Source: Tardiphaga sp. P9-11 (GTDB lineage: Bacteria > Pseudomonadota > Alphaproteobacteria > Rhizobiales > Xanthobacteraceae). From it: a DNA stretch of 64,000 nucleotides. Location: contig NZ_NPKQ01000002.1 in the NCBI RefSeq assembly GCF_008329525.1, positions 1,240,001 through 1,304,000 on the forward strand, written 5' to 3'. Shown here piece after piece: positions 1 through 64,000 of the stretch. Position 1 is the first letter of the stretch. Every line of letters starts with the position of its first letter. Under the pieces are notes generated by a model. The model did no database searches. It saw only the letters and a program-made list of their open reading frames with translations, and was not told the origin of the DNA. A program made the translations under genes and the position numbers.

Positions 1-936
1 CCGCGTGCCAACCGGGCCTATCTGCTGCCGCTGATCGTGTTTGTGATCTTCGCCCTGGTGCCGCTCTCGGCGCTGTGGGGATCGCAGAGCTTCATTCTCG
101 CGCTGGTCACGCGCATCATGATCCTGGCGCTCGCCGCCATGTCGCTCGATCTGCTGATCGGCTACGGCGCGATGATCTCGTTCGGCCATGCCGCCTATGT
201 CGGCCTTGGCGCCTACAGCGTTGCGATCCTCGCCAGCCACGGCATCACCGACGGCTTCATCCAGCTTGCGGTGGCGCTCGGTGTCTCGCTCATCTTCGCT
301 CTCTTCACAGGCGCGATCTCGCTGCGGACCAAGGGCGTCTATTTCATCATGATCACGCTGGCTTTCGGCCAGATGCTGTTCTTCCTCGGCACTTCGCTGG
401 CTGCCTATGGCGGCGACGACGGGCTAACGCTGGCATCGCGCAGCATGTTCTTCGGCTCGAAGTTCCTGAAGAACGATGTGGCGATGTATTACGTCGCCTT
501 CGGCGTGCTGCTCGGTGCTTATCTGCTGCTCCGCGCCATCGTCGCGTCACGCTTCGGTCGGGTGCTACGCGGCATTCGCGAGAATCCCGTACGTATGGAA
601 GCGATCGGCTTTGCGCCCTATCGCTATCAGCTCACCGCCTACGTCATTGCCGGCATGATCGCCGGCGTATCCGGGTTTCTGCTTGCCAACCAGACCGAAT
701 TCGTCAGCCCCGCCTATACGGCCTGGCAACGCTCCGGCGACCTGATCTTCGTACTCGTGCTCGGCGGACTCGGCTCGCTGCATGGCGCGATCATTGGCGC
801 CGCGGTGTTCAGCCTGCTCGCAGATATCCTGTCGCACTATACGGAGAACTGGGCGCTGATCTTCGGACCCATCCTCATTCTCGTCGTGCTCTACGCCCGC
901 GGCGGCATCACCGGACTGTTCGGGAGCAAGTCATGA
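1..936 (+). CDS. livM: Branched-chain-type ABC transporter permease LivM (5' end cut off)
   Basis: Membrane permease of a high-affinity branched-chain amino acid/aromatic acid type ABC importer. The frame is already open at base 1, so the true start lies left of the window; a GTG at 37 is only an internal codon choice. The visible 311 residues are mostly hydrophobic helices, with the family-typical segments LDLLIGYGAMISFGHAAYVG near the N-terminus and LGGLGSLHGAIIGA near the C-terminus. It overlaps livG by ATGA at 933-936. LivK and LivH partners would lie upstream, out of view. LivFGHMK systems in this group often import aromatic acids, and the catabolic genes that follow support that here; the actual substrate is inferred. 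Confidence 0.93.
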   Translation, partial: PRANRAYLLPLIVFVIFALVPLSALWGSQSFILALVTRIMILALAAMSLDLLIGYGAMISFGHAAYVGLGAYSVAILASHGITDGFIQLAVALGVSLIFALFTGAISLRTKGVYFIMITLAFGQMLFFLGTSLAAYGGDDGLTLASRSMFFGSKFLKNDVAMYYVAFGVLLGAYLLLRAIVASRFGRVLRGIRENPVRMEAIGFAPYRYQLTAYVIAGMIAGVSGFLLANQTEFVSPAYTAWQRSGDLIFVLVLGGLGSLHGAIIGAAVFSLLADILSHYTENWALIFGPILILVVLYARGGITGLFGSKS

Positions 937-1685
937 GCAGCGCTCCGCTTCAACTGCAGAACATCTGCAAGAATTACGGCGCGCTGCGCGTCACCGACGA
1001 CGTGTCGCTGAATATCGAGGCCGGCGAATTGCACGCCATCATCGGCCCTAACGGCGCCGGCAAGACCACGCTGATCCACCAGATCTCCGGACACGCACAA
1101 TCGGACTCCGGCCGCATTATCTTTGACGGCCAGGACGTCTCGCGCTTGCCAATGGCAGAGCGTGCGCGGATGGGTCTGGTGCGCTCTTTCCAGATCACCT
1201 CGATCCTGCCGCGCTTCTCCGCGCTGGAGAACGTCGCCATCGCCGTGCAGGCGCGCAGCGGATCGAGCTTCAGTTTCTTCGGCAATGCGTCGAAGGAGCC
1301 GGCACTGAACGACACCGCCATGGCCCTGCTGTCGCGCTTCGGCCTCGCCGCCCGCGCAAGCGTACCGGCCGGGCAGATGTCGCATGGCGAGAAACGCCAG
1401 CTTGAAATCGCCATTGCACTGGCGGCGAAGCCAAAGCTGCTGCTGCTCGACGAACCGCTCGCTGGCACCAGCCACGATGAATCGCAGCGGCTGATCAATA
1501 CGCTGCAGGAGCTGCGCAAGGAGCTTCCCATCGTGCTGATCGAGCACGATATGGACGCCGTCTTCGCACTGGCTGACCGCGTCTCGGTCCTCGTTTACGG
1601 CCGCATCATCGCCTCCGGTTCGCCGCAGAGCATTCGTGACAATGCGGAAGTCCGCGCTGCCTATCTCGGCGAGGAGGCCGCCTGA
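933..1685 (+). CDS. livG: ABC transporter ATP-binding protein LivG
   Basis: First ATPase subunit (250 aa) of the Liv-type importer, driving transport on the cytoplasmic face. Walker A GPNGAGKTT lies around residues 38-46, the signature region reads SHGEKRQLEIA (a variant of LSGGE), and Walker B is LLLLDEPLAG followed by an IEHDMD switch. The ATG at 933 is chosen because it overlaps the livM stop (ATGA) and because residues from there match the family N-terminus; the reading frame is open further upstream but only in the shadow of livM. The stop overlaps the livF start (TGATG), so livM-G-F are translationally coupled. Confidence 0.94.
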   Translation: MSSAPLQLQNICKNYGALRVTDDVSLNIEAGELHAIIGPNGAGKTTLIHQISGHAQSDSGRIIFDGQDVSRLPMAERARMGLVRSFQITSILPRFSALENVAIAVQARSGSSFSFFGNASKEPALNDTAMALLSRFGLAARASVPAGQMSHGEKRQLEIAIALAAKPKLLLLDEPLAGTSHDESQRLINTLQELRKELPIVLIEHDMDAVFALADRVSVLVYGRIIASGSPQSIRDNAEVRAAYLGEEAA

Positions 1686-2383
1686 TGCTCTCAGTCTCAA
1701 ATCTTCAGGCTGCTTACGGTGCAGCCAAGGTGCTGTTCGATATCTCGCTGAATATCGGTGCCGGCGAAGTCGTTACCCTGCTCGGCCGCAACGGCATGGG
1801 CAAGACCACGACCATCAACGCCATCATGGGCATGATTCATCCCACTGGCGGCACCGTCACCTTCGACGACAAGCCGATGACCGGTTTGCCGTCCTATCGC
1901 ATCGCCCAGGCTGGCATCGGTCTCGTGCCGGAAGGTCGCCAGATCTTCCCGACGCTCACCGTGGAAGAAAACCTGGTCGCCACCGCCGCCGTGCGGCATC
2001 CGCCGGCGCGCTGGACGCTCGATAAGATCTACGAGTTGTTTCCGCGCCTCAAGGAACGCCGCAGCAATCTCGGCACGCAGTTGTCGGGCGGCGAGCAGCA
2101 AATGCTGGCGGTCGGCCGTGCGCTGATGACCAATCCGAAGCTGCTCATTCTCGATGAAGCCACCGAAGGCCTCGCGCCGCTCATCCGCCTCGAAATCTGG
2201 AATTGCCTGAAGAAGCTCAAGGCCGAGCATCAGTCGATTCTGGTGATCGACAAGAACGTCGATGCACTCGCCGGCTTCGCCGATCGCCATGTGGTGATCG
2301 AAAAGGGGCGCGTGGTGTGGACCGGCACATCGGAACAACTGAAGAGCGACTCCACCGTGAAGGACCGTTTTCTCCACGTTTGA
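1685..2383 (+). CDS. livF: ABC transporter ATP-binding protein LivF
   Basis: Second ATPase subunit (232 aa) of the Liv-type importer. Walker A GRNGMGKTT is near residues 34-42, signature LSGGEQQMLAVGRAL, Walker B LLILDEATEGLAP, and the switch region reads VIDKNVDAL where many ABC ATPases have a histidine; the Lys/Asn form is common in LivF. It overlaps livG by TGATG. The next gene, a cupin, starts 60 bp later on the same strand with its own strong ribosome binding site and is probably co-transcribed, linking this transporter to aromatic catabolism rather than plain amino acid uptake. Confidence 0.94.
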   Translation: MLSVSNLQAAYGAAKVLFDISLNIGAGEVVTLLGRNGMGKTTTINAIMGMIHPTGGTVTFDDKPMTGLPSYRIAQAGIGLVPEGRQIFPTLTVEENLVATAAVRHPPARWTLDKIYELFPRLKERRSNLGTQLSGGEQQMLAVGRALMTNPKLLILDEATEGLAPLIRLEIWNCLKKLKAEHQSILVIDKNVDALAGFADRHVVIEKGRVVWTGTSEQLKSDSTVKDRFLHV

Positions 2384-2443
2384 TCAACTGTTTTCGAGTA
2401 CCACCCGACGCGTCGTAATGCGTGACCCAAGGAAGGACCAACC

Positions 2444-2899
2444 ATGAAAACCGAGATCGCCGGCATCACCCGCGCCAATGAGGGCATGCAGGGCATCACC
2501 TGGAACATTCTCGGCCAGACCTATGTGCCGAAGAACTGCAGCGAGGACTCGTTCTCGTGGCACGCCACGTTCCCGCCCGGCACCTTCGTGCCGCCGCACA
2601 TCCATCCCGACCAAGACGAATATCTCTACATCCTCGAAGGCAAACTCGACTTCTTCCTCGGCGGCTCCGAGACCTCGGCTACGCCGGGCGATCTGGTGCG
2701 CCTGCAGCGCGGCATTCCGCACGGCATCTTCAACAAGTCCGATCAGAACGCGAAGGTGCTGTTCTGGGTTTCGCCGAGCCGCCGGCTCTACGATCTGTTC
2801 TGGGCGATCCACAACATGAAAGAGCAGAAGCCCGAGGACGTTGTGGCGCTTGCTGCCGAATACAACATCCACTTCCTGCCGCCGCCTCCCGGCGCGTAA
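2444..2899 (+). CDS. Small cupin-domain protein (copy 1)
   Basis: Single-domain cupin of 151 residues. The expected metal-binding set is present: His52, His54 and Glu59 in the first cupin motif (HIHPDQDE) and His93 in the second (GIPHG). It is clearly paralogous to the cupin at 9856-10305: both begin with a shared TWNILGQ segment, place the four ligands at identical residue numbers, and share GIPHG and LFWVSP blocks. The RBS AAGGAAGGA is close to the ATG. Function unknown; small cupins in such clusters can be dioxygenases, isomerases or carrier/folding factors. Placement after livF and before a convergent hydroxylase operon ties it to the aromatic locus. A bidirectional terminator follows. 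Confidence 0.85.
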   Translation: MKTEIAGITRANEGMQGITWNILGQTYVPKNCSEDSFSWHATFPPGTFVPPHIHPDQDEYLYILEGKLDFFLGGSETSATPGDLVRLQRGIPHGIFNKSDQNAKVLFWVSPSRRLYDLFWAIHNMKEQKPEDVVALAAEYNIHFLPPPPGA

Positions 2900-2931
2900 G
2901 GCGCGGCGCTAATAGCTACAGGCATCGACGC

Positions 2932-2960
2932 AAAATGGCCGGGCTTTGCCCGGCCATTTT
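2932..2960. terminator. Bidirectional intrinsic terminator between convergent genes
   Basis: Perfect 13-bp inverted repeat (AAAATGGCCGGGC with GCCCGGCCATTTT), 3-nt loop, A-run on one side and T-run on the other. It separates the plus-strand livMGF-cupin unit from the minus-strand hydroxylase operon and should stop transcription from both sides. Confidence 0.85.
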
Positions 2961-2993
2961 CGTATCAGCTTGATCGCGCATGCAGCGGTTGGA

Positions 2994-4244
2994 TCAGCCG
3001 TTCACCACGGCCAGCCCGGGCTGCGCAGCAAAGCCGGCCTTGTGCGCATAGCCCTTCACGATGGCTTCACGCTGCGCGTAGCTCAGCACGTTCTCGACAT
3101 TGTCAAAACCATCTGGGGCGATCTGCTCGACCGCATCGATGACGCCTTCCGGACCACCGCGGCGGTTGGAGCGCACGATCTCCGCGGTCATCGGCAGGCG
3201 CTTGCGCTCATAAGCCATCAGCGCCTGGCGCGGATGTTCGGCATGAGCCAGCGAGTCGGCTAGCGCGCGCGCATCGAGGATCGCCTGCGATGCGCCGTTG
3301 GAGCCGACCGGATACATCGGATGCGCGGCGTCGCCGAGCAGCGTGACGCGGCCGCCCGACCAGTATGGCAGCGGATCGCGGTCGCAGCAGGGATATTCCC
3401 AGAACTCAGGCGTCGCCGTGATCAGCGCGGGCACGTCGATATGCGGCACATTGAAACGCGCCACATGCGGCATCAGTTCTTCGCGCTTGCCGGCGCGAGA
3501 CCAGTCTTCGCGGCGCGGCGGCAGCGTGCCGCCCTCGCCGGTTTTCACCAACACGGCCCAATTGGTCAGCCGGTTGCCGGCCGTCTCGCCTTCAGCGATC
3601 GGATAGACCACGACCTTGGCATGGAGGCCACCGGCGACGATCATCGAATTTCCGGTCAGGAACGCCGGCCAGTCGCGCGCACCGCGCCACAGCATCAGGC
3701 CGTTCCAAACCGGATGCCCCTCGTTCGGGAACAACGTGCTGCGCACCTTGGAGTGGATTCCGTCGGCTCCGATCAGGATATCGCCGCGCGCAGTCTCGAC
3801 ATGATTGTTGTTGCGATCGAAGAAATAAGCCGTGACGCCGCCTTCGTCCTGCGTGAAGTGGCCGAGCCGGCGACCGGTGTGGATCACCTCGGCGCCAAGG
3901 CGCTCTTCGACCGCGCGATGGATCGTGGTTTGCAGCCGCCCGCGATGGATCGAGAATTGCGGCACGTCGTGGCCCGCGCCGAAGCCGCGCTTCTCACGCC
4001 AGACTTCCTGGCCGTGGCGGTTGAGATAGTGCAATTCATCGGTACGGATCGCGACCGCATCGAGCCTGTCGAGCAGACCGAGGCTGGCGAGTTCGCGGAT
4101 CGCGTGCGGCAGCGTGTTGATGCCGACGCCGAGTTCGCGGATCGAGTCAGCCTGTTCGTAGAGTTCGCAATTGATGCCGCGTGCCCGCAACATCAAGGCG
4201 GTGGTCAGACCGCCAACGCCGCCACCTACGATGATCGCTTTCAT
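2994..4244 (-). CDS. FAD-dependent aromatic hydroxylase (salicylate/3-hydroxybenzoate hydroxylase type)
   Basis: Group A flavoprotein monooxygenase of 416 residues. The N-terminal FAD-binding motif GGGVGGLTTAL follows directly after MKAIIV; the middle has the NAD(P)H/FAD contact DILIGADGIHSKVR, and the C-terminal half has the ribose-binding VTLLGDAAHP. Such enzymes insert one oxygen atom into phenolic or amino-aromatic rings with NAD(P)H. It lies 58 bp downstream of the fused monooxygenase/reductase on the same strand, so both are probably one operon under the operator at 6688-6701. It could hydroxylate the free acid before or the product after CoA activation. The exact substrate cannot be read from the sequence. 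Confidence 0.85.
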   Translation of the reverse strand: MKAIIVGGGVGGLTTALMLRARGINCELYEQADSIRELGVGINTLPHAIRELASLGLLDRLDAVAIRTDELHYLNRHGQEVWREKRGFGAGHDVPQFSIHRGRLQTTIHRAVEERLGAEVIHTGRRLGHFTQDEGGVTAYFFDRNNNHVETARGDILIGADGIHSKVRSTLFPNEGHPVWNGLMLWRGARDWPAFLTGNSMIVAGGLHAKVVVYPIAEGETAGNRLTNWAVLVKTGEGGTLPPRREDWSRAGKREELMPHVARFNVPHIDVPALITATPEFWEYPCCDRDPLPYWSGGRVTLLGDAAHPMYPVGSNGASQAILDARALADSLAHAEHPRQALMAYERKRLPMTAEIVRSNRRGGPEGVIDAVEQIAPDGFDNVENVLSYAQREAIVKGYAHKAGFAAQPGLAVVNG

Positions 4245-4302
4245 CAGCTCAACTCCAAATTACGCAACGCCCAGAATTTAGCCGCTAAACTCGCATGCCC
4301 GG

Positions 4303-6654
4303 TCATTCAGCTGCAAGTGGCTTTGCCGCCTCCGCCCGCATCTCGGCGCGGGTCTTCGGCTTAGCCTTAATTTTCAGGTCTTCGAAATCCTGCTTGTCCC
4401 TGACGCTGTTGCGGAAAATCTGGTCCTTGCCGGGCATATATTGCGGCGGGCAATAGGCGTCCTTTGCACCGTACCAAGCGGCCGCCTTGATGGTGAAGGA
4501 CGGGTCGGTCAGGTGCGGACGGCCAAGCGCGACGAGGTCCGCACGGCCGGCGGCCAGGATCGTGTTGACCTGATCGGCGGACGTGATGTTGCCGACGCAC
4601 ATGGTGGCGACGCGGGCCTCGTTGCGGACCTGATCCGAGAACGGCGTCTGGAACATGCGGCCATAGATCGGACGCGACTCCTTCACCGTCTGCCCCGTCG
4701 AAATATCGGCAAGATCGACGCCGGCTTCGGCGAAGGCGCGCGCGATTTCCACGGCATCGTCGCCGGTGTTGCCGCCTTCGGCCCAATCGGTCGCCGAGAT
4801 ACGCACCGACATCGGCTTGTGCACGGGCCATGCCGCGCGCATCGCGGTGAACACTTCGAGCGGGAAGCGCAGACGGTTCTCGAGCGAGCCACCATATTCA
4901 TCGGTGCGTTTGTTGGTCAGCGGCGACAGGAAGCTCGCCAGTAGATAGCCGTGCGCGGTGTGCATCTCGAGCATGTCGAAGCCGCAGCGATCGCCGCGGA
5001 TCGTCGCTGCCACGAACTCGGCCTTAACGCGATCCATGGCCGTACGGTGGATTTCCGCGGGCACCTGGCTGTCCGGATAATAGGGCAGCGGCGACGCCGA
5101 TACGATGTCCCAAGCGCCGTCGGCGAGCGGGCGGTCCATGCCGTCCCACATCAGCCTGGTCGCCCCCTTGCGGCCGGCATGGCCGAGCTGCAGACAGATC
5201 TTGGCGGCCGACGTGTTGTGCACGAAGTCGACAATGCGCTTCCACTGCGCTTCCTGCTCGTCGGTCCAGAGACCGGCGCAGCCGGGCGTGATGCGTGCGT
5301 CACGGCCGACGCAGACCATTTCGGTGAAGATGAGACCGGCACCACCAATGGCACGCGAGCCGTAATGCACCAGATGGAAATCGTTCGGCACGCCCTCTTC
5401 CGCCGAATACATGCACATCGGCGAGACGACCGCGCGGTTCGCCAGCACCATATCCCGCATCTTGAACGGCTGGAACATCGGCACCTCGGGCTTCGCGAGA
5501 TCGACGTCGAAGCCCTGCGCCTTCACCTTCTGCGCAAATGACTTGTCGACTTCCTTGACGAAGTCAGGCGCGCGCAAGGTCAGGTTATCGTAGGTGATCG
5601 CCTTGGCACGGGTCATCACACCAAATGCGAATTGCACCGGGTCGAAATCCCAAAAACGATCGACGTGCTCGAACCAGACCAGCGAGACGTCGGCGGAGTG
5701 CTGGATCTTCTCGGTCTCCTCGCGGCGACCATGTTCGTATTCATACAGCCCAGCTTCAACAGTGGGCGCCTTCGCCATTGCGTCATGCAATGCGATGGCA
5801 TCTTCCATGGCGAGCTTAGTGCCGGAGCCGATGGAGAAATGTGCCGTCGCCTTGGCGTCGCCGAGCAACACCATGTTGTCTTTGACCCAGCGCTTGTTGC
5901 GGATCATCGGGAAGTTGCGCCACATCGAACGGTTGATCAGTAGCTTGTGGTCGCCGAGGAAGCCCTTGAAGATATCGTGCATGCGATCAGCCGATTCCTG
6001 CTCGCCGAGGCCTTCGAGGCCGGCGCGCTTGAAGGTCTCCGGATCAGTCTCGAAGATCCAGGTCGAGCGGCCAGCCTCATACTGATAGGCGTGCGCAATA
6101 AACGGCCCCCACTCGGTTTCCTGGAACAGGAAGGTGAAAGCATCGAGCGGCTTGGTTGAGCCCATCCACGTGAACTTGTTTGAGCGCAGATCCACTTCCG
6201 GCGAGAAGTGCTCGATATATTTGTTGCGGAAGTGGCTGTTGATGCCATCGGCCAGCACGATCAGATCCGCATCGGCAAAACGCGCTTCGTCGGTGATATC
6301 GACTTCGAACAGCAGATGGACGCCGAGTTCGCGGGCCCGGTCCTGCAGGATCATCAACAGCGTGCGGCGCGAACAGCCGCAGAAGCCGTTGCCGCCGACG
6401 CGATGGACAGTGCCGCGGAAGTGCACGGCGATGTCATCCCAGTAGGCGAATTCCTGGGTGATGCGCTGATAGCTCGGAAGATCGTATTTCTCGAAGTTAT
6501 CGAGGGTAGCGTCGGAGAACACCACACCGAAGCCGAAGGTGTCATCGGGACGGTTACGCTCATAGACCGTGATCTCTGCCTGCGGCCGCTGCTTCTTCAG
6601 CAGGATCGCAGAATAGAGGCCCGCCGGCCCGCCACCGATAATCGCGATCTTCAT
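4303..6654 (-). CDS. Fused aryl-CoA monooxygenase / Old Yellow Enzyme reductase (2-aminobenzoyl-CoA monooxygenase/reductase type)
   Basis: Two-domain flavoenzyme of 783 residues. The first ~400 residues are a salicylyl-CoA-5-hydroxylase-like FAD monooxygenase ([13 protein letters not shown] at the N-terminus, [32 protein letters not shown]). The second half is an NADH:flavin oxidoreductase/OYE barrel ([48 protein letters not shown]). This fusion is known from 2-aminobenzoyl-CoA monooxygenase/reductase of Azoarcus evansii, which hydroxylates and then reduces the ring, giving an alicyclic CoA ester that is broken down like a fatty acid. The ATG at 6654 is used because GGAGG precedes it and residues from MKIAIIGGG start the FAD fold; a longer frame upstream has no RBS. 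Operator at 6688-6701 lies in its promoter region. Confidence 0.9.
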
Positions 6655-6687
6655 GACAGCCTCCGCAGTCGTGCCTGAATGGAGATA

Positions 6688-6701
6688 TTTTAAACCTAAA
6701 A
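6688..6701 (-). promoter_or_regulatory. Operator site A (shared aromatic-locus palindrome)
   Basis: On the minus strand it reads TTTTAGGTTTAAAA, an inverted repeat TTTTA/TAAAA with a 4-nt spacer, 34-47 bp upstream of the fused monooxygenase/reductase start. It matches four other sites in the locus (8509, 13170, 13305, 21633). Such AT runs stand out in this GC-rich DNA. MarR- or TetR-type dimer binding is inferred. Confidence 0.65.
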
Positions 6702-6807
6702 CAATTCCTGGCAAGCCCGACAAACCGGCAATTCGCCGGCTTTGATGCACATCAAATTATCACCATGCCCGGCCCGCTCGCGCTCCGGTCCGGCAGATAG
6801 AAGGGCC

Positions 6808-7659
6808 TCAGTTGCCCTCGAACTTCGGCTTCTGCTTGTTCGCAAAGGCATGGAACGCCCGCGCGAAATCCTCGGTGGTCATGCACAGGGCCTGGGCCAC
6901 GGCCTCGGCCTCGATGGCTTCTTCGATCGACATTGCCCATTCCATCGACAGCATCCGCTTGGTCATGGTGTTGGCATAGGTCGGGCCTTCGGAAATCTGT
7001 TTCGCCAGTGTCTGTGACTGGCTCAGCACCTCCGCAGGCGCAACGATGCGGCTGAAGAAGCCCCAGCGCTCGCCTTCCTCGGCGCTCATGAAGCGACCGG
7101 TATAGAGCAGCTCCGACGCACGGGACTGGCCGATGATGCGCGGCAGGATCGCACAGGCGCCCATATCGCAGCCGGCCAGGCCCACCTTGTTGAACAGGAA
7201 GCCGACCTTGGTGCCGGTCGCAGCCAGACGCATATCGGAGGCCATCGCCATGATTGCGCCAGCGCCAGCACAGATGCCCTCCACCGCGGCGATGATCGGC
7301 TGCGGGCAGGCTCGCATCGCCTTGACCAGATCGCCGGTCATGCGTGTGAAGGCGGTAAGATCCTTGGTGTTCATCTCAATCAGCGGACCGATGATCTCGA
7401 ACACATCGCCGCCCGACGAGAAATTTCCGCCGGCGCCGGTGACGACAACGACCTTGACGTCGTCATCCATCGCGCAAGCACGGAAGAAATCGGTCAGTTC
7501 GCGGTAGCTCTGGAAGGTCAGCGGATTTTTGCGCTCAGGCCGGTTCAGCGTCACCGTCGCGATACCATCGGCCACCGCCAGCAGGAAATGCTCGGGCTTG
7601 AACTCGGCCAGCGGCAGCGTAACGGGATTGGCGACCTTGTTCTTGACCATGACAGACAT
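6808..7659 (-). CDS. Enoyl-CoA hydratase/isomerase (crotonase) family protein
   Basis: Crotonase-fold protein of 283 residues acting on a CoA thioester. The oxyanion-hole segments are visible: [11 protein letters not shown] around residues 76-85 and [16 protein letters not shown] around 127-142. By manual alignment the two glutamates of classical enoyl-CoA hydratase are replaced (Ile136 and Lys158), while an Asp at 165 (GCDMGA) is kept, so hydration may not be its reaction; isomerase, ring hydrolase or another crotonase chemistry is possible. The ATG at 7659 has CAGGGAG upstream. It lies 44 bp downstream of the SDR gene and is likely co-transcribed with it, supplying a beta-oxidation-like step after ring reduction. 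Confidence 0.88.
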
Positions 7660-7703
7660 ATTGGCTCCCTGAAGACAGTTCGGTTCTTGTTGTTACGGTT
7701 CGA

Positions 7704-8465
7704 TCAAACTTCGCCGCCGGCGACCGCGATGCTCTGTCCGGTGACGGAACTGGCGCCAGTGCCGCACAGCCACAACACGGCATCGGCGACTTCGCCGGGC
7801 GTCACCAGACGTCCCTGCGGATTGTGCTTCGCCAATTCGGCAACAGCTTGTTCGCGTGTGCGACCGGTCTTGCTCATGATATTGTCGATGCTGCCTTCGA
7901 GTAGATCGGTTTCGGTGAAGCCCGGGCAGACCGCATTCACGGTGACACCGCTCTTTGCGACTTCCAGCGCCACCGAGCGTACCAGACCGATAACGGCGTG
8001 CTTCGCTGCACTATAGGCGCTGACATAGCCGTAACCCTTGAGGCCAGCCGTCGACGCCACCGCGACGATGCGGCCACTCTTGCGCTTGACCATCTCCGGC
8101 AACACAGCCTGCGCCGCATAGACGACGCCCATGAAATTGACGTCCATCATACGCTGAAACAGGGCAGTATCGGACTTCACGAACGGCGCAGATTCTGCAG
8201 CACCTGCGTTGGCGACCAGAATATCGATCGGCTGACGTTTCGCCGCATCCGCAATCGCGGCATTCAGCGCGGCCTGATCGGACACATCAGCGGCGACGGC
8301 ATGATGCGCGTCACCAGCAGCGACGACCTCGCTCAGCACCGCGAGATTGCGGCCTATGATAGTGACGGTCGCGCCGGCCTGTACCAGCGATGCCGCGATG
8401 GCGCGGCCAATGCCGCGACCGCCGCCGGTCACCAGAGCGTGGGAGGAGCGAGACAATCCGGACAT
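7704..8465 (-). CDS. Short-chain dehydrogenase/reductase (SDR), probable 3-hydroxyacyl-CoA or alcohol dehydrogenase
   Basis: Classical SDR of 253 residues. The Rossmann motif TGGGRGIG is at 13-20, the NAG motif (VANAGAAES) near 85-93, and the catalytic Ser138-Tyr151-Lys155 set (STAG, YSAAK) is intact, so it should be an active NAD(P)-dependent oxidoreductase. The C-terminus ends in the typical GQSIAVAGGEV. It is first in a two-gene unit with the crotonase and has operator site B 44-57 bp upstream of its start. In the inferred pathway it would oxidise or reduce a hydroxyl/keto group on the reduced ring CoA ester; another 3-hydroxyacyl-CoA dehydrogenase is encoded at 18121. Confidence 0.88.
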   Translation of the reverse strand: MSGLSRSSHALVTGGGRGIGRAIAASLVQAGATVTIIGRNLAVLSEVVAAGDAHHAVAADVSDQAALNAAIADAAKRQPIDILVANAGAAESAPFVKSDTALFQRMMDVNFMGVVYAAQAVLPEMVKRKSGRIVAVASTAGLKGYGYVSAYSAAKHAVIGLVRSVALEVAKSGVTVNAVCPGFTETDLLEGSIDNIMSKTGRTREQAVAELAKHNPQGRLVTPGEVADAVLWLCGTGASSVTGQSIAVAGGEV

Positions 8466-8508
8466 GTGTCACCTTCCGCAGGCTCCCCATGAGCCGCTCC
8501 GGAGATTA

Positions 8509-8522
8509 TTTTAAACTTCAAG
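8509..8522 (-). promoter_or_regulatory. Operator site B (shared aromatic-locus palindrome)
   Basis: Minus-strand sequence CTTGAAGTTTAAAA, same pattern and almost the same distance to the start codon (44-57 bp upstream of the SDR gene) as site A. Confidence 0.6.
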
Positions 8523-8557
8523 CTTTTGCAAGAAAGCGGCCTGCGCACAGGCTGCCG

Positions 8558-9586
8558 CTAGCGGGTCCGGCGGAGCGTATCCGACGGACTCTCGCCATAG
8601 CGGGCGCGGTAGACGCTGGCCATCCGGCTCGGATGGGTGAAGCCGAGATCGAAGGCCATATCGATGACGCGCTCGCCCGGCATGGCCCGCAGCAACCGTG
8701 CATTCAAATGCGTCAGGCGGATATCCAGCAAAGCGTCGGAAATCGACATGCCGAAATGCTTCTGGAAGCCAAGCTGCAGCGACCGTATCCCGATGCCAGC
8801 CGCCCGCGCGAGCCGGTCGAGATCGAGCGGCTCGGTAGCGTGCGCTTCGAGATAATCCTGTGCCTTTCTCAGCACCGCTGGCAGCGGACCAAGGCGTGCA
8901 AGACTGCGGTCGATGGTGTCAGTGAGGCTGTGACGCTGGCCTGTGAGAAGAAGCCCGATAACGGAGTCACGCAGTGTCGCCGCCATGATCGGCGAAATCT
9001 GCCGCCCAGGTGCACGGTGTTCTGCGAGATCAACCAGATATTCGATCTGGGAGCGTATCGCGAGGCCGAACGGCGTATTGAGATCGACCTGCGGATCGAA
9101 CTCAATGACCGTTCCGGATTTCTCCGCCAGCGCCGAAGCGCGCTCTTCCACCAACCGCCGTTCGACCAGCAGGATCAGCTTGGCACAATCGTCCTGCCAA
9201 ATCATCTTTGTCGGCATGGTCGGCGACAGCAAGGAGGCGACACGCCCTGCCGACGCCTCGATCGTCCGGCCACCCGTGGTGACCCGGGCGCCGCCGTGCA
9301 TCGGAATTTGAAGCAGGAAAAAGCGATCAAGGCAGCCAGGGTCGATCGCCACCGAGCCCCCATAGGAGACGTAGTTCACCGAGAAACCATCGAACGCCGC
9401 ACAATTATGGAGCGCGTGAAAATCCGGCCAGGAACGTTGCAAGGGGTCCAGCGCATGCGGACAGAAGATGCGCCCGATCGAGTCGGCGGCCTCGTCGATA
9501 TCCCTGGTGAAAACGCGGGAGAAAGCCGCAAGCCTTGCGGCCCGGGCCGGCTGGGCATTCCCTGATACGGCTGCGTCCAAAACCAT
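8558..9586 (-). CDS. AraC-family transcriptional regulator
   Basis: 342-residue regulator with an N-terminal AraC-binding-like sensor domain (about residues 1-220) and a C-terminal double helix-turn-helix (about 235-340: LDRLARAAGIGIRSLQLGFQ, then VIDMAFDLGFTHPSRMASVY and the end RYGESPSDTLRR). It would be an activator responding to an aromatic acid or its CoA ester. It is the only transcription factor in the locus. AraC proteins usually bind direct repeats rather than short palindromes, so it is not the obvious reader of the shared operator. It faces away from the cupin/FMO unit across a 269-bp intergenic region, whose position 9606-9619 carries a weak copy of that operator. Confidence 0.9.
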   Translation of the reverse strand: MVLDAAVSGNAQPARAARLAAFSRVFTRDIDEAADSIGRIFCPHALDPLQRSWPDFHALHNCAAFDGFSVNYVSYGGSVAIDPGCLDRFFLLQIPMHGGARVTTGGRTIEASAGRVASLLSPTMPTKMIWQDDCAKLILLVERRLVEERASALAEKSGTVIEFDPQVDLNTPFGLAIRSQIEYLVDLAEHRAPGRQISPIMAATLRDSVIGLLLTGQRHSLTDTIDRSLARLGPLPAVLRKAQDYLEAHATEPLDLDRLARAAGIGIRSLQLGFQKHFGMSISDALLDIRLTHLNARLLRAMPGERVIDMAFDLGFTHPSRMASVYRARYGESPSDTLRRTR

Positions 9587-9605
9587 GGTCCGATCGCCTG
9601 CGTTA

Positions 9606-9619
9606 TTTGAAGCCTAGAC
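9606..9619. promoter_or_regulatory. Weak operator-like site F in araC-cupin intergenic region
   Basis: TTTGAAGCCTAGAC keeps the left half and centre of the shared palindrome but degenerates in the right half. It lies 20 bp upstream of the araC start, where binding would block transcription of araC. The rest of this 269-bp intergenic stretch shows no gene. Confidence 0.3.
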
Positions 9620-9855
9620 TATCCATGTCGCGTCACGCCGCATAGCCGGCGCCTCGCCGTAAATGTTGCCGTGCTGCACAATGAATGCGCAGGCAGTCCG
9701 CCGCCAAAGACGAGTGTGCAGCGCAGCGTGGCCAGGCCCTCGGTTGCACCGGTAATTTATTTCGTCGTTTGGATAGCGGATTCGTTCAACGGCTAGAGAC
9801 AAGTCACGAGGTCACGCAGCATTCTTGCAGACGTGAAACCCAAGGGAGCAGGACC

Positions 9856-10305
9856 ATGGCGGCACTTGAAAAAGGCATTACCCAGAACGGCACGGGATAT
9901 AACGGCACCACGTGGAATATCCTCGGGCAGGTCTATTTCCCGAAAGCCGTGACCGACTCCACCTTTGCTTTCGAAACCAACAGCGATCCCGGCCAGTTCG
10001 TGCCGGTGCATATCCATCCGACCCAGGAAGAATTCATCCTGGTTCAGGAGGGTGTTCTCGACCTCAAGCTCGACGGTCAATGGGTTCGCGCCCACGCTGG
10101 CGACCTGGTCCGCCTGCCCCGCGGCATTCCGCATGGCTATTTCAACAAGTCGGACAAGCCCGCCCGGGCCCTGTTCTGGGTCTCGCCGACGCAGAAGCTC
10201 GAAGCCCTGTTCAAGCAATTGCACAATATGAGCGACATTGAAGCCATCGTGCGGGTCTCCGCCGAGCATGAAGTGAACTTCCTGCCACCGGAAGCCAACG
10301 ACTAG
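9856..10305 (+). CDS. Small cupin-domain protein (copy 2)
   Basis: 149-residue cupin, paralogue of the protein at 2444-2899. Metal ligands His52, His54, Glu59 and His93 occupy the same residue numbers as in copy 1, and the blocks NILGQ, GDLVRL, RGIPHG, FNKSD and LFWVSP are shared. The ATG at 9856 is chosen because AGGGAGCAGGA lies just upstream and the homology to copy 1 begins there; an earlier in-frame ATG has no such support. It is 116 bp ahead of the flavin monooxygenase gene on the same strand. Function unknown; keeping two copies in different transcription units of one locus suggests two related substrates or two roles. Confidence 0.85.
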   Translation: MAALEKGITQNGTGYNGTTWNILGQVYFPKAVTDSTFAFETNSDPGQFVPVHIHPTQEEFILVQEGVLDLKLDGQWVRAHAGDLVRLPRGIPHGYFNKSDKPARALFWVSPTQKLEALFKQLHNMSDIEAIVRVSAEHEVNFLPPEAND

Positions 10306-10421
10306 GCCGCGTCGACCGAACTTCACCTTCACATATCGCAGGCGTTCCACGCAGACACCTGTCGGCGCGCGTGACCCCGCACGCCTGCTATCCGTCGCTG
10401 CATTCAAACAGGAGATAAGCC

Positions 10422-11924
10422 ATGGTCAAGCAGAAGAGTGTTTGCGTTATCGGCGCCGGCATCGCTGGCCTTGCCGCCGCAAAATCCTTCGCCGCACGCG
10501 GCCATAAGGTCACCGTGCTGGAGCGCAGCGGCGATCTCGGCGGCGTCTGGGAGCCGGCGCGCTCTTATCCGGAGGTGCAGACCCAGAGCCCCAAGGAGCT
10601 CTATCGCTTCACTGACAAGCCGATGCCCGCGAACTATCCCGAATGGCCCAAGGGACCGCAGGTCCACGCTTATCTGACCGACTATGCACGGGACTACAAT
10701 CTGATCCCCCTGATGCGTTTCAACACCGCCGTCATCAGCATGAATCGGCGCAGTGACGGCCTGCCCGGCTGGACGCTTGAGACACGCGATGCGGCTGACA
10801 CCACCGCACAGGAAACATTCGATTTCGTCGCGGTTTGCACCGGACAATTCAACGAGCGCAAGGAGCTGCATCACCCCGGCGAAGACACGTTCAAGGCTAG
10901 CGGCGGCGTGATCCTGCATTCGGCGGAGCACACCGATTCATCCGTTGTCAAAGGCAAGAAAGTCGTCGTGCTCGGCGGCTCGAAATCGGCCACTGATATC
11001 GCCGTGCATTCGGTCAATACCGGCGCCAGCGCCGTTACCTTCGTCTATCGCGAGCCGGTGTGGCGCATTCCCTATTTCATCGGCGGCCTGATCAACTTCA
11101 AGCGCATTCTCTATATTCGCGCGCAGGAGGAAATGTTCCGCGGCTGGGGATCGAGTGCGCTGTCGAAGATCAACCATGCCATTGCCAAGCCTTTCATCTG
11201 GGCCAATTGGCGCGGGCTGGAGGCCATGTTGAAGACCCAGCTCAAGCTGAAGAAATGCGACATGGTGCCGGAAGGACGCATCGAGGACGGCATCAACTGC
11301 TCGGTGCCGATCGCCACCCCAAACTTCTTCCCCATGGTCGCAGATGGCCGCATCAAGGCCATTCGCGGCACCTTCGATCACTATGACGGGAAGACCATCG
11401 TCATGTCAGGCCGTCAGCGTGTCGAGGCTGACGTTGCGGTGCTGGCCATTGGCTTTAAACTCGGCGTGCCGTTTCTGCCGCAGCAATATCGCGACAAGCT
11501 GATCCAGGCAGATGGGCAATATCGGCTGTATCGTGTGATCGCCAATCCGGATCTGCCGGACATGGGTTTTGTCGGCTTCAATTCCAGCTTCTGTTCGGTG
11601 CTAACGGCGGAGATGGCAGCCAACTGGCTCGTGCGCTATGCCGACGAAAAGCTTGCTAAACAGCCAACGCCTGCCGAGATGTACGCCGACATGGACAAGA
11701 TGCTACATTTCAAGCGCGTCGAACGCCCCGCTGCCGGCGTTTATGGCGGACTTTGTGTGGCGCCCTATCACTTCAAGCATTTCGACGAACTGCTCGACGA
11801 CATGGGTGCCACCAGCAAACGGCGCGGCGCGCTGGTGGAGAAATTCACACCGCCGGACGCCGATGCCTATGCGCGTTTTCTCGCATCGGCGCCGAACTAC
11901 AAAGCGGAAGCGACAGCCGCGTGA
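10422..11924 (+). CDS. Class B flavin-containing monooxygenase (FMO/BVMO-like)
   Basis: 500-residue NAD(P)H- and FAD-dependent monooxygenase. The N-terminal FAD motif GAGIAGLAAAKSFAARG is followed by LERSGDLGGVW, typical of FMO and Baeyer-Villiger enzymes. A second dinucleotide site (VVVLGGSKSATDIA) lies near residue 185, and CTGQFNERKELHHPGED is the region of the FMO fingerprint. Such enzymes oxidise amines or sulfides, or convert ketones to esters. A Baeyer-Villiger or N-oxygenation step on a keto/amino alicyclic CoA intermediate would fit the locus, but this is inference. RBS AGGAGA precedes the ATG. A hairpin separates it from the convergent acyl-CoA dehydrogenase gene. Confidence 0.85.
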   Translation: MVKQKSVCVIGAGIAGLAAAKSFAARGHKVTVLERSGDLGGVWEPARSYPEVQTQSPKELYRFTDKPMPANYPEWPKGPQVHAYLTDYARDYNLIPLMRFNTAVISMNRRSDGLPGWTLETRDAADTTAQETFDFVAVCTGQFNERKELHHPGEDTFKASGGVILHSAEHTDSSVVKGKKVVVLGGSKSATDIAVHSVNTGASAVTFVYREPVWRIPYFIGGLINFKRILYIRAQEEMFRGWGSSALSKINHAIAKPFIWANWRGLEAMLKTQLKLKKCDMVPEGRIEDGINCSVPIATPNFFPMVADGRIKAIRGTFDHYDGKTIVMSGRQRVEADVAVLAIGFKLGVPFLPQQYRDKLIQADGQYRLYRVIANPDLPDMGFVGFNSSFCSVLTAEMAANWLVRYADEKLAKQPTPAEMYADMDKMLHFKRVERPAAGVYGGLCVAPYHFKHFDELLDDMGATSKRRGALVEKFTPPDADAYARFLASAPNYKAEATAA

Positions 11925-11928
11925 AGTG

Positions 11929-11956
11929 TCAGGCGAGCCGTGATCGGCTCGCCTGA
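11929..11956. terminator. Hairpin between convergent genes
   Basis: Perfect 12-bp inverted repeat (TCAGGCGAGCCG/CGGCTCGCCTGA) with a 4-nt loop between the FMO and acyl-CoA dehydrogenase 3' ends. There is no clear T-run, so termination is likely but not certain. Confidence 0.6.
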
Positions 11957-11961
11957 TCGAC

Positions 11962-13134
11962 TTAGTTGGATTGTGCCGCCTTGATCAGCTCGCGACCAAT
12001 GATCACCTTCTGCACTTCGGTGGCGCCTTCATAGATGCGCAGCGCACGGATCTCTCGATAGAGCTCTTCGACCTTGACGCCGGACTGCACACCCATGCCA
12101 CCGAAGATTTGCACCGCGCGGTCGATCACGGTCTGCGCTGCTTCGGTCGCATACATCTTTGCCATGGCGGCTTCGCGTGTGATGCGCGCCGCGCCCTGAT
12201 CCTTGGTCCAGGCCGAGCGATAGACCAGCAGAGCCGACGCATCGATGGACGTGGCCATCTCCGCGAGTCCCGCTTGCGTCAGCTGAAGATCGCCCAGCGT
12301 ATGACCGAACATTTTCCGCGTTACCGACCGATGCAGCGCCTCGTCGAGCGCACGTCGTGCGAGGCCAAGCGCGGCTGCGCCTACCGTCGAGCGGAACACA
12401 TCGAGCGTCGCCATCGCCACCTTGAAGCCTTCGCCTTCCTTGCCGATGCGGTTCGCCAGAGGCACGCGGCAATCCTCGAACTTCAGCGTCGCCAGCGGAT
12501 GCGGCGCGATCACATCGATACGCTCCGCAATGGTGAAGCCGGGCGTACCGGCATCGACGACGAAAGCACTGATGCCACGCGCGCCGGATTCGCCGGTGCG
12601 CAGGAACACCACATACTGGTCGGCAATGCCGCCATTGGAAATCCAGGTCTTCAAACCGTTGATCCGAACATGATCAGGACCATCCGGCACAGCCGTCGTC
12701 GACATGGCAGCGACGTCCGAACCAGCATCAGGTTCGGACAATGCGAAAGCCGCGATGGCTTCGCCGCTGCCGACGCGTGGCAGATAGCGATCTTTCAGCG
12801 CCTCCGAACCGAACAGACTGATCGGACCGGTGCCCAGACCCTGCATCGCAAACGCAAAGTCAGCGAGACCAGTTTCATAGGCCAGCGTTTCGCGGATCAG
12901 ACACAGTGAGCGCACATCGAAAGTTGGATACATTCCGCCATGGCTCGCCGGCACCGCCGCGCGTAGCCACCCGCCATCGCCAAGCGCCCTCACGAGACGC
13001 TTGCAGGAGCCGTCGACGTCATGATGATCGACCAATCCCGGCAAGGTCGCTTTCGCCCAGCGCGACAGACCCGTGGCCAGTTCGCGGTGATGGTCCTCGA
13101 AAAATGGCCAGGACAAAAATGACTGATCGGACAT
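11962..13134 (-). CDS. Acyl-CoA dehydrogenase
   Basis: 390-residue FAD-dependent acyl-CoA dehydrogenase introducing an alpha,beta double bond into a CoA thioester. It shows the family signatures [12 protein letters not shown] (substrate/FAD contact), WISNGG, and the C-terminal [10 protein letters not shown], whose Glu369 is the expected catalytic base. The start at 13134 is set by a strong RBS (AGGGAGGA) and by the start of the recognisable N-terminal domain; the open frame runs further upstream through the promoter but lacks support. Operator site C lies 36-49 bp upstream. It is transcribed divergently from the hydrolase-ligase operon, both probably under the same regulator. Confidence 0.92.
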
Positions 13135-13169
13135 GGCTTCCTCCCTCGATACATCGGCAATCGACATTG

Positions 13170-13183
13170 TTTTAAACCTAAAG
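13170..13183 (-). promoter_or_regulatory. Operator site C (shared aromatic-locus palindrome)
   Basis: Minus-strand CTTTAGGTTTAAAA, 36-49 bp upstream of the acyl-CoA dehydrogenase start; differs from site A by one base. Confidence 0.65.
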
Positions 13184-13304
13184 AAATTTCGGACAAGGGC
13201 GATTGCCGGGCACCACACCGTTGCCAAGCCGAGATGCATAATCCCTCGATTGGAGGCGTGACCGGCGACACCGGCCGTGCCTCCGGATGAGGCAACCCAC
13301 AACC

Positions 13305-13318
13305 CTTTAAGTCTAAAA
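13305..13318 (+). promoter_or_regulatory. Operator site D (shared aromatic-locus palindrome)
   Basis: CTTTAAGTCTAAAA on the plus strand, 67-80 bp upstream of the hydrolase GTG start. Sites C and D lie 121 bp apart in the same divergent promoter region, one serving each direction. Confidence 0.65.
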
Positions 13319-13384
13319 CTATCGCTTTTCATATATCTCGGACATGCTAGGATTGTCTTGTCCGACAGCACAGGAGGCCTACGC

Positions 13385-14212
13385 GTGCCAAATTCTGCAG
13401 CCCTGACGACGAAGGACGGCCGCTTCGGCTTTGAAGCCAAAGGCGATTCCGCAGCAACGCCGCTGGTGTTTCTCCATGGGATCGGCGGCGCCGGCCGCGG
13501 CTGGCGCCACCAGATCGATACATTCGGCGACCGCTATTACGCTATCGGCTGGGACATGCCGGGCTATGGCGGCTCGGCGCAGCTACCGGCGCCAAGCATT
13601 CCGGCTTTCGCCGAAGCGCTGAAGGATTTTCTCGCACAGATCGGCGCCGTGAAGCCCGTACTGGTCGGTCATTCCATCGGCGGCATGATCGTACAGCGGT
13701 TCATGGTCGACTATCCCGATCTCGCCGGCGCCATCGTGCTCGCTCAGACGACCTCGGCCTTCGGCAGTTCAGACGGCGAATGGCAAAAGAACTTCATCGA
13801 CGCCCGGCTTGGCCCGCTCGACCGCGGCGAGACCATGGTCTCGATGGCGCCGAAGCTGGTCGCGGGCCTGATCGGCGATGATGCAGATCCTGCCGGCCTT
13901 GAACTCGCACGCGACTGCATGGCCTCCGTCAAGCCCGACACCTATCGCGCTTCGATGAAGGCGATGATCGGCTTCGATCTGCGCAAGAACATCGCGGACA
14001 TCAAAATACCGACTTTAGTCCTATCCGGTTCAAAAGACAACAACGCTCCGGCAAAGACGATGGCAAAGATGGCAGGCCTCGTGCCCGGCTCGACCTATGT
14101 CGAACTCGAAGGCGTCGGCCATCTCGCCAGCTTCGAACGTCCACACGAATTCAATGAAGTACTCGCCGACTTCCTCAAAACCAGCCACAACCTTTCGGGG
14201 TCAACCTCATGA
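13385..14212 (+). CDS. Alpha/beta hydrolase (enol-lactonase/CoA-ester hydrolase type)
   Basis: 275-residue alpha/beta hydrolase with an intact triad by inspection: nucleophile Ser97 in GHSIGG, acid Asp218 (SGSKDNN) and His246 (GVGHLASF), plus the oxyanion HGIGG near residue 31. It resembles 3-oxoadipate enol-lactonase and meta-cleavage hydrolases, which cleave C-C, lactone or thioester bonds. The start is GTG at 13385 because a perfect AGGAGG sits 7 nt upstream; upstream in-frame codons lie inside the promoter. It is the first gene of a six-gene plus-strand operon and its stop overlaps the next start (ATGA). Confidence 0.87.
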
Positions 14213-15492
14213 ACAAGCCTGCCAGCAAGCCCGACCTCGACAGCATCGTCCTCGATAAGCCGATGTTCGATCCCAAGGCTCATCGTCTCGATGACGAACA
14301 GGCCGGGTTGATCACCAAGGCGCGCGAGCTGGCGCAGGCCAATTTCGCTGGCCGCGCCGCGAAGTGGGATACCGAGGCCACCTTTCCGCTGGAGAACTAC
14401 AAGGACCTGCACAAGGCGGGCCTGCTGGGTATCTCGATCCCGAAAGCCAATGGCGGTTCGGGCGCCGGCTATCAGACCTATTCGCTCGCTGCTGCCGAAA
14501 TCGGCCGCTATTGCGGCGCTACCGCGCTGACCTGGAACATGCATGTCTGCTCGACGCTGTGGTCCGGCCCACTCGCCGATGACCTCGACATGGATGACCA
14601 GATGCGCGCCGAACAGCACCGCCGCCGCGCCATCCACTACAAGCGCATTGTCGAAGACGGCGCGATCTATTCGCAGCCGTTCTCCGAAGGCGGCGCAGCA
14701 GCTGCCGGCGGCGTAGCCTTCGGCACCGAAGCCAGGCCCGTCAAGGGCGGCTGGATCGTCAACGGCAAGAAGATCTTCGCGTCGCTGTCGGGCTTCGCCG
14801 ATTACTACGGCGTACTCTGCACTGAGGTAGCCGAGGGCGAAAAGGCTTCACGCCGTAACACGCTGTATCTTGCGATCTCGGCCAAGTCCGAAGGCGTCTC
14901 GGTCGTCGGCGACTGGGATCCGCTCGGTATGCGCGGCACGGTTTCGCGTACGCTGATCTTCAAGGACGTATTTGTCCCGGAAGACGCAGCTCTGATGCCG
15001 CGCGGCGTCTATTTCCAGGCAGCGATGCGCTGGCCACACATGTTCCTGACGCTGTCGCCAACTTACGTTGGCCTCGCGCAGGCCTCCTACGATTTCACCG
15101 TGAAGTATCTCCGCGGCGAAATCCCGGGCATGCCGCCGGTCAAGCGCCGGATGTATCCGACCAAGCAGATTGCCGTCGCGCAAATGCAAATCAAGCTCGA
15201 ACAGCTCAAGTCGACCTGGTTCCAGGCCGTGACCGAAGCCTGTGCCAATCCGAGCAAGGAGCAGGTGCTGCGCGCCTACGCCGCTCAGTACACCGTGATG
15301 GAAGGCGCCAACGAACTTGCCGCACTGGCAATCCGAACCTGCGGCGGCCAGGCCATGCTGAAGACGCTGCCGCTGGAGCGCATCTATCGCGACAGCCGCT
15401 GCGGCGCGCTGATGCTGCCCTGGACCGCCGAACTCTGCCTCGACCGTATCGGTCGCGAAGCACTCTACGAGGCCGGCGAGAAAGACGAGTAA
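14209..15492 (+). CDS. Acyl-CoA dehydrogenase-fold flavoprotein lacking the usual catalytic Glu
   Basis: 427-residue protein of the acyl-CoA dehydrogenase superfamily: N-terminal helical domain, a mid-domain with PFSEGGAAAAGG and NGKKIFASLSGFADYY, and the C-terminal helical domain. Where the companion enzyme at 11962 has YEGATE with the catalytic glutamate, this one reads YRDSRCGALMLPW around residues 393-405, so the base is missing at the canonical place. It may use a base elsewhere or be an oxygenase-like or non-dehydrogenating flavoprotein. It overlaps the hydrolase gene by ATGA and is followed 2 bp later by the acyl-CoA ligase, so it belongs to the core catabolic operon. Confidence 0.85.
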   Translation: MNKPASKPDLDSIVLDKPMFDPKAHRLDDEQAGLITKARELAQANFAGRAAKWDTEATFPLENYKDLHKAGLLGISIPKANGGSGAGYQTYSLAAAEIGRYCGATALTWNMHVCSTLWSGPLADDLDMDDQMRAEQHRRRAIHYKRIVEDGAIYSQPFSEGGAAAAGGVAFGTEARPVKGGWIVNGKKIFASLSGFADYYGVLCTEVAEGEKASRRNTLYLAISAKSEGVSVVGDWDPLGMRGTVSRTLIFKDVFVPEDAALMPRGVYFQAAMRWPHMFLTLSPTYVGLAQASYDFTVKYLRGEIPGMPPVKRRMYPTKQIAVAQMQIKLEQLKSTWFQAVTEACANPSKEQVLRAYAAQYTVMEGANELAALAIRTCGGQAMLKTLPLERIYRDSRCGALMLPWTAELCLDRIGREALYEAGEKDE

Positions 15493-15494
15493 TC

Positions 15495-17033
15495 GTGGAT
15501 CTCTCGAGCCTCATCGCACGCAACGCCGCATTCACGCCGGACAAGCCCGCGATTCATTTTGAGGGCGAGACGCTCAGCTATACCGCGTTCAACACGCGGA
15601 TCGAGGCCACGGCGAAGGCACTGAAGACAGAATGCGGCGTCGGTCGCGGCGATCGCGTCGCGATCCTGAGCCTGAACAGGCCGGACTATCTCGTACTGCT
15701 CTATGCCTGCGCGCGGCTTGGCGCGATCATGGTGCCGCTGAACTGGCGGCTCGCGGTTGCCGAGCAATTGTTCATCCTCTCCGACGCCTCGGTGAAGGTG
15801 CTGGTGCTGGAAGAAGGCTTTGCGGCGATCCTGCCATCGCTTGCGAAGGATTTGCCGGACACCCGCGTGGTCGCGTTCGACTTCACACCACCTGCGCCCG
15901 GCCAGACACTCGACACCCTGCTGTCCCGCGCCTCCGGCGATGGCCGTAATCCGCATACCGATCTCTCCTGCCCGCTGCTGATCGTTTACACGTCGGGCAC
16001 CACCGGTCGCCCGAAAGGCGCCGTACTGCGCCAGGAAGCGCTGCTGTGGAACGGCGTGATGAGCCAGCACATGCATGGCCTCACCTCGGACGATCACGTG
16101 CTGACCGTGCTGCCGTTCTTCCATGTCGGCGGCCTCAACATCCAGACGACACCGGCGCTGCATCATGGCGCGAGCGTCACGATCCATGCGCGCTTTACGC
16201 CGGACTCGACGCTCGCAGCGATCGCGCGGGAGCGCCCGACATTGACCGTCTGGGTACCCGCGCTCATCCAGGCGATGACCGAGCATCCCGGCTGGGCTCC
16301 GACCGATGTGTCCTGCCTCAAGGCCGTGTCCACCGGCTCCAGCATCGTGCCGCCGCATCTGATCGAACGCCTGACCAAGCGCGGCATTCCGGTGCTACAG
16401 GTCTATGGCTCGACCGAGACCTGCCCGATCTCGGTCTATACGCGGCTCGGCGGCGACCTGTCGCGTACGGGATCGACGGGTTTGCCTGGCCTGTGCTGCG
16501 AAGCCATCATCATCGACGACAACGGCAACGAGCTGCCTGCCAAGGCCACCGGCGAGATCGCGGTGCGCGGCCCCAACGTGTTCTACGAATATTGGGGCAA
16601 CGAGGCCGCGACGCGCGAGGCGCTTCATGACGGTTGGTATCGCACCGGCGATATCGGCACACGCGATGATGACGGTTATTTCTGGGTCCACGACCGCAAG
16701 AAGAACATGATCATTTCCGGCGGCGAGAACGTCTATCCCGCCGAGGTCGAGCGCGTGCTGCTCGAACATCCTGATGTCGCCGATGTCGGCGTTGTCGGCG
16801 TGCCCGATCCCAAATGGCAGGAAGTGCCCGTTGCCTATGTCCTGCTGCGGCCAAATTGCAGCGTGACGGCCGAGGCGCTGAAGGCCCATGTTCTGACGCA
16901 GCTCGCGCGCTACAAGCAGCCGCGCGACATCGTATTCGTTACAGATTTGCCGCGCACGGCGCTCGGCAAGGTGCAGCATTTCAGACTGAAGCAGGTTCAG
17001 GCGGGAACGCCGAGCGACGGAGAGACCAATTGA
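15495..17033 (+). CDS. AMP-forming acyl/aryl-CoA ligase
   Basis: 512-residue ANL-superfamily ligase that activates a carboxylic acid to its CoA thioester with ATP. Motifs in order: TSGTTGRPKG (about 166-175, phosphate loop), VYGSTETCP (adenine/acid site), DGWYRTGD, GENVYPAEVE (hinge), and RTALGKVQHF with the expected catalytic lysine near the C-terminus. The start is GTG at 15495, two bases after the previous stop. It is the only CoA ligase in the locus and is therefore the best candidate for activation of the aromatic acid imported by the Liv system, although side-chain or alicyclic acids cannot be excluded. Its stop overlaps the TTG start of the next gene. Confidence 0.9.
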   Translation: MDLSSLIARNAAFTPDKPAIHFEGETLSYTAFNTRIEATAKALKTECGVGRGDRVAILSLNRPDYLVLLYACARLGAIMVPLNWRLAVAEQLFILSDASVKVLVLEEGFAAILPSLAKDLPDTRVVAFDFTPPAPGQTLDTLLSRASGDGRNPHTDLSCPLLIVYTSGTTGRPKGAVLRQEALLWNGVMSQHMHGLTSDDHVLTVLPFFHVGGLNIQTTPALHHGASVTIHARFTPDSTLAAIARERPTLTVWVPALIQAMTEHPGWAPTDVSCLKAVSTGSSIVPPHLIERLTKRGIPVLQVYGSTETCPISVYTRLGGDLSRTGSTGLPGLCCEAIIIDDNGNELPAKATGEIAVRGPNVFYEYWGNEAATREALHDGWYRTGDIGTRDDDGYFWVHDRKKNMIISGGENVYPAEVERVLLEHPDVADVGVVGVPDPKWQEVPVAYVLLRPNCSVTAEALKAHVLTQLARYKQPRDIVFVTDLPRTALGKVQHFRLKQVQAGTPSDGETN

Positions 17034-18124
17034 AGATCGCAGTATTGGGTGGCGGCAACGGTTCCTTCGCAGCCGCGGGTGATTTCGCATTGCAGGGCCA
17101 TGATGTCCGCTTGTGGCGTCGCGATACCGAGGCTGTTGCCGAACACAAGAAGGCCGGCTCGCGCATCAAGGTCAAGAATGCGCAGGGCACCCACGATACG
17201 CAATTGACGCTGGTGACGACGGATATTGCTGAAGCGATCAAGGACGTCGAACTGATCCTCTGCCCCGCACCAGCCTTTGCGCAGCCCGATATCGCCAAGC
17301 GGATCGCGCCTCACCTCAAGGACGGTCAGGTCGTCTATCTGCCGCCGGCCACCTTCGGCTCAATGATTTTCGCCAAGGCCGCGCACGACGCCGGCAACAC
17401 CGCCAAGGTCGCTTTCGCCGAGACGGGCACGCTGCCCTGGCTGGCGCGCAAGCATGGCCCGTTCGAGGTCGCTATCACCATCCGCGCCAAGCGGCTCCCG
17501 ACCGGCGTGTTCCCGCTTCACATGATGGACTACGCCTGCAAAGTCATCGACAAGGCCTTCCCCGGCGTCATCGAGCCGTGTGGTGACGCGCTGTCCGGCG
17601 CGCTGATGAATGCCGGCCCGATCATCCATCCGCCGCTGATCGTGATGAATGCCGGACCATTGGAGCATTTCCCGACCTGGGACATTCACAAGGAGGGTAC
17701 GCAGCCCGCGATCCGTCGCGTCACCGATGCGCTCGATGCCGAGCGCATCGCGATCCGCGAGGCCTTCGGGTACAACGGCGCGCATTTCCCGCTAGCAGAC
17801 CACTACGCCAAGGAAGGCGAAGAGTGGATGTATGGCCGTGGCTCGCATGATCGCCTGACCGACTCAGGTGACTGGCGCGAGCATATCGTGCTGACCGAGC
17901 ATCGCTACATGCGCGAGGATCTGCGCACTGGCCTGTCGTTCTTCCTGTCCTGCGCTACGCTCGCCGGCGTGGAGACACCGCTGGTCAAGGCGTTCCTCGC
18001 CATCGGCGGCGCGATCTGCGGCGAGAACTTCCTCGAAGGCGGCCGCACGCTCGACAGCCTCGGCTTCGGCAAGCTCGACCGCGCCGGTCTGTTGAAGCTG
18101 CTGCGCGAAGGCTTTGCCGCATGA
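17030..18124 (+). CDS. NAD/NADP octopine/nopaline dehydrogenase-like protein
   Basis: 364-residue oxidoreductase with an N-terminal Rossmann domain (KIAVLGGGNGSFAAAGD, GGGNGS at residues 7-12) and a C-terminal helical opine dehydrogenase domain (NAGPIIHPP, EHFPTWDIHKEG, conserved His). Opine dehydrogenases reductively join an amino acid to a 2-keto acid, or oxidatively cleave the secondary amine. The start is TTG at 17030: it overlaps the ligase stop (TTGA), has GGAG just upstream, and puts the Rossmann motif right at the N-terminus. Its place between ligase and 3-hydroxyacyl-CoA dehydrogenase, joined by overlaps, implies a role in the aromatic pathway, perhaps on a C-N bond. Confidence 0.86.
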   Translation: MKIAVLGGGNGSFAAAGDFALQGHDVRLWRRDTEAVAEHKKAGSRIKVKNAQGTHDTQLTLVTTDIAEAIKDVELILCPAPAFAQPDIAKRIAPHLKDGQVVYLPPATFGSMIFAKAAHDAGNTAKVAFAETGTLPWLARKHGPFEVAITIRAKRLPTGVFPLHMMDYACKVIDKAFPGVIEPCGDALSGALMNAGPIIHPPLIVMNAGPLEHFPTWDIHKEGTQPAIRRVTDALDAERIAIREAFGYNGAHFPLADHYAKEGEEWMYGRGSHDRLTDSGDWREHIVLTEHRYMREDLRTGLSFFLSCATLAGVETPLVKAFLAIGGAICGENFLEGGRTLDSLGFGKLDRAGLLKLLREGFAA

Positions 18125-19104
18125 GCATTCGTCCCGCCATCGCATGTCTCGGCGCAGGTCGCATGGGCCGCGGCATTGCCGTCGCCTTTGCCTATGCCGG
18201 CCACAATGTCGCGATAGTCGACTTCAAGGCGCGCTACGCCGACAAGTTCAAGGCGCTGGAAGCCGAGGCGCTCGGCGAGATTCGCAAGACTTTTGCCAGC
18301 ATGGCGCGCTTCGGCCTGCTCACTGAAGCCGACATTGAGACGCTGGTGTCGCGCGTCATCGTCGTCCCGGAAGCAGGTGCCGGCGCCGCGCTGAGCAGCT
18401 CTGCGATCATCTTCGAAGGCGTACCTGAAGTGCTCGATCAGAAGCGTGACGCGCTGGCCCGCGCGTCACAGCTCGCTGGTCCCTCACCGGTCATCGCATC
18501 GACGACCTCCACCATTCTGGTCGACGATATCTCCAGCGCCGTCGAGCATCCCGAACGCTTTCTCAATGCGCACTGGCTGAATCCGGCCTATCTCGTGCCG
18601 CTGGTCGAAGTCTCGCCAGGCGCCAAGACCGATCCGGCGGTCACCGCGCGGGTGAAGGAGATGCTCGAAGGCATCGGCAAAGTGCCGGTGGTTTGCGCCG
18701 CGACGCCCGGCTATATCGTACCGCGTATCCAGGCGATGGCCATGAACGAAGCGGCACGCATGGTCGAGGAAGGCGTTGCGAGCCCCGAGGATATCGACAA
18801 GGCGATCAAATACGGTTTCGGATTCCGCTTCGCGGTGCTGGGCCTGCTTGAATTCGTCGATTGGGGCGGCGGCGATATTCTGTACTACGCCAGCAAGTAC
18901 CTGACCGGTGCACTGAACAACGATCGCTATTCGTCGCCGGAGATCGTCGGCCGCAATATGGCCGAGGGCAAGATCGGCCTCAAGACCGGCGAAGGCTTCC
19001 TCAATTACGAGGGGCTCGATGTCGATGCCTATCGTGAAGGACGGCTGTCGGCCTTCGTGGATCTGCTGAAGCACTTTCAGCTGCAGAAGCCGCCGGTGCT
19101 TTGA
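18121..19104 (+). CDS. 3-hydroxyacyl-CoA dehydrogenase family protein
   Basis: 327-residue NAD-dependent dehydrogenase with an N-terminal 3HCDH_N Rossmann domain (CLGAGRMGRGIAVAFAYAG, residues 9-27) and a C-terminal 3HCDH domain (ATPGYIVPRIQAMAMNEAAR, then KTGEGFLNY). The AHWLNPAYLVPLVEV segment carries the His of the family's catalytic His-Glu pair. It oxidises a 3-hydroxyacyl-CoA to the 3-ketoacyl-CoA. It overlaps the opine dehydrogenase gene by ATGA and ends the plus-strand operon. With two acyl-CoA dehydrogenase-fold proteins, a crotonase and this enzyme the locus has most of a beta-oxidation set but no visible thiolase. Confidence 0.9.
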   Translation: MSIRPAIACLGAGRMGRGIAVAFAYAGHNVAIVDFKARYADKFKALEAEALGEIRKTFASMARFGLLTEADIETLVSRVIVVPEAGAGAALSSSAIIFEGVPEVLDQKRDALARASQLAGPSPVIASTTSTILVDDISSAVEHPERFLNAHWLNPAYLVPLVEVSPGAKTDPAVTARVKEMLEGIGKVPVVCAATPGYIVPRIQAMAMNEAARMVEEGVASPEDIDKAIKYGFGFRFAVLGLLEFVDWGGGDILYYASKYLTGALNNDRYSSPEIVGRNMAEGKIGLKTGEGFLNYEGLDVDAYREGRLSAFVDLLKHFQLQKPPVL

Positions 19105-19111
19105 GCACCGG
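19093..19111. terminator. Hairpin at the 3' end of the catabolic operon
   Basis: 8-bp perfect inverted repeat (CCGGTGCT/AGCACCGG, loop TTG) overlapping the stop of the 3-hydroxyacyl-CoA dehydrogenase gene, with a short T-containing tract beyond. It lies in the 17-bp gap between convergent operons. Confidence 0.45.
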
Positions 19112-19121
19112 CCAGTACTTT

Positions 19122-19886
19122 CTACACCTCCGGAAATCCGCGCAGCAGATAGCTGCGCAGCCAGTGCAGCAGGCTGTTCAGGATCAGACCGAGCATCGAG
19201 ATCATGATCAGGGGCACGAACATGTCCACGGTCTGGAACGTACGCGCGGCCTGCACCAGCATGTGACCGAGACCGTCGGTCGAGGTGATCATCTCGGCCA
19301 GGAACACCACGATGCAGGAGATCACGAGGCCGATGCGGCAGCCGGTGAGGATCGACGGCATCGCGGCGGGCAGCACCACCTTGAACAGGATCTGCCAGCG
19401 CGGCGTGCCGGCGGCCATCGCCGACCAGATCAGCTTCTGCTCGACCATCGACGCGCCGTAATAGGTCGAGAGCAGGATCGGAAACAGTGCGTCGGCGGTG
19501 ACGAGCGTGATCTTGGAGGCGTGGTCGAAGCCGAGGATCAGCAGCAGTGCCGGGTACAGCGCGATCTTCGGAATCGGCGCCAGCACGCGCACCAGCGGCT
19601 TGACCACAGCATTGATCGCCGGACTCACCGCTGCGGCAAGACCGATGAATACGCCGACAACGACCGCGATGCCGAAGCCGGCGAACAGACGGATCAGGGT
19701 CGCGGCGATATCGTGCAGGAAGTCGCCGTTGAAGAAGTCCTTCGCCAGCTTGCCGAACACGGCGCCCGGCGGCGGCAACAGGCTCGTCGGCGCGAAGCCA
19801 AAAGAGATCAGCGACTGCCACAGCGCGATGAACAGCACGATCGGCGTGATGCCCAGCAGAACCGAATTGATGCGTGTCTGGGTCAT
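19122..19886 (-). CDS. ABC transporter permease, NitT/TauT (SsuC/TauC-like) type, second copy
   Basis: 254-residue inner-membrane permease with about six hydrophobic helices and the EAA-type loop typical of this family (MAAGTPRWQILFKVVLPAA, followed by GCRIGLVIS). Such permeases import sulfonates, nitrate, pyrimidine precursors or aromatic acids. The ATG at 19886 is chosen over an upstream ATG because the upstream gene ends at 19894 and the hydrophobic N-terminus begins here. It is the last of three genes read ATPase-permease-permease. No periplasmic binding protein is encoded next to it. Confidence 0.87.
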   Translation of the reverse strand: MTQTRINSVLLGITPIVLFIALWQSLISFGFAPTSLLPPPGAVFGKLAKDFFNGDFLHDIAATLIRLFAGFGIAVVVGVFIGLAAAVSPAINAVVKPLVRVLAPIPKIALYPALLLILGFDHASKITLVTADALFPILLSTYYGASMVEQKLIWSAMAAGTPRWQILFKVVLPAAMPSILTGCRIGLVISCIVVFLAEMITSTDGLGHMLVQAARTFQTVDMFVPLIMISMLGLILNSLLHWLRSYLLRGFPEV

Positions 19887-19893
19887 GTTGCGC

Positions 19894-20676
19894 TCACGTG
19901 AAGCTGAGAGGCATGTCGTCACGCGGTTGCGACCAGCGCACCAGTGACAAGCGAAGCTTCTCGAAGGCCGCATCGAAGACGATGCCCATGGCGCCGATGA
20001 TCAGGATCATGGCGAACACTGTGTCGTATTGCGCCATGTCGAGCGAGTTGAACAGGATGTTGCCCGCGCCAGACTGGCGCGCGATCATCTCGGAGGTGAT
20101 CATCGTGATCAATGCCAGCACCAGACCGGTGCGGCAGCCCGTGAGAATTTCGGGCAGCGCCGCGGGCAGCACGATACGCAGCATGCGCATCGGCGCCGAC
20201 ATCCCCATCGCAGCACCGGACCACAGCATCTTCTCTTCGACGGCCTTGGAGCCCTGGAAGGCATGATAGATGATCGGCAGCGAGACGCCGAGGAAGATAA
20301 CGAGGATCTTGGAGACGTCGCCGACGCCCATCCACAGCATGATGATGGGCATCAGCGCCGCTTTCGGCACCGGATAGATGATCATCATCAGCGGATTGAA
20401 GAAGGCCGCGACGGCCTTGATGCGCCCCATCAGCAAACCGAGCGGGATCGCAAACATCACCGCGAGCACGAGGCCGATGGCCATGCGACGGATGGAATCG
20501 AGAATGTTCAGCAGCGATCCCTTGTCGCCGAGAATCGATGGAATGGCCTTGATCGCCTCCAGCGCGGTCGGAGAGCTTTCGGTATCCAGCCGCAGCGAGG
20601 CAATCTGCCAGACACACAGCAAGCCGATGCAGGCGAACAATGGCGAAAGTGTCTTGAGCACCCCGCGCACGGTCAT
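19894..20676 (-). CDS. ABC transporter permease, NitT/TauT type, first copy
   Basis: 260-residue inner-membrane permease with a signal-anchor-like first helix and the family EAA loop (AAMGMSAPMRMLRIVLPAA, then GCRTGLVLALITM). It pairs with the permease at 19122, so the transporter has a heterodimeric membrane part. The ATG at 20676 overlaps the stop of the ATPase gene (TGATG); a GTG one codon earlier is an alternative start. Role inferred: uptake of a substrate of the adjacent pathway. Confidence 0.87.
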   Translation of the reverse strand: MTVRGVLKTLSPLFACIGLLCVWQIASLRLDTESSPTALEAIKAIPSILGDKGSLLNILDSIRRMAIGLVLAVMFAIPLGLLMGRIKAVAAFFNPLMMIIYPVPKAALMPIIMLWMGVGDVSKILVIFLGVSLPIIYHAFQGSKAVEEKMLWSGAAMGMSAPMRMLRIVLPAALPEILTGCRTGLVLALITMITSEMIARQSGAGNILFNSLDMAQYDTVFAMILIIGAMGIVFDAAFEKLRLSLVRWSQPRDDMPLSFT

Positions 20677-21557
20677 CACAGATGATCCTTGCCGCCATCG
20701 TCGATCATCTTCTCGATATCGACGATGTATTTCTGGAAGCGCGCATCGAGCAAGAGGTCAGCACGCTTGCGCGGTCGCGGCAGGTCGATATCGACAATCT
20801 GCTTGATCGAGCCGGGCGAGCGCGACATCACGATCACCTTGTCAGAGAGATAGACGGCTTCCTCGACCGAATGCGTCACGAACAACACGGTCTTGCGCTG
20901 ACGATCCCAGATATCGAGCAGATCGTTCTGCAGCCGCGTGCGCGTATGCGCATCGAGCGCGCCAAACGGCTCGTCCATCAGCAAGACAGCAGGATCATAG
21001 GCGAGCGTACGTGCAATCGCGACGCGCTGTTTCATGCCGCCGGAGAGTTCTTTCGGATAGAAATTCTCGTAGCCCTTGAGGCCAACCATTTCCAAGAGCT
21101 TGCGGCCACGGGCTTCCGCTTCGGCCCTCTTCACGCCCTGCTGGCGCAGGCCGTACATGACGTTGCCGAGCACGTTCTTCCACGGGAACAGCGCGAATTC
21201 CTGAAACACCGGACCGCGGTCGGGACCCGGTCCCGTGATCGCCTTACCCTTCACCTTGGCCACGCCATCGGTCGGCTGCACGAAGCCACCGACAATATAG
21301 AGCAAGGTCGACTTGCCGCAGCCTGAAGGTCCAAGGATCGAGACGAAGGCGCCGTCTTCGATGGTGAGGTTGATATCCGACAGCGCCAGATGGCTTTGCT
21401 TGCCGGAGGTCTGGAAGCGCTGCGAGACGTGATCGATCTCGATCATCGCCGCTGCAGAATCGACACCGGAAGATTTGCGGCCGGAAACCGGTTCCGCATC
21501 AGTGTGAGCGTCCGAACGTAGCGACACCACCTGCATTCCCGGTCCTTCATTTGCCAT
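20676..21557 (-). CDS. ABC transporter ATP-binding protein, NitT/TauT (SsuB/TauB-like) type
   Basis: 293-residue ATPase. Walker A GPSGCGKST, signature LSGGMKQRVAIARTL, Walker B VLLMDEPFGALDAHTR and switch VTHSVEEAVYL are all intact. About 38 residues precede the usual domain start (MIEIDHVSQRF), making the N-terminus longer than typical; a start at an internal Met is possible. It heads the transporter operon, with operator site E 76-89 bp upstream of the annotated start, which ties the importer to the same regulon as the catabolic genes. Confidence 0.9.
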   Translation of the reverse strand: MANEGPGMQVVSLRSDAHTDAEPVSGRKSSGVDSAAAMIEIDHVSQRFQTSGKQSHLALSDINLTIEDGAFVSILGPSGCGKSTLLYIVGGFVQPTDGVAKVKGKAITGPGPDRGPVFQEFALFPWKNVLGNVMYGLRQQGVKRAEAEARGRKLLEMVGLKGYENFYPKELSGGMKQRVAIARTLAYDPAVLLMDEPFGALDAHTRTRLQNDLLDIWDRQRKTVLFVTHSVEEAVYLSDKVIVMSRSPGSIKQIVDIDLPRPRKRADLLLDARFQKYIVDIEKMIDDGGKDHL

Positions 21558-21632
21558 GCACGCATTGCAATCACGACGGCCCGACTGTGTCCATCATGCT
21601 GACGGACACAGCGTAGCCGGAAACTGCAATTA

Positions 21633-21646
21633 CTTTAAGCTTCAAA
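21633..21646 (-). promoter_or_regulatory. Operator site E (shared aromatic-locus palindrome)
   Basis: Minus-strand TTTGAAGCTTAAAG, close to a perfect palindrome around AAGCTT, upstream of the ABC transporter operon. It is the last copy seen and marks the right edge of the presumed regulon. Confidence 0.6.
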
Positions 21647-21675
21647 TTTATGCGGGCAACGCCTTTTTGCTAGTC

Positions 21676-21715
21676 AGCCCCTGCTGCGAACAGGTCAATT
21701 TCCGGCAGCAGGGCT
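21676..21715 (-). terminator. Hairpin downstream of the DUF3297 gene
   Basis: Inverted repeat of 11 bp (AGCCCTGCTGC with GCAGCAGGGCT, one-base bulge, 17-nt loop) some 20 bp after the DUF3297 stop. No T-run follows on the minus strand, so terminator function is tentative. Confidence 0.35.
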
Positions 21716-21733
21716 TTCGGCGCTTTCCCGGCC

Positions 21734-21984
21734 TTAATCGCGGAAATACGGCTCCACAGGGCCCGACAGCTTGATCAGCAGCGGATTGCCGTACCGGTCC
21801 TTTGCTGCACCTGCGGGCACCTTCACCCAGCCTTCGCTGACACAATACTCTTCGACATTGGTCTTCTCGGCGCCCTTGAAGCGAATGCCGACATCGCGCT
21901 GCAGCACTTCGGCATTGTAGAACGGGCTTCGCGGATCGGTGGACAGGCGATCGGGCAGATCGGTTGATGCGTTGGTGTTGTCGG

Positions 21985-21988
<4 letters not shown>
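21734..21988 (-). CDS. DUF3297 family protein
   Basis: 84-residue soluble protein recognisable as DUF3297 by the segments LPDRLSTDPRSPFYN, IRFKGAEKTNVEEYCVSEGW and the C-terminal KLSGPVEPYF. Function is unknown; the family is a conserved single-domain protein of Proteobacteria. Its ATG overlaps the stop of the glutathione peroxidase gene (ATGA), so the two are coupled, which may hint at a role in oxidative stress. No signal peptide or membrane segment. Confidence 0.88.
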
Positions 21989-22461
<473 letters not shown>

Positions 22462-22475
22462 CGCACTGATCCCTT

Positions 22476-23879
22476 TCAGGCCGTCATGGGATCGCAGGGC
22501 ATCGGCGGGGTACCGCCGGCCTCTATGGCTTCGCCGGCCAGCAGACACAGATCCTCGCGGTAGCGGCCGGCGACTACCTGCACACCGGTCGGCGCGCGGC
22601 CGACGAGGCCGGTGGCGACGCTCAGCGCCGGCAGGCCCATGAAGGGAATTCCAATTTGTGGCATCTGGGCGGCCCAAACGCGATCGAACGATTCCTGGCC
22701 CTGCATATCCAGATGATCCGGGAATGGCAGTTCGCCAGACATCGGCATCAGCACCACGCTGTAGGTCTGCAGGAATAGCTCCCAGTCGCGCACGAAGGTG
22801 GAGCGGCGCACCAGCGCCCGTGACAGGCCGCCGTTGTCGAAGTCGACCAGCTTGTCCTTCTGGCCGCGTAGGCAGACCAGCGCCGCGGGATCGCCCTCGC
22901 GCTCGGCAGCGTCCAGCATGCCCTGATAGCCATCGCCGAACCAGATTTGCGTCTGCAGCGCTGCGGCCTCGCGCAGCGCCGGCGTGTTCTCGACTTCCTC
23001 GACGATCCACCCTGCCCGCTCCAGCCGCTTTCCGGCATCGCGCACCGCGGCTTCGACATCGGCTGATATAGCAAGCCCGTCGGGCCGCAGACACATGGCG
23101 GCGCGCTTTGCGCGCTTTGGTCCTTCGAGCGGCGCCGGCACCCACCATGGATCGCGCGCGTCGGGCTGCGACATCGCGGCAAGGCCGAGGCGGACATCGT
23201 TGATGGTGCGCGCCAGCGGGCCTGACACCGCAGTGATCTGGCCGGAGATGATGCGCTCGGGCAACGCCTGATTATAGGCGGCGATGCGGCCGACGGTTGG
23301 ACGCAGACCGTGCACGCCGCAGGCATAAGCGGGATAGCGGATCGAGCCGGCGATATCGGTGCCATGGGCGATGTGACCGATGCCCGCGGCGACCGCGCTC
23401 CCCGCGCCACCTGACGAACCGCCCGGCGTCAGCGAGGGATCACGCGGGTTTTTGGTATCGCCATAGAGCTGATTGGTGGTGAACCAGCGATAGGAAAATG
23501 CCGGGCAATTGGTGCGGCCGATGATGACGGCGCCGGCCTTCAGCAGATTGTCGATCACCGGGCTGTTGGTCGTGGCGATGATGCCGTTCTGGATCTTCAC
23601 GCCGTTCGATGTCGGATAGGTCGCGTAATCGATATTCACCTTGACCGTGACAGGCACGCCGCCGAGCGGGCCGACATTCTCTCCATCAGCGATGGCCGCA
23701 TCGATCGCATCCGCCCGTGCCAGCGCCTCATCGGGCCGATGGTCGACCACGGCATTGACGGCGGGGTTCACTGCATCGAGCCGTGCGAGGCCAGCCACCG
23801 TCGCCTCCCTGGCGGACACCTTGCGGGTACGAATGAGTGCGGAGAGGTCAGTTGCCGACAGGCGCCAGAGATCGTTCAT
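22476..23879 (-). CDS. Amidase signature family amidase
   Basis: 467-residue amidase hydrolysing an amide to acid and ammonia. The Ser-cisSer-Lys triad is intact: Lys80 (VPVTVKVNID), Ser155 (TPGGSSGGAGSA) and nucleophile Ser179 (GTDIAGSIRYP), with the 75- and 24-residue spacings known for the family. The start at 23879 is supported by GGAG six bases upstream; a second ATG four codons earlier is possible. It stands 14 bp upstream of the peroxidase gene on the same strand, so co-transcription is likely. Substrate is unknown; nearness to the aromatic locus would allow aryl amides or nitrile-derived amides, but there is no direct sign. Confidence 0.92.
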   Translation of the reverse strand: MNDLWRLSATDLSALIRTRKVSAREATVAGLARLDAVNPAVNAVVDHRPDEALARADAIDAAIADGENVGPLGGVPVTVKVNIDYATYPTSNGVKIQNGIIATTNSPVIDNLLKAGAVIIGRTNCPAFSYRWFTTNQLYGDTKNPRDPSLTPGGSSGGAGSAVAAGIGHIAHGTDIAGSIRYPAYACGVHGLRPTVGRIAAYNQALPERIISGQITAVSGPLARTINDVRLGLAAMSQPDARDPWWVPAPLEGPKRAKRAAMCLRPDGLAISADVEAAVRDAGKRLERAGWIVEEVENTPALREAAALQTQIWFGDGYQGMLDAAEREGDPAALVCLRGQKDKLVDFDNGGLSRALVRRSTFVRDWELFLQTYSVVLMPMSGELPFPDHLDMQGQESFDRVWAAQMPQIGIPFMGLPALSVATGLVGRAPTGVQVVAGRYREDLCLLAGEAIEAGGTPPMPCDPMTA

Positions 23880-24522
23880 GCAGTGCTCCATTGCTTGTCG
23901 CTTGTTAACGCAGGCGGGCGGAGATTGCCAATCAGGCGCGATTTCGCAGTCTCGCGGCGCCGAAGCGTCCGAGTTATGAGCATTCCTTCCCACCCTCAAT
24001 CGAGAGGGCGTGCGGAACGCCGGGTGCCCGTTGCACCCTTGGACCTGATGCGATGCGGTCTTCCGCAATAGTGAATGCATCAGGACTTTCGGAGGCGCAG
24101 GGCGAGGAAGTGCCCAGCGTTCCGCACGCGGTGTTTGACGGGGTGCCCGGCTTTCCAGATGAATCCTCAGATCACCATTGTCTGACTCATTGCGATGAGT
24201 CGGATTAGCGCAGCCAAGAACCGAACGCCTCGGATGAAGTCGTCCGTCACACTGTCCAGGATTCTTTCCATCCAAAGGTCGGCCGTCTCCTTGCCAGTGG
24301 CAGTGCTGGCGCAGATCCGTCCTGCCCGAAGACAGACGTCCTCCATGAACCGCGTAACGCCGCATCTCCAGCGCCCACCGCATCCAGCCCCGCGACCGTG
24401 ACGATCGCGATCGCCCCTCTCATCGGGGCCGGACGATGTGGATAATAATCCTGAAAGGGATACTGTCAATGGGAGCTAGGAAAAAATGTTTAATCCGGCC
24501 CCAACCACAAAGGTCCCGAAGT
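23880..24522. other. Gene-free intergenic region with structured repeats
   Basis: Roughly 640 bp between the amidase start and the cytochrome c 3' end without a convincing coding region: open frames exist on both strands but none has an RBS with a recognisable protein. The part at 24008-24129 forms nested inverted repeats (separate entry). The segment 24130-24470 shows no clear gene, promoter or terminator to me. Confidence 0.55.
24008..24129. repeat. Nested inverted-repeat element (possible structured RNA or palindromic mobile repeat)
   Basis: Three nested stems: outer perfect 13 bp (GCGTGCGGAACGC at 24008-24020 with its complement at 24117-24129), middle 8 bp (CCTGATGC at 24044-24051 with GCATCAGG at 24077-24084), inner 5 bp (TGCGG/CCGCA at 24054-24067). 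The minus strand contains a GGTGCAACGGGCACCCGG-like core that I recall from intergenic repeats of Bradyrhizobium genomes; that recollection is unverified. Confidence 0.55.
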
Positions 24523-24550
24523 GACATCGCGCGGGCTCCCGCGCGATGTC
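24523..24550 (-). terminator. Strong hairpin at the end of the cytochrome c gene
   Basis: Perfect 13-bp inverted repeat (GACATCGCGCGGG/CCCGCGCGATGTC) with almost no loop, overlapping the stop codon of the cytochrome gene. No good T-run follows, so it could also stabilise the 3' end of the mRNA. Confidence 0.5.
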
Positions 24551-25127
24551 AGTTCACCCTTGCGAGAAAATACGCCAGCTCCACGATCTGCGCTTCGGAG
24601 ATCGACTGCATCACATCGGCCATGGTGGCATCGTAGCCGTGGCGGGAGTTGTCCTTGTATTCGCGCATGGTCTTGGCGAGATAATCCTCGCGCTGATTGG
24701 CAATGCGCGGAATGTTGTCGCGGCCGGAGAAATCCGCGTTGTGGCAGCTATCGCAGCGGAATTGCGAGGTCAGCGCCTTCGCCGCCTGCATCCGTGCAGG
24801 GTCGCCGGCTTCGCGCGCGACTGGCTTCGGCAGCGTCGCCAGATAATCCGAGAACAGGCGCAGATCGTCGTCGGTGAGCTCTTTGGCCATGTCGTTCATA
24901 GGCTCGGCGACACGAAGCTTCTCGCGAAACATATAGAGCTGGATCAGCGAATAGGCCGGCTGCTGCGCACCGAGCGACGGCGTGTTGTCGGTTTCAGACA
25001 CGCCCTTCTCGCCATGGCACGCAAGGCACGGCGCGGCGCGCTCGGTGATGGGTTCGGCTGACAGGGATGGCGTAGCGAGGCACGACAACGAGACGAGTGA
25101 GAGGACGATGACGGCAAACGGGCGCAT
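24549..25127 (-). CDS. Di-haem cytochrome c, periplasmic
   Basis: 192-residue exported cytochrome with a Sec signal peptide (about residues 1-24, ending LSAEP) and two c-type haem sites: CLACH at 34-38 and CDSCH at 125-129, with distal Met candidates downstream of each. The two domains resemble cytochrome c4/c553. It would carry electrons from a periplasmic dehydrogenase to the respiratory chain. It lies downstream of the PQQ sugar dehydrogenase gene on the same strand, though 240 bp of palindromic repeat separates them, which makes it the natural electron acceptor of that enzyme. Confidence 0.9.
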
Positions 25128-25152
25128 CGGGTTGCTTCTTTCGACTTAGCTC

Positions 25153-25289
25153 GTCATTCCGGGGCGCGCTCTTGCGCGAACCCGGAATCCCGACATGGCT
25201 GAACACTTTGAGATTCACCACCACTCCAATTGGAGTGGCTGAGGTCCGTACTTCAGCGTCTTCGCCGCTTTCGTACGCCCCGGAGTGAC
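25153..25289. repeat. Palindromic intergenic repeat
   Basis: Outer arms GTCATTCCGGGG (25153-25164) and CCCCGGAGTGAC (25278-25289) pair with one G-T; inside are a TTCCGGG/CCCGGAA stem and a perfect 18-bp palindrome CCACTCCAATTGGAGTGG at 25221-25238. GTCATTCCGGGG-type ends are common in dispersed intergenic palindromes of Bradyrhizobium relatives. Confidence 0.6.
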
Positions 25290-25311
25290 AGTGGAAATAA
25301 AACACTTCTGG

Positions 25312-25355
25312 ATTCCGGGTTCACGCGCGCGAAGATGCGCGCGTGAACCGGGAAT
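25312..25355. repeat. Long hairpin after the PQQ dehydrogenase gene
   Basis: 19-bp stem with one mismatch (ATTCCGGGTTCACGCGCGC pairs with 25337-25355), 6-nt loop, 12 bp beyond the dehydrogenase stop. It shares the ATTCCGGG end with the neighbouring repeat and may serve as mRNA 3' end or terminator. Confidence 0.6.
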
Positions 25356-25367
25356 GACGGTGTTTGG

Positions 25368-26744
25368 CTACTTCGCGCCCGCCACCTTCTGCTTGCCATA
25401 GGTGATACGATAGATCGCGCCGTTCCAGTCGTCGGACACCAGCATCGATCCGTCCTTCATCTGCAGCACGTCCACAGGGCGGCCGAGATATTTGTTATCC
25501 TCGATGAAGCCGGTGAGGAACGGCTCGACGGATTTCACCGTGCCGTCCTTGTTCAGCTTCGCGACAACGACGTCACCGCCGAGCTTCGTGGTCTTGTTCC
25601 AGGAGCCGTGGCGCGCGATGAAGATCGCGTCCTTGTAAGCGGCCGGGAACATCTTGCCGGTGTAGAACCGCATGCCCAGTGCCGCCGTATGTGACCCGAG
25701 CAGGCCGACCGGCGCCGTGTAGTCCGCGCAGGACTTGCCCCAGCCGAATTCCGGATCGAGAATATTACCCTGCAGACAGTAAGGCGCGCCGAAGTCTTCA
25801 CCCGCCTTGGTGACACGGTTGAGTTCGTCCTCCGGCACCGCTTCCGACATCCAGTCGCGGCCGTTGTCGGTGAAGTACATCTGCTTGCTGGTCGGATTCC
25901 AGTCGAAGCCGACAGTGTTGCGGACGCCCTTCACATAGACCTCGGCGCCGGTGCCATCGAGATTCATGCGGCGAATCTGGCCATGAGCCTCGTCATGCAG
26001 CACGTTGTTGCCGGGCTGGCCGACCGGCACATAGAGCTTGTTGTCCGGCCCGATGCCGATGAACTTCCAGCCATGGGCTTCATCCTTCGGAAGGTTGTCG
26101 TAGATCATGGTCGGCTTCGGCGGATTTTCGAGATTGTCCTCCACCTTGTCGATCTTGGAGATCTTCGAGAGTTCGGCGATGTAGAGCGTGCCGTCCTTGA
26201 AGGCGAGACCGTTCGGGCGATAGAGGCCAGACGCGAGCACCTTCACCTGGCGCTTGCCGTCCTTGTTCATGACGGCATAGACCTTGTCGACGAGGCGCGA
26301 GCCCACAAAGACCGTGCCCTTGTCGCCTTCGCGCATCGAGCGCGCATTGGCCATGCCGGCGGCGTAAACCTCGATATTGAAGCCCGCGGGGACCTTCAGC
26401 TTCGCGAGCGGCAGCTTGTCGGCGGCGGAGGGAATCGGCGGCGGCGCAACCGGCGCGAGCTTGGCTGCGGCGGCGCCGTCTGGACGGCCGATCAGCGGCG
26501 AGCCGGGCGGCAGGGCTGGCGCAGCAGGCGCTGCTGCCGCAGTTGCGGCCGGCGCGGGAGCTGCAGCTTGCGGCGCAGCGGGTGCGGGAGCGACTGCCGG
26601 GGCTGGAGCCGCGGCAGCGGGTGGCGACGCCGCAGGCGGCGTGGCTGGTGTCGTGTCGGATTGCTGGGCGAAGGCGCCGCTCGCAAAGACGCCGATGAAC
26701 GCACCGGCAAGCAATGCCTGACGTGCGGAGGTGTAAACACTCAT
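25368..26744 (-). CDS. Sorbosone-dehydrogenase-like PQQ-dependent sugar dehydrogenase (secreted)
   Basis: 458-residue exported enzyme. A Sec signal peptide (to about residue 27, ASGAFAQQ) is followed by an unusual Ala/Pro-rich linker to about residue 95, then a six-bladed beta-propeller of the soluble glucose/sorbosone dehydrogenase family (GFNIEVYAAGMANARSM, LYRPNGLAFKDGTLYIAE, HGQIRRMNLDG, FIARHGSWN, RPVDVLQMKDGSMLVSDDW). Such enzymes oxidise sugars or aldehydes in the periplasm using PQQ. The ATG at 26744 is backed by GGGGAGAG. The nearby pqqABCDE genes and the downstream cytochrome c supply cofactor and electron acceptor. The substrate is not deducible. Confidence 0.88.
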   Translation of the reverse strand: MSVYTSARQALLAGAFIGVFASGAFAQQSDTTPATPPAASPPAAAAPAPAVAPAPAAPQAAAPAPAATAAAAPAAPALPPGSPLIGRPDGAAAAKLAPVAPPPIPSAADKLPLAKLKVPAGFNIEVYAAGMANARSMREGDKGTVFVGSRLVDKVYAVMNKDGKRQVKVLASGLYRPNGLAFKDGTLYIAELSKISKIDKVEDNLENPPKPTMIYDNLPKDEAHGWKFIGIGPDNKLYVPVGQPGNNVLHDEAHGQIRRMNLDGTGAEVYVKGVRNTVGFDWNPTSKQMYFTDNGRDWMSEAVPEDELNRVTKAGEDFGAPYCLQGNILDPEFGWGKSCADYTAPVGLLGSHTAALGMRFYTGKMFPAAYKDAIFIARHGSWNKTTKLGGDVVVAKLNKDGTVKSVEPFLTGFIEDNKYLGRPVDVLQMKDGSMLVSDDWNGAIYRITYGKQKVAGAK

Positions 26745-26899
26745 GGATCTCTCCCCTTTCAAGGAAGCCTTCTCTGCGCGCAGCACACATCTGATGCGCC
26801 GCCCCCGAGGCTTTCCAGATCGCACTGTTGGATATTTTTACGCCGCTGCGCAATCAAAACATGGCGCGCGAGCAAGTCTGCACGGATTCCCGCAATCGA

Positions 26900-26946
26900 C
26901 CAGTGCCTCGGTTCTGATAGAATCAGAACCGAGGCACTGGCTTTTT
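26900..26946 (+). terminator. Strong Rho-independent terminator with no plus-strand gene before it
   Basis: Perfect stem of 18-19 bp (CCAGTGCCTCGGTTCTGAT, 3-nt loop, complement) followed by CTTTTTG on the plus strand. The flanking genes are both on the minus strand, and on that strand no T-run follows. It is therefore an orphan plus-strand terminator, suggesting a small RNA from 26745-26940. Confidence 0.75.
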
Positions 26947-26986
26947 GTATTGACGCGAACCGGTGCCCACTTCGCTCGACAACGCT

Positions 26987-27244
26987 CTAATGCCGTGTTG
27001 CGGACTCGTCGGTGGCATCGAGCAGCGCTTCGGTGAACGGGAATTCGAGCACGATCTCACCGTCCTTGTCCGTGACTTCCAGCACCGCTTTCAGCAGATC
27101 GCTCGGCGTGCCCTCGGAGCGCAGCAATTGCAGGATCATCGACCGGGCCACATCCCAGGCATGATCGGGATCGCGCAGCTCCTCGCCTTCGGGATCGACC
27201 ACCAGCTCGTCGTTGATGCGCGTGTTGAAGAAATAAAGCGGCAT
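26987..27244 (-). CDS. DUF6894 family protein
   Basis: 85-residue acidic soluble protein. The N-terminus MPLYFFNTRINDELVVDPEG and the HAWDVARSMI segment match the DUF6894 family of short rhizobial proteins (pattern M-x-x-Y-F-F near the start, acidic E/D-rich turn, then a helix). Function unknown. It is a single-gene unit reading away from pqqA, and the 270 bp between them holds the pqqA promoter. No signal peptide or membrane helix. Confidence 0.82.
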   Translation of the reverse strand: MPLYFFNTRINDELVVDPEGEELRDPDHAWDVARSMILQLLRSEGTPSDLLKAVLEVTDKDGEIVLEFPFTEALLDATDESATRH

Positions 27245-27364
27245 GGCAATTCTCTTTGGCGCTGGAAACCCCTGACGCCAAAATCCCGGAAGATGCGGCG
27301 CCTGAACACGAATCGAGTGCCCCTCAATCGAAGGCCTTCGCTATCTATGGAACGTTTTCGCCAT

Positions 27365-27399
27365 TGCAATATTGCAGCGCAATCGATTGTGCATTGCAC
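27365..27399. promoter_or_regulatory. Cluster of three palindromes upstream of pqqA
   Basis: TGCAATATTGCA (27365-27376, perfect), CAATCGATTG (27380-27389, perfect) and GTGCATTGCAC (27389-27399, one central mismatch) lie back to back about 115-150 bp upstream of pqqA, all built on GCAAT/ATTGC. Likely regulator sites in the pqqA/DUF6894 divergent region; the regulator is unknown. Confidence 0.45.
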
Positions 27400-27514
27400 G
27401 CATATTGTACCCCCGCAGCTTCACATTGTGATGACGAAGTTGTTGGCGAACCTTTGGGCAGGGATTACAGTTGTGGTCATGCAGTACCTGACTGCAGACA
27501 AGCGGGAGATTATG

Positions 27515-27595
27515 ATGGCCTGGAAAGCACCAAAGATCGTCGAAGTTGCAGTCGGCATGGAAATCAACATGTACGCCTGCGCAGCGCGCAAGTAA
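27515..27595 (+). CDS. pqqA: PQQ precursor peptide PqqA
   Basis: 26-residue peptide that is the substrate for pyrroloquinoline quinone synthesis. The invariant Glu16 and Tyr20 are in place (GMEINMYACAARK), the E-x3-Y pair cross-linked by PqqE. The start at 27515 is preferred over the ATG one codon earlier because GGGAG is six bases upstream of it and because it gives the canonical MAWKAPKIVEV start. A hairpin between pqqA and pqqB would let pqqA be expressed in excess. First gene of the pqqABCDE operon. Confidence 0.95.
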   Translation: MAWKAPKIVEVAVGMEINMYACAARK

Positions 27596-27626
27596 GACTT
27601 GAGCTCACGCTAAGATCTTAAGTTTT

Positions 27627-27664
27627 GGGGCGCCTTCGTCACTGACGGGCGCCCCGCGTCTTTT
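27627..27664 (+). terminator. Attenuator hairpin between pqqA and pqqB
   Basis: GGGGCGCC at 27627-27634 pairs with GGCGCCCC at 27648-27655, with a further CGTC/GACG stem inside, followed by GCGTCTTTT. A partial terminator here explains higher pqqA than pqqB-E expression, as reported for pqq operons elsewhere. Confidence 0.65.
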
Positions 27665-27715
27665 CACGAGACGCGAATGGCTCAAGAGACAAATTAGGCG
27701 GTTCGGGGCGATTTC

Positions 27716-28645
27716 ATGTTGCGTGTTGTCGTTCTTGGAGCCGCGGCCGGCGGCGGTGTTCCGCAATGGAACTGCGGATGCCGGATTTGTCGTGCGGCAC
27801 GCAGCGAACGACCGGAGCTGCAAAGCGGTCAGGCCTCGGTCGCGATCTCGACCGACAATGCCAACTGGTTCCTGGTCAATGCGTCGCCCGATCTGCGGCA
27901 GCAGGTGACCGCTACGCCCCAGCTTCATCCCCATCCCGATCATGTCAGGCACTCGCCCATCGCCGGCGTGATCCTCACCAATGGTGAGGTCGATGCGGTG
28001 GCCGGGCTCTTGTCCATGCGGGAAGGTTCGCCATTTACAATCTATGCGCACCAGCGTGTGCTGGCGATCCTGAAAGCCAACAGCATCTTCAACGTGCTCT
28101 CGGATAAAAACGTGCGCCGCGAAGCCATCCAGATTGACGAATCTTTCGAACCGACGCTGCAGGATGGCACGCCGTCCGGCCTGCAGGTGCTGCCCTTCGT
28201 CGTCCCCGGCAAAAGCGCGTGGTATCTTGAAGGACAGGCACATCCGGCTGGCGAAGATGGTGACGGCGATACGCTGGGACTTCGCATCGCCGAGAAGGCT
28301 AGCGGCAAGTATTTCTATTTCATTGCGGCCTGCGCGCGCGTGACGCCCGAACTGAAGACGCGCATCGCAGGCGCTCCGCTGGTGTTCTTCGACGGCACCG
28401 TCTGGCGCGACGACGAGTTGATCGCTGCGGGATTGGGTCAGAAGACCGGCCAGAGCATGGGGCATCTGTCAATGTCCGGCACGCAGGGCGCCATCAGCGA
28501 ATTGGCCGACGCCGGCATCGCCAGAAAGTTCTTCCTGCACATCAACAATTCGAACCCGGCGCTGCTGCATGATTCCACCGAGCGCGCCGCATTGACCACC
28601 GCCGGCTGGCAAATCCCCGGCAACGGCATGGAGATCACCCTGTGA
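27716..28645 (+). CDS. pqqB: PQQ biosynthesis protein PqqB
   Basis: 309-residue metallo-beta-lactamase-fold oxygenase of the PQQ pathway, thought to hydroxylate a tyrosine in the processed PqqA-derived intermediate. The N-terminus LRVVVLGAAAGGGVPQWNCG with the CGCRIC motif is diagnostic, as are WFLVNASPDLRQQ and the end MSGTQGAISEL / FFLHINNSNP. Cytoplasmic, with no signal peptide. The ATG at 27716 follows the attenuator by about 50 bp. Its stop overlaps the pqqC start (GTGA). Confidence 0.95.
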   Translation: MLRVVVLGAAAGGGVPQWNCGCRICRAARSERPELQSGQASVAISTDNANWFLVNASPDLRQQVTATPQLHPHPDHVRHSPIAGVILTNGEVDAVAGLLSMREGSPFTIYAHQRVLAILKANSIFNVLSDKNVRREAIQIDESFEPTLQDGTPSGLQVLPFVVPGKSAWYLEGQAHPAGEDGDGDTLGLRIAEKASGKYFYFIAACARVTPELKTRIAGAPLVFFDGTVWRDDELIAAGLGQKTGQSMGHLSMSGTQGAISELADAGIARKFFLHINNSNPALLHDSTERAALTTAGWQIPGNGMEITL

Positions 28646-29403
28646 AGATATCTGCGCTGTCGCTCGATGTGTCGGTCTCGCTCGACAACGCCGCGCAACT
28701 GGAAGAGACGCTGCGGCATATCGGCGCGACGCGCTATCACAGCCTGCATCCGTTTCATAAATTGTTGCATGGCGGCAAGCTCAACAAGGGCCAAGTGCAG
28801 GCCTGGGCGCTGAACCGCTATTATTACCAGAGCACGATCCCCATCAAGGATGCGGTAGTCATCTCGCGGTTTCGCGACCGCGCGACACGGATGGAATGGC
28901 GGCACCGGATAGAGGATCACGATGGCGATGCCGGCACCGAGGGTGGCATCGAACGCTGGCTGAAGCTCACCGAAGGCCTCGGCCTCGACAGCGCCTATGT
29001 GGAATCCACCGAAGGCATCCTGCCGGCGACGCGCTTTGCCGTGGAGGCCTATGTGCATTTCGTGCGCGACAAGACACCGCTGGAAGCGATCGCCTCGTCG
29101 CTGACGGAACTGTTCGCGCCGAACCTGCATGAGGAGCGCATCTCCGGCATGCTGAAGCACTATGATTTCGTGAACCCTGACATCATGAGCTATTTCAGCC
29201 GCCGCCTGACCCAGGCGCCGCGCGATGCCGGCTTTGCGCTGGATTACGTCAAGCAGCACGCCACCACGCCGGCCGAGCGCCGTGCAGTGTGCAATGCACT
29301 GATCTTCAAGACCAATGTGTTGTGGGTGCAGCTCGATGCGCTGTATCATGCCTATGTGGACGGCCATGTGCCGCCGGGCGCGTTCGTCCCGGCAGCGAAC
29401 TAG
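28642..29403 (+). CDS. pqqC: Pyrroloquinoline-quinone synthase PqqC
   Basis: 253-residue cofactorless oxidase of haem-oxygenase-like fold that catalyses the final ring closure and eight-electron oxidation to PQQ. Diagnostic segments are YHSLHPFHKLLHGGKL, VQAWALNRYYYQSTIPIKDA and RIEDHDGD. The start is GTG at 28642, overlapping the pqqB stop; about 25 residues precede the conserved core, slightly longer than usual but within range. Followed 10 bp later by pqqD. Confidence 0.95.
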   Translation: MKISALSLDVSVSLDNAAQLEETLRHIGATRYHSLHPFHKLLHGGKLNKGQVQAWALNRYYYQSTIPIKDAVVISRFRDRATRMEWRHRIEDHDGDAGTEGGIERWLKLTEGLGLDSAYVESTEGILPATRFAVEAYVHFVRDKTPLEAIASSLTELFAPNLHEERISGMLKHYDFVNPDIMSYFSRRLTQAPRDAGFALDYVKQHATTPAERRAVCNALIFKTNVLWVQLDALYHAYVDGHVPPGAFVPAAN

Positions 29404-29413
29404 AGGCTGAGAG

Positions 29414-29734
29414 ATGTCGGAATTGCGCAGCAATCGCCGGATCAGCGTCAGCGCGGACAGCAAGCCCGTGCTGCCGCGCCACGCCAAGCTGAAATTCGAC
29501 GAAACGCGCCAGCGCTGGGTGATCCTCGCGCCGGAGCGCGTGCTGGCGCCCGACGACATCGCCGTGGAAATTCTGCAGCTCTGCGATGGCGTGCGCAACG
29601 TCACCGACATCATCGACTTGCTGGTGGCGAAATACGCCGCGCCGCGCGACGACATTGGTGCCGACGTTGTCGCCATGCTGCAGGACCTCGCCGACAAGGG
29701 CTTCCTCACGCAAGCGCGGGAGAAGACAGCATGA
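29414..29734 (+). CDS. pqqD: PQQ biosynthesis peptide chaperone PqqD
   Basis: 106-residue winged-helix RiPP recognition protein that binds PqqA and presents it to PqqE. Visible family marks: LPRHAKLKFDETRQRWVILA, ILQLCDGVRNVTDIIDLL and MLQDLADKGFL. Length is slightly above the usual ~90 because of an N-terminal extension. Stop overlaps the pqqE start (ATGA), as expected for partners acting in a complex. Confidence 0.94.
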   Translation: MSELRSNRRISVSADSKPVLPRHAKLKFDETRQRWVILAPERVLAPDDIAVEILQLCDGVRNVTDIIDLLVAKYAAPRDDIGADVVAMLQDLADKGFLTQAREKTA

Positions 29735-30954
29735 GCCCTACTCTCACAGATGCCAGTCCCGTCTTCGCCGATCCCGCCGACAGTCTTGCGATCATGGAGC
29801 GCACGCGCTCGACCGCTGAAACCTTCGGCATTCCCTTGGCCGTGCTCGCCGAGCTGACCCATCGCTGCCCGCTGCAATGCCCGTATTGCTCCAATCCCGT
29901 CGAGCTCGATCGCGGCGGCACGGAGCTCACCACCGACGAATGGAAGAAGGTCCTCTCCGAGCTCGCCGAGATCGGCGTGTTGCAGATCCACTTCTCCGGC
30001 GGCGAGCCGACCGCGCGCAAGGACATCGTCGAGCTGGTGCAACACGCCACCGATGTCGGGCTGTATTCCAACCTCATCACCTCGGCCGTGCTGCTGACGC
30101 GCGACAAGCTCAGCGCACTGGCGGATGCCGGGCTGTGCCATGTGCAGATCAGCTTCCAGGGCAATGAACCCGTGGTTGCCGATCGCGTCGGCGGCTTGAA
30201 GAATGGCCACGTGAAGAAGCTCGAAGTCGCGAAGTGGACCCGCGAACTCGATCTGCCGCTCACGGTGAACGCCGTGATGCACCGGCAGAACCTGCATCAG
30301 CTCCCGGACATCATCCAGATGGCCGTCGATCTCGATGCCGACCGGCTCGAAGTCGCCAATGTGCAGTACTACGGCTGGGCACTGAAGAACCGCGCCGCCC
30401 TGATGCCGACCATCGATCAGATCGACGAGACCAGCCGCATCGTCGAGGATGCGCAGGTACGCCTAAAGGGCATCCTCGATATCGACTATGTCGTACCGGA
30501 TTACTACGCGCTGCGACCGAAGAAATGCATGGGCGGCTGGGGCCGGCAATTCTTCAATATCTCCCCGGCCGGCAAAGTGCTGCCGTGCCACGCCGCCGAG
30601 ACCATCACCGGAATGGAATTCGAATCCGTACGCTCCAATCATTCGATCGCCTGGATCTGGCAGAATTCCGAAGCCTTCAATCGCTATCGCGGCACCGGCT
30701 GGATGCCCGAGCCGTGCCGGAGCTGCGAATTCAAGGAAGTGGATTTCGGCGGCTGCCGCTGCCAGGCCTTTGCGCTGACCGGCGACGCCGGGAATACCGA
30801 CCCGGCCTGCACGCTGTCGCCTGTTCACGCCGAAATCTTCAAGATGGCCGAGATGGAATCCACTGAGGGCCGCGACCGTTTCATCTATCGCAACTTCAAC
30901 GGCGGCACGCTGGAAGTGGAAGAACCACATTTGGACAGCACTCATGGCGCCTGA
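29731..30954 (+). CDS. pqqE: PqqA peptide cyclase PqqE (radical SAM)
   Basis: 407-residue radical SAM enzyme that forms the C-C bond between Glu and Tyr of PqqA. The [4Fe-4S] cluster motif is C46-x3-C50-x2-C53 (HRCPLQCPYCSNP), and the C-terminal SPASM domain carries further Cys ligands (GKVLPCHAAE, EPCRSCEFKEVDFGGCRCQ). Residues 1-35 form an N-terminal extension before the barrel. Coupled to pqqD, and its 3' end overlaps the following peptidase gene by 11 bp. Confidence 0.95.
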   Translation: MSPTLTDASPVFADPADSLAIMERTRSTAETFGIPLAVLAELTHRCPLQCPYCSNPVELDRGGTELTTDEWKKVLSELAEIGVLQIHFSGGEPTARKDIVELVQHATDVGLYSNLITSAVLLTRDKLSALADAGLCHVQISFQGNEPVVADRVGGLKNGHVKKLEVAKWTRELDLPLTVNAVMHRQNLHQLPDIIQMAVDLDADRLEVANVQYYGWALKNRAALMPTIDQIDETSRIVEDAQVRLKGILDIDYVVPDYYALRPKKCMGGWGRQFFNISPAGKVLPCHAAETITGMEFESVRSNHSIAWIWQNSEAFNRYRGTGWMPEPCRSCEFKEVDFGGCRCQAFALTGDAGNTDPACTLSPVHAEIFKMAEMESTEGRDRFIYRNFNGGTLEVEEPHLDSTHGA

Positions 30955-31930
30955 CGCCGATATCGGCAAAACCACCGGTTCGTCCGATCCCTTCGCGCCT
31001 CTCACTTCCGAGCATCTCGACGTCGGCGACGGCCACACGATCCATGTGGAGTCCGTCGGCCACCGGGGCGGTATCCCTGCAGTATATCTGCATGGCGGCC
31101 CCGGCTCGGGCTGCCAGCCCGATCATCGCCGGCTGTTCGATCCGCAGCGCTTTCACACCGTCCTGTTCGACCAGCGCGGTGCCGGTCGCAGCAAGCCGAA
31201 GGGTTTTCGCGAGGCGAATACGCTGCCCCACCTGATCGCAGATATAGAAACGATCCGCACCAAATTCGGCTTCGACAAATGGCTGGTGGTCGGCGGCTCC
31301 TGGGGCGCGACGCTGGCACTCGCTTATGCGCGGGCCCACCCGGACCGCGTCACCGGCATCGTGCTGCGTGCAACGTTTCTCGGCACGCGGGAAGAATTGC
31401 ATGATGTATTCGACGTCATGTTGCCGCGGCACTATCCCGGCCTGCATGAAGATTTTCTGAGCGCCCTTCCCGAAGCCGAGCGCGCCGATCCGTTGCCGAA
31501 CTTCTATCGCCGTATTCTCGATGCCGATCCGGCCGTGCATGTCCCGGCGATCCGCGCCTGGGGCGGCACCGAAGCCGTCCTGTCGGAAATCGCGCCGAAG
31601 CGCACGCGGCTCGACCGTGCCGAACTCGGCAACACCACGCGGCCGATGCCGGCCACGCCGGCGATGGAAGCACATTACTTCCAGCACGATTGCTTCATGC
31701 GGCCGCACCAGCTCATGGAAGACGTAGGCAAACTCGCCGGCATTCCCGGCGTCATCATTCAGGGCCGTTACGACTTCCTCTGCCCGCCCGCGACATCGCA
31801 CGCCCTGGCCAGGCGCTGGACGGATGCTGAGATGCGCATCGTTGAAGGCGCCGGTCATAGCCTGTATGACCCCGGCATGCGCGATGCGGTGATGAAGGCC
31901 ATCGCCGATGTGGCGTCAAAGTCGAAGTAG
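30944..31930 (+). CDS. Proline iminopeptidase-like alpha/beta hydrolase (peptidase S33)
   Basis: 328-residue serine peptidase of the S33 family, which releases N-terminal proline or acts on small peptides. It has the oxyanion HGGPG at 50-54, DQRGAGRS near 76-83, nucleophile Ser119 in GGSWGA, an acid Asp in QGRYDFLCPP and the His in GAGHSLYD. The ATG at 30944 lies inside the end of pqqE (11-bp overlap), so it is part of the pqq operon. No M16 peptidase (PqqF/PqqG) is seen in the window; this enzyme could process PqqA fragments, though that is inference. Confidence 0.88.
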   Translation: MAPDADIGKTTGSSDPFAPLTSEHLDVGDGHTIHVESVGHRGGIPAVYLHGGPGSGCQPDHRRLFDPQRFHTVLFDQRGAGRSKPKGFREANTLPHLIADIETIRTKFGFDKWLVVGGSWGATLALAYARAHPDRVTGIVLRATFLGTREELHDVFDVMLPRHYPGLHEDFLSALPEAERADPLPNFYRRILDADPAVHVPAIRAWGGTEAVLSEIAPKRTRLDRAELGNTTRPMPATPAMEAHYFQHDCFMRPHQLMEDVGKLAGIPGVIIQGRYDFLCPPATSHALARRWTDAEMRIVEGAGHSLYDPGMRDAVMKAIADVASKSK

Positions 31931-31958
31931 GCTTGGAAACTGAAATAGGACTTCCGGA

Positions 31959-32627
31959 ATGCCGATCGCGGGAACGGGAATGCTGATGACGTCGATGGAT
32001 ATCGACGCGGCACATGAGCAGGAATTCAACGCGTGGTACGACCGCGAGCATCTCGCCGAGCGCGTCGCCATCGAAGGCTTCGTCGAGGCCCGGCGTTACG
32101 TGGCCGTCAACGCCAGGCCGAAATATCTCGGGCTCTATTCGACCGCGACATTCGACGTGCTGGACAGCGACGCCTATCGCACGGCACTGGCCAACCAGAC
32201 CAAGTGGTCGCTGGCCAATATCGGCCGCTTCCAGAACATGTTGCGCTCGGTAGCGCGGATCACCGTCAGCCGCGGTCAGGGCCGTGGCGCGGCATTGGGT
32301 CTGGTGCGTATCCGCCCCCCCGTCGATGGCGGTGACACACTGCGCAGTGCTATCGAAGCACAGCTCGATCCCGGCGATATCAACGGCATCATCTCGATGC
32401 ATCTGATGGAGAGCGATCCGCGGCTGTCGAAGCCACTCACCGACGATCCCGCCGCGCCCAATCCGGCGGCGCGCGACTGGTATGTGATGATCGACGGCAC
32501 CGATGTGGATGCGGTGACGGCGACCATGAACGGTCGCTTCGATGCAGCCGTCAAGGCAGCTTCCGCGGAGCTGATTTCCGAGGGGACCTACCGGCTGATG
32601 TGGGATCTGGCGAAGAGCGACCTCTGA
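31959..32627 (+). CDS. Conserved hypothetical protein, EthD/DUF4286-like ferredoxin fold
   Basis: 222-residue soluble protein. The N-terminal half (MLMTSMDIDAAHEQEFNAWY, then DREHLAERVAIEGF and RRYVAV) has the pattern of dimeric alpha-beta-barrel proteins of the EthD/DUF4286 type, in which the WYDREHL motif is typical; the C-terminal half may be a second copy of the fold (WYVMIDGTDVDAV). Function unknown. It follows the iminopeptidase by 28 bp and may be the last gene of the pqq transcript. No Cys-rich motif, signal peptide or membrane helix. Confidence 0.7.
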   Translation: MPIAGTGMLMTSMDIDAAHEQEFNAWYDREHLAERVAIEGFVEARRYVAVNARPKYLGLYSTATFDVLDSDAYRTALANQTKWSLANIGRFQNMLRSVARITVSRGQGRGAALGLVRIRPPVDGGDTLRSAIEAQLDPGDINGIISMHLMESDPRLSKPLTDDPAAPNPAARDWYVMIDGTDVDAVTATMNGRFDAAVKAASAELISEGTYRLMWDLAKSDL

Positions 32628-32832
32628 ATCGTTCATCACAGTGACTGCGCAGGATTTGAGTGAACAGTGCGCAATTTGGCTACTACAATTCGCGCGATGA
32701 TACTTTTAAATAGATAGTTCGTACGAATACCGCCGATAACAACGCGATGATTAACAGTATAGCGGCATCCTGATGCGACAATAGGCAACCACTCAGATTG
32801 GACTGGTTGACATTTATCAAGGATAGGCCGCC

Positions 32833-34818
32833 ATGCCACGCTTTCGTTTTTCCGTTGGACTTCGTATTTATAGTATAATCGGATTGAGTTTCTGCGGCTT
32901 GATCGGACTGGCCGCGATGCAGACGATCAATCTCAGGGATTCTCTGAAAGAGCAGCGTCAGGAAGAACTGCGGCACCTCACCGAGGTTGCGCTCAGTATT
33001 GCCAAGGAAGAGCACGGCGCATCACTCGATGGTCGCGTCACCGATGACGTTGCCCGCAAACAGGCTGCCGAGCGAATTTCAAAACTGCGCTACGGCAATG
33101 GCGATTATTTCTGGATCAATGACTTTGGTCCACGCATGATCATGCATCCGACCAAGCCTGAGCTGAACACGCAGGATCTCGGCTCCATGAAGGATCCCGC
33201 CGGCAAACTGCTGTTCGTTGAATTCGTGAAGGTCGTTAACGCAAGCGGCGCCGGTTTCGTGGACTACCAATGGCCCAAACCCGGCAAAGCTGCGCCGCAA
33301 CCGAAGCTGTCTTATGTGGCAGGCTTCCAGCCATGGCAGTGGGTGATCGGCACCGGCGTTTATATCGATGATCTCGAAGCTCAGCTTTGGAACAGCGAAA
33401 AAAACCTGATGATCGCCATTCTGGCCGTCGTTGCGCTGCTCGGCACGGTGACGCTGATCATCGCTCGCCGGATGTCGTCTGCACTTGTGGCCATGACCCG
33501 GTCGGTCACGAAGCTCGGCGAAGGCGACTTCACCGTCAGGCTCGCTGGCCTCAACCGTAGCGACGAGCTTGGTGACATGGCACGCTCGATCGAGCAGTTC
33601 AAGATCAAGGCAGCCGAAAAGGCTCAAGCGGAGGCCAGGCTTGAAGAAGAGCGTCGCCACAGTGCCGAACAGAGCAAGGCGCGCGCGTTACAGGAGATGG
33701 CCGAGACCGTCGAGCGCGAAACCAACGTCGCGGTGGGTGAAGTAGCCGCCGGAACCGAGCGGATGAGCGGCAGCGCTGTGCTGATGAGCGACAGCGCCGT
33801 CATGCTCGGAGAGAACAGTAGTAGCGTTGCTGCCGCAGCGGAGGAAGCGCTCGCCAATGCGCAAACCGTCGCGAAGGCGTCGTCCCAACTGAGTTCGTCG
33901 ATCGCGGAAATCGCCACGCAGGTGAACTCCTCGCGTTCGTTGACCCTGGAAGCCGTCACCGCATCCGGTCACGCCCAGGCGACGATCGGAAAGCTGTCGG
34001 AGGCCGCGACCAAGGTCGGCACGGTGACCAACCTGATCAATGAGATCGCCAGCCAAACCAATCTTCTGGCACTCAACGCGACCATCGAAGCCGCACGGGC
34101 GGGTGAAGCGGGCCGTGGCTTCGCCGTGGTCGCCTCGGAAGTCAAATCGCTAGCTCAACAGACCGCCAAGGCGACAAGCGAGATCGCACTGCAGATCACT
34201 GAGATCCAGGAAGCCACCTTGGCATCGGTCGCATCGATCAACCTGATTGGTGACGTGATCCGCAAGGTTGAAGCAGTATCCTCGGTTATCGCAGCGGCAG
34301 TCGAAGAGCAGAATATCGTGACCGAGGAGATCTCCCGTACCGTCGAAGAGACCTCGCATGCCGCTCGCGAGGTTGCAGCCCAGATCTCCACCGTCTCGAA
34401 CGAAGCGATCGAAACCGGCCGGCGCGCCGCGGAAATCCGCGACGGATCGGCCGATATCGCGATCAAGATCGATCAGTTGCGCGCCACGCTGGTACGGGTC
34501 ATTCGTACATCCACAAGCGACGTCGATCGGCGAACCTCGATCCGCCTCGAGATCGGCCGCCGCGGCAAACTTATGCTGCATGGCCGCTCCATCGATGTGA
34601 CGGTGCGTGACCTTTCATTGGGCGGCGCGATGATCGACGAGAACATTGCCGCCGCCAACGTCGGGGCGCCGATGACTTTGACCATCGACGGGATCGGCGC
34701 CGAACTGGGCGGCATCGTCACACGCAAGGATGCCGCTTCGACCTTGCTCTCGTTCACGCTAACGCCCGCCGCAAAAAAGGCTGTCGGCGAGTACGTCCAA
34801 CTGCGTCGCGCGGCCTGA
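32833..34818 (+). CDS. Methyl-accepting chemotaxis protein with C-terminal PilZ domain
   Basis: 661-residue chemoreceptor. Order: membrane helix at about 12-30, periplasmic single Cache domain (about 35-185; [38 protein letters not shown]), second helix about 192-210, HAMP (212-260), signalling domain around 300-545 with the hairpin tip [20 protein letters not shown], and a C-terminal PilZ domain from about 562 with the c-di-GMP signature RRTSIR and DLSLGG. It should sense a small carboxylate, signal to CheA, and be modulated by c-di-GMP. Monocistronic; the 205 bp upstream contains no other gene. No CWxxF-type methyl pentapeptide is present at the C-terminus. Confidence 0.93.
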
Positions 34819-34839
34819 GGCCGGCGCCCCAATCCGCTT

Positions 34840-34863
34840 CGACCGGCACTTTCGTGCCGGTCG
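34840..34863. terminator. Hairpin downstream of the chemoreceptor gene
   Basis: Perfect 10-bp stem (CGACCGGCAC/GTGCCGGTCG, loop TTTC) 21 bp after the stop codon; no T-run, so weak evidence for termination. Confidence 0.4.
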
Positions 34864-34961
34864 ATCTGAGGATTCATCTCCCCTGTCTTGAACGCATTCC
34901 AGCCCCGCCGCGACCAAGGTGAGCTGGCCCGGATCTGGCCGCTTCACCTTGCGAGACGTCC

Positions 34962-35600
34962 ATGGCCCGCGTGTTTCCGATCACCGCCCTCACCGCAGCC
35001 CTTCTGGTTTCAGCCGTTGCTGGCAGCGCTGCTCGCGCCGAGGACGAGCCGGTCAAGGTCGATGCGGTGAAGGCAGCCGAATTCAACAAGCGCATGTTTG
35101 CCGGCTCGCTGGGTCCGAAGCTGAGCTATGCCTGCTTCGTCCGGCGCTATGACGCCGAGCATCTGGCACGGCATCCCAAACAGAAGGTCAGCACCATGAA
35201 GCTGCTGGTCGTCGCCGGGCATCCGCCCGAGGAAAGCTATACGCCCTACTCGTTCCGGCTCGGATTCAAATATCGCCATCGCAAAGGCGACTGGGATTCC
35301 AGCGGCTCTTGCGGCCAGATCCAGGATACCGACAAGGGCCAGGAAGTGAAATTCGCTTGCAGCGTCGATTGCGATGGCGGCGGCATTGGGATCGGCCTGG
35401 CCAAAGAAAACGACGCGACGCTGGTCCGCGTCGAGCGGGTCCGCATCTGGCAGAACAGCAAGCCCGATGAAGAACCCGGCACCGACGCGCTCACCGGCGG
35501 CGAAGACGACAAGATTTTCCGGCTCGACCGCACGGACCTGAAGGAATGTGAATCGTTGATCACGGACCGCAAGGAACTCGCAGCGATGCGCAGCAAGTGA
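34962..35600 (+). CDS. Exported conserved hypothetical protein
   Basis: 212-residue protein with a Sec signal peptide (MARVFPITALTAALLVSAVA, cleavage near AARAED at about residue 26). The mature part has four Cys residues (YACFVRRY, SGSCGQ, KFACSVDCDGGG) and a mixed beta pattern. I do not recognise a family. It is followed directly by a DsrE-like gene whose upstream alternative GTG overlaps its stop, so the two probably form an operon and both act in the periplasm. Confidence 0.75.
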   Translation: MARVFPITALTAALLVSAVAGSAARAEDEPVKVDAVKAAEFNKRMFAGSLGPKLSYACFVRRYDAEHLARHPKQKVSTMKLLVVAGHPPEESYTPYSFRLGFKYRHRKGDWDSSGSCGQIQDTDKGQEVKFACSVDCDGGGIGIGLAKENDATLVRVERVRIWQNSKPDEEPGTDALTGGEDDKIFRLDRTDLKECESLITDRKELAAMRSK

Positions 35601-35629
35601 GCGCGATTGACGCCAAACCGGAGCAGGTC

Positions 35630-36082
35630 ATGAACCGACGCAGCCTATTGTGTACCGCCCTGTCGTCGGTCGGCGCGGGATTATTGGCATCGCGAGCGAA
35701 TGCCGTGACGGCCGACGAGAAACCGCCCGCCAAGCTGAAGGTCGCCTATCATCTCGCCGATGCTGATCGGGTTAGCTTTGCGCTCGGCAATATCCAAAAT
35801 CATTTCGACGGCGTCGGCGGCCCTGACAATGTCACCATCGCACTGGTCGTGCTCGGCCCGGCGCTGCGCGCCTTCGCGCTGACCCAGGCCAATCCCGATA
35901 TGACCAGCCGGGTCGCGAAGTTCGCCAAGGCCGGCCTGCAGATGGCCGCTTGCGCCAATACAATGAGAGCGCAGGAGGTAACGCTCACCCAGCTGCAGCC
36001 GGGTTTCACCATTGCCGACCGAGGCGGCGTGGTCAAAATCGCAGAGCTGCAGTCGCAAGGGTATCTCTATATTCGACCGTAG
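35630..36082 (+). CDS. Exported DsrE-family protein
   Basis: 150-residue protein with a twin-arginine-like N-terminus (MNRRSLLCTALSSVGAGLL) followed by a DsrE/DsrF-like domain (KLKVAYHLADADRVSFALGN, IALVVLGPALRAF, and a conserved Cys in the motif QMAACANTM). DsrE proteins bind or transfer sulfur; exported versions are common but poorly defined. The ATG at 35630 with GGAG six bases upstream is preferred; a GTG at 35597 that overlaps the previous stop would add 11 residues. Paired with the upstream exported protein. Confidence 0.8.
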   Translation: MNRRSLLCTALSSVGAGLLASRANAVTADEKPPAKLKVAYHLADADRVSFALGNIQNHFDGVGGPDNVTIALVVLGPALRAFALTQANPDMTSRVAKFAKAGLQMAACANTMRAQEVTLTQLQPGFTIADRGGVVKIAELQSQGYLYIRP

Positions 36083-36122
36083 CCCGGACGAAGCGCAGCG
36101 CGATCCAGGCTGGAAAGCGTGA

Positions 36123-36344
36123 TCAGAAGTCGGGGCGAAGGACCGACAACAGGTATTCCAACGCATCTGATTCCGTCGGAAAGTGGCGGATGCCGGACTC
36201 AAGGCCGCGCTCGCTGTAAAATACGGTCCATTTTGTGTCGCGCGTCTCCAGTACGTGGCACTCGTCGCGACGATGGTCCAGACCGAATGATCGCGGATCG
36301 ATATTCCGCGTTCGGGCGGCCTCCAAAAACTCATCCTTGGTCAT
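36123..36344 (-). CDS. Small immunity-like hypothetical protein
   Basis: 73-residue acidic protein (MTKDEFLEAARTRNIDPRSF, then LETRDTKWTVFYSERG and DALEYLLSVL). The pattern of a short helix, a two-strand W-x-V-x-Y-S-E-R-G hairpin and a C-terminal helix is reminiscent of small immunity proteins of polymorphic toxin systems; I cannot assign a family with certainty. The start at 36344 has AAGGG seven bases upstream; a longer start at 36413 is possible. An overlapping upstream minus-strand frame (36331-36612) looks like a toxin tail remnant. Confidence 0.5.
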   Translation of the reverse strand: MTKDEFLEAARTRNIDPRSFGLDHRRDECHVLETRDTKWTVFYSERGLESGIRHFPTESDALEYLLSVLRPDF

Positions 36345-36598
36345 CGATCGCCCTTCGCATAAGTGCTCCGACAGCGTCTCCGGCGGAAACAGCCTCATAA
36401 ATCCGACGCACAAAATTTACACAATCGTCATTTCGCGCACCGGGTCCGCCGAACACGGAATTGCGATCCGGCTCCCACGGCCAGAATGGAACCGTTCGGC
36501 TTGCCATGCGTAGGGGTTTGGGGCGATCATTGGAACCGGGCCGCGGCACGTTCACGCGGCAATCGGCCTTTTGATAATTGTAAGCAGAACAAGGCATC

Positions 36599-39451
36599 AT
36601 GAATCCCGTCAAAGCACTCGAATCCCATGGTCAGGCCGTCTGGCTGGACTTCCTCGCCCGCGGCTTCGTCGCCAAAGGCGACCTCAAGAAGCTGATCGAC
36701 ACCGACGCCGTGAAGGGCGTGACGTCGAACCCGGCGATCTTCGAGAAGGCGATCGGAAGTTCGGACGAATATGATGCCCCGATTGCCGAGGCGCTGAAGT
36801 CAGGTGACAAGTCGCCTGCCGACCTGTTCGAGCACATCGCCGTCGAGGACATCCAGCACGCCGCCGATGTGCTGAAGCCGGTCTATGACAAGATGAAGGG
36901 CGACGATGGCTTCGTCAGCCTCGAAGTCTCGCCCTATCTCGCCAATGACACCAGGGGCACCGTCATCGAGGCCCAGCGCCTCTGGGCCAGCGTCAAGCGC
37001 CCGAACCTGATGGTGAAGGTGCCGGCGACGCCGGAGGGGCTGCCCGCGATCCAGCAACTGATCGGCGAAGGCATCAGCATCAATGTGACGCTGCTGTTCG
37101 CGCAGAAGACCTATGTCGAGGTGGCCGAGGCCTATCTCAACGGTCTCGAAAAGTATGTCGCCGGTGGCGGCGATCCCTCCCATGTGGCCAGCGTCGCCTC
37201 TTTCTTCGTCAGCCGCATCGATGCGCAGGTCGACAAGCAGCTCGACGACAAGATCGCCAAGGCCAACGATCCCTCCGAGAAGGCCCGGCTTGGGGATCTC
37301 AAGGGCAAGGTCGCCATCGCCAATGCCAAGCTGGCCTATCAGGAATATCTGACACTGTTCGCCGGGCCGCGCTGGGAGAAACTGGCCGCCAAGGGCGCCA
37401 AGCCGCAGCGGCTGCTCTGGGCCTCCACCGGCGTGAAGAGCAAGGACTATCGCGACACGCTCTATGTGGAAGAGCTGATCGGCAAGAACACCGTCAACAC
37501 CGTGCCGCCCGCCACGCTGGACGCGTTCCGCGACCACGGCGAGGTGCGCGACAGCCTTGAAGAGGATGTCGAGGATGCGAAGAAGGTGCTGGCCGATCTC
37601 GCCAAAACCGGCATTTCGCTCGATGCGATCACGACCCATCTCGTCGAGGACGGCGTCAAGCTGTTCGCCGACGCGGCCGACAAGCTCTATGGCGCGGTGG
37701 CGCACAAGCGCGCCACGTCGCTGGGTAACGGGATCGGATCTCAGAAGCTGGCACTCAGCGACGGCATCACGAAGAAGGTCGAGACCTCCACCGAAGACTG
37801 GCGCGCAGCTGCTAAAATTCGCCGGCTCTGGCACAAGGACAAGTCGGTCTGGACCGGCGCGGACGAAGACAAGTGGCTGGGCTGGCTGAACAGCGTCTTT
37901 GACGAGAAGGCCAAGCTCGCCGACTACAACGACTTCGCCAAATGGGTGAAGGCAGAGGGATTCACCGACGCGGTGGTGCTCGGCATGGGCGGCTCGAGCC
38001 TGGGTCCGGAAGTGCTGGCACAGACCTTCGCCAAGGTATCGGGATTCCCGAAACTGCATGTGCTGGATTCCACCGATCCCGCCCAGGTACGCGCCATGGG
38101 CGCCGCGGTGAAGATCGCGACCACGCTGTTCATCGTCTCCAGCAAGTCCGGTGGCACCACCGAGCCGAATGTGATGAAGAACTATTTCTTCGAGGAAGTG
38201 ACCAAGGCGGTCGGCGCCGACAAGGCCGGCGGCCATTTCGTCGCCGTCACCGATCCCGGCTCGTCGCTTGAGAAGGTCGCCAAGACGCAGAAATTCGCGC
38301 GCATCTTCCATGGCGATCCGACCATCGGCGGCCGCTACTCCGTGCTGTCGCCCTTCGGGCTCGTGCCCGCAGCAGCCGCAGGCGTCGACCTCACCAAACT
38401 GCTGGATCTCACGCTGTCGATGGTGCGTTCCTGCGGACCGGACGTGCCGCCCGCCGAAAATCCCGGCGTCCAGCTCGGACTCGCGATGGGCAATGCTGGT
38501 CTGGACGGCCGCGACAAGGTGACGATCCTCTCATCCAAGAAGATCGCCGATTTCGGCGCATGGGCCGAACAGCTCATCGCCGAATCCACCGGCAAGGACG
38601 GCAAGGGCCTGATCCCGATCGATGGCGAGACGCTGGGTGAGCCCTCCGTCTATGGCACCGATCGCTTCTTCATCGACCTGCGCACGTCAGGCGAAGACGA
38701 CAAGGGGCATGACGACAGACTTGCGGCACTGGAGAAAGCTGGTCATCCCGTTGCGCGCATCGTGATGCCGTCCATCGACCATCTCGGCCAGGAATTCTTC
38801 CGCTTCGAGATCGCGACAGCCGTCGCGGGATCGATTTTGGGCATCAACCCGTTCAACCAGCCGGATGTCGAGGCCGCCAAGATCAAGACACGCGAGCTGA
38901 CGGAAGCCTTCGAGAAGACCGGATCGCTGCCGCCGGAAACACCCGTCGTGTCGTCGAAGGACGTCGACCTCTACACCGACGACAGCAATGCCGAACTGCT
39001 GAAGAAGGCCGGTGCCAATGGCGATCTGACGTCGTGGCTGAAAGCGCATTTCCGCCGCGTGACGCCCGGCGATTACGTCGCCCTGCTCGCTTATGTCGAA
39101 CGCGACGGCGCGCATATCGACACGCTGCAGCAGATGCGGATGGCGGTGCGCGACAAGAAGAAGGTCGCCACCTGCGCCGAATTCGGACCGCGCTTCCTGC
39201 ACTCAACCGGTCAGGCCTACAAAGGCGGACCCGATACCGGCGTATTCCTGCAGATCACAGCTGATGATGCCAAGGATCTCGCCATCCCCGATTACCGCGC
39301 GTCGTTCGGTGTCATCAAGGCTGCACAGGCGCGTGGTGACTTCGGCGTACTCACGGATCGCAATCGCCGCGCTTTGCGCGTCCATCTCAAGGGCGATCTC
39401 AAGGCCGGACTTGCTGTTCTCGACAAGGCGATGACTGCCGCATTGAACTAA
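36599..39451 (+). CDS. tal-pgi: Bifunctional transaldolase / glucose-6-phosphate isomerase
   Basis: 950-residue fusion. The N-terminal ~370 residues are transaldolase ([15 protein letters not shown], catalytic Lys near 141 in [11 protein letters not shown]); the C-terminal ~530 residues are phosphoglucose isomerase ([30 protein letters not shown], and [11 protein letters not shown] with the end AKTREL-type region). It connects the pentose phosphate pathway to fructose-6-phosphate/glucose-6-phosphate in the cytoplasm. It is first in a run tal-pgi, gnd, zwf, pgl, gntK, HAD, making a single oxidative-and-nonoxidative hexose phosphate operon. Such fusions are known in Alphaproteobacteria and some others. 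Confidence 0.95.
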
Positions 39452-39515
39452 ACGACGACCCGCATGGCCCGGACATTGCTTCGGGTCATGCGCAATCAAT
39501 AAAGGACATCACACA

Positions 39516-40544
39516 ATGCAGCTCGGCATGATCGGTCTCGGCCGAATGGGCGGAAATATTGTCCGCCGCCTGATGAAGAACGGTCACACCGCGGTTGTCT
39601 ATGACAAGGACGCCAAGGCCGTCAGCGGCCTCGCCTCCGAAGGTGCCACCGGCGGATCGTCGCTGGAAGATTTCGTTGGGAAGCTCGACAAGCCGCGCGC
39701 GGTCTGGGTGATGCTGCCCGCCGGCAAGATCACCGAAACCACCATCGATGCGCTGACCAGGCTGCTGGAGCCCGGCGACACCATCATCGATGGCGGCAAC
39801 ACGTTCTGGCAGGACGACGTCCGCCGCGGCAAGGCGCTGAAGGAAAAGGGCCTGTTCTACATCGACGTCGGCACGTCGGGCGGCGTCTGGGGCATCGATC
39901 GCGGCTACTGCATGATGATCGGCGGCGACAAGACCGTGGTCGACCGGCTCGATCCGATCTTCAAGACATTGGCGCCGGGCATCGGCGACATTCCGCGCAC
40001 GCCGGGCCGCGACAACCGCGATCCGCGCATCGAGAACGGCTATATCCATGCCGGCCCGGTCGGCGCCGGACACTTCGTCAAGATGGTCCATAACGGCATC
40101 GAGTACGGATTGATGCAGGCCTATGCCGAAGGCTTCGACATCATGAAGAATGCCAATATTGAGGCGCTGCCGGAGGCGCATCGCTTCGATCTCAATCTGC
40201 CCGATATCGCCGAAGTTTGGCGCCGCGGCAGCGTGATCCCGTCATGGCTGCTCGACCTCACATCATCCGCGCTGGCCAAGAACGAGACGCTTGATACTTA
40301 TTCGGGCTTCGTCGAGGATTCCGGCGAAGGCCGCTGGACGGTCAATGCCGCCATCGACGAGGCTGTGCCCGCCGAAGTGCTCACGGCGGCGCTGTTTGCG
40401 CGGTTCCGGTCGCGCAAGGAACACACATTTGCAGAGAAGATTCTATCCGCGATGCGCGCCGGTTTCGGCGGCCACAAAGAGCCCGATCAGCATCCGGATC
40501 CAAAACGGCAGGACGCGCCTGATATTATCAAACCAAAGGCGTAG
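39516..40544 (+). CDS. gnd: 6-phosphogluconate dehydrogenase, decarboxylating (short type)
   Basis: 342-residue enzyme converting 6-phosphogluconate to ribulose-5-phosphate with NAD(P). Rossmann motif [13 protein letters not shown] at the N-terminus; substrate segments [10 protein letters not shown] and [20 protein letters not shown] with the catalytic Lys. The ~340-residue length belongs to the short, often NAD-preferring GndA/YqeC class rather than the 470-residue Gnd. Starts 64 bp after tal-pgi with AAAGGA as RBS and is 5 bp from zwf. Confidence 0.95.
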
Positions 40545-40549
40545 CCCGC

Positions 40550-42073
40550 ATGACCGAGATACAAGCTCCAGGCCTTGCCAAATCCAAGAAGCCAGACCCT
40601 TGCGCATTCGTGATCTTCGGCGTCACCGGCGATCTCGCGCACCGGCTGGTCATCGCGGCGCTTTATAACCTGCAAGCGTCCGATCTTCTGCCGGAGAAAT
40701 TCTGCGTCGTCGGCATCGCCCGCAAGGACATGACCGGCGCCGAATTGCGCGACGACCTGATGAAGGGCCTCAAGCAATATGCGACGCGCCCGGTCGATGA
40801 CGCCATCGCGCAAAAACTGCTGAATTGCGTCACCTGCATCGAGGCCGATCCGAGCGATCCGGAGAGCTTTGACAAGATGCGCGACGACCTCGACAAGCTC
40901 GAGGAAGCGCGCGGCACCGGCGGCAATCGTCTGTTCTATCTGGCAACGCCGCCATCGGCCTTCGCGCCAATCGCGCGTCAACTCGGTCGCACCGGCATGC
41001 TGAAGGAAAATGGTTGCTGGCGTCGCCTTGTGGTCGAGAAGCCGTTCGGCACCGACCTCGCCTCCGCCAAAGCGCTGAACAACGAACTGCTCAGCCTGAT
41101 GAACGAACAGCAGATCTACCGGATCGATCACTATCTCGGCAAGGAGACGGTGCAGAACATCCTGGTGCTGCGCTTTGCCAATGGCATGTTCGAGCCGATC
41201 TGGAATCGCAACCATATCGATCACGTGCAGATCACCGTGGACGAGAAACTCGGCGTTGGCCATCGCGGCTCGTTCTACGACGCCACCGGCGCGCTGCGCG
41301 ACATGGTGCCGAACCATCTGTTTCAATTGCTATCGCTGGTGGCCATGGAACCGCCCGCGCGGTTCGAGGCCAATGCTGTGCGCTCCGAGAAAGCCGAAGT
41401 GCTCGCCGCGGTCACCACTCAGACCGAAGCCGAAGCGCTGCATAATTCGGTGCGCGCGCAATATGTCGCCGGCCATGTCGGCGATACCGACATTGGTGAT
41501 TATCTGAAGACCAAGGACGTCAAGGAAGGCAGCACCACCGAGACATATGCGGCGATGAAACTGTCGATCGACAACTGGCGCTGGGCCGGCGTTCCCTTCT
41601 ATCTGCGCACCGGCAAGGCCCTCGGCATCAAACGCACCGAAGTCGCGATCAAGTTCAAGCAGGCGCCCTTCGCGATGTTCCGCGACATGTCGGTGGAAAG
41701 CCTCGCGGAGAATTTCCTCGTCATCGCGGTGGAGCCGAACGAAGGCATCTCGCTGAAATTCAACACCAAGGTGCCCGGCCCTGCCGTGGAGATCGACGGC
41801 GTCGAGATGAAGTTCCGCTACAAGGACTACTTCCAGGCCGCGCCGGCGACGGGATACGAGACGCTGATCTATGACTGCATGATCGGCGACAACATCCTGT
41901 TCCAGCGCGCCGACAGCGTGGAAGCCGGCTGGCGTGCCGTGCAACCGTTCCTCGATGCCTGGAAGAAGGCCGGCAAGGACGGGCTGAAGACCTACAACGC
42001 CGGCAGCGAAGGTCCCGAAGAAGCCAACGACCTGCTCAAGCGCGACGGTCGTAGCTGGCGCGTACTGAGCTGA
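40550..42073 (+). CDS. zwf: Glucose-6-phosphate 1-dehydrogenase
   Basis: 507-residue entry enzyme of the oxidative pentose phosphate and Entner-Doudoroff pathways: glucose-6-phosphate to 6-phosphogluconolactone. The nucleotide site VIFGVTGDLAHRLVIAALYNL and the active-site signature RIDHYLGKE (about 188-196) are intact, as is the conserved EKPFGTD. Note Ala-His where many enzymes read Ala-Lys-Arg after GDL, a known variation. Closely packed between gnd and pgl, so the order follows the pathway. Confidence 0.95.
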   Translation: MTEIQAPGLAKSKKPDPCAFVIFGVTGDLAHRLVIAALYNLQASDLLPEKFCVVGIARKDMTGAELRDDLMKGLKQYATRPVDDAIAQKLLNCVTCIEADPSDPESFDKMRDDLDKLEEARGTGGNRLFYLATPPSAFAPIARQLGRTGMLKENGCWRRLVVEKPFGTDLASAKALNNELLSLMNEQQIYRIDHYLGKETVQNILVLRFANGMFEPIWNRNHIDHVQITVDEKLGVGHRGSFYDATGALRDMVPNHLFQLLSLVAMEPPARFEANAVRSEKAEVLAAVTTQTEAEALHNSVRAQYVAGHVGDTDIGDYLKTKDVKEGSTTETYAAMKLSIDNWRWAGVPFYLRTGKALGIKRTEVAIKFKQAPFAMFRDMSVESLAENFLVIAVEPNEGISLKFNTKVPGPAVEIDGVEMKFRYKDYFQAAPATGYETLIYDCMIGDNILFQRADSVEAGWRAVQPFLDAWKKAGKDGLKTYNAGSEGPEEANDLLKRDGRSWRVLS

Positions 42074-42077
42074 CGTC

Positions 42078-42818
42078 ATGGCAGCGCCCAATCGCCATAT
42101 CGTCGTGGTCGAGGATGCGGCGGCTCTCGCAGAAGCCGCAGCCGAGCGGCTGATCGAGCGCATTGAAGCCAATCCCGGCCGCATCGCCATCTGCATGACC
42201 GGCGGATCGAGCCCCAAGCGGCTCTATGAGTTGCTCGCGACCGAACCCTATCGCAGCGAAATCCCCTGGGACCGCGTGCACTGGTTCATCGGCGACGACC
42301 GCTTCGTGCCGTCCGGCGATCCCAACAACAATATGACAATGGCGCGAACTGCGTTCCTCGACGCCTGCGCGCCGCCGGCGAATGTGCACGCGATCAAGAC
42401 CGATGCAGCGAATCCGGATGAAGGCGCCGCGCTCTATGCGCGCGAGCTGCAGTCTTTCTACGGCACCGACAAGCTCGATCAAGCCAAACCGCTGTTCGAT
42501 CTGGTACTGCTCGGCGTCGGCCCCGACGGCCACGTGGCCTCGCTGTTTCCCGGCTACCCCGCCATCGAGGTAACAGACCGCTGGGTTGTCGGCGTGCCCG
42601 AAGCCCATGTGAAGCCGTTCGTGCCGCGCGTCAGCCTGACGCTGCCGGCACTGGCCTCATGCCGCGAGATGCTGTTCCTGATGAGCGGCGAGGACAAGCG
42701 CACGATCCTGACGCGCGTGTTAAAGGGCGAGGATCTACCGGCCAACCGCGCGCGGTCGGACGGCGAAACCGTGTGGCTGTGCGACAAGGCCGCCCTGCCG
42801 GACGACGCGCGTGGCTGA
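42078..42818 (+). CDS. pgl: 6-phosphogluconolactonase
   Basis: 246-residue enzyme hydrolysing 6-phosphogluconolactone. Family motifs: CMTGGSSPKRLYELLA, WDRVHWFIGDDRFVP and the signature LLGVGPDGHVASLFPG. It starts 4 bp after zwf and overlaps gntK by 8 bp, so it is translationally linked to both neighbours. Confidence 0.94.
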   Translation: MAAPNRHIVVVEDAAALAEAAAERLIERIEANPGRIAICMTGGSSPKRLYELLATEPYRSEIPWDRVHWFIGDDRFVPSGDPNNNMTMARTAFLDACAPPANVHAIKTDAANPDEGAALYARELQSFYGTDKLDQAKPLFDLVLLGVGPDGHVASLFPGYPAIEVTDRWVVGVPEAHVKPFVPRVSLTLPALASCREMLFLMSGEDKRTILTRVLKGEDLPANRARSDGETVWLCDKAALPDDARG

Positions 42819-43353
42819 CACCGCGCCCAAGACTCTGGCACCCAAGACCCTGACACCCAAGGCTCTGGTGGTGATGGGCGTCTCCAGCTCGGGCAAGAGC
42901 ACGATCGCGAAGGCGCTTGCTGAACGCCTCGGCTGGCGCTTCGCCGATGGCGACGATTTTCACCCGAAGGCGAATGTCGAGAAGCAGCGCCAGGGCCAGC
43001 CGCTCACCGACGACGATCGCTGGCCCTGGCTGCAGAGCATTGCCGACGAGATCAATCGCGCCACCGCGTCCGGCGAGAAAATCGTGATTGCCTGTTCTGC
43101 GCTCAAGCGCACCTATCGTGATCTGCTGTTGCACGGCCGCGACGACATTCGCATCGTCTATCTCGACGGCTCCAGGGAGTTGATCGCCAAGCGCATGGCC
43201 GCGCGGAAGAATCACTTCATGCCGCCGACGCTGCTCGACAGCCAGTTCAGGACGCTTGAAGTCCCTGACCTAGACGAGCGCCCGATCAAGGTATCCATCG
43301 ATGACGATGTCGATAGCATCATCTCCGCCATCATCCGCCAACTGCCGACCTGA
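42811..43353 (+). CDS. gntK: Gluconokinase
   Basis: 180-residue P-loop kinase phosphorylating gluconate to 6-phosphogluconate. Walker A GVSSSGKST at 23-31, then FADGDDFHPKANVEKQRQG and CSALKRTYRDLL, typical of GntK. The start is GTG at 42811, within the end of pgl. The N-terminal ~18 residues are a low-complexity extension encoded by three tandem 15-bp units (APKTL-type repeats). Gluconate could arise from periplasmic glucose oxidation by PQQ enzymes, linking it to the PQQ locus at 24-31 kb. Confidence 0.92.
   Translation: MADTAPKTLAPKTLTPKALVVMGVSSSGKSTIAKALAERLGWRFADGDDFHPKANVEKQRQGQPLTDDDRWPWLQSIADEINRATASGEKIVIACSALKRTYRDLLLHGRDDIRIVYLDGSRELIAKRMAARKNHFMPPTLLDSQFRTLEVPDLDERPIKVSIDDDVDSIISAIIRQLPT
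42826..42870 (+). repeat. Three tandem 15-bp repeats at the start of gntK
   Basis: Units CCCAAGACTCTGGCA, CCCAAGACCCTGACA and CCCAAGGCTCTGGTG encode repeated PKTLA/PKTLT/PKALV. In frame and before the P-loop, so length changes would alter only the N-terminal extension. Confidence 0.8.
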
Positions 43354-43364
43354 AGGATCAGACC

Positions 43365-44177
43365 ATGACCAAAATCGCTCTCGTGGTGTCCGATGTCGAC
43401 GGCACGCTGGTCACGCACGATAAACGCCTCACCGACAATGCCAAGGCGGCCGTGAAGAAACTGGAAGATGCCGGCATCGGCTTCACCATCACGTCGAGCC
43501 GCCCGCCCGTCGGCATGCGCTTCCTGGTGAAGCCGCTGGGGATCACGCTGCCGATCGGCCCGTTCAACGGCAGCTCCATGGTGGACGGCGACCTCAACCC
43601 CATCGTGCAGCACCTGATCCCGGAAGCTGCCACCAAGCGTGCCATTGAAGTGTTGGAAGACCACGGCGTCGATATCTGGATTTTCACCAACGATGCCTGG
43701 GTGATCAAGCGCGACGACGGCAAATATGTGCCGCATGAGCGCGACACCATCCAGCATGAGGCCGTGATGGTGGATGACTTCTCGCCCTATCTCGCCAAGG
43801 CCTGCAAGATCGTCGGCGCCAGCGCGGACTTTCCGCTGCTGGAGCGCTGCGAGGGCGTCATGCAGAAGGCGCTGGGCGATACGGCTGTCGCGGTGCGCTC
43901 GCAAAACTACTATCTCGACATTACGCCGCCCAATCAGAACAAGGGCACCTTCGTGCAGGCGATGGCGCAGCGGCTGGGCATTTCTACCGACGCCATCGCC
44001 ACCATCGGCGACATGCGCAACGACCTGCCAATGTTCAAGGTGTCGGGCATGTCGATCGCCATGGGCAATGCAAGCGACGATGTGAAATCGCAGGCGACGG
44101 ATGTGACGACGTCGAATGAGGAGGAAGGCTTTGCGGGCGCGGTGGAGATTATTTTGAAGGAGAACGCGGAGGGGTGA
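43365..44177 (+). CDS. Cof-type HAD-superfamily phosphatase
   Basis: 270-residue haloacid dehalogenase-like hydrolase of the Cof/SPP type: motif I SDVDGTLVT with nucleophile Asp, motif II ITSSRP, and motif IV GDMRNDLPMF. A large C2 cap domain lies between. It most likely dephosphorylates a sugar phosphate; being the last gene of the sugar-phosphate operon, its substrate may be a pentose/hexose phosphate intermediate. The gap to gntK is 11 bp. Confidence 0.9.
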   Translation: MTKIALVVSDVDGTLVTHDKRLTDNAKAAVKKLEDAGIGFTITSSRPPVGMRFLVKPLGITLPIGPFNGSSMVDGDLNPIVQHLIPEAATKRAIEVLEDHGVDIWIFTNDAWVIKRDDGKYVPHERDTIQHEAVMVDDFSPYLAKACKIVGASADFPLLERCEGVMQKALGDTAVAVRSQNYYLDITPPNQNKGTFVQAMAQRLGISTDAIATIGDMRNDLPMFKVSGMSIAMGNASDDVKSQATDVTTSNEEEGFAGAVEIILKENAEG

Positions 44178-44375
44178 GGCGCAGGCGACAGCGGCCTCCC
44201 TCTCCCAAGCGTAGCGCAGTGGGGTCTAGCGAACGAATTCGTCCGCCATGGGTCGGCCGGTAGGCCGGGGTGGGGTGTCTCCACGAGCTCGGAGTTCGCC
44301 ACGCCACCCCCACCCGACCGGCCAAGTGGCCGGCCACCCTCCCCACGCAAGCGCGGGGGGAGGGAAAAGAAAGAG
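44178..44375. repeat. Long imperfect-palindrome intergenic repeat
   Basis: Between convergent genes. The left half (CTCTCCCAAGCGTAGCGCAG, then GGTCGGCCGGTAGGCCGG and GGTGGGGTG) is roughly the reverse complement of the right half (CACCCCCACCCGACCGGCC, then CCCCACGCAAGCGCGGGG). It can fold into one hairpin of about 190 nt; I recall similar dispersed sequences in Bradyrhizobium genomes (unverified). Confidence 0.55.
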
Positions 44376-44377
44376 CC

Positions 44378-46180
44378 CTACTTCGCCCGCTCCATCGCCG
44401 GCTTCTCCTGCGGACGCTTCGCACTATCGATATTCTGCGCCACCGCGATCAGCGCGATATGGGTCAGCGCCTGCGGAAAATTTCCGGTCTGGCGTTTCAC
44501 CAGCGGGTCATATTCTTCCGCCAATAGCCCGACATCGTTGGCAATAGACACCACACGTTCGAACAATTCTTCGGCCTTGGCGAGCTCACCCATCTTGATA
44601 TAGGCCTCGGCCAGCCACAAACTGCAGGCGAGAAACGCGCCTTCGATGGGCTGGATCTCGTCGGTCACCTCGCGCGGATCGTGGCGCAGCACGAAGCCGT
44701 CGCGCATCATGTGCTTCTCGATCGCGGCGATAGTGCCCTTCACGCGTGGGTCTGACGCCGGAAGGAAGCCAACCAGCGGCAGCAGCAGGATGCTGGCATC
44801 GAGCACGTCCGAGCCATAGGATTCCACGAAGGTGTTTTCGCGGGGGTCATAGCCCTTCTCGCAGACATCGTGATGAATCTCGTCGCGCAGCTTGCGCCAC
44901 GCCTCGAGCGGCCCCTCCAGCCCGAATTTCTCGGCGCTCTTGATGGCACGATCGAACGCCACCCAGCACATCATCTTGGAGAACACGTAGTGCTTGCCGT
45001 TGCCGCGTCGCTCCCAGATGCCGTGATCCGGCCGCTGCCAGACCGCTGTCAGATGTTCGAGAATTTCGCATTCGACCGCCCAGGTGTCGCCATCGAGTTC
45101 GAGATTGGCGACGCGGGTCTGATAGAATGAATCGATCAGCTCGCCGTAGACATCGAGCTGCAGCTGCGCATGGGCGGCGTTGCCGACGCGCACGGGCAGC
45201 GCGCCGCCATAGCCCGGCAGCCAGTCGGCCTCCCATTCCAGCAGGCGGCGCTGGCCCATGATGCCATACATGATTTGCATTTCGGCGGGCGAGCCGGCAA
45301 CGGCGCGCAGCAGCCAGTTGTGCCAGTCGCGCGCTTCTTCGGTATAGCCGCTGTTCATCAGCACCAGCAGCGTAAAGGTCGCGTCGCGGACCCAGCAGAA
45401 GCGATAGTCCCAGTTTCTGCTGCCGCCGAGCTTTTCCGGCAGCGATGTGGTGGGCGCCGCGACGATGCCGCCGGATGGCGCATAGGTCAGCGCCTTTAGC
45501 GTGATGAGCGAGCGCATCACGAGATCGCGGTGGTGGCCTTTGTAGGTGCAGCGGCCGCTCCACTCCGACCAGAATTCGACGGTATCCCGCAGGGCATGGT
45601 CAGGATTGATCGGCGCCGGCAGTTTGAGATGCGAAGGACCATAGGTCAGCACGAAGGGGACGCTATCGCCGGCCTTGATGTCGAACTCGGCCACCGTGGT
45701 CATGTTCTCGCCATGGGTCTCGATGGGCGAACGCAGCACCGTCATGTCCGGCCCGCAGATCGCGAGCAGCGCGCCGTCTTCCGCGCGTCTGACCCATGGG
45801 ATGTTGTTGCCGAAGCCGAAGCGGATGATCAATTCCATCCGCATCTTCACGGTGCCATGGTCGCCGCGAACGATGCGCACGATGTCGGAAGCGGCACCGC
45901 GCGGCGGCATGAAGTCGATCAGTGTGATCGCGCCGTCGGCCGTTACCAGACGCGTTTCGAGGATCAGTGTATCGCCCTGATATCGACGTTCGCATTTGAT
46001 GATTTCGGCGGCGGGCTTGATCAGCCAGCGGCCGTGTTCCTTGGTGCCGAGGATCGCGGCGAAACATGCATCGGAATCGAAGGCCGGCCAGCAGAGCCAG
46101 TCGATGGAGCCGTCGCGGTTGACCAGAGCGGCGGTCTCGCAATCTCCGATCAGCGCATAATCTTCGATATTGCTGAACAA
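44378..46180 (-). CDS. Glycoside hydrolase family 15 protein (glucoamylase- or trehalase-like)
   Basis: 600-residue protein of the bacterial GH15 class. It has the characteristic N-terminus IEDYALIGDCETAALV..DGSIDWLCWP, the (alpha/alpha)6 barrel segment GGSRNWDYRFCWVRDATFTL, and LLAEEYDPLVKRQTGNFPQA, whose first Glu pair is the likely general base. Such proteins include glucoamylases, glucodextranases and trehalases; the neighbouring trehalose genes favour trehalase or glucoamylase but do not decide it. No signal peptide, so cytoplasmic. It lies 23 bp downstream of malQ on the same strand. Confidence 0.88.
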   Translation of the reverse strand: MFSNIEDYALIGDCETAALVNRDGSIDWLCWPAFDSDACFAAILGTKEHGRWLIKPAAEIIKCERRYQGDTLILETRLVTADGAITLIDFMPPRGAASDIVRIVRGDHGTVKMRMELIIRFGFGNNIPWVRRAEDGALLAICGPDMTVLRSPIETHGENMTTVAEFDIKAGDSVPFVLTYGPSHLKLPAPINPDHALRDTVEFWSEWSGRCTYKGHHRDLVMRSLITLKALTYAPSGGIVAAPTTSLPEKLGGSRNWDYRFCWVRDATFTLLVLMNSGYTEEARDWHNWLLRAVAGSPAEMQIMYGIMGQRRLLEWEADWLPGYGGALPVRVGNAAHAQLQLDVYGELIDSFYQTRVANLELDGDTWAVECEILEHLTAVWQRPDHGIWERRGNGKHYVFSKMMCWVAFDRAIKSAEKFGLEGPLEAWRKLRDEIHHDVCEKGYDPRENTFVESYGSDVLDASILLLPLVGFLPASDPRVKGTIAAIEKHMMRDGFVLRHDPREVTDEIQPIEGAFLACSLWLAEAYIKMGELAKAEELFERVVSIANDVGLLAEEYDPLVKRQTGNFPQALTHIALIAVAQNIDSAKRPQEKPAMERAK

Positions 46181-46203
46181 TGACTTTCTGCCCGATCAAT
46201 CAA

Positions 46204-48153
46204 TTAGGAAGTAACTGGCCTCCGGTCGGCTGTGGCGTGTTTCAGTGCCGCGAGATCGATGGCCTTGGTCATCTTGTCGACCGCGACCGGAAGCCGCTGT
46301 CGCCAGTTTGGATGCTCATTGATCGTGCCAGGAATATTCGGCTGATCGATCACACCCAACAGGTCTTCCAACGCCACGGCCAGCAAACGGGTCCGCGTAC
46401 GCGCGAGAAAGTGAGCGACGGCATGGAAATCCTCGGTCTCGATGCCCTGCGCTCGCAGCGCCTCGCCGAGCATCTGCAGCGCATAGCGGCGGGCGTCGTC
46501 GCTCTCGCCGGGATCGATGCCGAGCGAACGCTTCAGCTGCAGATCGTGCAGGCTGCGCCAGCCGGCATAGGTCGGCAGATCGTGGGTGTTGAAGGTCACC
46601 AGCGCATTCGGCTGGTAATAATCGACGCCGCGGAACGCATAGCGTTCATCGCGCTCGAACATCATCACCAGATACGACCAGATGCCCCAGGATGCGAGAT
46701 GATCGCGGAAGCCATCCGGCACGGTGCCGAGGTCCTCACCGATCACCACGCAGCGATTGGCGACGCTCTCCTGCGCCGTCACGGCCAGCAGCGCTTCCAG
46801 CGGCATCCTTACATAGGCGCCGTTATCGGCGTCGTAGCCATGCGGCACGACGTAAAGGCGATTGAGGCCGAGCACATGATCGAGGCGAACCGCGCCAGCA
46901 TAGCGCATCGAGGCGCGCAGCATGTCCTTGAATGGCGCGAAGCCCTGCACTTCCAGGCCTGCGGCATTAAAGCCGGCAAGACCCCAGTTCTGTCCGGCGG
47001 GTTGCAGCGCATCGGGCGGCGCGCCGACGGAGAGATGACGCGAGATCGCGATCTGCTCGTTCCAGGCATCGAAGCCGCCGGACTGCACGCCGACGGCGAC
47101 GTCGAGATAGAGGCCGACGGGCATGCTGAGCTTCGTCGTCAAATCGAAGCACGCCTTGAGCTGCAGGTCGGCATTCCACTGCACGTATTCGATATAAGCG
47201 ACTTCCTTGCCGTCCGGCCCGGCGCGGAAGGCCTCGCAGGTCGCATCATCGGGCAGCAGCCATTCCGACGGCCAGTCCCACCATGCGGTCTGTTGCTGAT
47301 GGCGCAGCACCTCGAAACAGGCAAAGCGCGTCAGCAGCGGCGCACGCTCGGCGCGGAATGCGGCAAAAGCCTTCTGACGTTCTGAACCTGGGTCCGCGCA
47401 GAATGCGTCGAAGGCCGCACGCATCGCCTTCGACTTGGCGGCCGCGATATCCACGTAGTCGACGAATTGGCTCGCGCGCAGATCCGCAAGTCTGTTGCCG
47501 CAGTCACCTGCGGCATATTCGGGCAGCGCCTCGACGTCGATATAGAGCGGGTTGAGAAACAGCCGGCTGTTCGGCGAATACGGGCTGCATTCGGCCGGCC
47601 GGTCGTCGAACAGCGCATGCAGCGGATTGAGGCCGACGCCGCCTGCGCCGATATCGGCGGCTAGTCTGATCAGGGTCTGCAGATCGGTGAAATCGCCGAT
47701 GCCCCAATTGCGCTCCGAACGCACGCCATAGAGCTGAACGGCCAGTATCCAGGACCGATCGAAGGTGCCGGGGAACGCCTTGGACGGCGCGACGATGAAT
47801 GGCGCTTCGTCGGGAAATTTCCTGGCGTCCACCAGTCTGAGCCTGTGCACGCCGACCGGCAGATCGCGCGGCCACGCGATCTCGCGCCCCTCCGTCGTTC
47901 CTTCGGCGATAACCTTAATCCCGTCGAGGATTTTCCAGCCAAGAGGGAAAGTGGCAGCCTCATTGAGGACCGTGCGGGCGGCCGCGCCGGCCCGGACCAC
48001 GACCGGACTCTCCACAAAACGGTGCGGCGTGCGCACCGGCATGGCGTCCAGAATGATCTTCAGGGCCGCTTCGCTCGTGGTGTGCCACTGGCCCTGACCG
48101 TCATGAAAACCGGTCTGGATTCCGAGTTCGGCAGCTTTAGTGAAAAGGTCCAT
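46204..48153 (-). CDS. malQ: 4-alpha-glucanotransferase (amylomaltase, GH77)
   Basis: 649-residue cytoplasmic enzyme that transfers maltosyl/glucan segments between alpha-1,4 glucans and releases glucose. GH77 marks: SPYSPNSRLFLNPLYIDVEA, nucleophile Asp in VRLDHVLGLNRLYVVP, acid/base Glu in VIGEDLGTVPDGF, and third carboxylate in TFNTHDLPTYAGW. The first ~140 residues are an N-terminal domain typical of proteobacterial MalQ. It is transcribed divergently from glgE; the ~200 bp between them should hold both promoters. It rebuilds long glucans from the short oligosaccharides made by GlgX and TreY. Confidence 0.93.
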   Translation of the reverse strand: MDLFTKAAELGIQTGFHDGQGQWHTTSEAALKIILDAMPVRTPHRFVESPVVVRAGAAARTVLNEAATFPLGWKILDGIKVIAEGTTEGREIAWPRDLPVGVHRLRLVDARKFPDEAPFIVAPSKAFPGTFDRSWILAVQLYGVRSERNWGIGDFTDLQTLIRLAADIGAGGVGLNPLHALFDDRPAECSPYSPNSRLFLNPLYIDVEALPEYAAGDCGNRLADLRASQFVDYVDIAAAKSKAMRAAFDAFCADPGSERQKAFAAFRAERAPLLTRFACFEVLRHQQQTAWWDWPSEWLLPDDATCEAFRAGPDGKEVAYIEYVQWNADLQLKACFDLTTKLSMPVGLYLDVAVGVQSGGFDAWNEQIAISRHLSVGAPPDALQPAGQNWGLAGFNAAGLEVQGFAPFKDMLRASMRYAGAVRLDHVLGLNRLYVVPHGYDADNGAYVRMPLEALLAVTAQESVANRCVVIGEDLGTVPDGFRDHLASWGIWSYLVMMFERDERYAFRGVDYYQPNALVTFNTHDLPTYAGWRSLHDLQLKRSLGIDPGESDDARRYALQMLGEALRAQGIETEDFHAVAHFLARTRTRLLAVALEDLLGVIDQPNIPGTINEHPNWRQRLPVAVDKMTKAIDLAALKHATADRRPVTS

Positions 48154-48337
48154 TCGGCACGCTGTTTGCAGAGCAACAATCGAAAGTTGCTGGGAAATTT
48201 CTGAATTTGCGGAAGAGGATAGCCGATTTCAACGCGTCGATCTAAGCTGAGTTCCACGGGGAACCAAACCCCTGTCACGGGGCTTTGTATATGATCGCAC
48301 CGTCTCTTTTTGAACAATCGAACAGGGACGACACCTC

Positions 48338-48358
48338 ATGTTGATGGCATCACCGTGA
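48338..48358 (+). promoter_or_regulatory. Six-codon upstream ORF overlapping the glgE start
   Basis: ATG at 48338 preceded by AGGGACG encodes MLMASP and stops at a TGA that overlaps the candidate glgE GTG at 48355 (GTGA). The GTG has no RBS of its own, so translation of glgE may be coupled to this mini-ORF. Confidence 0.4.
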
Positions 48359-50307
48359 ACAAAACATCCCAAATCGTGGACACCGCCGGCATCGGCGGCG
48401 CATTCCATATCGAAAACATCTATCCGATCATCGATGCTGGCCGTTTTCCGGTCAAACGCATCGTGGGCGAACCTGTCGCCGTCTATGCCGACCTGTACCG
48501 CGATGGTCACGAGATCATCGCCGCGGCCATCGTCTGGCGCCGCGAGCAGGACCGCGAGTGGAATCGGGTCCCGATGACCCTGGAGGTCAATGACCGCTGG
48601 GGCGGTTCATTCATCCCCGATGGCATCGGACGCTATGTCTATGCGATCGAGGCCTGGACCGACGAATTCGCGACCTGGCGCCACGGCTTCGAGCTGAAGC
48701 TGAAGGCCGGACAGGATGTCACGCTGGATGCGCTCGAAGGCGCCGGCCTGATGACCAAGGCGCAGAATGGCGGACCCGAGGCTTCTGCGCTCATCGTCAA
48801 GCAATGCGAGAATTTCCTGCAGACCGGCGACAATGAGCCGCTGCTCTCACCTGAACTGCGCACCGCCATGGCCGAAGCGCAGTTACGCCCGGACATGACG
48901 CGCTCGCCGCTGTTGCCGCTGATGATCGACCGCCCCCGTGCCCGCAACGGCGCGTGGTATGAGATGGTGCCGCGCAGCCAGAGCACGGTGCCCGGCCAGC
49001 ATGGCACGTTCCGCGATTGTATTGCCCGCCTGCCCGACGTGCAGGCGATGGGCTTCGACGTGCTGTATTTCACGCCGATTCATCCCATCGGCAAGACCAA
49101 CCGCAAGGGCAAGAACAATTCACTGACGTCCGAGCCCGGCGATGTCGGCAGCCCCTATGCCATCGGCGGCGCCGAAGGCGGCCATGACGCGATTCATCCT
49201 GAACTCGGCACCATGGAGGATTTCCATGCGCTGATCGCTGCGTGCGAGGAGCACGCTCTGGAAGTCGCGATCGACGTCGCCGTGCAGTGCTCGCCGGATC
49301 ATCCGTGGGTCGAGGAGCATCCGGACTGGTTCAAGCGCCGGCCCGACGGCTCGATGAAATATGCCGAGAACCCGCCGAAGAAATACGAAGACATCCACAA
49401 CCCCGACTTCGACTGCGAAGACGCTGGATCGCTGTGGAATGCGCTGCGCGACATGCTGCTGTTCTGGTGCAACCAGGGCGTAAGGATCTTCCGCATCGAC
49501 AATCCGCACACCAAGCCGCTGCGGTTCTGGGAATGGGCGATCCACGAGGTGCAGTTGAAGCATCCGGATGCGCTGTTTCTGGCGGAGGCCTTCACGCGTC
49601 CGAAGCTGATGAAGGGCCTCGCCAAGCTCGGCTTCTCGCAGAGCTACACCTATTTCACCTGGCGCACCGCGAAATGGGAGATCGAGCAGTATCTCAACGA
49701 ACTGTGCGGCTATCCCGAGCGCGAATTCTATCGCCCCAACTTCTTCGTCAACACGCCGGACATCCTGCCCTATCACCTGCAATCCGGTGAAGCCTGGATG
49801 TTCAAGGCGCGGGTGGCACTGGCCGCCGCGCTTTCGTCGACCTATGGCATCTATAACGGCTTCGAACTGCTCGAACACGAGGCCATTCCGGGCAAAGAGG
49901 AATATCTGAACTCGGAGAAATACGAGATCAAGACCCGCGACTGGAATGCGCCGGGCAATATCAAGGCCTATATCACTGCACTGAACCATGCGCGCCGCGC
50001 CAACCCGGCACTGCAGCAGACATCGAACCTGCGCTTCATGCCGGTCGAGAACGACAACATCATCGGCTTTGTCAAGGAGTCGGTGGATGGCACCAATACG
50101 GTCGCCGGCGCCATCGCGCTGTCGCGCGACGCTTACGAATTCTGGTTGCCCATCGACACGCAGGTGATGGTCGATGGCGAGCGGCGCAATGTTGCCGCCA
50201 TCGAGAACATCATTACCGGCGAGCGCCATGGCGTCGAATGGGGCGGCATCCGCCTGCGTCTCGATCCCCAACGCGACCCCGCCATCTTCTTCCTTTGCCT
50301 CGCCTGA
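48355..50307 (+). CDS. glgE: Alpha-1,4-glucan:maltose-1-phosphate maltosyltransferase
   Basis: 650-residue GH13 subfamily 3 enzyme that extends alpha-1,4-glucan with maltose from maltose-1-phosphate. It has the N-terminal domain starting [19 protein letters not shown], and the barrel with [12 protein letters not shown], nucleophile Asp in [12 protein letters not shown] (about residue 382), acid Glu in [10 protein letters not shown] (about 411) and Asp in [13 protein letters not shown] (about 467). Start uncertain: GTG 48355 (used here) overlaps a short upstream ORF; a TTG at 48310 would add 15 residues. First gene of glgE-treS/mak-glgB-glgX-treZ-treY; its substrate is made by the kinase half of the next gene. 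Confidence 0.92.
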
Positions 50308-50317
50308 AAGCGTTGAC

Positions 50318-53300
50318 ATGAACGTAATGACCGATATCGACGTCAAAGCGAAACAGCGTGCTGAGGAGATCGACAAGCTCTGGTACAAAGACACGATCAT
50401 CTACCAGCTGCACGTGAAGACCTTTGCCGACAGCAACAATGATGGCATCGGCGATTTCGCGGGCCTGACCGAAAAACTGGATTACCTGCAGGATCTCGGC
50501 GTCACCACCCTGTGGCTGATGCCATTCTATCCCTCGCCGGGCCGCGACGATGGCTATGATATCGCCGACTACGGCACCATCCATCCCGACTTCGGCACGA
50601 TGAAGGACTTCAAGCGCTTCATCCATGAAGCCAAGCGCCGCGGCCTGCGTGTGATTACCGAACTCGTCATCAATCACACATCGGACCAGCACGACTGGTT
50701 CAAGCGCGCTCGACGCAGCCCGGCAGGCTCATCCGCGCGCAACTGGTATGTCTGGAGCGACACCGACCAGAAGTACGACGGCACCCGGATCATCTTCACC
50801 GATACCGAGAAGTCGAACTGGACCTGGGATCCGGAAGCCAAGGCCTATTACTGGCACCGCTTCTTCTCGCATCAGCCGGATCTGAATTTCGACAATCCGC
50901 GCGTAGTCTCGGCAGTGGTGCAGGTGATGAAGCGCTGGCTGGATGCCGGCGTCGACGGATTCCGTCTGGACGCGATCCCCTATCTGGTCGAGCGCGACGG
51001 CACCAACAACGAGAACCTGCCGGAGACACACAAGGTCATCAAGCATCTGCGCGCCGAGCTCGACGCCTATGCGCCGGGCAAATTATTACTCGCCGAAGCC
51101 AATCAGTGGCCGGAGGACGTGCAGGAGTATTTCGGCGACAGCGACGAATGCCAGATGGCCTATCACTTCCCGCTGATGCCGCGCATCTATATGGCGCTCG
51201 CGCAGGAAGACCGTTTCCCGATCACCGACATCATGCGCCAGACGCCGGATATTCCATCCGACTGCCAATGGGCCATGTTCCTGCGCAATCACGACGAGCT
51301 GACGCTGGAAATGGTCACCGACGTCGAGCGCGACTATCTGTGGTCGACCTATGCGAACGATCCGCGTGCGCGCATCAATGTCGGCATTCGCCGCCGCCTG
51401 GCGCCCTTGATGGACAACGATCGCCGCAAGATCGAGCTGCTGGATTCACTGTTGCTGTCGTTCCCCGGTACGCCGATCATCTATTACGGCGACGAGATTG
51501 GCATGGGCGACAATATCTATCTCGGCGATCGCAACGGCGTGCGCACACCGATGCAATGGGCACCGGACCGCAATGGCGGCTTCTCGCGCGCCGATCCCGC
51601 GCGGCTTTATGCACCGCCGATCATGGATCCGATCTACGGTTACGAGTCCGTGAACGTGGAGGCGCAGTCGCGCAGCCTGTCGTCGCTGCTATCGGCGACC
51701 AAGCGCCTCATTGCTGTCAGGAAATCAACGCTCGCTTTCGGCCGCGGCACCATGATCTTCATCCGCCCCGACAACCGTTCCGTTCTCGCTTATGTACGCC
51801 AACTCGGCGACGAAGCGATCCTCTGCGTCGCCAACCTGTCGCGCGCCGCGCAGGCCACCGAACTCGACCTGTCGCCGTGGAAGGAACGCGTGCCGCTGGA
51901 AATGCTCGGCCGCACCAAATTTCCGCCGATCGGCGACCTGCCTTACATGATTACGCTGGCGCCTTACGGTTTCTACTGGTTCCAGTTGCAGTTGCGCGAT
52001 GTCTCCGAACATTCGCAGCCGCCGGTGGTGCCGGAATTCGAAACGCTCGTGGTGCCGCTCGGCTCGACCTGGATGACTCTCGCCCGCACGCGTGGTGTGT
52101 TCGAACGCGACGTGCTGCCCTCCTTCCTGGCGCGCAGCCGCTGGTATCCGGAGCGACAGCAAAAGGCGATCCAGCCCGTGCTCACCGGAGCCATCCCGTT
52201 CTGCGAGATCGGCGACAACCGCCCATGGCTGGCGTTCTTCGAAACCACGCAGCGCAATGTGGCGACGCGCTATCTGCTGCCCATGCAGATCGAGTGGACC
52301 CGCTTCGACCGCGAACGCTACAATCCGAAAGCCTTTGCCGCGGTTCGTCAGGGCGCGCGCGAAGGTACCCTGCTCGATGTTGCCACCGACCACATCTTCA
52401 TTGCGCTGCTGTTGCACAATTTGCGAATTTCACTGACCGTCGAAGAAGAGGGCAACCGGCTGGAGTTCCGGCCGACCGCGAAGCTTGCTGAAAAACCTGC
52501 TGCGCCGCTGGAGAATATCCGTGCGGTCGAGACCGAACAATCCAACAGCACTGCACTGGTCGACAACGATTATGTTGTGAAGATCTATCGCAAGCTGCAG
52601 GCCGGCATCAATCCGGAGATCGAAGTCAGCCGGTTCCTGACGGATATCGCCGGATTCGCCAATACGCCGGCTTTGCTTGGCAGCGTCGAACTGGTTGAGG
52701 GCGATCAGCGCACAGCCGTCGCCATCGTGCATGCCTTTGTGCAGAATCAGGGCGATGCCTGGACGGTGACATCGGCCTATCTCGACCGTTTTGCCGATGA
52801 GCAGCGTCTGCTGGCGGTGGATGACCACGCGCCGCACAGTGAAGAGCAGGTACCGTATCTGCTCTATATGTCGCAGACTGGCCGCCGCGTCGCCGAGATG
52901 CAGATGGCGCTGGCCAGCCGCGACGACATCCCGGATTTCAAGCCGGAGCCGACGTCACCTGACGATATCAGGCTCTGGATCAACGAAATCGTCGCGCGTG
53001 CGGAGCCGGTATTTAGCGCGCTCGCCCAACGTCGCAATGCTGCGAGGGATTCGGATCGCGCGCTGATCGATCAGGTGCTGGAATTGCGCCACGGCTTGCG
53101 GGGGTGGCTGACTGAGCTGCTGCCGGAGAATACCGACGGACTGAAGATCCGCCATCATGGAGATTTCCATCTCGGCCAGATGCTGATCGTCAAGGATGAT
53201 ATCTTCATCATCGACTTCGAGGGCGAGCCGCGCCGGTCGATTGCCGACCGCCGCCGCAAGGCGCCCGCTGCACGCGATATCGCCGGACTCATCCGCTCGA

Positions 53301-53617
53301 TCGACTATTCAGCCACGGCGGCGCTCGAACGCGCGCTCAGGGTTACATCTGATGACACCGGCAAGCTTGCCGCGGCGCTCGATGCCTGGCGGGAACGCGC
53401 CACATCGTCCTTCGTTGACGCCTATCGCGAGACCATGACCGACAAGCGATTGTGGCCTGCCGATCAGACTGCTGCGACGAGCATGCTGAATTTCTTTCTC
53501 ATCGAGAAAGCGCTCTACGAAATCGAATACGAACTTGCGCATAGGCCAGATTGGCTGCGCGTGCCACTGACTGGCATCCTGCGCATTCTGAACCAGTATT
53601 CTGAGGAGGTCGTATGA
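50318..53617 (+). CDS. treS: Trehalose synthase / maltokinase fusion
   Basis: 1099-residue fusion. Residues 1 to ~545 are TreS, GH13, interconverting trehalose and maltose: [19 protein letters not shown], catalytic Asp in [10 protein letters not shown] (~215), Glu in [12 protein letters not shown] (~260), Asp in [12 protein letters not shown] (~326). Residues ~570-1099 are maltokinase (Pep2/Mak): [11 protein letters not shown] (~946-956) and IIDFEGEP (~964-971) are the phosphotransferase motifs. Together they turn trehalose into maltose-1-phosphate for GlgE. ATG at 50318 is chosen since the previous gene ends 11 bp before. Overlaps glgB (ATGA). Confidence 0.94.
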
Positions 53618-55755
53618 CCAATTTGCCCGCGGAGGCTTACGCAATCGTCGAAGGCCGCCACTCCGATCCATTCCACTATCTCGGCCCCCACAAGGAGGCC
53701 GACAGAACAGTCGTGCGCGCCTTCCTGCCTGAAGCCGTGAATGTCGATGCCATTGACGATCATGGCGCCACCACGGCGTTGGAGCGTGTGCATGATGCCG
53801 GCCTGTTCGTCGGTGCGCTGGCCAATGGCTCGACGAAGTATCAATTGCGGGCGCGTTACGGCGACAAGTCCGTCGATCTCGATGATCCCTATCGCTTTCC
53901 ACCCATCCTGAGCGAATTCGATCTCTATTTGCTCGGTGAAGGCACGCATCAACGGCTCTATGACAAGCTTGGCGCCCATCCGATGGTACTCGAAGGCGTC
54001 AGCGGCGTTGGCTTTGTCGTGCTTGCACCGAACGCGAAACGCGTCAGCGTCGTCGGCGATTTCAATTTCTGGGATGCGCGTCGCCATCCGATGCGCGTGC
54101 GCGGCCCCGGCTGCTGGGAATTGTTCGTCCCCGGCGCGACGCCCGGCGATCACTACAAGTTCGATATCATCGGCCCGCATGGCCAGTTGACGCAGAAATC
54201 CGACCCGATGGCCTTCGCCGCGGAGCTACGCCCCTCCACGGCCTCGATCGTGCTCGACGAAACCAGGATTCCGCATCCACGCCCGGCGCCCACCGACGTC
54301 AATGCGCTGAACAAGCCGATGTCGATCTATGAAGTGCATCTCGGTTCATGGCGCCGCAAGGGCGACAATGAGTGGCTGACCTATCGCGATCTCGCGGAGA
54401 CGCTGCCGCGCTATGTCCGCGACCTCGGCTTCACCCATGTGGAATTCCTGCCCGTCAACGAGCATCCGTTTGACGGCTCCTGGGGTTATCAGCCGACCGG
54501 CATGTATGCGCCGACCAGCCGTTTCGGCACGCCGACAGAATTCGCATTGCTGATCGACGCTTGCCACGCCGAAGGGCTCGGCGTGCTGCTCGACTGGGTG
54601 CCGGGCCACTTCCCCGACGATCCGCACGGCCTCGGCAATTTCGACGGCACAGCCCTTTATGAACACGCCAACCCGCTGCAGGGCCGGCATATGGACTGGG
54701 GCACGCTGATCTACAATTACGGCCGTACGGAAGTCGTGAACTTCCTCGTCTCCAACGCGCTGTTCTGGCTCGAGCGCTACAACATCGATGGTCTCCGCGT
54801 TGATGCTGTGGCCTCGATGCTGTATCTCGATTACAGCCGCGAAGCCGGCGCCTGGATTCCGAACAAATATGGTGGCCGCGAGAATATCGAGGCGATCAGC
54901 TTCCTGCGCCGCTTCAACACCGAGGTGTTCGCAAAATTTCCGCATGCCACCACGGCCGCGGAGGAATCCACTGCATGGCCGCAGGTGTCACGCCCGGTCG
55001 AATTCGGCGGCCTCGGTTTCGGCTACAAGTGGAACATGGGCTGGATGCATGACACGCTGAATTACATCAGCAAGGATCCGATCTATCGCAAGTACCAGCA
55101 CAACGACATTCTGTTCGGGCTGCAATACGCCTTCTCGGAAAATTTCGTGTTGCCACTATCGCATGACGAGGTGGTGCATGGTAAGCGATCGATTTTAGGC
55201 CGCATGCCCGGCGACGACTGGCAGCGGTTCGCCAATTTGCGTGCGTATTACGCCTTCATGTTCGGGCATCCCGGCAAGAAGCTGATGTTCATGGGCTGCG
55301 AGTTCGCCCAGGAACGCGAGTGGAATCACGACACGTCACTGGACTGGCACCTGCTGGAACAGGACAAGCATGCCGGCATCCATTCACTGATCCGCGATCT
55401 CAACGAGCTGTATCGCAACCAACCGGCGCTGCATGAGCTCGACTGCGATCCAGCGGGCTTCGAATGGATGATCACCGACGACGCCGGCAACAACGTCTTC
55501 GCGTGGCTGCGCAAAGGCACCAATCCGCGCGCGCAATGTCTCGTGGTCGTGAATTTCTCGCCGAACGTCTATCACAATTACCGCGTCCGCGTGCCGTTCA
55601 CAGGCACATGGCGCGAGATCTTGAATTCCGACGCCGCGCATTACGGCGGCAGCAATGTCGGAAATTCGGGCGAAGTCATTGCAACAGGACTTGTGCCCGA
55701 ACTCAGTCTGACCATTCCACCGCTAGCCGCACTCTTTCTCGTACCGGAATTCTAG
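53614..55755 (+). CDS. glgB: 1,4-alpha-glucan branching enzyme
   Basis: 713-residue branching enzyme, introducing alpha-1,6 links. The N-terminal N1/CBM48 region (~1-220; [27 protein letters not shown]) precedes the GH13 barrel: [18 protein letters not shown], nucleophile Asp in [16 protein letters not shown], Glu in [12 protein letters not shown], and Asp in [12 protein letters not shown]. The C-terminal domain ends [10 protein letters not shown]. It overlaps the treS-mak stop and completes the GlgE route by branching the polymer. Length is normal for GlgB. Confidence 0.95.
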
Positions 55756-55758
55756 AGC

Positions 55759-57837
55759 ATGAGATTATCCGCCGGCACGCCCTCCCGCCTCGGCGCAAAC
55801 TGGGACGGACGGGGGACCAACTTTGCCTTGTTCTCTGCGAACGCCACCAAGGTCGAACTGTGTCTGTTCGACAGCCAGGGGCGACGTGAGCTTGAGCGCA
55901 TCGAACTGCCGGAATATAACGAGCACGTCTTTCACGGCTATCTCAATGATGTTTCGCCTGGCCAGCTCTATGGCTACCGCGTACACGGTCCCTATGAGCC
56001 CGAGCACGGCCATCGCTTTAATGCACACAAGCTACTCCTCGATCCCTATGCCAAAAAACTGGCTGGGCGCCTTGCGTGGAGCGATGCGCATTTCGGCTAT
56101 CGCACCGGCTCCTCGCGCGAGGATCTGTCCTTCGATCGCCGCGACAATGCGCGCGGCATGCCGAAGGCCGTGGTGGTCGACGAGACTTTCAACTGGGGGC
56201 GCAAGGAAACGCGGCCGAGCGTGCCCTGGGAAGACACCATCATCTATGAGGCCCATGTCAAAGGCTTGACGCAGACACGCAAGGATGTCCCGGCCGGCCT
56301 GCGCGGGACCTATCGCGGATTATCGTCGCCGTCGATGATTGAACATCTCAAACGGCTTGGCGTTACCACCATCGAGCTGCTGCCGGTGCACAGCTTCGTC
56401 GATGACCGTCGGCTGGTGGAAATGAAGCTGGTGAATTACTGGGGTTACAATACCCTCTCCTTCTTCGCCCCGGAAGCGCGCTACGGCGCCGACAATCCGC
56501 TCGATGCGTTCCGTACGACGGTCGCGCGACTGCATGACGCGGGCATCGAAGTGATGCTCGACGTGGTCTATAACCACACCGCCGAAGGCAACCACCTCGG
56601 CCCGACGCTCAGCTATCGCGGCATCGACAACGCTTCCTATTATTGGTTGATGCCGGACAATCCACGATTCTATGACGACTTCACGGGCTGTGGCAGTTCG
56701 GTGAACCTTACGCATCCGCGCGTGTTGCAGATGGTGATGGATTCACTGCGTTACTGGGTCGAGGTGTGTCACGTGGATGGCTTTCGTTTCGACCTTGCAA
56801 CCACGCTGGCGCGCGGGCCGAATGGCTTCGATCGCAATAGCGGCTTCCTCACCGCCATCAGGCAAGACCCCGTGCTTGCGAACGTCAAGATGGTCGCAGA
56901 GCCCTGGGATCTCGGCATGGGCGGCTATCAGGTCGGTGCGTTCCCGTCGCAATGGTCGGAATGGAACGACAAATATCGCAGTGCCATGCGGCGCTACTGG
57001 AGCGGCGAGGGCTCGCTGATCGGCGAAGTCTCCAGCCGCATGACCGGCTCATCCGACGTGTTCAACCATGACTGCCGCAAGCAGCGCGCCGGCATAAACC
57101 ACGTCACCGTGCATGACGGTTTTCCGCTCGCCGATCTGTTTGCCTATAACGAGAAGCACAACGAGGCCAATGGCGAGGACAATCGCGACGGCTCCAGTGA
57201 CAATCTCAGCAACAATTTCGGCGTCGAGGGCCCGACGGACGATCCCGCACTGTTGGCGCTGCGTCGGCAGCTCCGCAAGAACCAGCTCGCCTGTCTCTTT
57301 CTCGCACAGGGCGTGCCGCTGCTGCTGGCCGGCGACGAGGTCGGCAACACCCAGGGCGGTAACAATAACGCCTATTGTCAGGACAACGAGATCGGCTGGG
57401 TCGGCTGGGGGAATCTCGGCGACAAGGACGACGACCTCACCGACTTCATCGGCCATATGGCGCAACTGCGACGGCGCTTTCCTCAGATCACCACGCAGCG
57501 CTGGCTCGAAGGTCGCCGTGCGGACGGCAGCTATGGCGTTCTGTGGCTGACGCCCTCTGCCGAAGAGATGACCGAGGCCGACTGGGCGTTTCCCGACGGC
57601 CGCTTCCTCGCTTACGTGATGAGCGCCTCCGGCGAGAACACCAATCCGATCTTCATCGTGCTTAACGCGGCGCCCGATGGCATTCCGTTCAAACTGCCGA
57701 AGATGCTGGAATACAAGAACTGGCGGCAGATACTTAACACTGCTGAGGATCAACTCTCGATCGCCATCCTCCCGCCCGGCAGCGACATCGACGCGCCGCC
57801 GCGCTCGGTGCTGGCTTTTGCAGGGACGACGGCATGA
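55759..57837 (+). CDS. glgX: Glycogen debranching enzyme
   Basis: 692-residue isoamylase-type GH13 enzyme hydrolysing alpha-1,6 branches of glycogen. The N-terminal CBM48 (SRLGANWDGRGTNFALFSA) is followed by the barrel with LDVVYNHTAEGNHLGPTLS, Asp in VDGFRFDLATTLARG, Glu in MVAEPWDLGMGGYQVG and Asp in VTVHDGFPLADLF, all intact. The start is the ATG 3 bp after glgB; its stop overlaps treZ by ATGA. It prepares linear chains for TreY and MalQ. Confidence 0.95.
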   Translation: MRLSAGTPSRLGANWDGRGTNFALFSANATKVELCLFDSQGRRELERIELPEYNEHVFHGYLNDVSPGQLYGYRVHGPYEPEHGHRFNAHKLLLDPYAKKLAGRLAWSDAHFGYRTGSSREDLSFDRRDNARGMPKAVVVDETFNWGRKETRPSVPWEDTIIYEAHVKGLTQTRKDVPAGLRGTYRGLSSPSMIEHLKRLGVTTIELLPVHSFVDDRRLVEMKLVNYWGYNTLSFFAPEARYGADNPLDAFRTTVARLHDAGIEVMLDVVYNHTAEGNHLGPTLSYRGIDNASYYWLMPDNPRFYDDFTGCGSSVNLTHPRVLQMVMDSLRYWVEVCHVDGFRFDLATTLARGPNGFDRNSGFLTAIRQDPVLANVKMVAEPWDLGMGGYQVGAFPSQWSEWNDKYRSAMRRYWSGEGSLIGEVSSRMTGSSDVFNHDCRKQRAGINHVTVHDGFPLADLFAYNEKHNEANGEDNRDGSSDNLSNNFGVEGPTDDPALLALRRQLRKNQLACLFLAQGVPLLLAGDEVGNTQGGNNNAYCQDNEIGWVGWGNLGDKDDDLTDFIGHMAQLRRRFPQITTQRWLEGRRADGSYGVLWLTPSAEEMTEADWAFPDGRFLAYVMSASGENTNPIFIVLNAAPDGIPFKLPKMLEYKNWRQILNTAEDQLSIAILPPGSDIDAPPRSVLAFAGTTA

Positions 57838-59600
57838 GCGGGTATTCGTTCGGACCACGGCTGACTGAGAAAGGCGCAATCTTCCGGTTGTGGGCACCGG
57901 CGGCTCAACGCGTCGATGTGATGCTCGGCGGTCAAATCCATCAACTGACGCCCGGCGACGATGGCTGGTTCGCGGCCGAGATCGCGGGTGCGAAGTCCGG
58001 TGCGACCTATCGCTTCAGGATCAACGGCAAAACCGATGTCCCCGATCCGGGCTCACGCTTTCAGCCGAACGACATCGCCGGCCTTTCCGAAGTGATCGAC
58101 CACAAGACCTATCCGTGGCGCGCCACTGACTGGCGCGGGCGGCCGTGGGAAGAGACCGTGCTGCTCGAAACCCATGTCGGCACCTTCACGCCGGAGGGCA
58201 CTTATCGCGCCATGATCGACAAGCTTGATCATCTGGTCGCGACCGGCATTACCGCCCTTGAGCTGATGCCGCTGGCGGATTTCGCGGGCCAGCGCAACTG
58301 GGGCTATGACGGCGTGCTGTGGTATGCGCCGGACGCGATGTTCGGCCGCCCGGACGATCTTAAGGCGCTGATCGACGAGGCGCATCTGCGCGGACTGATG
58401 GTGTTTCTCGATGTCGTCTACAATCACTTCGGACCGGAAGGGAATTATCTCGGCCTCTATGCGCCGGATTTCTTCGGCGGCGCCGACACTCCATGGGGCT
58501 CGGCCATCGACTATCGCCTGCCGCAGGTGCGCGCTTATGCCATCGAGAATGCCATGGCATGGCTGCGCGACTATCGCTTCGACGGGCTGCGACTGGATGC
58601 CGTCCACGCCATCGTCGAACAGGGCGAGATCCCGATGCTGCACGAGCTGAGCCGCGAAGTCGGCAAGCTCGCCGCCGATACCGGCCGACACATCCATCTC
58701 GTTCTGGAAAACGACGACAACCGTGCCACCCTGCTCGATCCCGCCACCAACCCGCCGCGCGGCAAATATCGCGCACAGTGGAACGACGACTATCATCACG
58801 CCTGGCACGTGCTTCTGACCGGCGAAGATAAAGGCTATTACAGCGACTACGCGCAAAACCCACTCGATCATATCGTGCATGCGCTGGGCTCCGGCTTCGC
58901 CTATCAGGGACAACCGTCTGCGCATCGCGCGGGCGCTGAACGCGGCGAACCATCAGGCGAACTCGCTCCGGCAGCCTTCGTGAACTTCCTGCAAAACCAC
59001 GACCAGATCGGCAATCGCGCGCTTGGCGATCGGCTGGAGACCTTGGCCAGGCCCGAGGCCATCGAAGCTGCACTGGTCATTACACTCCTGGCGCCGATGG
59101 TGCCGATGCTGTTTCAGGGCGAGGAATGGGGCTCGAAAGTGCCGTTCCCATTTTTCTGCGATTTCGAAGGCGATCTCGCCAATGCCGTGCGTAACGGTCG
59201 CAAGAAGGAATTCGCCAGCGCCTATGAGAAATATGGCGACGAGATTCCAGATCCGCTCCATGAGAGCTCCTTCCAGGCAGCCTTCGTCGATTGGGACAAT
59301 CGCAACAATGCGTCCGGCCGGAAGCGGCTAGCTCTGGTGCGTGAACTGCTCGCGCTGCGCAAGCAACACATCATGCCCCGCCTAGCGGGTGCGCGCTTCG
59401 GCAAGGCCGAGGCGACTGGTGAGGGTCTGCTCACAGCAACGTGGAAGATGGGTGATGGCACCAGGTTGCATCTAATGGCTAATCTGTCCGACGAGACAGT
59501 GACGCCTGCGCAGCCGATATCCGGCATGAAAATCTGGGGCAACACCGACACTGGCGTGGGGACGCCGTGGTCCGTCGAATGGCGGATCGGAGACAAATAA
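57834..59600 (+). CDS. treZ: Malto-oligosyltrehalose trehalohydrolase
   Basis: 588-residue GH13 enzyme releasing trehalose from maltooligosyl-trehalose made by TreY. It has the N-terminal CBM48-like domain (SFGPRLTEKGAIFRLWAPAA), then the barrel: LELMPLADFAGQRNWGYDG, nucleophile Asp in DGLRLDAVHAIVEQG, Glu in HLVLENDDNRA and Asp in NFLQNHDQIGNRA. It overlaps glgX by ATGA and treY by TAATG, so the three genes are tightly coupled and the pathway order is kept. Confidence 0.95.
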   Translation: MSGYSFGPRLTEKGAIFRLWAPAAQRVDVMLGGQIHQLTPGDDGWFAAEIAGAKSGATYRFRINGKTDVPDPGSRFQPNDIAGLSEVIDHKTYPWRATDWRGRPWEETVLLETHVGTFTPEGTYRAMIDKLDHLVATGITALELMPLADFAGQRNWGYDGVLWYAPDAMFGRPDDLKALIDEAHLRGLMVFLDVVYNHFGPEGNYLGLYAPDFFGGADTPWGSAIDYRLPQVRAYAIENAMAWLRDYRFDGLRLDAVHAIVEQGEIPMLHELSREVGKLAADTGRHIHLVLENDDNRATLLDPATNPPRGKYRAQWNDDYHHAWHVLLTGEDKGYYSDYAQNPLDHIVHALGSGFAYQGQPSAHRAGAERGEPSGELAPAAFVNFLQNHDQIGNRALGDRLETLARPEAIEAALVITLLAPMVPMLFQGEEWGSKVPFPFFCDFEGDLANAVRNGRKKEFASAYEKYGDEIPDPLHESSFQAAFVDWDNRNNASGRKRLALVRELLALRKQHIMPRLAGARFGKAEATGEGLLTATWKMGDGTRLHLMANLSDETVTPAQPISGMKIWGNTDTGVGTPWSVEWRIGDK

Positions 59601-62392
59601 TGGCGCCTGCGATACCCCTCGCGACCTACCGCATTCAGCTCACCAAGAATTTCGACTTCGATGCCGCGGCCAACATTGCGCCCTACCTGAAGGCGCTGGG
59701 CATCACGCATCTCTATGCCTCACCCTTCATGAAGTCCCGCGCTGGCTCGACGCATGGCTATGACATTGTCGATCACACCAAGCTCAATCCGGAGCTGGGC
59801 GGCGAAGAAGGTTTCGAGCGCCTCAGTGCTGCGCTGAAGGCCAGCGATATCGGCCTGATCCTCGACTTTGTGCCCAATCATGTGGGCGTGCATTTCGCTG
59901 ACAATCCGTGGTGGCTCGACGTGCTGGAATGGGGACAGGCCTCGCCGCACGCCGTTTCCTTCGACATCGACTGGGATACTTTACCCTACCGCGCACGCGG
60001 GGGCCTGCTACTGCCGATCATCGGCAGCTCTTATGGCGAGGCGCTGGACAACGGCGAGATCGAACTGAAGTACGACGCAAAAGAGGGCAGTTTCTCGGCC
60101 TGGTATTTCGAACATCGCCTGCCCATCGCGCCGGAACGCTACAGCGAGATGCTGCGCACCATCGTCAAGGAAGCCAGTGCGGGCGATACGCCAGCCGGCC
60201 GCGCCATCCTGACGCTGGCCGCCAAGCACAAGAGCCTTCGTCATCCAAACCGGCAGGAAGCGCCAGCGTTCAAGCAGCAACTCACTTCGATCGAGGGCGC
60301 AGCCGAAGTGATCACGCGTGGCCTCGACGCCTATCGCGCCGGACTGGACCGGCCGGCGCAGATCCAAGCGCTACACATGCTGCTGGAGCGCCAGCATTAC
60401 AAGCTCGGCCAGTGGCGCCTCGCCTCGAGCGAGATCAACTATCGCCGCTTCTTCGACGTCAACACGCTGGCCGGCTTGCGCGTCGAGGATGCTGACACAT
60501 TCGAGGCCATCCATTCGCTGGTCAAACGCCTGATCGCCGAGGACAAACTGCAAGGGCTGCGGCTCGATCATATCGACGGGCTGCGCGATCCCTCGCAATA
60601 TTTCCAGCGGCTGCGGCGCCTCGTCCGCGAGGCACATGGCAACAGCTGGAAGCCCTTCTATGTGGTGGTCGAGAAGATCCTCGGCGAGCAGGAGAAGCTG
60701 GTGCCCTTCGCCGGCGTGCATGGCACCACCGGCTATGAGTGGCTCAACGTCATCACCCAGGTACTGGTCGAGGAGAAAGGTCTGGAGCCCTTGGGCGAGA
60801 CATGGCGTCAGGTCAGCAATACTTCGCCGAAATTCGAGCCACAACTGGCAGAAGCTAAGCGCCGCGTGCTCGATACGCTACTGCTGAGCGAATTCACCGT
60901 GCTGACGCGCCTGCTGGCGCGGATCGCAAACGGCCACTATTCGACGCGCGACTTCTCCGCCGACACGTTACGTCAGGCCTTCGAACTCTATGTGCTGCAT
61001 TTCCCGGTCTATCGCACCTATCTCACCGCGACGGGGCCATCGGCGCTGGATCGGCAATTGATTTCCAACACCATCGAGAAGGCCCGCGCCGACTGGTTCG
61101 GCACCGACGAAGGCCTGTTCGACTTCCTGCGCGACGCGCTGACGCTGGACCTGCTGAAGCCGGGCCGGCCCGCCCACAGCAAGCCACGCGTGCGGCGCTT
61201 TGCGTTGAAGGTGCAACAATTCACCGGGCCGACCATGGCGAAGTCGCTCGAAGACACTGCATTTTATCGCTATCACCGCCTCCTGGCGCTCAATGAAGTC
61301 GGCGGTGAGCCGGCCGCAGACGCGATACCTGTCGCCAGGTTCCACGAGATGATGGTCACGCGTGCGCAGGAATGGCCGCACGGCATGACGTCCACGGCAA
61401 CCCATGACACCAAGCGTGGCGAGGATGCTCGTACACGATTGCTGGCGCTGGCGGAAATGCCGGGCGAATGGGCGAGTGCGGTCGGTCGCTGGAAGATACT
61501 GAATGCCGAGCATCTGGTAGTCGCCGGCGAGATGCGCTCGCCCTCCACCGCGTTCGAATACATGCTGTATCAGGCGCTGGTTGGCGCGTGGCCTCTTGGT
61601 GCACGCGATGACACCTTCCTCGAACGCATGCAGGCCTATGCGTTGAAGGCCGCGCGTGAGGGCAAGCAGGAAACGAGCTGGCTGAATCCGAACGACACCT
61701 ATGAAAAAGGCCTGCATGTCTTTCTCGAGCGCATTCTCGATCCCGCGCAATCACCGGAATTTCTTGTGGCCCTTGAGACCTTTGCCAAGCGCACTTCGCT
61801 GATTGGCGCATTGAACTCGTTGAGCCAGATTACACTGAAAGCGACCATTCCCGGCATGCCGGATTTCTACCAAGGCACCGAATTCTGGGATTTCTCGCTG
61901 GTCGATCCGGACAACCGCCGCCCTGTCGATTTCGCCGAACGCGCAAACGTGCTGGCATCTCTGCGAGAGCCCGACTGGGCCGCGCTGGCACAACACTGGG
62001 ACGATGGCCACATCAAGCTCGCCTGGACGCGTGAGCTGTTGAAACGCCGCGCCGCAATGGCCGCCGTTTTCACCGACGGCGACTACGAACCACTTGAAGT
62101 GACCGGACCTCACGCGGCGCACATCATTGCCTTTGCGCGGCGGTATCAGCGCAACGCTGCGATCGTGGTGATTCCGCGTGCCTTTTCCGGAGCGACGCAA
62201 GGCGGGCGGCATTGGCCGGAGGCGACGGCGTTCGACGCGACCGTGATCGCGCCCGGCTACCTCATTGAAGGTTTTGCGCAGAAGCGCGGCGCGAGCGAGC
62301 TCTCCGTTGCCAAACTCTTCAATCAGTTTCCGATGGCAATCGTGAAGGCACATGCCGCGCTGAAGCGTATTCGTTCGACGCGCTTGCAATAG
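59600..62392 (+). CDS. treY: Malto-oligosyltrehalose synthase
   Basis: 930-residue GH13 intramolecular transglucosidase turning the reducing-end alpha-1,4 bond of a maltodextrin into an alpha,alpha-1,1 trehalose bond. Marks: PLATYRIQLTKNFDFDAAAN at the N-terminus, ILDFVPNHVGVHFADNPWW, nucleophile Asp in LQGLRLDHIDGLRDP, Glu in FYVVVEKILGEQEKL and Asp in STATHDTKRGEDAR. The ATG at 59600 overlaps the treZ stop (TAATG) and has CGGAG upstream; an earlier in-frame start lies within treZ. Last gene of the glucan/trehalose operon; no strong terminator was found in the 230 bp that follow. Confidence 0.95.
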   Translation: MAPAIPLATYRIQLTKNFDFDAAANIAPYLKALGITHLYASPFMKSRAGSTHGYDIVDHTKLNPELGGEEGFERLSAALKASDIGLILDFVPNHVGVHFADNPWWLDVLEWGQASPHAVSFDIDWDTLPYRARGGLLLPIIGSSYGEALDNGEIELKYDAKEGSFSAWYFEHRLPIAPERYSEMLRTIVKEASAGDTPAGRAILTLAAKHKSLRHPNRQEAPAFKQQLTSIEGAAEVITRGLDAYRAGLDRPAQIQALHMLLERQHYKLGQWRLASSEINYRRFFDVNTLAGLRVEDADTFEAIHSLVKRLIAEDKLQGLRLDHIDGLRDPSQYFQRLRRLVREAHGNSWKPFYVVVEKILGEQEKLVPFAGVHGTTGYEWLNVITQVLVEEKGLEPLGETWRQVSNTSPKFEPQLAEAKRRVLDTLLLSEFTVLTRLLARIANGHYSTRDFSADTLRQAFELYVLHFPVYRTYLTATGPSALDRQLISNTIEKARADWFGTDEGLFDFLRDALTLDLLKPGRPAHSKPRVRRFALKVQQFTGPTMAKSLEDTAFYRYHRLLALNEVGGEPAADAIPVARFHEMMVTRAQEWPHGMTSTATHDTKRGEDARTRLLALAEMPGEWASAVGRWKILNAEHLVVAGEMRSPSTAFEYMLYQALVGAWPLGARDDTFLERMQAYALKAAREGKQETSWLNPNDTYEKGLHVFLERILDPAQSPEFLVALETFAKRTSLIGALNSLSQITLKATIPGMPDFYQGTEFWDFSLVDPDNRRPVDFAERANVLASLREPDWAALAQHWDDGHIKLAWTRELLKRRAAMAAVFTDGDYEPLEVTGPHAAHIIAFARRYQRNAAIVVIPRAFSGATQGGRHWPEATAFDATVIAPGYLIEGFAQKRGASELSVAKLFNQFPMAIVKAHAALKRIRSTRLQ

Positions 62393-62622
62393 CACATACG
62401 ACAAGGCCGCCCGGGATCAACGGCCGGACGGCCTGGCGGATGTCGTGCCGACTCGAAGAAGGTCGGTTCCCTTCCTCCGCGTATTCAAAGCTTTTCATCA
62501 AATTATTTGCGAGTGGTTTACAACCAAGCTCGCGTGCACCGCACTATCGCACGACACTTTTATGCTGCATGGCAACAGGCATTGAAGATGCGTGAGATTC
62601 TCGGTGCGCCGCAATCGCCGCT

Positions 62623-62934
62623 TCAACTCTTTTTCGTGAGCAGCAAATTTCCGCGCGATTTGATCGCTGCCTGCGCCACTTCCGCAAAACGCTGCAGCAG
62701 CCAGGGTAGCACAACTTCGACGGTGACATGATCCTCGGCCACATCGACATGACCGGATGCCGCCTGCCCCATGGCACGCACGCGGAAGACCATCCGGTCA
62801 CCGTCCCAGCGTTCCTCGTCAACTTTCAACATTGGTACATTCGTTGCTGCGCGCGTCAGTCCAGTCTTGAGTCGGCGCACGGCTTCCTCGCGGCCGAGCC
62901 TGTGTGGAATGGAGACGACGAGCGGTGCAGACAT
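62623..62934 (-). CDS. Polyhydroxyalkanoic acid system family protein
   Basis: 103-residue protein of the PHA granule-region family, recognised by PLVVSIPHRLGREEAVRRLK at the N-terminus, a central beta strand set (DRMVFRVRAMGQAASGHVDV) and the end LPWLLQRFAEVAQAAIK. It resembles a small START/Bet v1-like fold and is found near PHA metabolism genes; its role is not established. Start at ATG 62934, seven bases after AAAGGA; a GTG one codon earlier is possible. Monocistronic; the 230 bp to the treY end shows no gene. Confidence 0.85.
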   Translation of the reverse strand: MSAPLVVSIPHRLGREEAVRRLKTGLTRAATNVPMLKVDEERWDGDRMVFRVRAMGQAASGHVDVAEDHVTVEVVLPWLLQRFAEVAQAAIKSRGNLLLTKKS

Positions 62935-63089
62935 CACGCGATCCTTTGTTAGTTCGTGGGGATGTAAGCGCGAATTCGTCCAGCGGTAGTCGTGATCACG
63001 GCCTCAATCATGGAACCTTGGGAGTGCCTGCGCGTTTTTATCGCATGAAGGCAGCAGGCTTGTCCGTCTGCCAGGCTGAGGAGAACTCC

Positions 63090-63254
63090 ATGTCCATTGG
63101 TACTATTATTCTGATTATCCTGATCATCGCCTTGCTTGGTGGTTTCAGCGGTATCGGCGGCGGACCGTTCTACGGCACCGGCTATTACGGCGGCGGTGGT
63201 CTCGGCCTCATCGTTGTGATCCTGCTGATCCTCCTGTTGCTTGGTAAGCTGTAA
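63090..63254 (+). CDS. DUF3309 family small membrane peptide
   Basis: 54-residue peptide with two hydrophobic helices (IGTIILIILIIALLGG and LGLIVVILLILLLLGKL) joined by a Gly/Tyr-rich loop (FYGTGYYGGGG), the signature of DUF3309, a family of tiny inner-membrane proteins of unknown function common in Alphaproteobacteria. The ATG at 63090 is preceded by GAGGAG. Transcription ends at a clear intrinsic terminator about 22 bp downstream. Confidence 0.88.
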   Translation: MSIGTIILIILIIALLGGFSGIGGGPFYGTGYYGGGGLGLIVVILLILLLLGKL

Positions 63255-63276
63255 GAGCGAATATTGATTTCAAGGC

Positions 63277-63305
63277 GCGCGATCCCATTTGGGGTCGCGC
63301 TTTTC
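63277..63305 (+). terminator. Rho-independent terminator after the DUF3309 gene
   Basis: 10-bp stem with one G-T pair (GCGCGATCCC/GGGGTCGCGC), ATTT loop, followed directly by TTTTCTT. Confidence 0.85.
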
Positions 63306-63313
63306 TTCATGCG

Positions 63314-64000
63314 CTATCCAAATCCTTTGATCGCCGTCTTGATCGACGATGCTGCGTCATCGTAACCCGCCCACGCCTTGCTCTTCGCCAATAGCGCCGG
63401 GACGCTGCGCACGGTGAATTTCTTTGGATCGAGATCGTTGCGGAGTTGCGCCCAGGTCAGCGGCATCGATACCGTGGCACCCTTGCGTGCCCGCGGCGAC
63501 AGCACTGAGACCGCGGTCGACATCCGGTCATTGCGCAGATAATCGAGGAAGATCTTTCCGCCGCGCAGCTTCTTCGACATGTTGAGCAGATAGCGGTCCG
63601 GATCGTCGCTGGCCATCTTCTGGCACACGGCCTGTGCAAAGGCTTTTGCGGTCTTCCAGTCCACCTTTTCTTTCGCGCCATAGAGCAGCGGCACAACCAC
63701 GTGCAGGCCCTTACCGCCTGTGGTCTTGCAGAAACTCTCCATGCCAAGGCCTGACAGCCGCTCGCGCATCTCGCGCGCAGCGTCCATGACAGCGGCGAAT
63801 GCGACATCGGGCGCGGGATCGAGATCGAACACCAGACGGCCGGGCGTATCGGGCGCATCCGGCGCGCAATTCCACGGATGCAATTCGAGCCCGCCGATCT
63901 GCGCGACAGCCGCGAGGCCCTCGACGCGGTCGATCTGCAGGTAAGGCTTGCGGTCACCGGAGACCTTTACGAGCTCCAGCAGATTGGACGTGCCGGGCAT
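63314..64000 (-). CDS. ligD: LigD-type NHEJ polymerase domain protein (5' end cut off)
   Basis: C-terminal 228 residues of a DNA ligase D-like primase/polymerase that fills gaps during Ku-dependent end joining. Visible polymerase marks: LELHPWNC, the metal-binding [22 protein letters not shown] and [18 protein letters not shown], then [17 protein letters not shown](T)W. The frame continues past base 64000; the ATG at the edge is most likely internal, so any nuclease and ligase domains lie outside. A Ku gene is not in the window. If it is a complete LigD, POL is the last domain, as in Pseudomonas LigD. Confidence 0.88.

Follow-up and report, generated by a model that had tools for sequence, protein, structure and literature searches.

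A predicted operator-like palindrome ties additional oxygenase gene sets to an anthranilate CoA-thioester core in Tardiphaga

Gene clusters for degrading anthranilate as a coenzyme A ester are a known trait of soil bacteria. The degradation of anthranilate via 2-aminobenzoyl-CoA is known from Azoarcus evansii and Arthrobacter sp. Rue61a, as described in the excerpts of PMC4539516 and PMC3534580 available to us. According to these excerpts, the locus of Tardiphaga sp. P9-11 described here resembles both systems in its ligase, its fused 2-aminobenzoyl-CoA monooxygenase/reductase (ACMR), its RidA and its CoA-thioester route. By gene order, we take the ligase and ACMR of pAL1 to be the verified ligase and the putative ACMR of the latter paper (excerpts); a monooxygenase, a quinolone dioxygenase, a hydrolase and a cupin are encoded near this pair. 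The pAL1 cupin had no match among the Tardiphaga proteins compared, and the pAL1 monooxygenase had weak matches only. Judged by the same excerpts, the Tardiphaga locus differs from both systems by a MarR in place of PaaX-type regulators, and by LIV- and Ssu-type importers, PhzS-like and class B flavin monooxygenases (FMOs), cupins and a NicX-type partner. A further relative is the iad pathway of auxin degradation, which is MarR-controlled and plant-associated, has anthranilate as its end product and has been described in Bradyrhizobium (excerpts of PMC9613470 and PMC12633357). Like iad, our locus is MarR-associated and linked to anthranilate. Unlike iad, its MarR is distant from the Bradyrhizobium auxin MarR (7kym), and with a match of just 23.1 bits we consider it unlikely to be the auxin regulator. 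Neither a Rieske oxygenase nor a thiolase is found among the family-typed genes of the locus.

We analyzed a stretch of 64,000 nucleotides (the window), counting positions from its first letter and giving those upstream of it negative values. The genes proved to be real, and the locus, with its ends at about -6.3 kb and 21.65 kb, extends beyond the left edge of the window. The fusion protein (4303-6654, minus strand; 783 residues) combines a monooxygenase with an OYE domain (PF01494 and PF00724), scores 1120.2 bits against NF006101 (cut-off 1078) and is 51.4% identical to pAL1 ACMR over 759 residues. The same strand encodes a PRK08258 crotonase (6808-7659; 467.9 bits, cut-off 330; 61% identity to the canonical crotonase), an SDR oxidoreductase assigned by family search (7704-8465; 52% to the canonical SDR) and the acyl-CoA dehydrogenase (ACAD) of the ACMR pathway, which keeps the catalytic-Glu motif (11962-13134; 63% to the canonical ACAD). 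The cognate ligase lies outside the window, ~4.2-5.8 kb upstream (about -5762 to -4167), with RidA, a hydrolase and the MarR encoded nearby. It shares 50.5% identity with the pAL1 ligase, and its best solved relative is 4WV3, named 'Anthranilate-CoA ligase'; the hydrolase upstream of the window is 32% identical to the pAL1 hydrolase adjoining the quinolone dioxygenase. The preliminary description had listed a ligase inside the window among the proteins around the fusion. This AMP-forming CoA ligase gene exists (15495-17033, plus strand; family search), but with 28.5% identity to the pAL1 ligase its product is ruled out as the partner of ACMR. Of 398 Pseudomonadota genomes, 70 encode ACMR; its canonical neighbours recur there, so the arrangement exceeds chance. 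Such a synteny comparison, which had been suggested earlier, also revealed a canonical operon in Paroceanicella with orthologous crotonase, SDR, ACAD and RidA genes, accompanied by FMO, cupin and LIV genes. The anthranilate dioxygenase model TIGR03228 had no match in the Tardiphaga genome at E <= 0.001. Thus, the earlier assignment of the fusion to the ACMR type and of the locus to CoA-dependent anthranilate degradation is supported by domain content, by orthology of fusion and upstream ligase to the pAL1 pair, and by the recurrent operon. The same orthology implies that the predicted core pathway is of an already known type.

The analysis confirmed the crotonase and SDR genes as well as the AraC, cupin (two), class B FMO, alpha/beta hydrolase, opine-dehydrogenase-like and 3-hydroxyacyl-CoA-dehydrogenase-like genes. 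At the left edge, the plus strand encodes the LIV-type permease LivM (1-936, gene start at -53; 56% identity to its Paroceanicella orthologue near ACMR) and the ATPases LivG (933-1685; 67%) and LivF (1685-2383, with 1730 as an alternatively preferred start; 70%), preceded by the binding protein and LivH just upstream of the window. A cupin with complete metal motifs (2444-2899, plus strand; 66% to the cupin that adjoins the same FMO in Paroceanicella) is followed by a PhzS-like class A FMO (2994-4244, minus strand; PRK07538, 575.2 bits, cut-off 400), whose best PDB relative is 2rgj and which shares 62% identity with the Paroceanicella FMO. Further downstream are an AraC-family regulator distantly related to AndR (8558-9586, minus strand; NF041686, 152.7 bits, cut-off 350), a second cupin, paralogous to the first and also with complete metal motifs (9856-10305, plus strand; an ATG at 9685 is possible), and the class B FMO (10422-11924, plus strand; family search). 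The accessory operon on the plus strand starts with an alpha/beta hydrolase bearing a GHSIG motif (13385-14212), for which a fold search gave a generic result, and an ACAD-fold flavoprotein (14209-15492). Beyond the ligase at 15495-17033, the same strand encodes an opine-dehydrogenase-like oxidoreductase (17030-18124; best PDB relative 1bg6) and a 3-hydroxyacyl-CoA-dehydrogenase-like protein (18121-19104; PRK08269, 505.2 bits, cut-off 427). In all five other loci with the opine dehydrogenase gene, four of which also carry the 3-hydroxyacyl-CoA-dehydrogenase-like gene, no ACMR is nearby; three of the five genomes have ACMR elsewhere. Parts of both importers reported before are present: the minus strand encodes two Ssu/Tau-type permeases assigned from sequence (19122-19886 and 19894-20676, in 39 and 35 of 80 related loci, respectively) and an ATPase assigned by family search (20676-21446, start at 21557 possible). 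No binding protein gene adjoins this Ssu-type set (19122-21446); a candidate is located on contig 23.

Both proteins that had been described as ACAD-fold indeed have this fold, but the IYEG motif, which we take to be the site of the catalytic Glu, is present only at 11962-13134. The protein at 14209-15492 and six orthologues carry LMLPWT or LMLPLT at this position, ruling out an ordinary acyl-CoA dehydrogenase. A fold search with its model (pLDDT 83.0) returned a mix of dehydrogenases and monooxygenases without a decision. It probably serves as the oxygenase component of a two-component hydroxylase.

The hydrolase-flavoprotein-ligase module has a NicX-type dioxygenase as a partner, which in this genome is encoded on contig 23; in three other loci (L143, L145 and L147) a flavin reductase gene adjoins that of the partner. 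NicX (2,5-dihydroxypyridine 5,6-dioxygenase, 7cn3) is the only PDB relative of the contig 23 protein at E <= 0.001 (180.9 bits). In the alignment, His265, His318 and Asp320 of 7cn3, presumably its Fe ligands, are kept, while the position of E177 is occupied by V. The gene neighbourhood sets the partner apart from NicX, as it comprises a hydroxylase, a ligase and a link to ACMR, which are not known to be genes of nicotinate degradation. A 348-aa gene beside a permease in Bradyrhizobium, considered as a binding protein gene, was dropped because its product is NicX-like. In the distant genome G087, NicX, hydrolase, flavoprotein and ligase genes directly precede ACMR on one strand, the ACMR match spanning one in-frame TGA. 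Two genomes (G125 and G187) possess the accessory core and lack ACMR; the product of this core therefore need not be anthranilate.

Core and extra modules are connected by an operator-like palindrome, TTTNARNYTNAAA. In the 82 kb examined we counted five copies, all of them in front of genes of the locus; 30 simulated sequences contained none, and Bradyrhizobium relatives conserve the palindrome. With a matrix built from 55 sites, the seven focal ones included, seven sites of at least 14 bits were detected in the 82 kb, all inside the cluster. They include the palindrome TTTAAACCTAAAA upstream of ACMR (6689-6701, 22.7 bits), the sites TTTAAACTTCAAG upstream of the SDR gene (8510-8522, 16.0 bits) and TTTAAACCTAAAG upstream of the ACAD gene at 11962-13134 (13171-13183, 16.7 bits), and the palindromes TTTAAGTCTAAAA upstream of the hydrolase operon (13306-13318, 19.3 bits) and TTTAAGCTTCAAA upstream of the Ssu-type ABC operon (21634-21646, 22.8 bits). 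Across 80 related loci, 230 of 234 TTTNANNNTNAAA sites lie upstream of cluster genes. Of 40 other loci, 27 have a site of at least 15 bits in the 400 bp preceding ACMR (permuted matrices: mean 2.3, with one of 200 also reaching 27), the other 13 having no match there. All ten sites of at least 14 bits in 15 further loci are upstream of regulon genes. In several genomes, the modules hydroxylase/cupin/LIV-importer, AraC/cupin/FMO and hydrolase-flavoprotein-ligase carry the palindrome in front of them even where ACMR is not nearby. Only two of eight other accessory loci have the operator in their promoter.

The focal AraC/cupin region reaches a best score of only 7.2 bits, and neither three AraC/cupin/FMO triads (G508, G291 and G211) nor four more distant FMO homologues have an operator site. 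Sites on contig 23 are weak (NicX, 13.4 bits; binding protein, 11.5 bits; simulated sequence contains 1.75 sites of at least 11 bits per 82 kb). Genome-wide, TTTNANNNTNAAA yields 35 sites and a backwards-read control pattern 14, meaning that most of the strict matches elsewhere could be accidental. Two other genomic sites fitting the operator core, on contigs 19 and 30, have nearby translations with no evident catabolic role. Taken together, gene identities, core orthology, the conserved palindrome and its recurrent linkage are established by comparison, and a single regulon of core and extra modules is well supported, which agrees with the earlier suspicion of one common system for core and extra parts.

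We tentatively propose, at slightly less than even confidence, that the locus is an anthranilate CoA-thioester regulon whose accessory modules feed in anthranilate from N-heteroaromatics. We infer the MarR (about -3121 to -2615) as the repressor that binds TTTNARNYTNAAA and would presumably be released by a CoA thioester; its inducer, the enzyme activities and the substrates are likewise deduced. One accessory module under this palindrome would consist of the PhzS-like hydroxylase and cupin; a second of AraC, cupin and class B FMO, with the palindrome in relatives and only a weak site here; a third of hydrolase, ACAD-fold flavoprotein and ligase, together with an unlinked flavin reductase on contig 23 and the unlinked, putatively ring-cleaving NicX-type dioxygenase. 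These sets might hydroxylate an indole- or 4-quinolone-like N-heteroaromatic and cleave its N-ring, and hydrolysis of the N-acyl product would yield anthranilate, by analogy to the monooxygenase, dioxygenase and hydrolase of pAL1 acting before its ligase and ACMR. This feeder role is the weakest step of the whole explanation, and it gives no account of the accessory operon's own CoA ligase. The preliminary description had considered a modified anthranilate or another amino/hydroxy-aromatic acid as a possible substrate; the extra oxygenases are accounted for no less well by precursors from which anthranilate is released. It had also suggested an undescribed hybrid pathway, which does not hold for the core; what seems new is the predicted palindrome tying the extra oxygenase gene sets to the known ACMR core. 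Neither the locus nor the palindrome appeared in the portions of the literature on 2-aminobenzoyl-CoA in Bradyrhizobium or on MarR/aminobenzoyl-CoA regulons available to us, and the text of PMC6449761 does not mention 'aminobenzoyl'. The fuller version, in which one repressor responding to 2-aminobenzoyl-CoA governs three feeder modules of hydroxylase and ring-cleaving enzyme, one with a NicX-type dioxygenase acting on a benzo-fused N-heterocycle (e.g., indoxyl to N-formylanthranilate), would convert indole- or quinolone-like compounds into 2-aminobenzoyl-CoA by an oxygenase route that is undescribed; we regard it as doubtful.

The accessory oxygenases and dioxygenases might instead work downstream of ACMR, salvaging its shunt products such as 5-hydroxyanthraniloyl-CoA or 5-hydroxyanthranilate rather than supplying anthranilate. 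PhzS-type enzymes hydroxylate aromatic acids decarboxylatively, which would suit such a role, as would the ligase carried by the accessory operon and the thioesterase relative encoded in the vicinity of ACMR in 18 of 40 loci; a shortage of NADH leads to the formation of 5-hydroxyanthraniloyl-CoA (excerpts of PMC3534580). We consider salvage rather unlikely, as a dihydroxypyridine is the substrate of the characterized NicX relative, the presence of two importers points to external substrates, and G125 and G187 harbor the accessory core without any ACMR.

These same two genomes would fit an improbable arrangement in which two or three unrelated catabolic clusters merely adjoin and the anthranilate pathway is the ACMR core only. 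Many ACMR genes do lack accessory modules alongside, and the opine dehydrogenase and 3-hydroxyacyl-CoA-dehydrogenase-like genes sit with other transporters elsewhere. Against chance adjacency argue the palindrome that core and accessory promoters share in this locus, in related loci and in trans, the row of accessory genes and ACMR in G087, and the restriction of the class B FMO (12 of 398 genomes) to genomes with ACMR (12 of 12). A role of the fusion as salicylyl-CoA 5-hydroxylase, within a route from salicylate to gentisate, appears very improbable. NF006101 is named bifunctional salicylyl-CoA 5-hydroxylase/oxidoreductase, a name also borne by most annotated plasmid relatives among the matches listed, but the cognate ligase resembles anthranilate-CoA ligases (in comparisons with the pAL1 ligase and PDB entries) and RidA suits an amino compound. 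Moreover, Rue61a has such a fusion and grows on anthranilate, not on salicylate (excerpts of PMC3534580).

The proposed regulon offers a reason why seemingly unrelated oxygenases, cupins and importers occur in some ACMR clusters, and its operator can be used to seek further members elsewhere in the genome. If the accessory modules do feed anthranilate into the core, they would contain new enzymes that break N-heteroaromatic rings in plant-associated bacteria.

The window covers positions 1240001-1304000 of contig 16 in a genome of 6.16 Mb, and because the locus extends beyond its start, we also read the 18 kb upstream (82 kb in total; upstream positions are negative). The 2-aminobenzoyl-CoA monooxygenase/reductase (ACMR) encoded at 4303-6654 (-) is a 783-aa fusion whose two halves are a class A monooxygenase and an OYE; it passes model NF006101, and no PDB chain spanning both halves was found among the best 60 of 142 matches. 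In the fusion protein, the closest named loci, those of Tardiphaga robiniae, are 97-98% identical. Upstream of the window lie RidA (-6255 to -5896), a ligase of the benzoate-CoA-ligase family (-5762 to -4167), a hydrolase (-3950 to -3141), a MarR regulator (-3121 to -2615) and LIV importer genes. This upstream ligase scores 370.8 bits with TIGR02262, slightly below the cut-off of 375.25, and its best PDB relative is 4WV3, an anthranilate-CoA ligase.

On the Arthrobacter plasmid pAL1, an AMP-binding gene directly precedes the ACMR gene. The Arthrobacter genome paper describes a ligase that was expressed and active on anthranilate (PMC3534580), and the pAL1 gene, by its place in the gene order, is taken to be this ligase. 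The upstream ligase shares 50.5% identity with the pAL1 protein over 523 residues, the in-window ligase (15495-17033, +) shares 28.5%, and the focal fusion is 51.4% identical to pAL1 ACMR. A Paroceanicella plasmid carries the row ACMR-SDR-MarR-crotonase-ACAD-ligase-thioesterase-RidA, followed on the opposite strand by a PhzS-like FMO, a cupin and LIV genes; identities to the focal proteins are 43-73% for MarR, RidA, SDR, crotonase, ACAD, ligase, FMO, cupin and LIV proteins. Anthranilate 1,2-dioxygenase (TIGR03228) had no match in the focal genome at E <= 0.001. In one focal-family genome (G373, locus L176), a ligase nearer the canonical type (71% to the Paroceanicella protein) lies beside an AraC/cupin/FMO triad; judged from this sequence, there seem to be two ligase lineages in the focal group.

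ACMR occurs in 70 of 398 Pseudomonadota genomes (E <= 1e-150). Among the best 80 related loci, all ACMR-anchored and scored for presence at > 55% identity, we counted FMO (78), cupin and crotonase (76 each), SDR (75), MarR (73), LIV binding protein (72), hydrolase and flavoprotein (51 each), in-window-type ligase (48), and AraC and class B FMO (14 each), all lower bounds because many loci end at contig ends or at the 10-kb flank. The side of the core on which AraC and class B FMO lie varies between loci. Class B FMO (focal copy 10422-11924, +) was detected in 12 of the 398 genomes at E <= 1e-100, all 12 with ACMR and four outside the focal family. Relatives of the PhzS-like FMO (2994-4244, -) at >= 56% identity occur in 20 genomes, 19 of them with ACMR.

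Reading the intergenic stretches revealed a repeated palindrome, TTTNARNYTNAAA, which the 82 kb contain five times. One copy separates MarR from the LIV operon; the others precede the upstream ligase, ACMR, the hydrolase operon (starting at 13385) and the Ssu-type importer operon (19122-21446, -). The palindrome was absent from 30 simulated sequences. A relaxed palindrome added sites before SDR and ACAD and a weak one near MarR. The looser TTTNANNNTNAAA has 35 sites genome-wide, five at this locus, compared with 14 for the reversed control pattern; seven of the 35 match the tighter core, and five of these seven are at this locus. The 80 related loci together have 234 such sites, and 230 of these precede cluster genes.

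We derived a matrix from 55 different sites, seven of them focal. Applied to 40 other loci (764 kb), it gave 51 matches in total at >= 15 bits, and in 27 of these loci a match falls within the 400 bp upstream of ACMR; the 40 loci are stretches taken from 72 ACMR matches, the other 32 including most focal-family matches. Column permutation (200 matrices) gave a mean of 2.3 of 40 loci, one matrix reaching 27. As background, window positions 24001-64000 and the stretch from -18000 to -7000 contain no site >= 12 bits, and five loci chosen by the opine-dehydrogenase gene contain none >= 14 bits.

Furthermore, we examined 15 loci (226 kb) picked via PhzS-like or class B FMO; in 13, ACMR is distant or on another contig, G066 lacks it and G211 has it nearby. 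All ten sites >= 14 bits lie upstream of regulon genes: at FMO-cupin-LIV (G547, G533, G502), at AraC/cupin/FMO in four focal-family genomes (G334, G217, G504, G287), and at ligase and hydrolase (G373). No such site was present in the G508, G291 and G211 loci or at four FMO homologues without cupin/LIV neighbours (G370, G299, G367, G066). G367 (L168) has a flavoprotein/NicX-like pair of lower similarity (50% and 51%), ~5 kb from its PhzS-like FMO homologue and with no operator site.

The genes at 13385-19104 overlap or almost touch and look like one operon. Its ACAD-fold flavoprotein (14209-15492, +) occurs in nine of 190 genomes of the class, the focal one included. The other eight, six of which have ACMR, contain six stretches in which genes for a NicX-like dioxygenase, a hydrolase, the flavoprotein and a ligase follow one another; a divergent flavin reductase accompanies three of these rows. 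In G087, an ACMR match containing one in-frame TGA starts ~10 bp after the ligase match on the same strand, and canonical genes come next. Among these eight loci, the NicX/flavin reductase promoter carries an operator site in two, G184 at 25.6 bits and G087 at 17.3 bits, and none in the other six. All 39 related loci that extend to the permease include a NicX-like gene; in L153 and L154, whose gene order was read, it is flanked by the 3HCDH-like gene on one side and the permease on the other. Contig 23 of the focal genome encodes NicX (88% identical to its L153 counterpart), an SsuA-type binding protein and a MarR-domain flavin reductase; the palindrome sites ahead of the first two are weak. 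A flavin reductase-MarR domain fusion at L159:8487-9488, divergent from the NicX-like gene, resembles the p-hydroxyphenylacetate 3-hydroxylase reductase model NF045919 (188.3 bits, cut-off 340). The opine-dehydrogenase-like and 3HCDH-like genes (17030-19104) recur as a pair in other alphaproteobacteria (L099, L100, L101, L102), with varying neighbours and no ACMR within the stretches.

The catalytic Glu motif typical of acyl-CoA dehydrogenases is missing from the flavoprotein and from six orthologues, and is present in the 11962-13134 protein. By sequence and fold, the closest solved chains to the flavoprotein include, amid many dehydrogenases, 5z8t, described as a flavin-containing monooxygenase. 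The NicX-like protein retains His265, His318 and Asp320 of 7cn3 (NicX, 2,5-dihydroxypyridine 5,6-dioxygenase), which we take to be Fe ligands, and both cupins at the locus have full metal motifs. According to a review (PMC6221969), some indole oxygenases are acyl-CoA-dehydrogenase-like, and a 2-aminobenzoyl-CoA cluster is vital for the use of anthranilate during indole degradation.

Elsewhere in the window, a transaldolase-phosphoglucose isomerase domain fusion (36599-39451, 950 aa) is followed by 6PGDH-like and G6PDH genes, and a run of GlgE/trehalose and glycogen genes spans 48355-62392, with a GlgE domain, GlgB and several alpha-amylase proteins.

In the mechanism we propose, anthranilate and its precursors would enter via the importers, and the upstream ligase would form 2-aminobenzoyl-CoA, which would release MarR. 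ACMR would dearomatise the ring, and SDR, crotonase, ACAD and RidA would complete the breakdown; we regard this core pathway as very probable. An N-heteroaromatic may be hydroxylated by the accessory modules, which would also open the N-ring, and hydrolases would then free anthranilate. Such a feeder role is a tentative proposal, at slightly under even chances, and any single named substrate for these modules is improbable. A regulon common to the core and the accessory modules is, in our judgement, quite likely.
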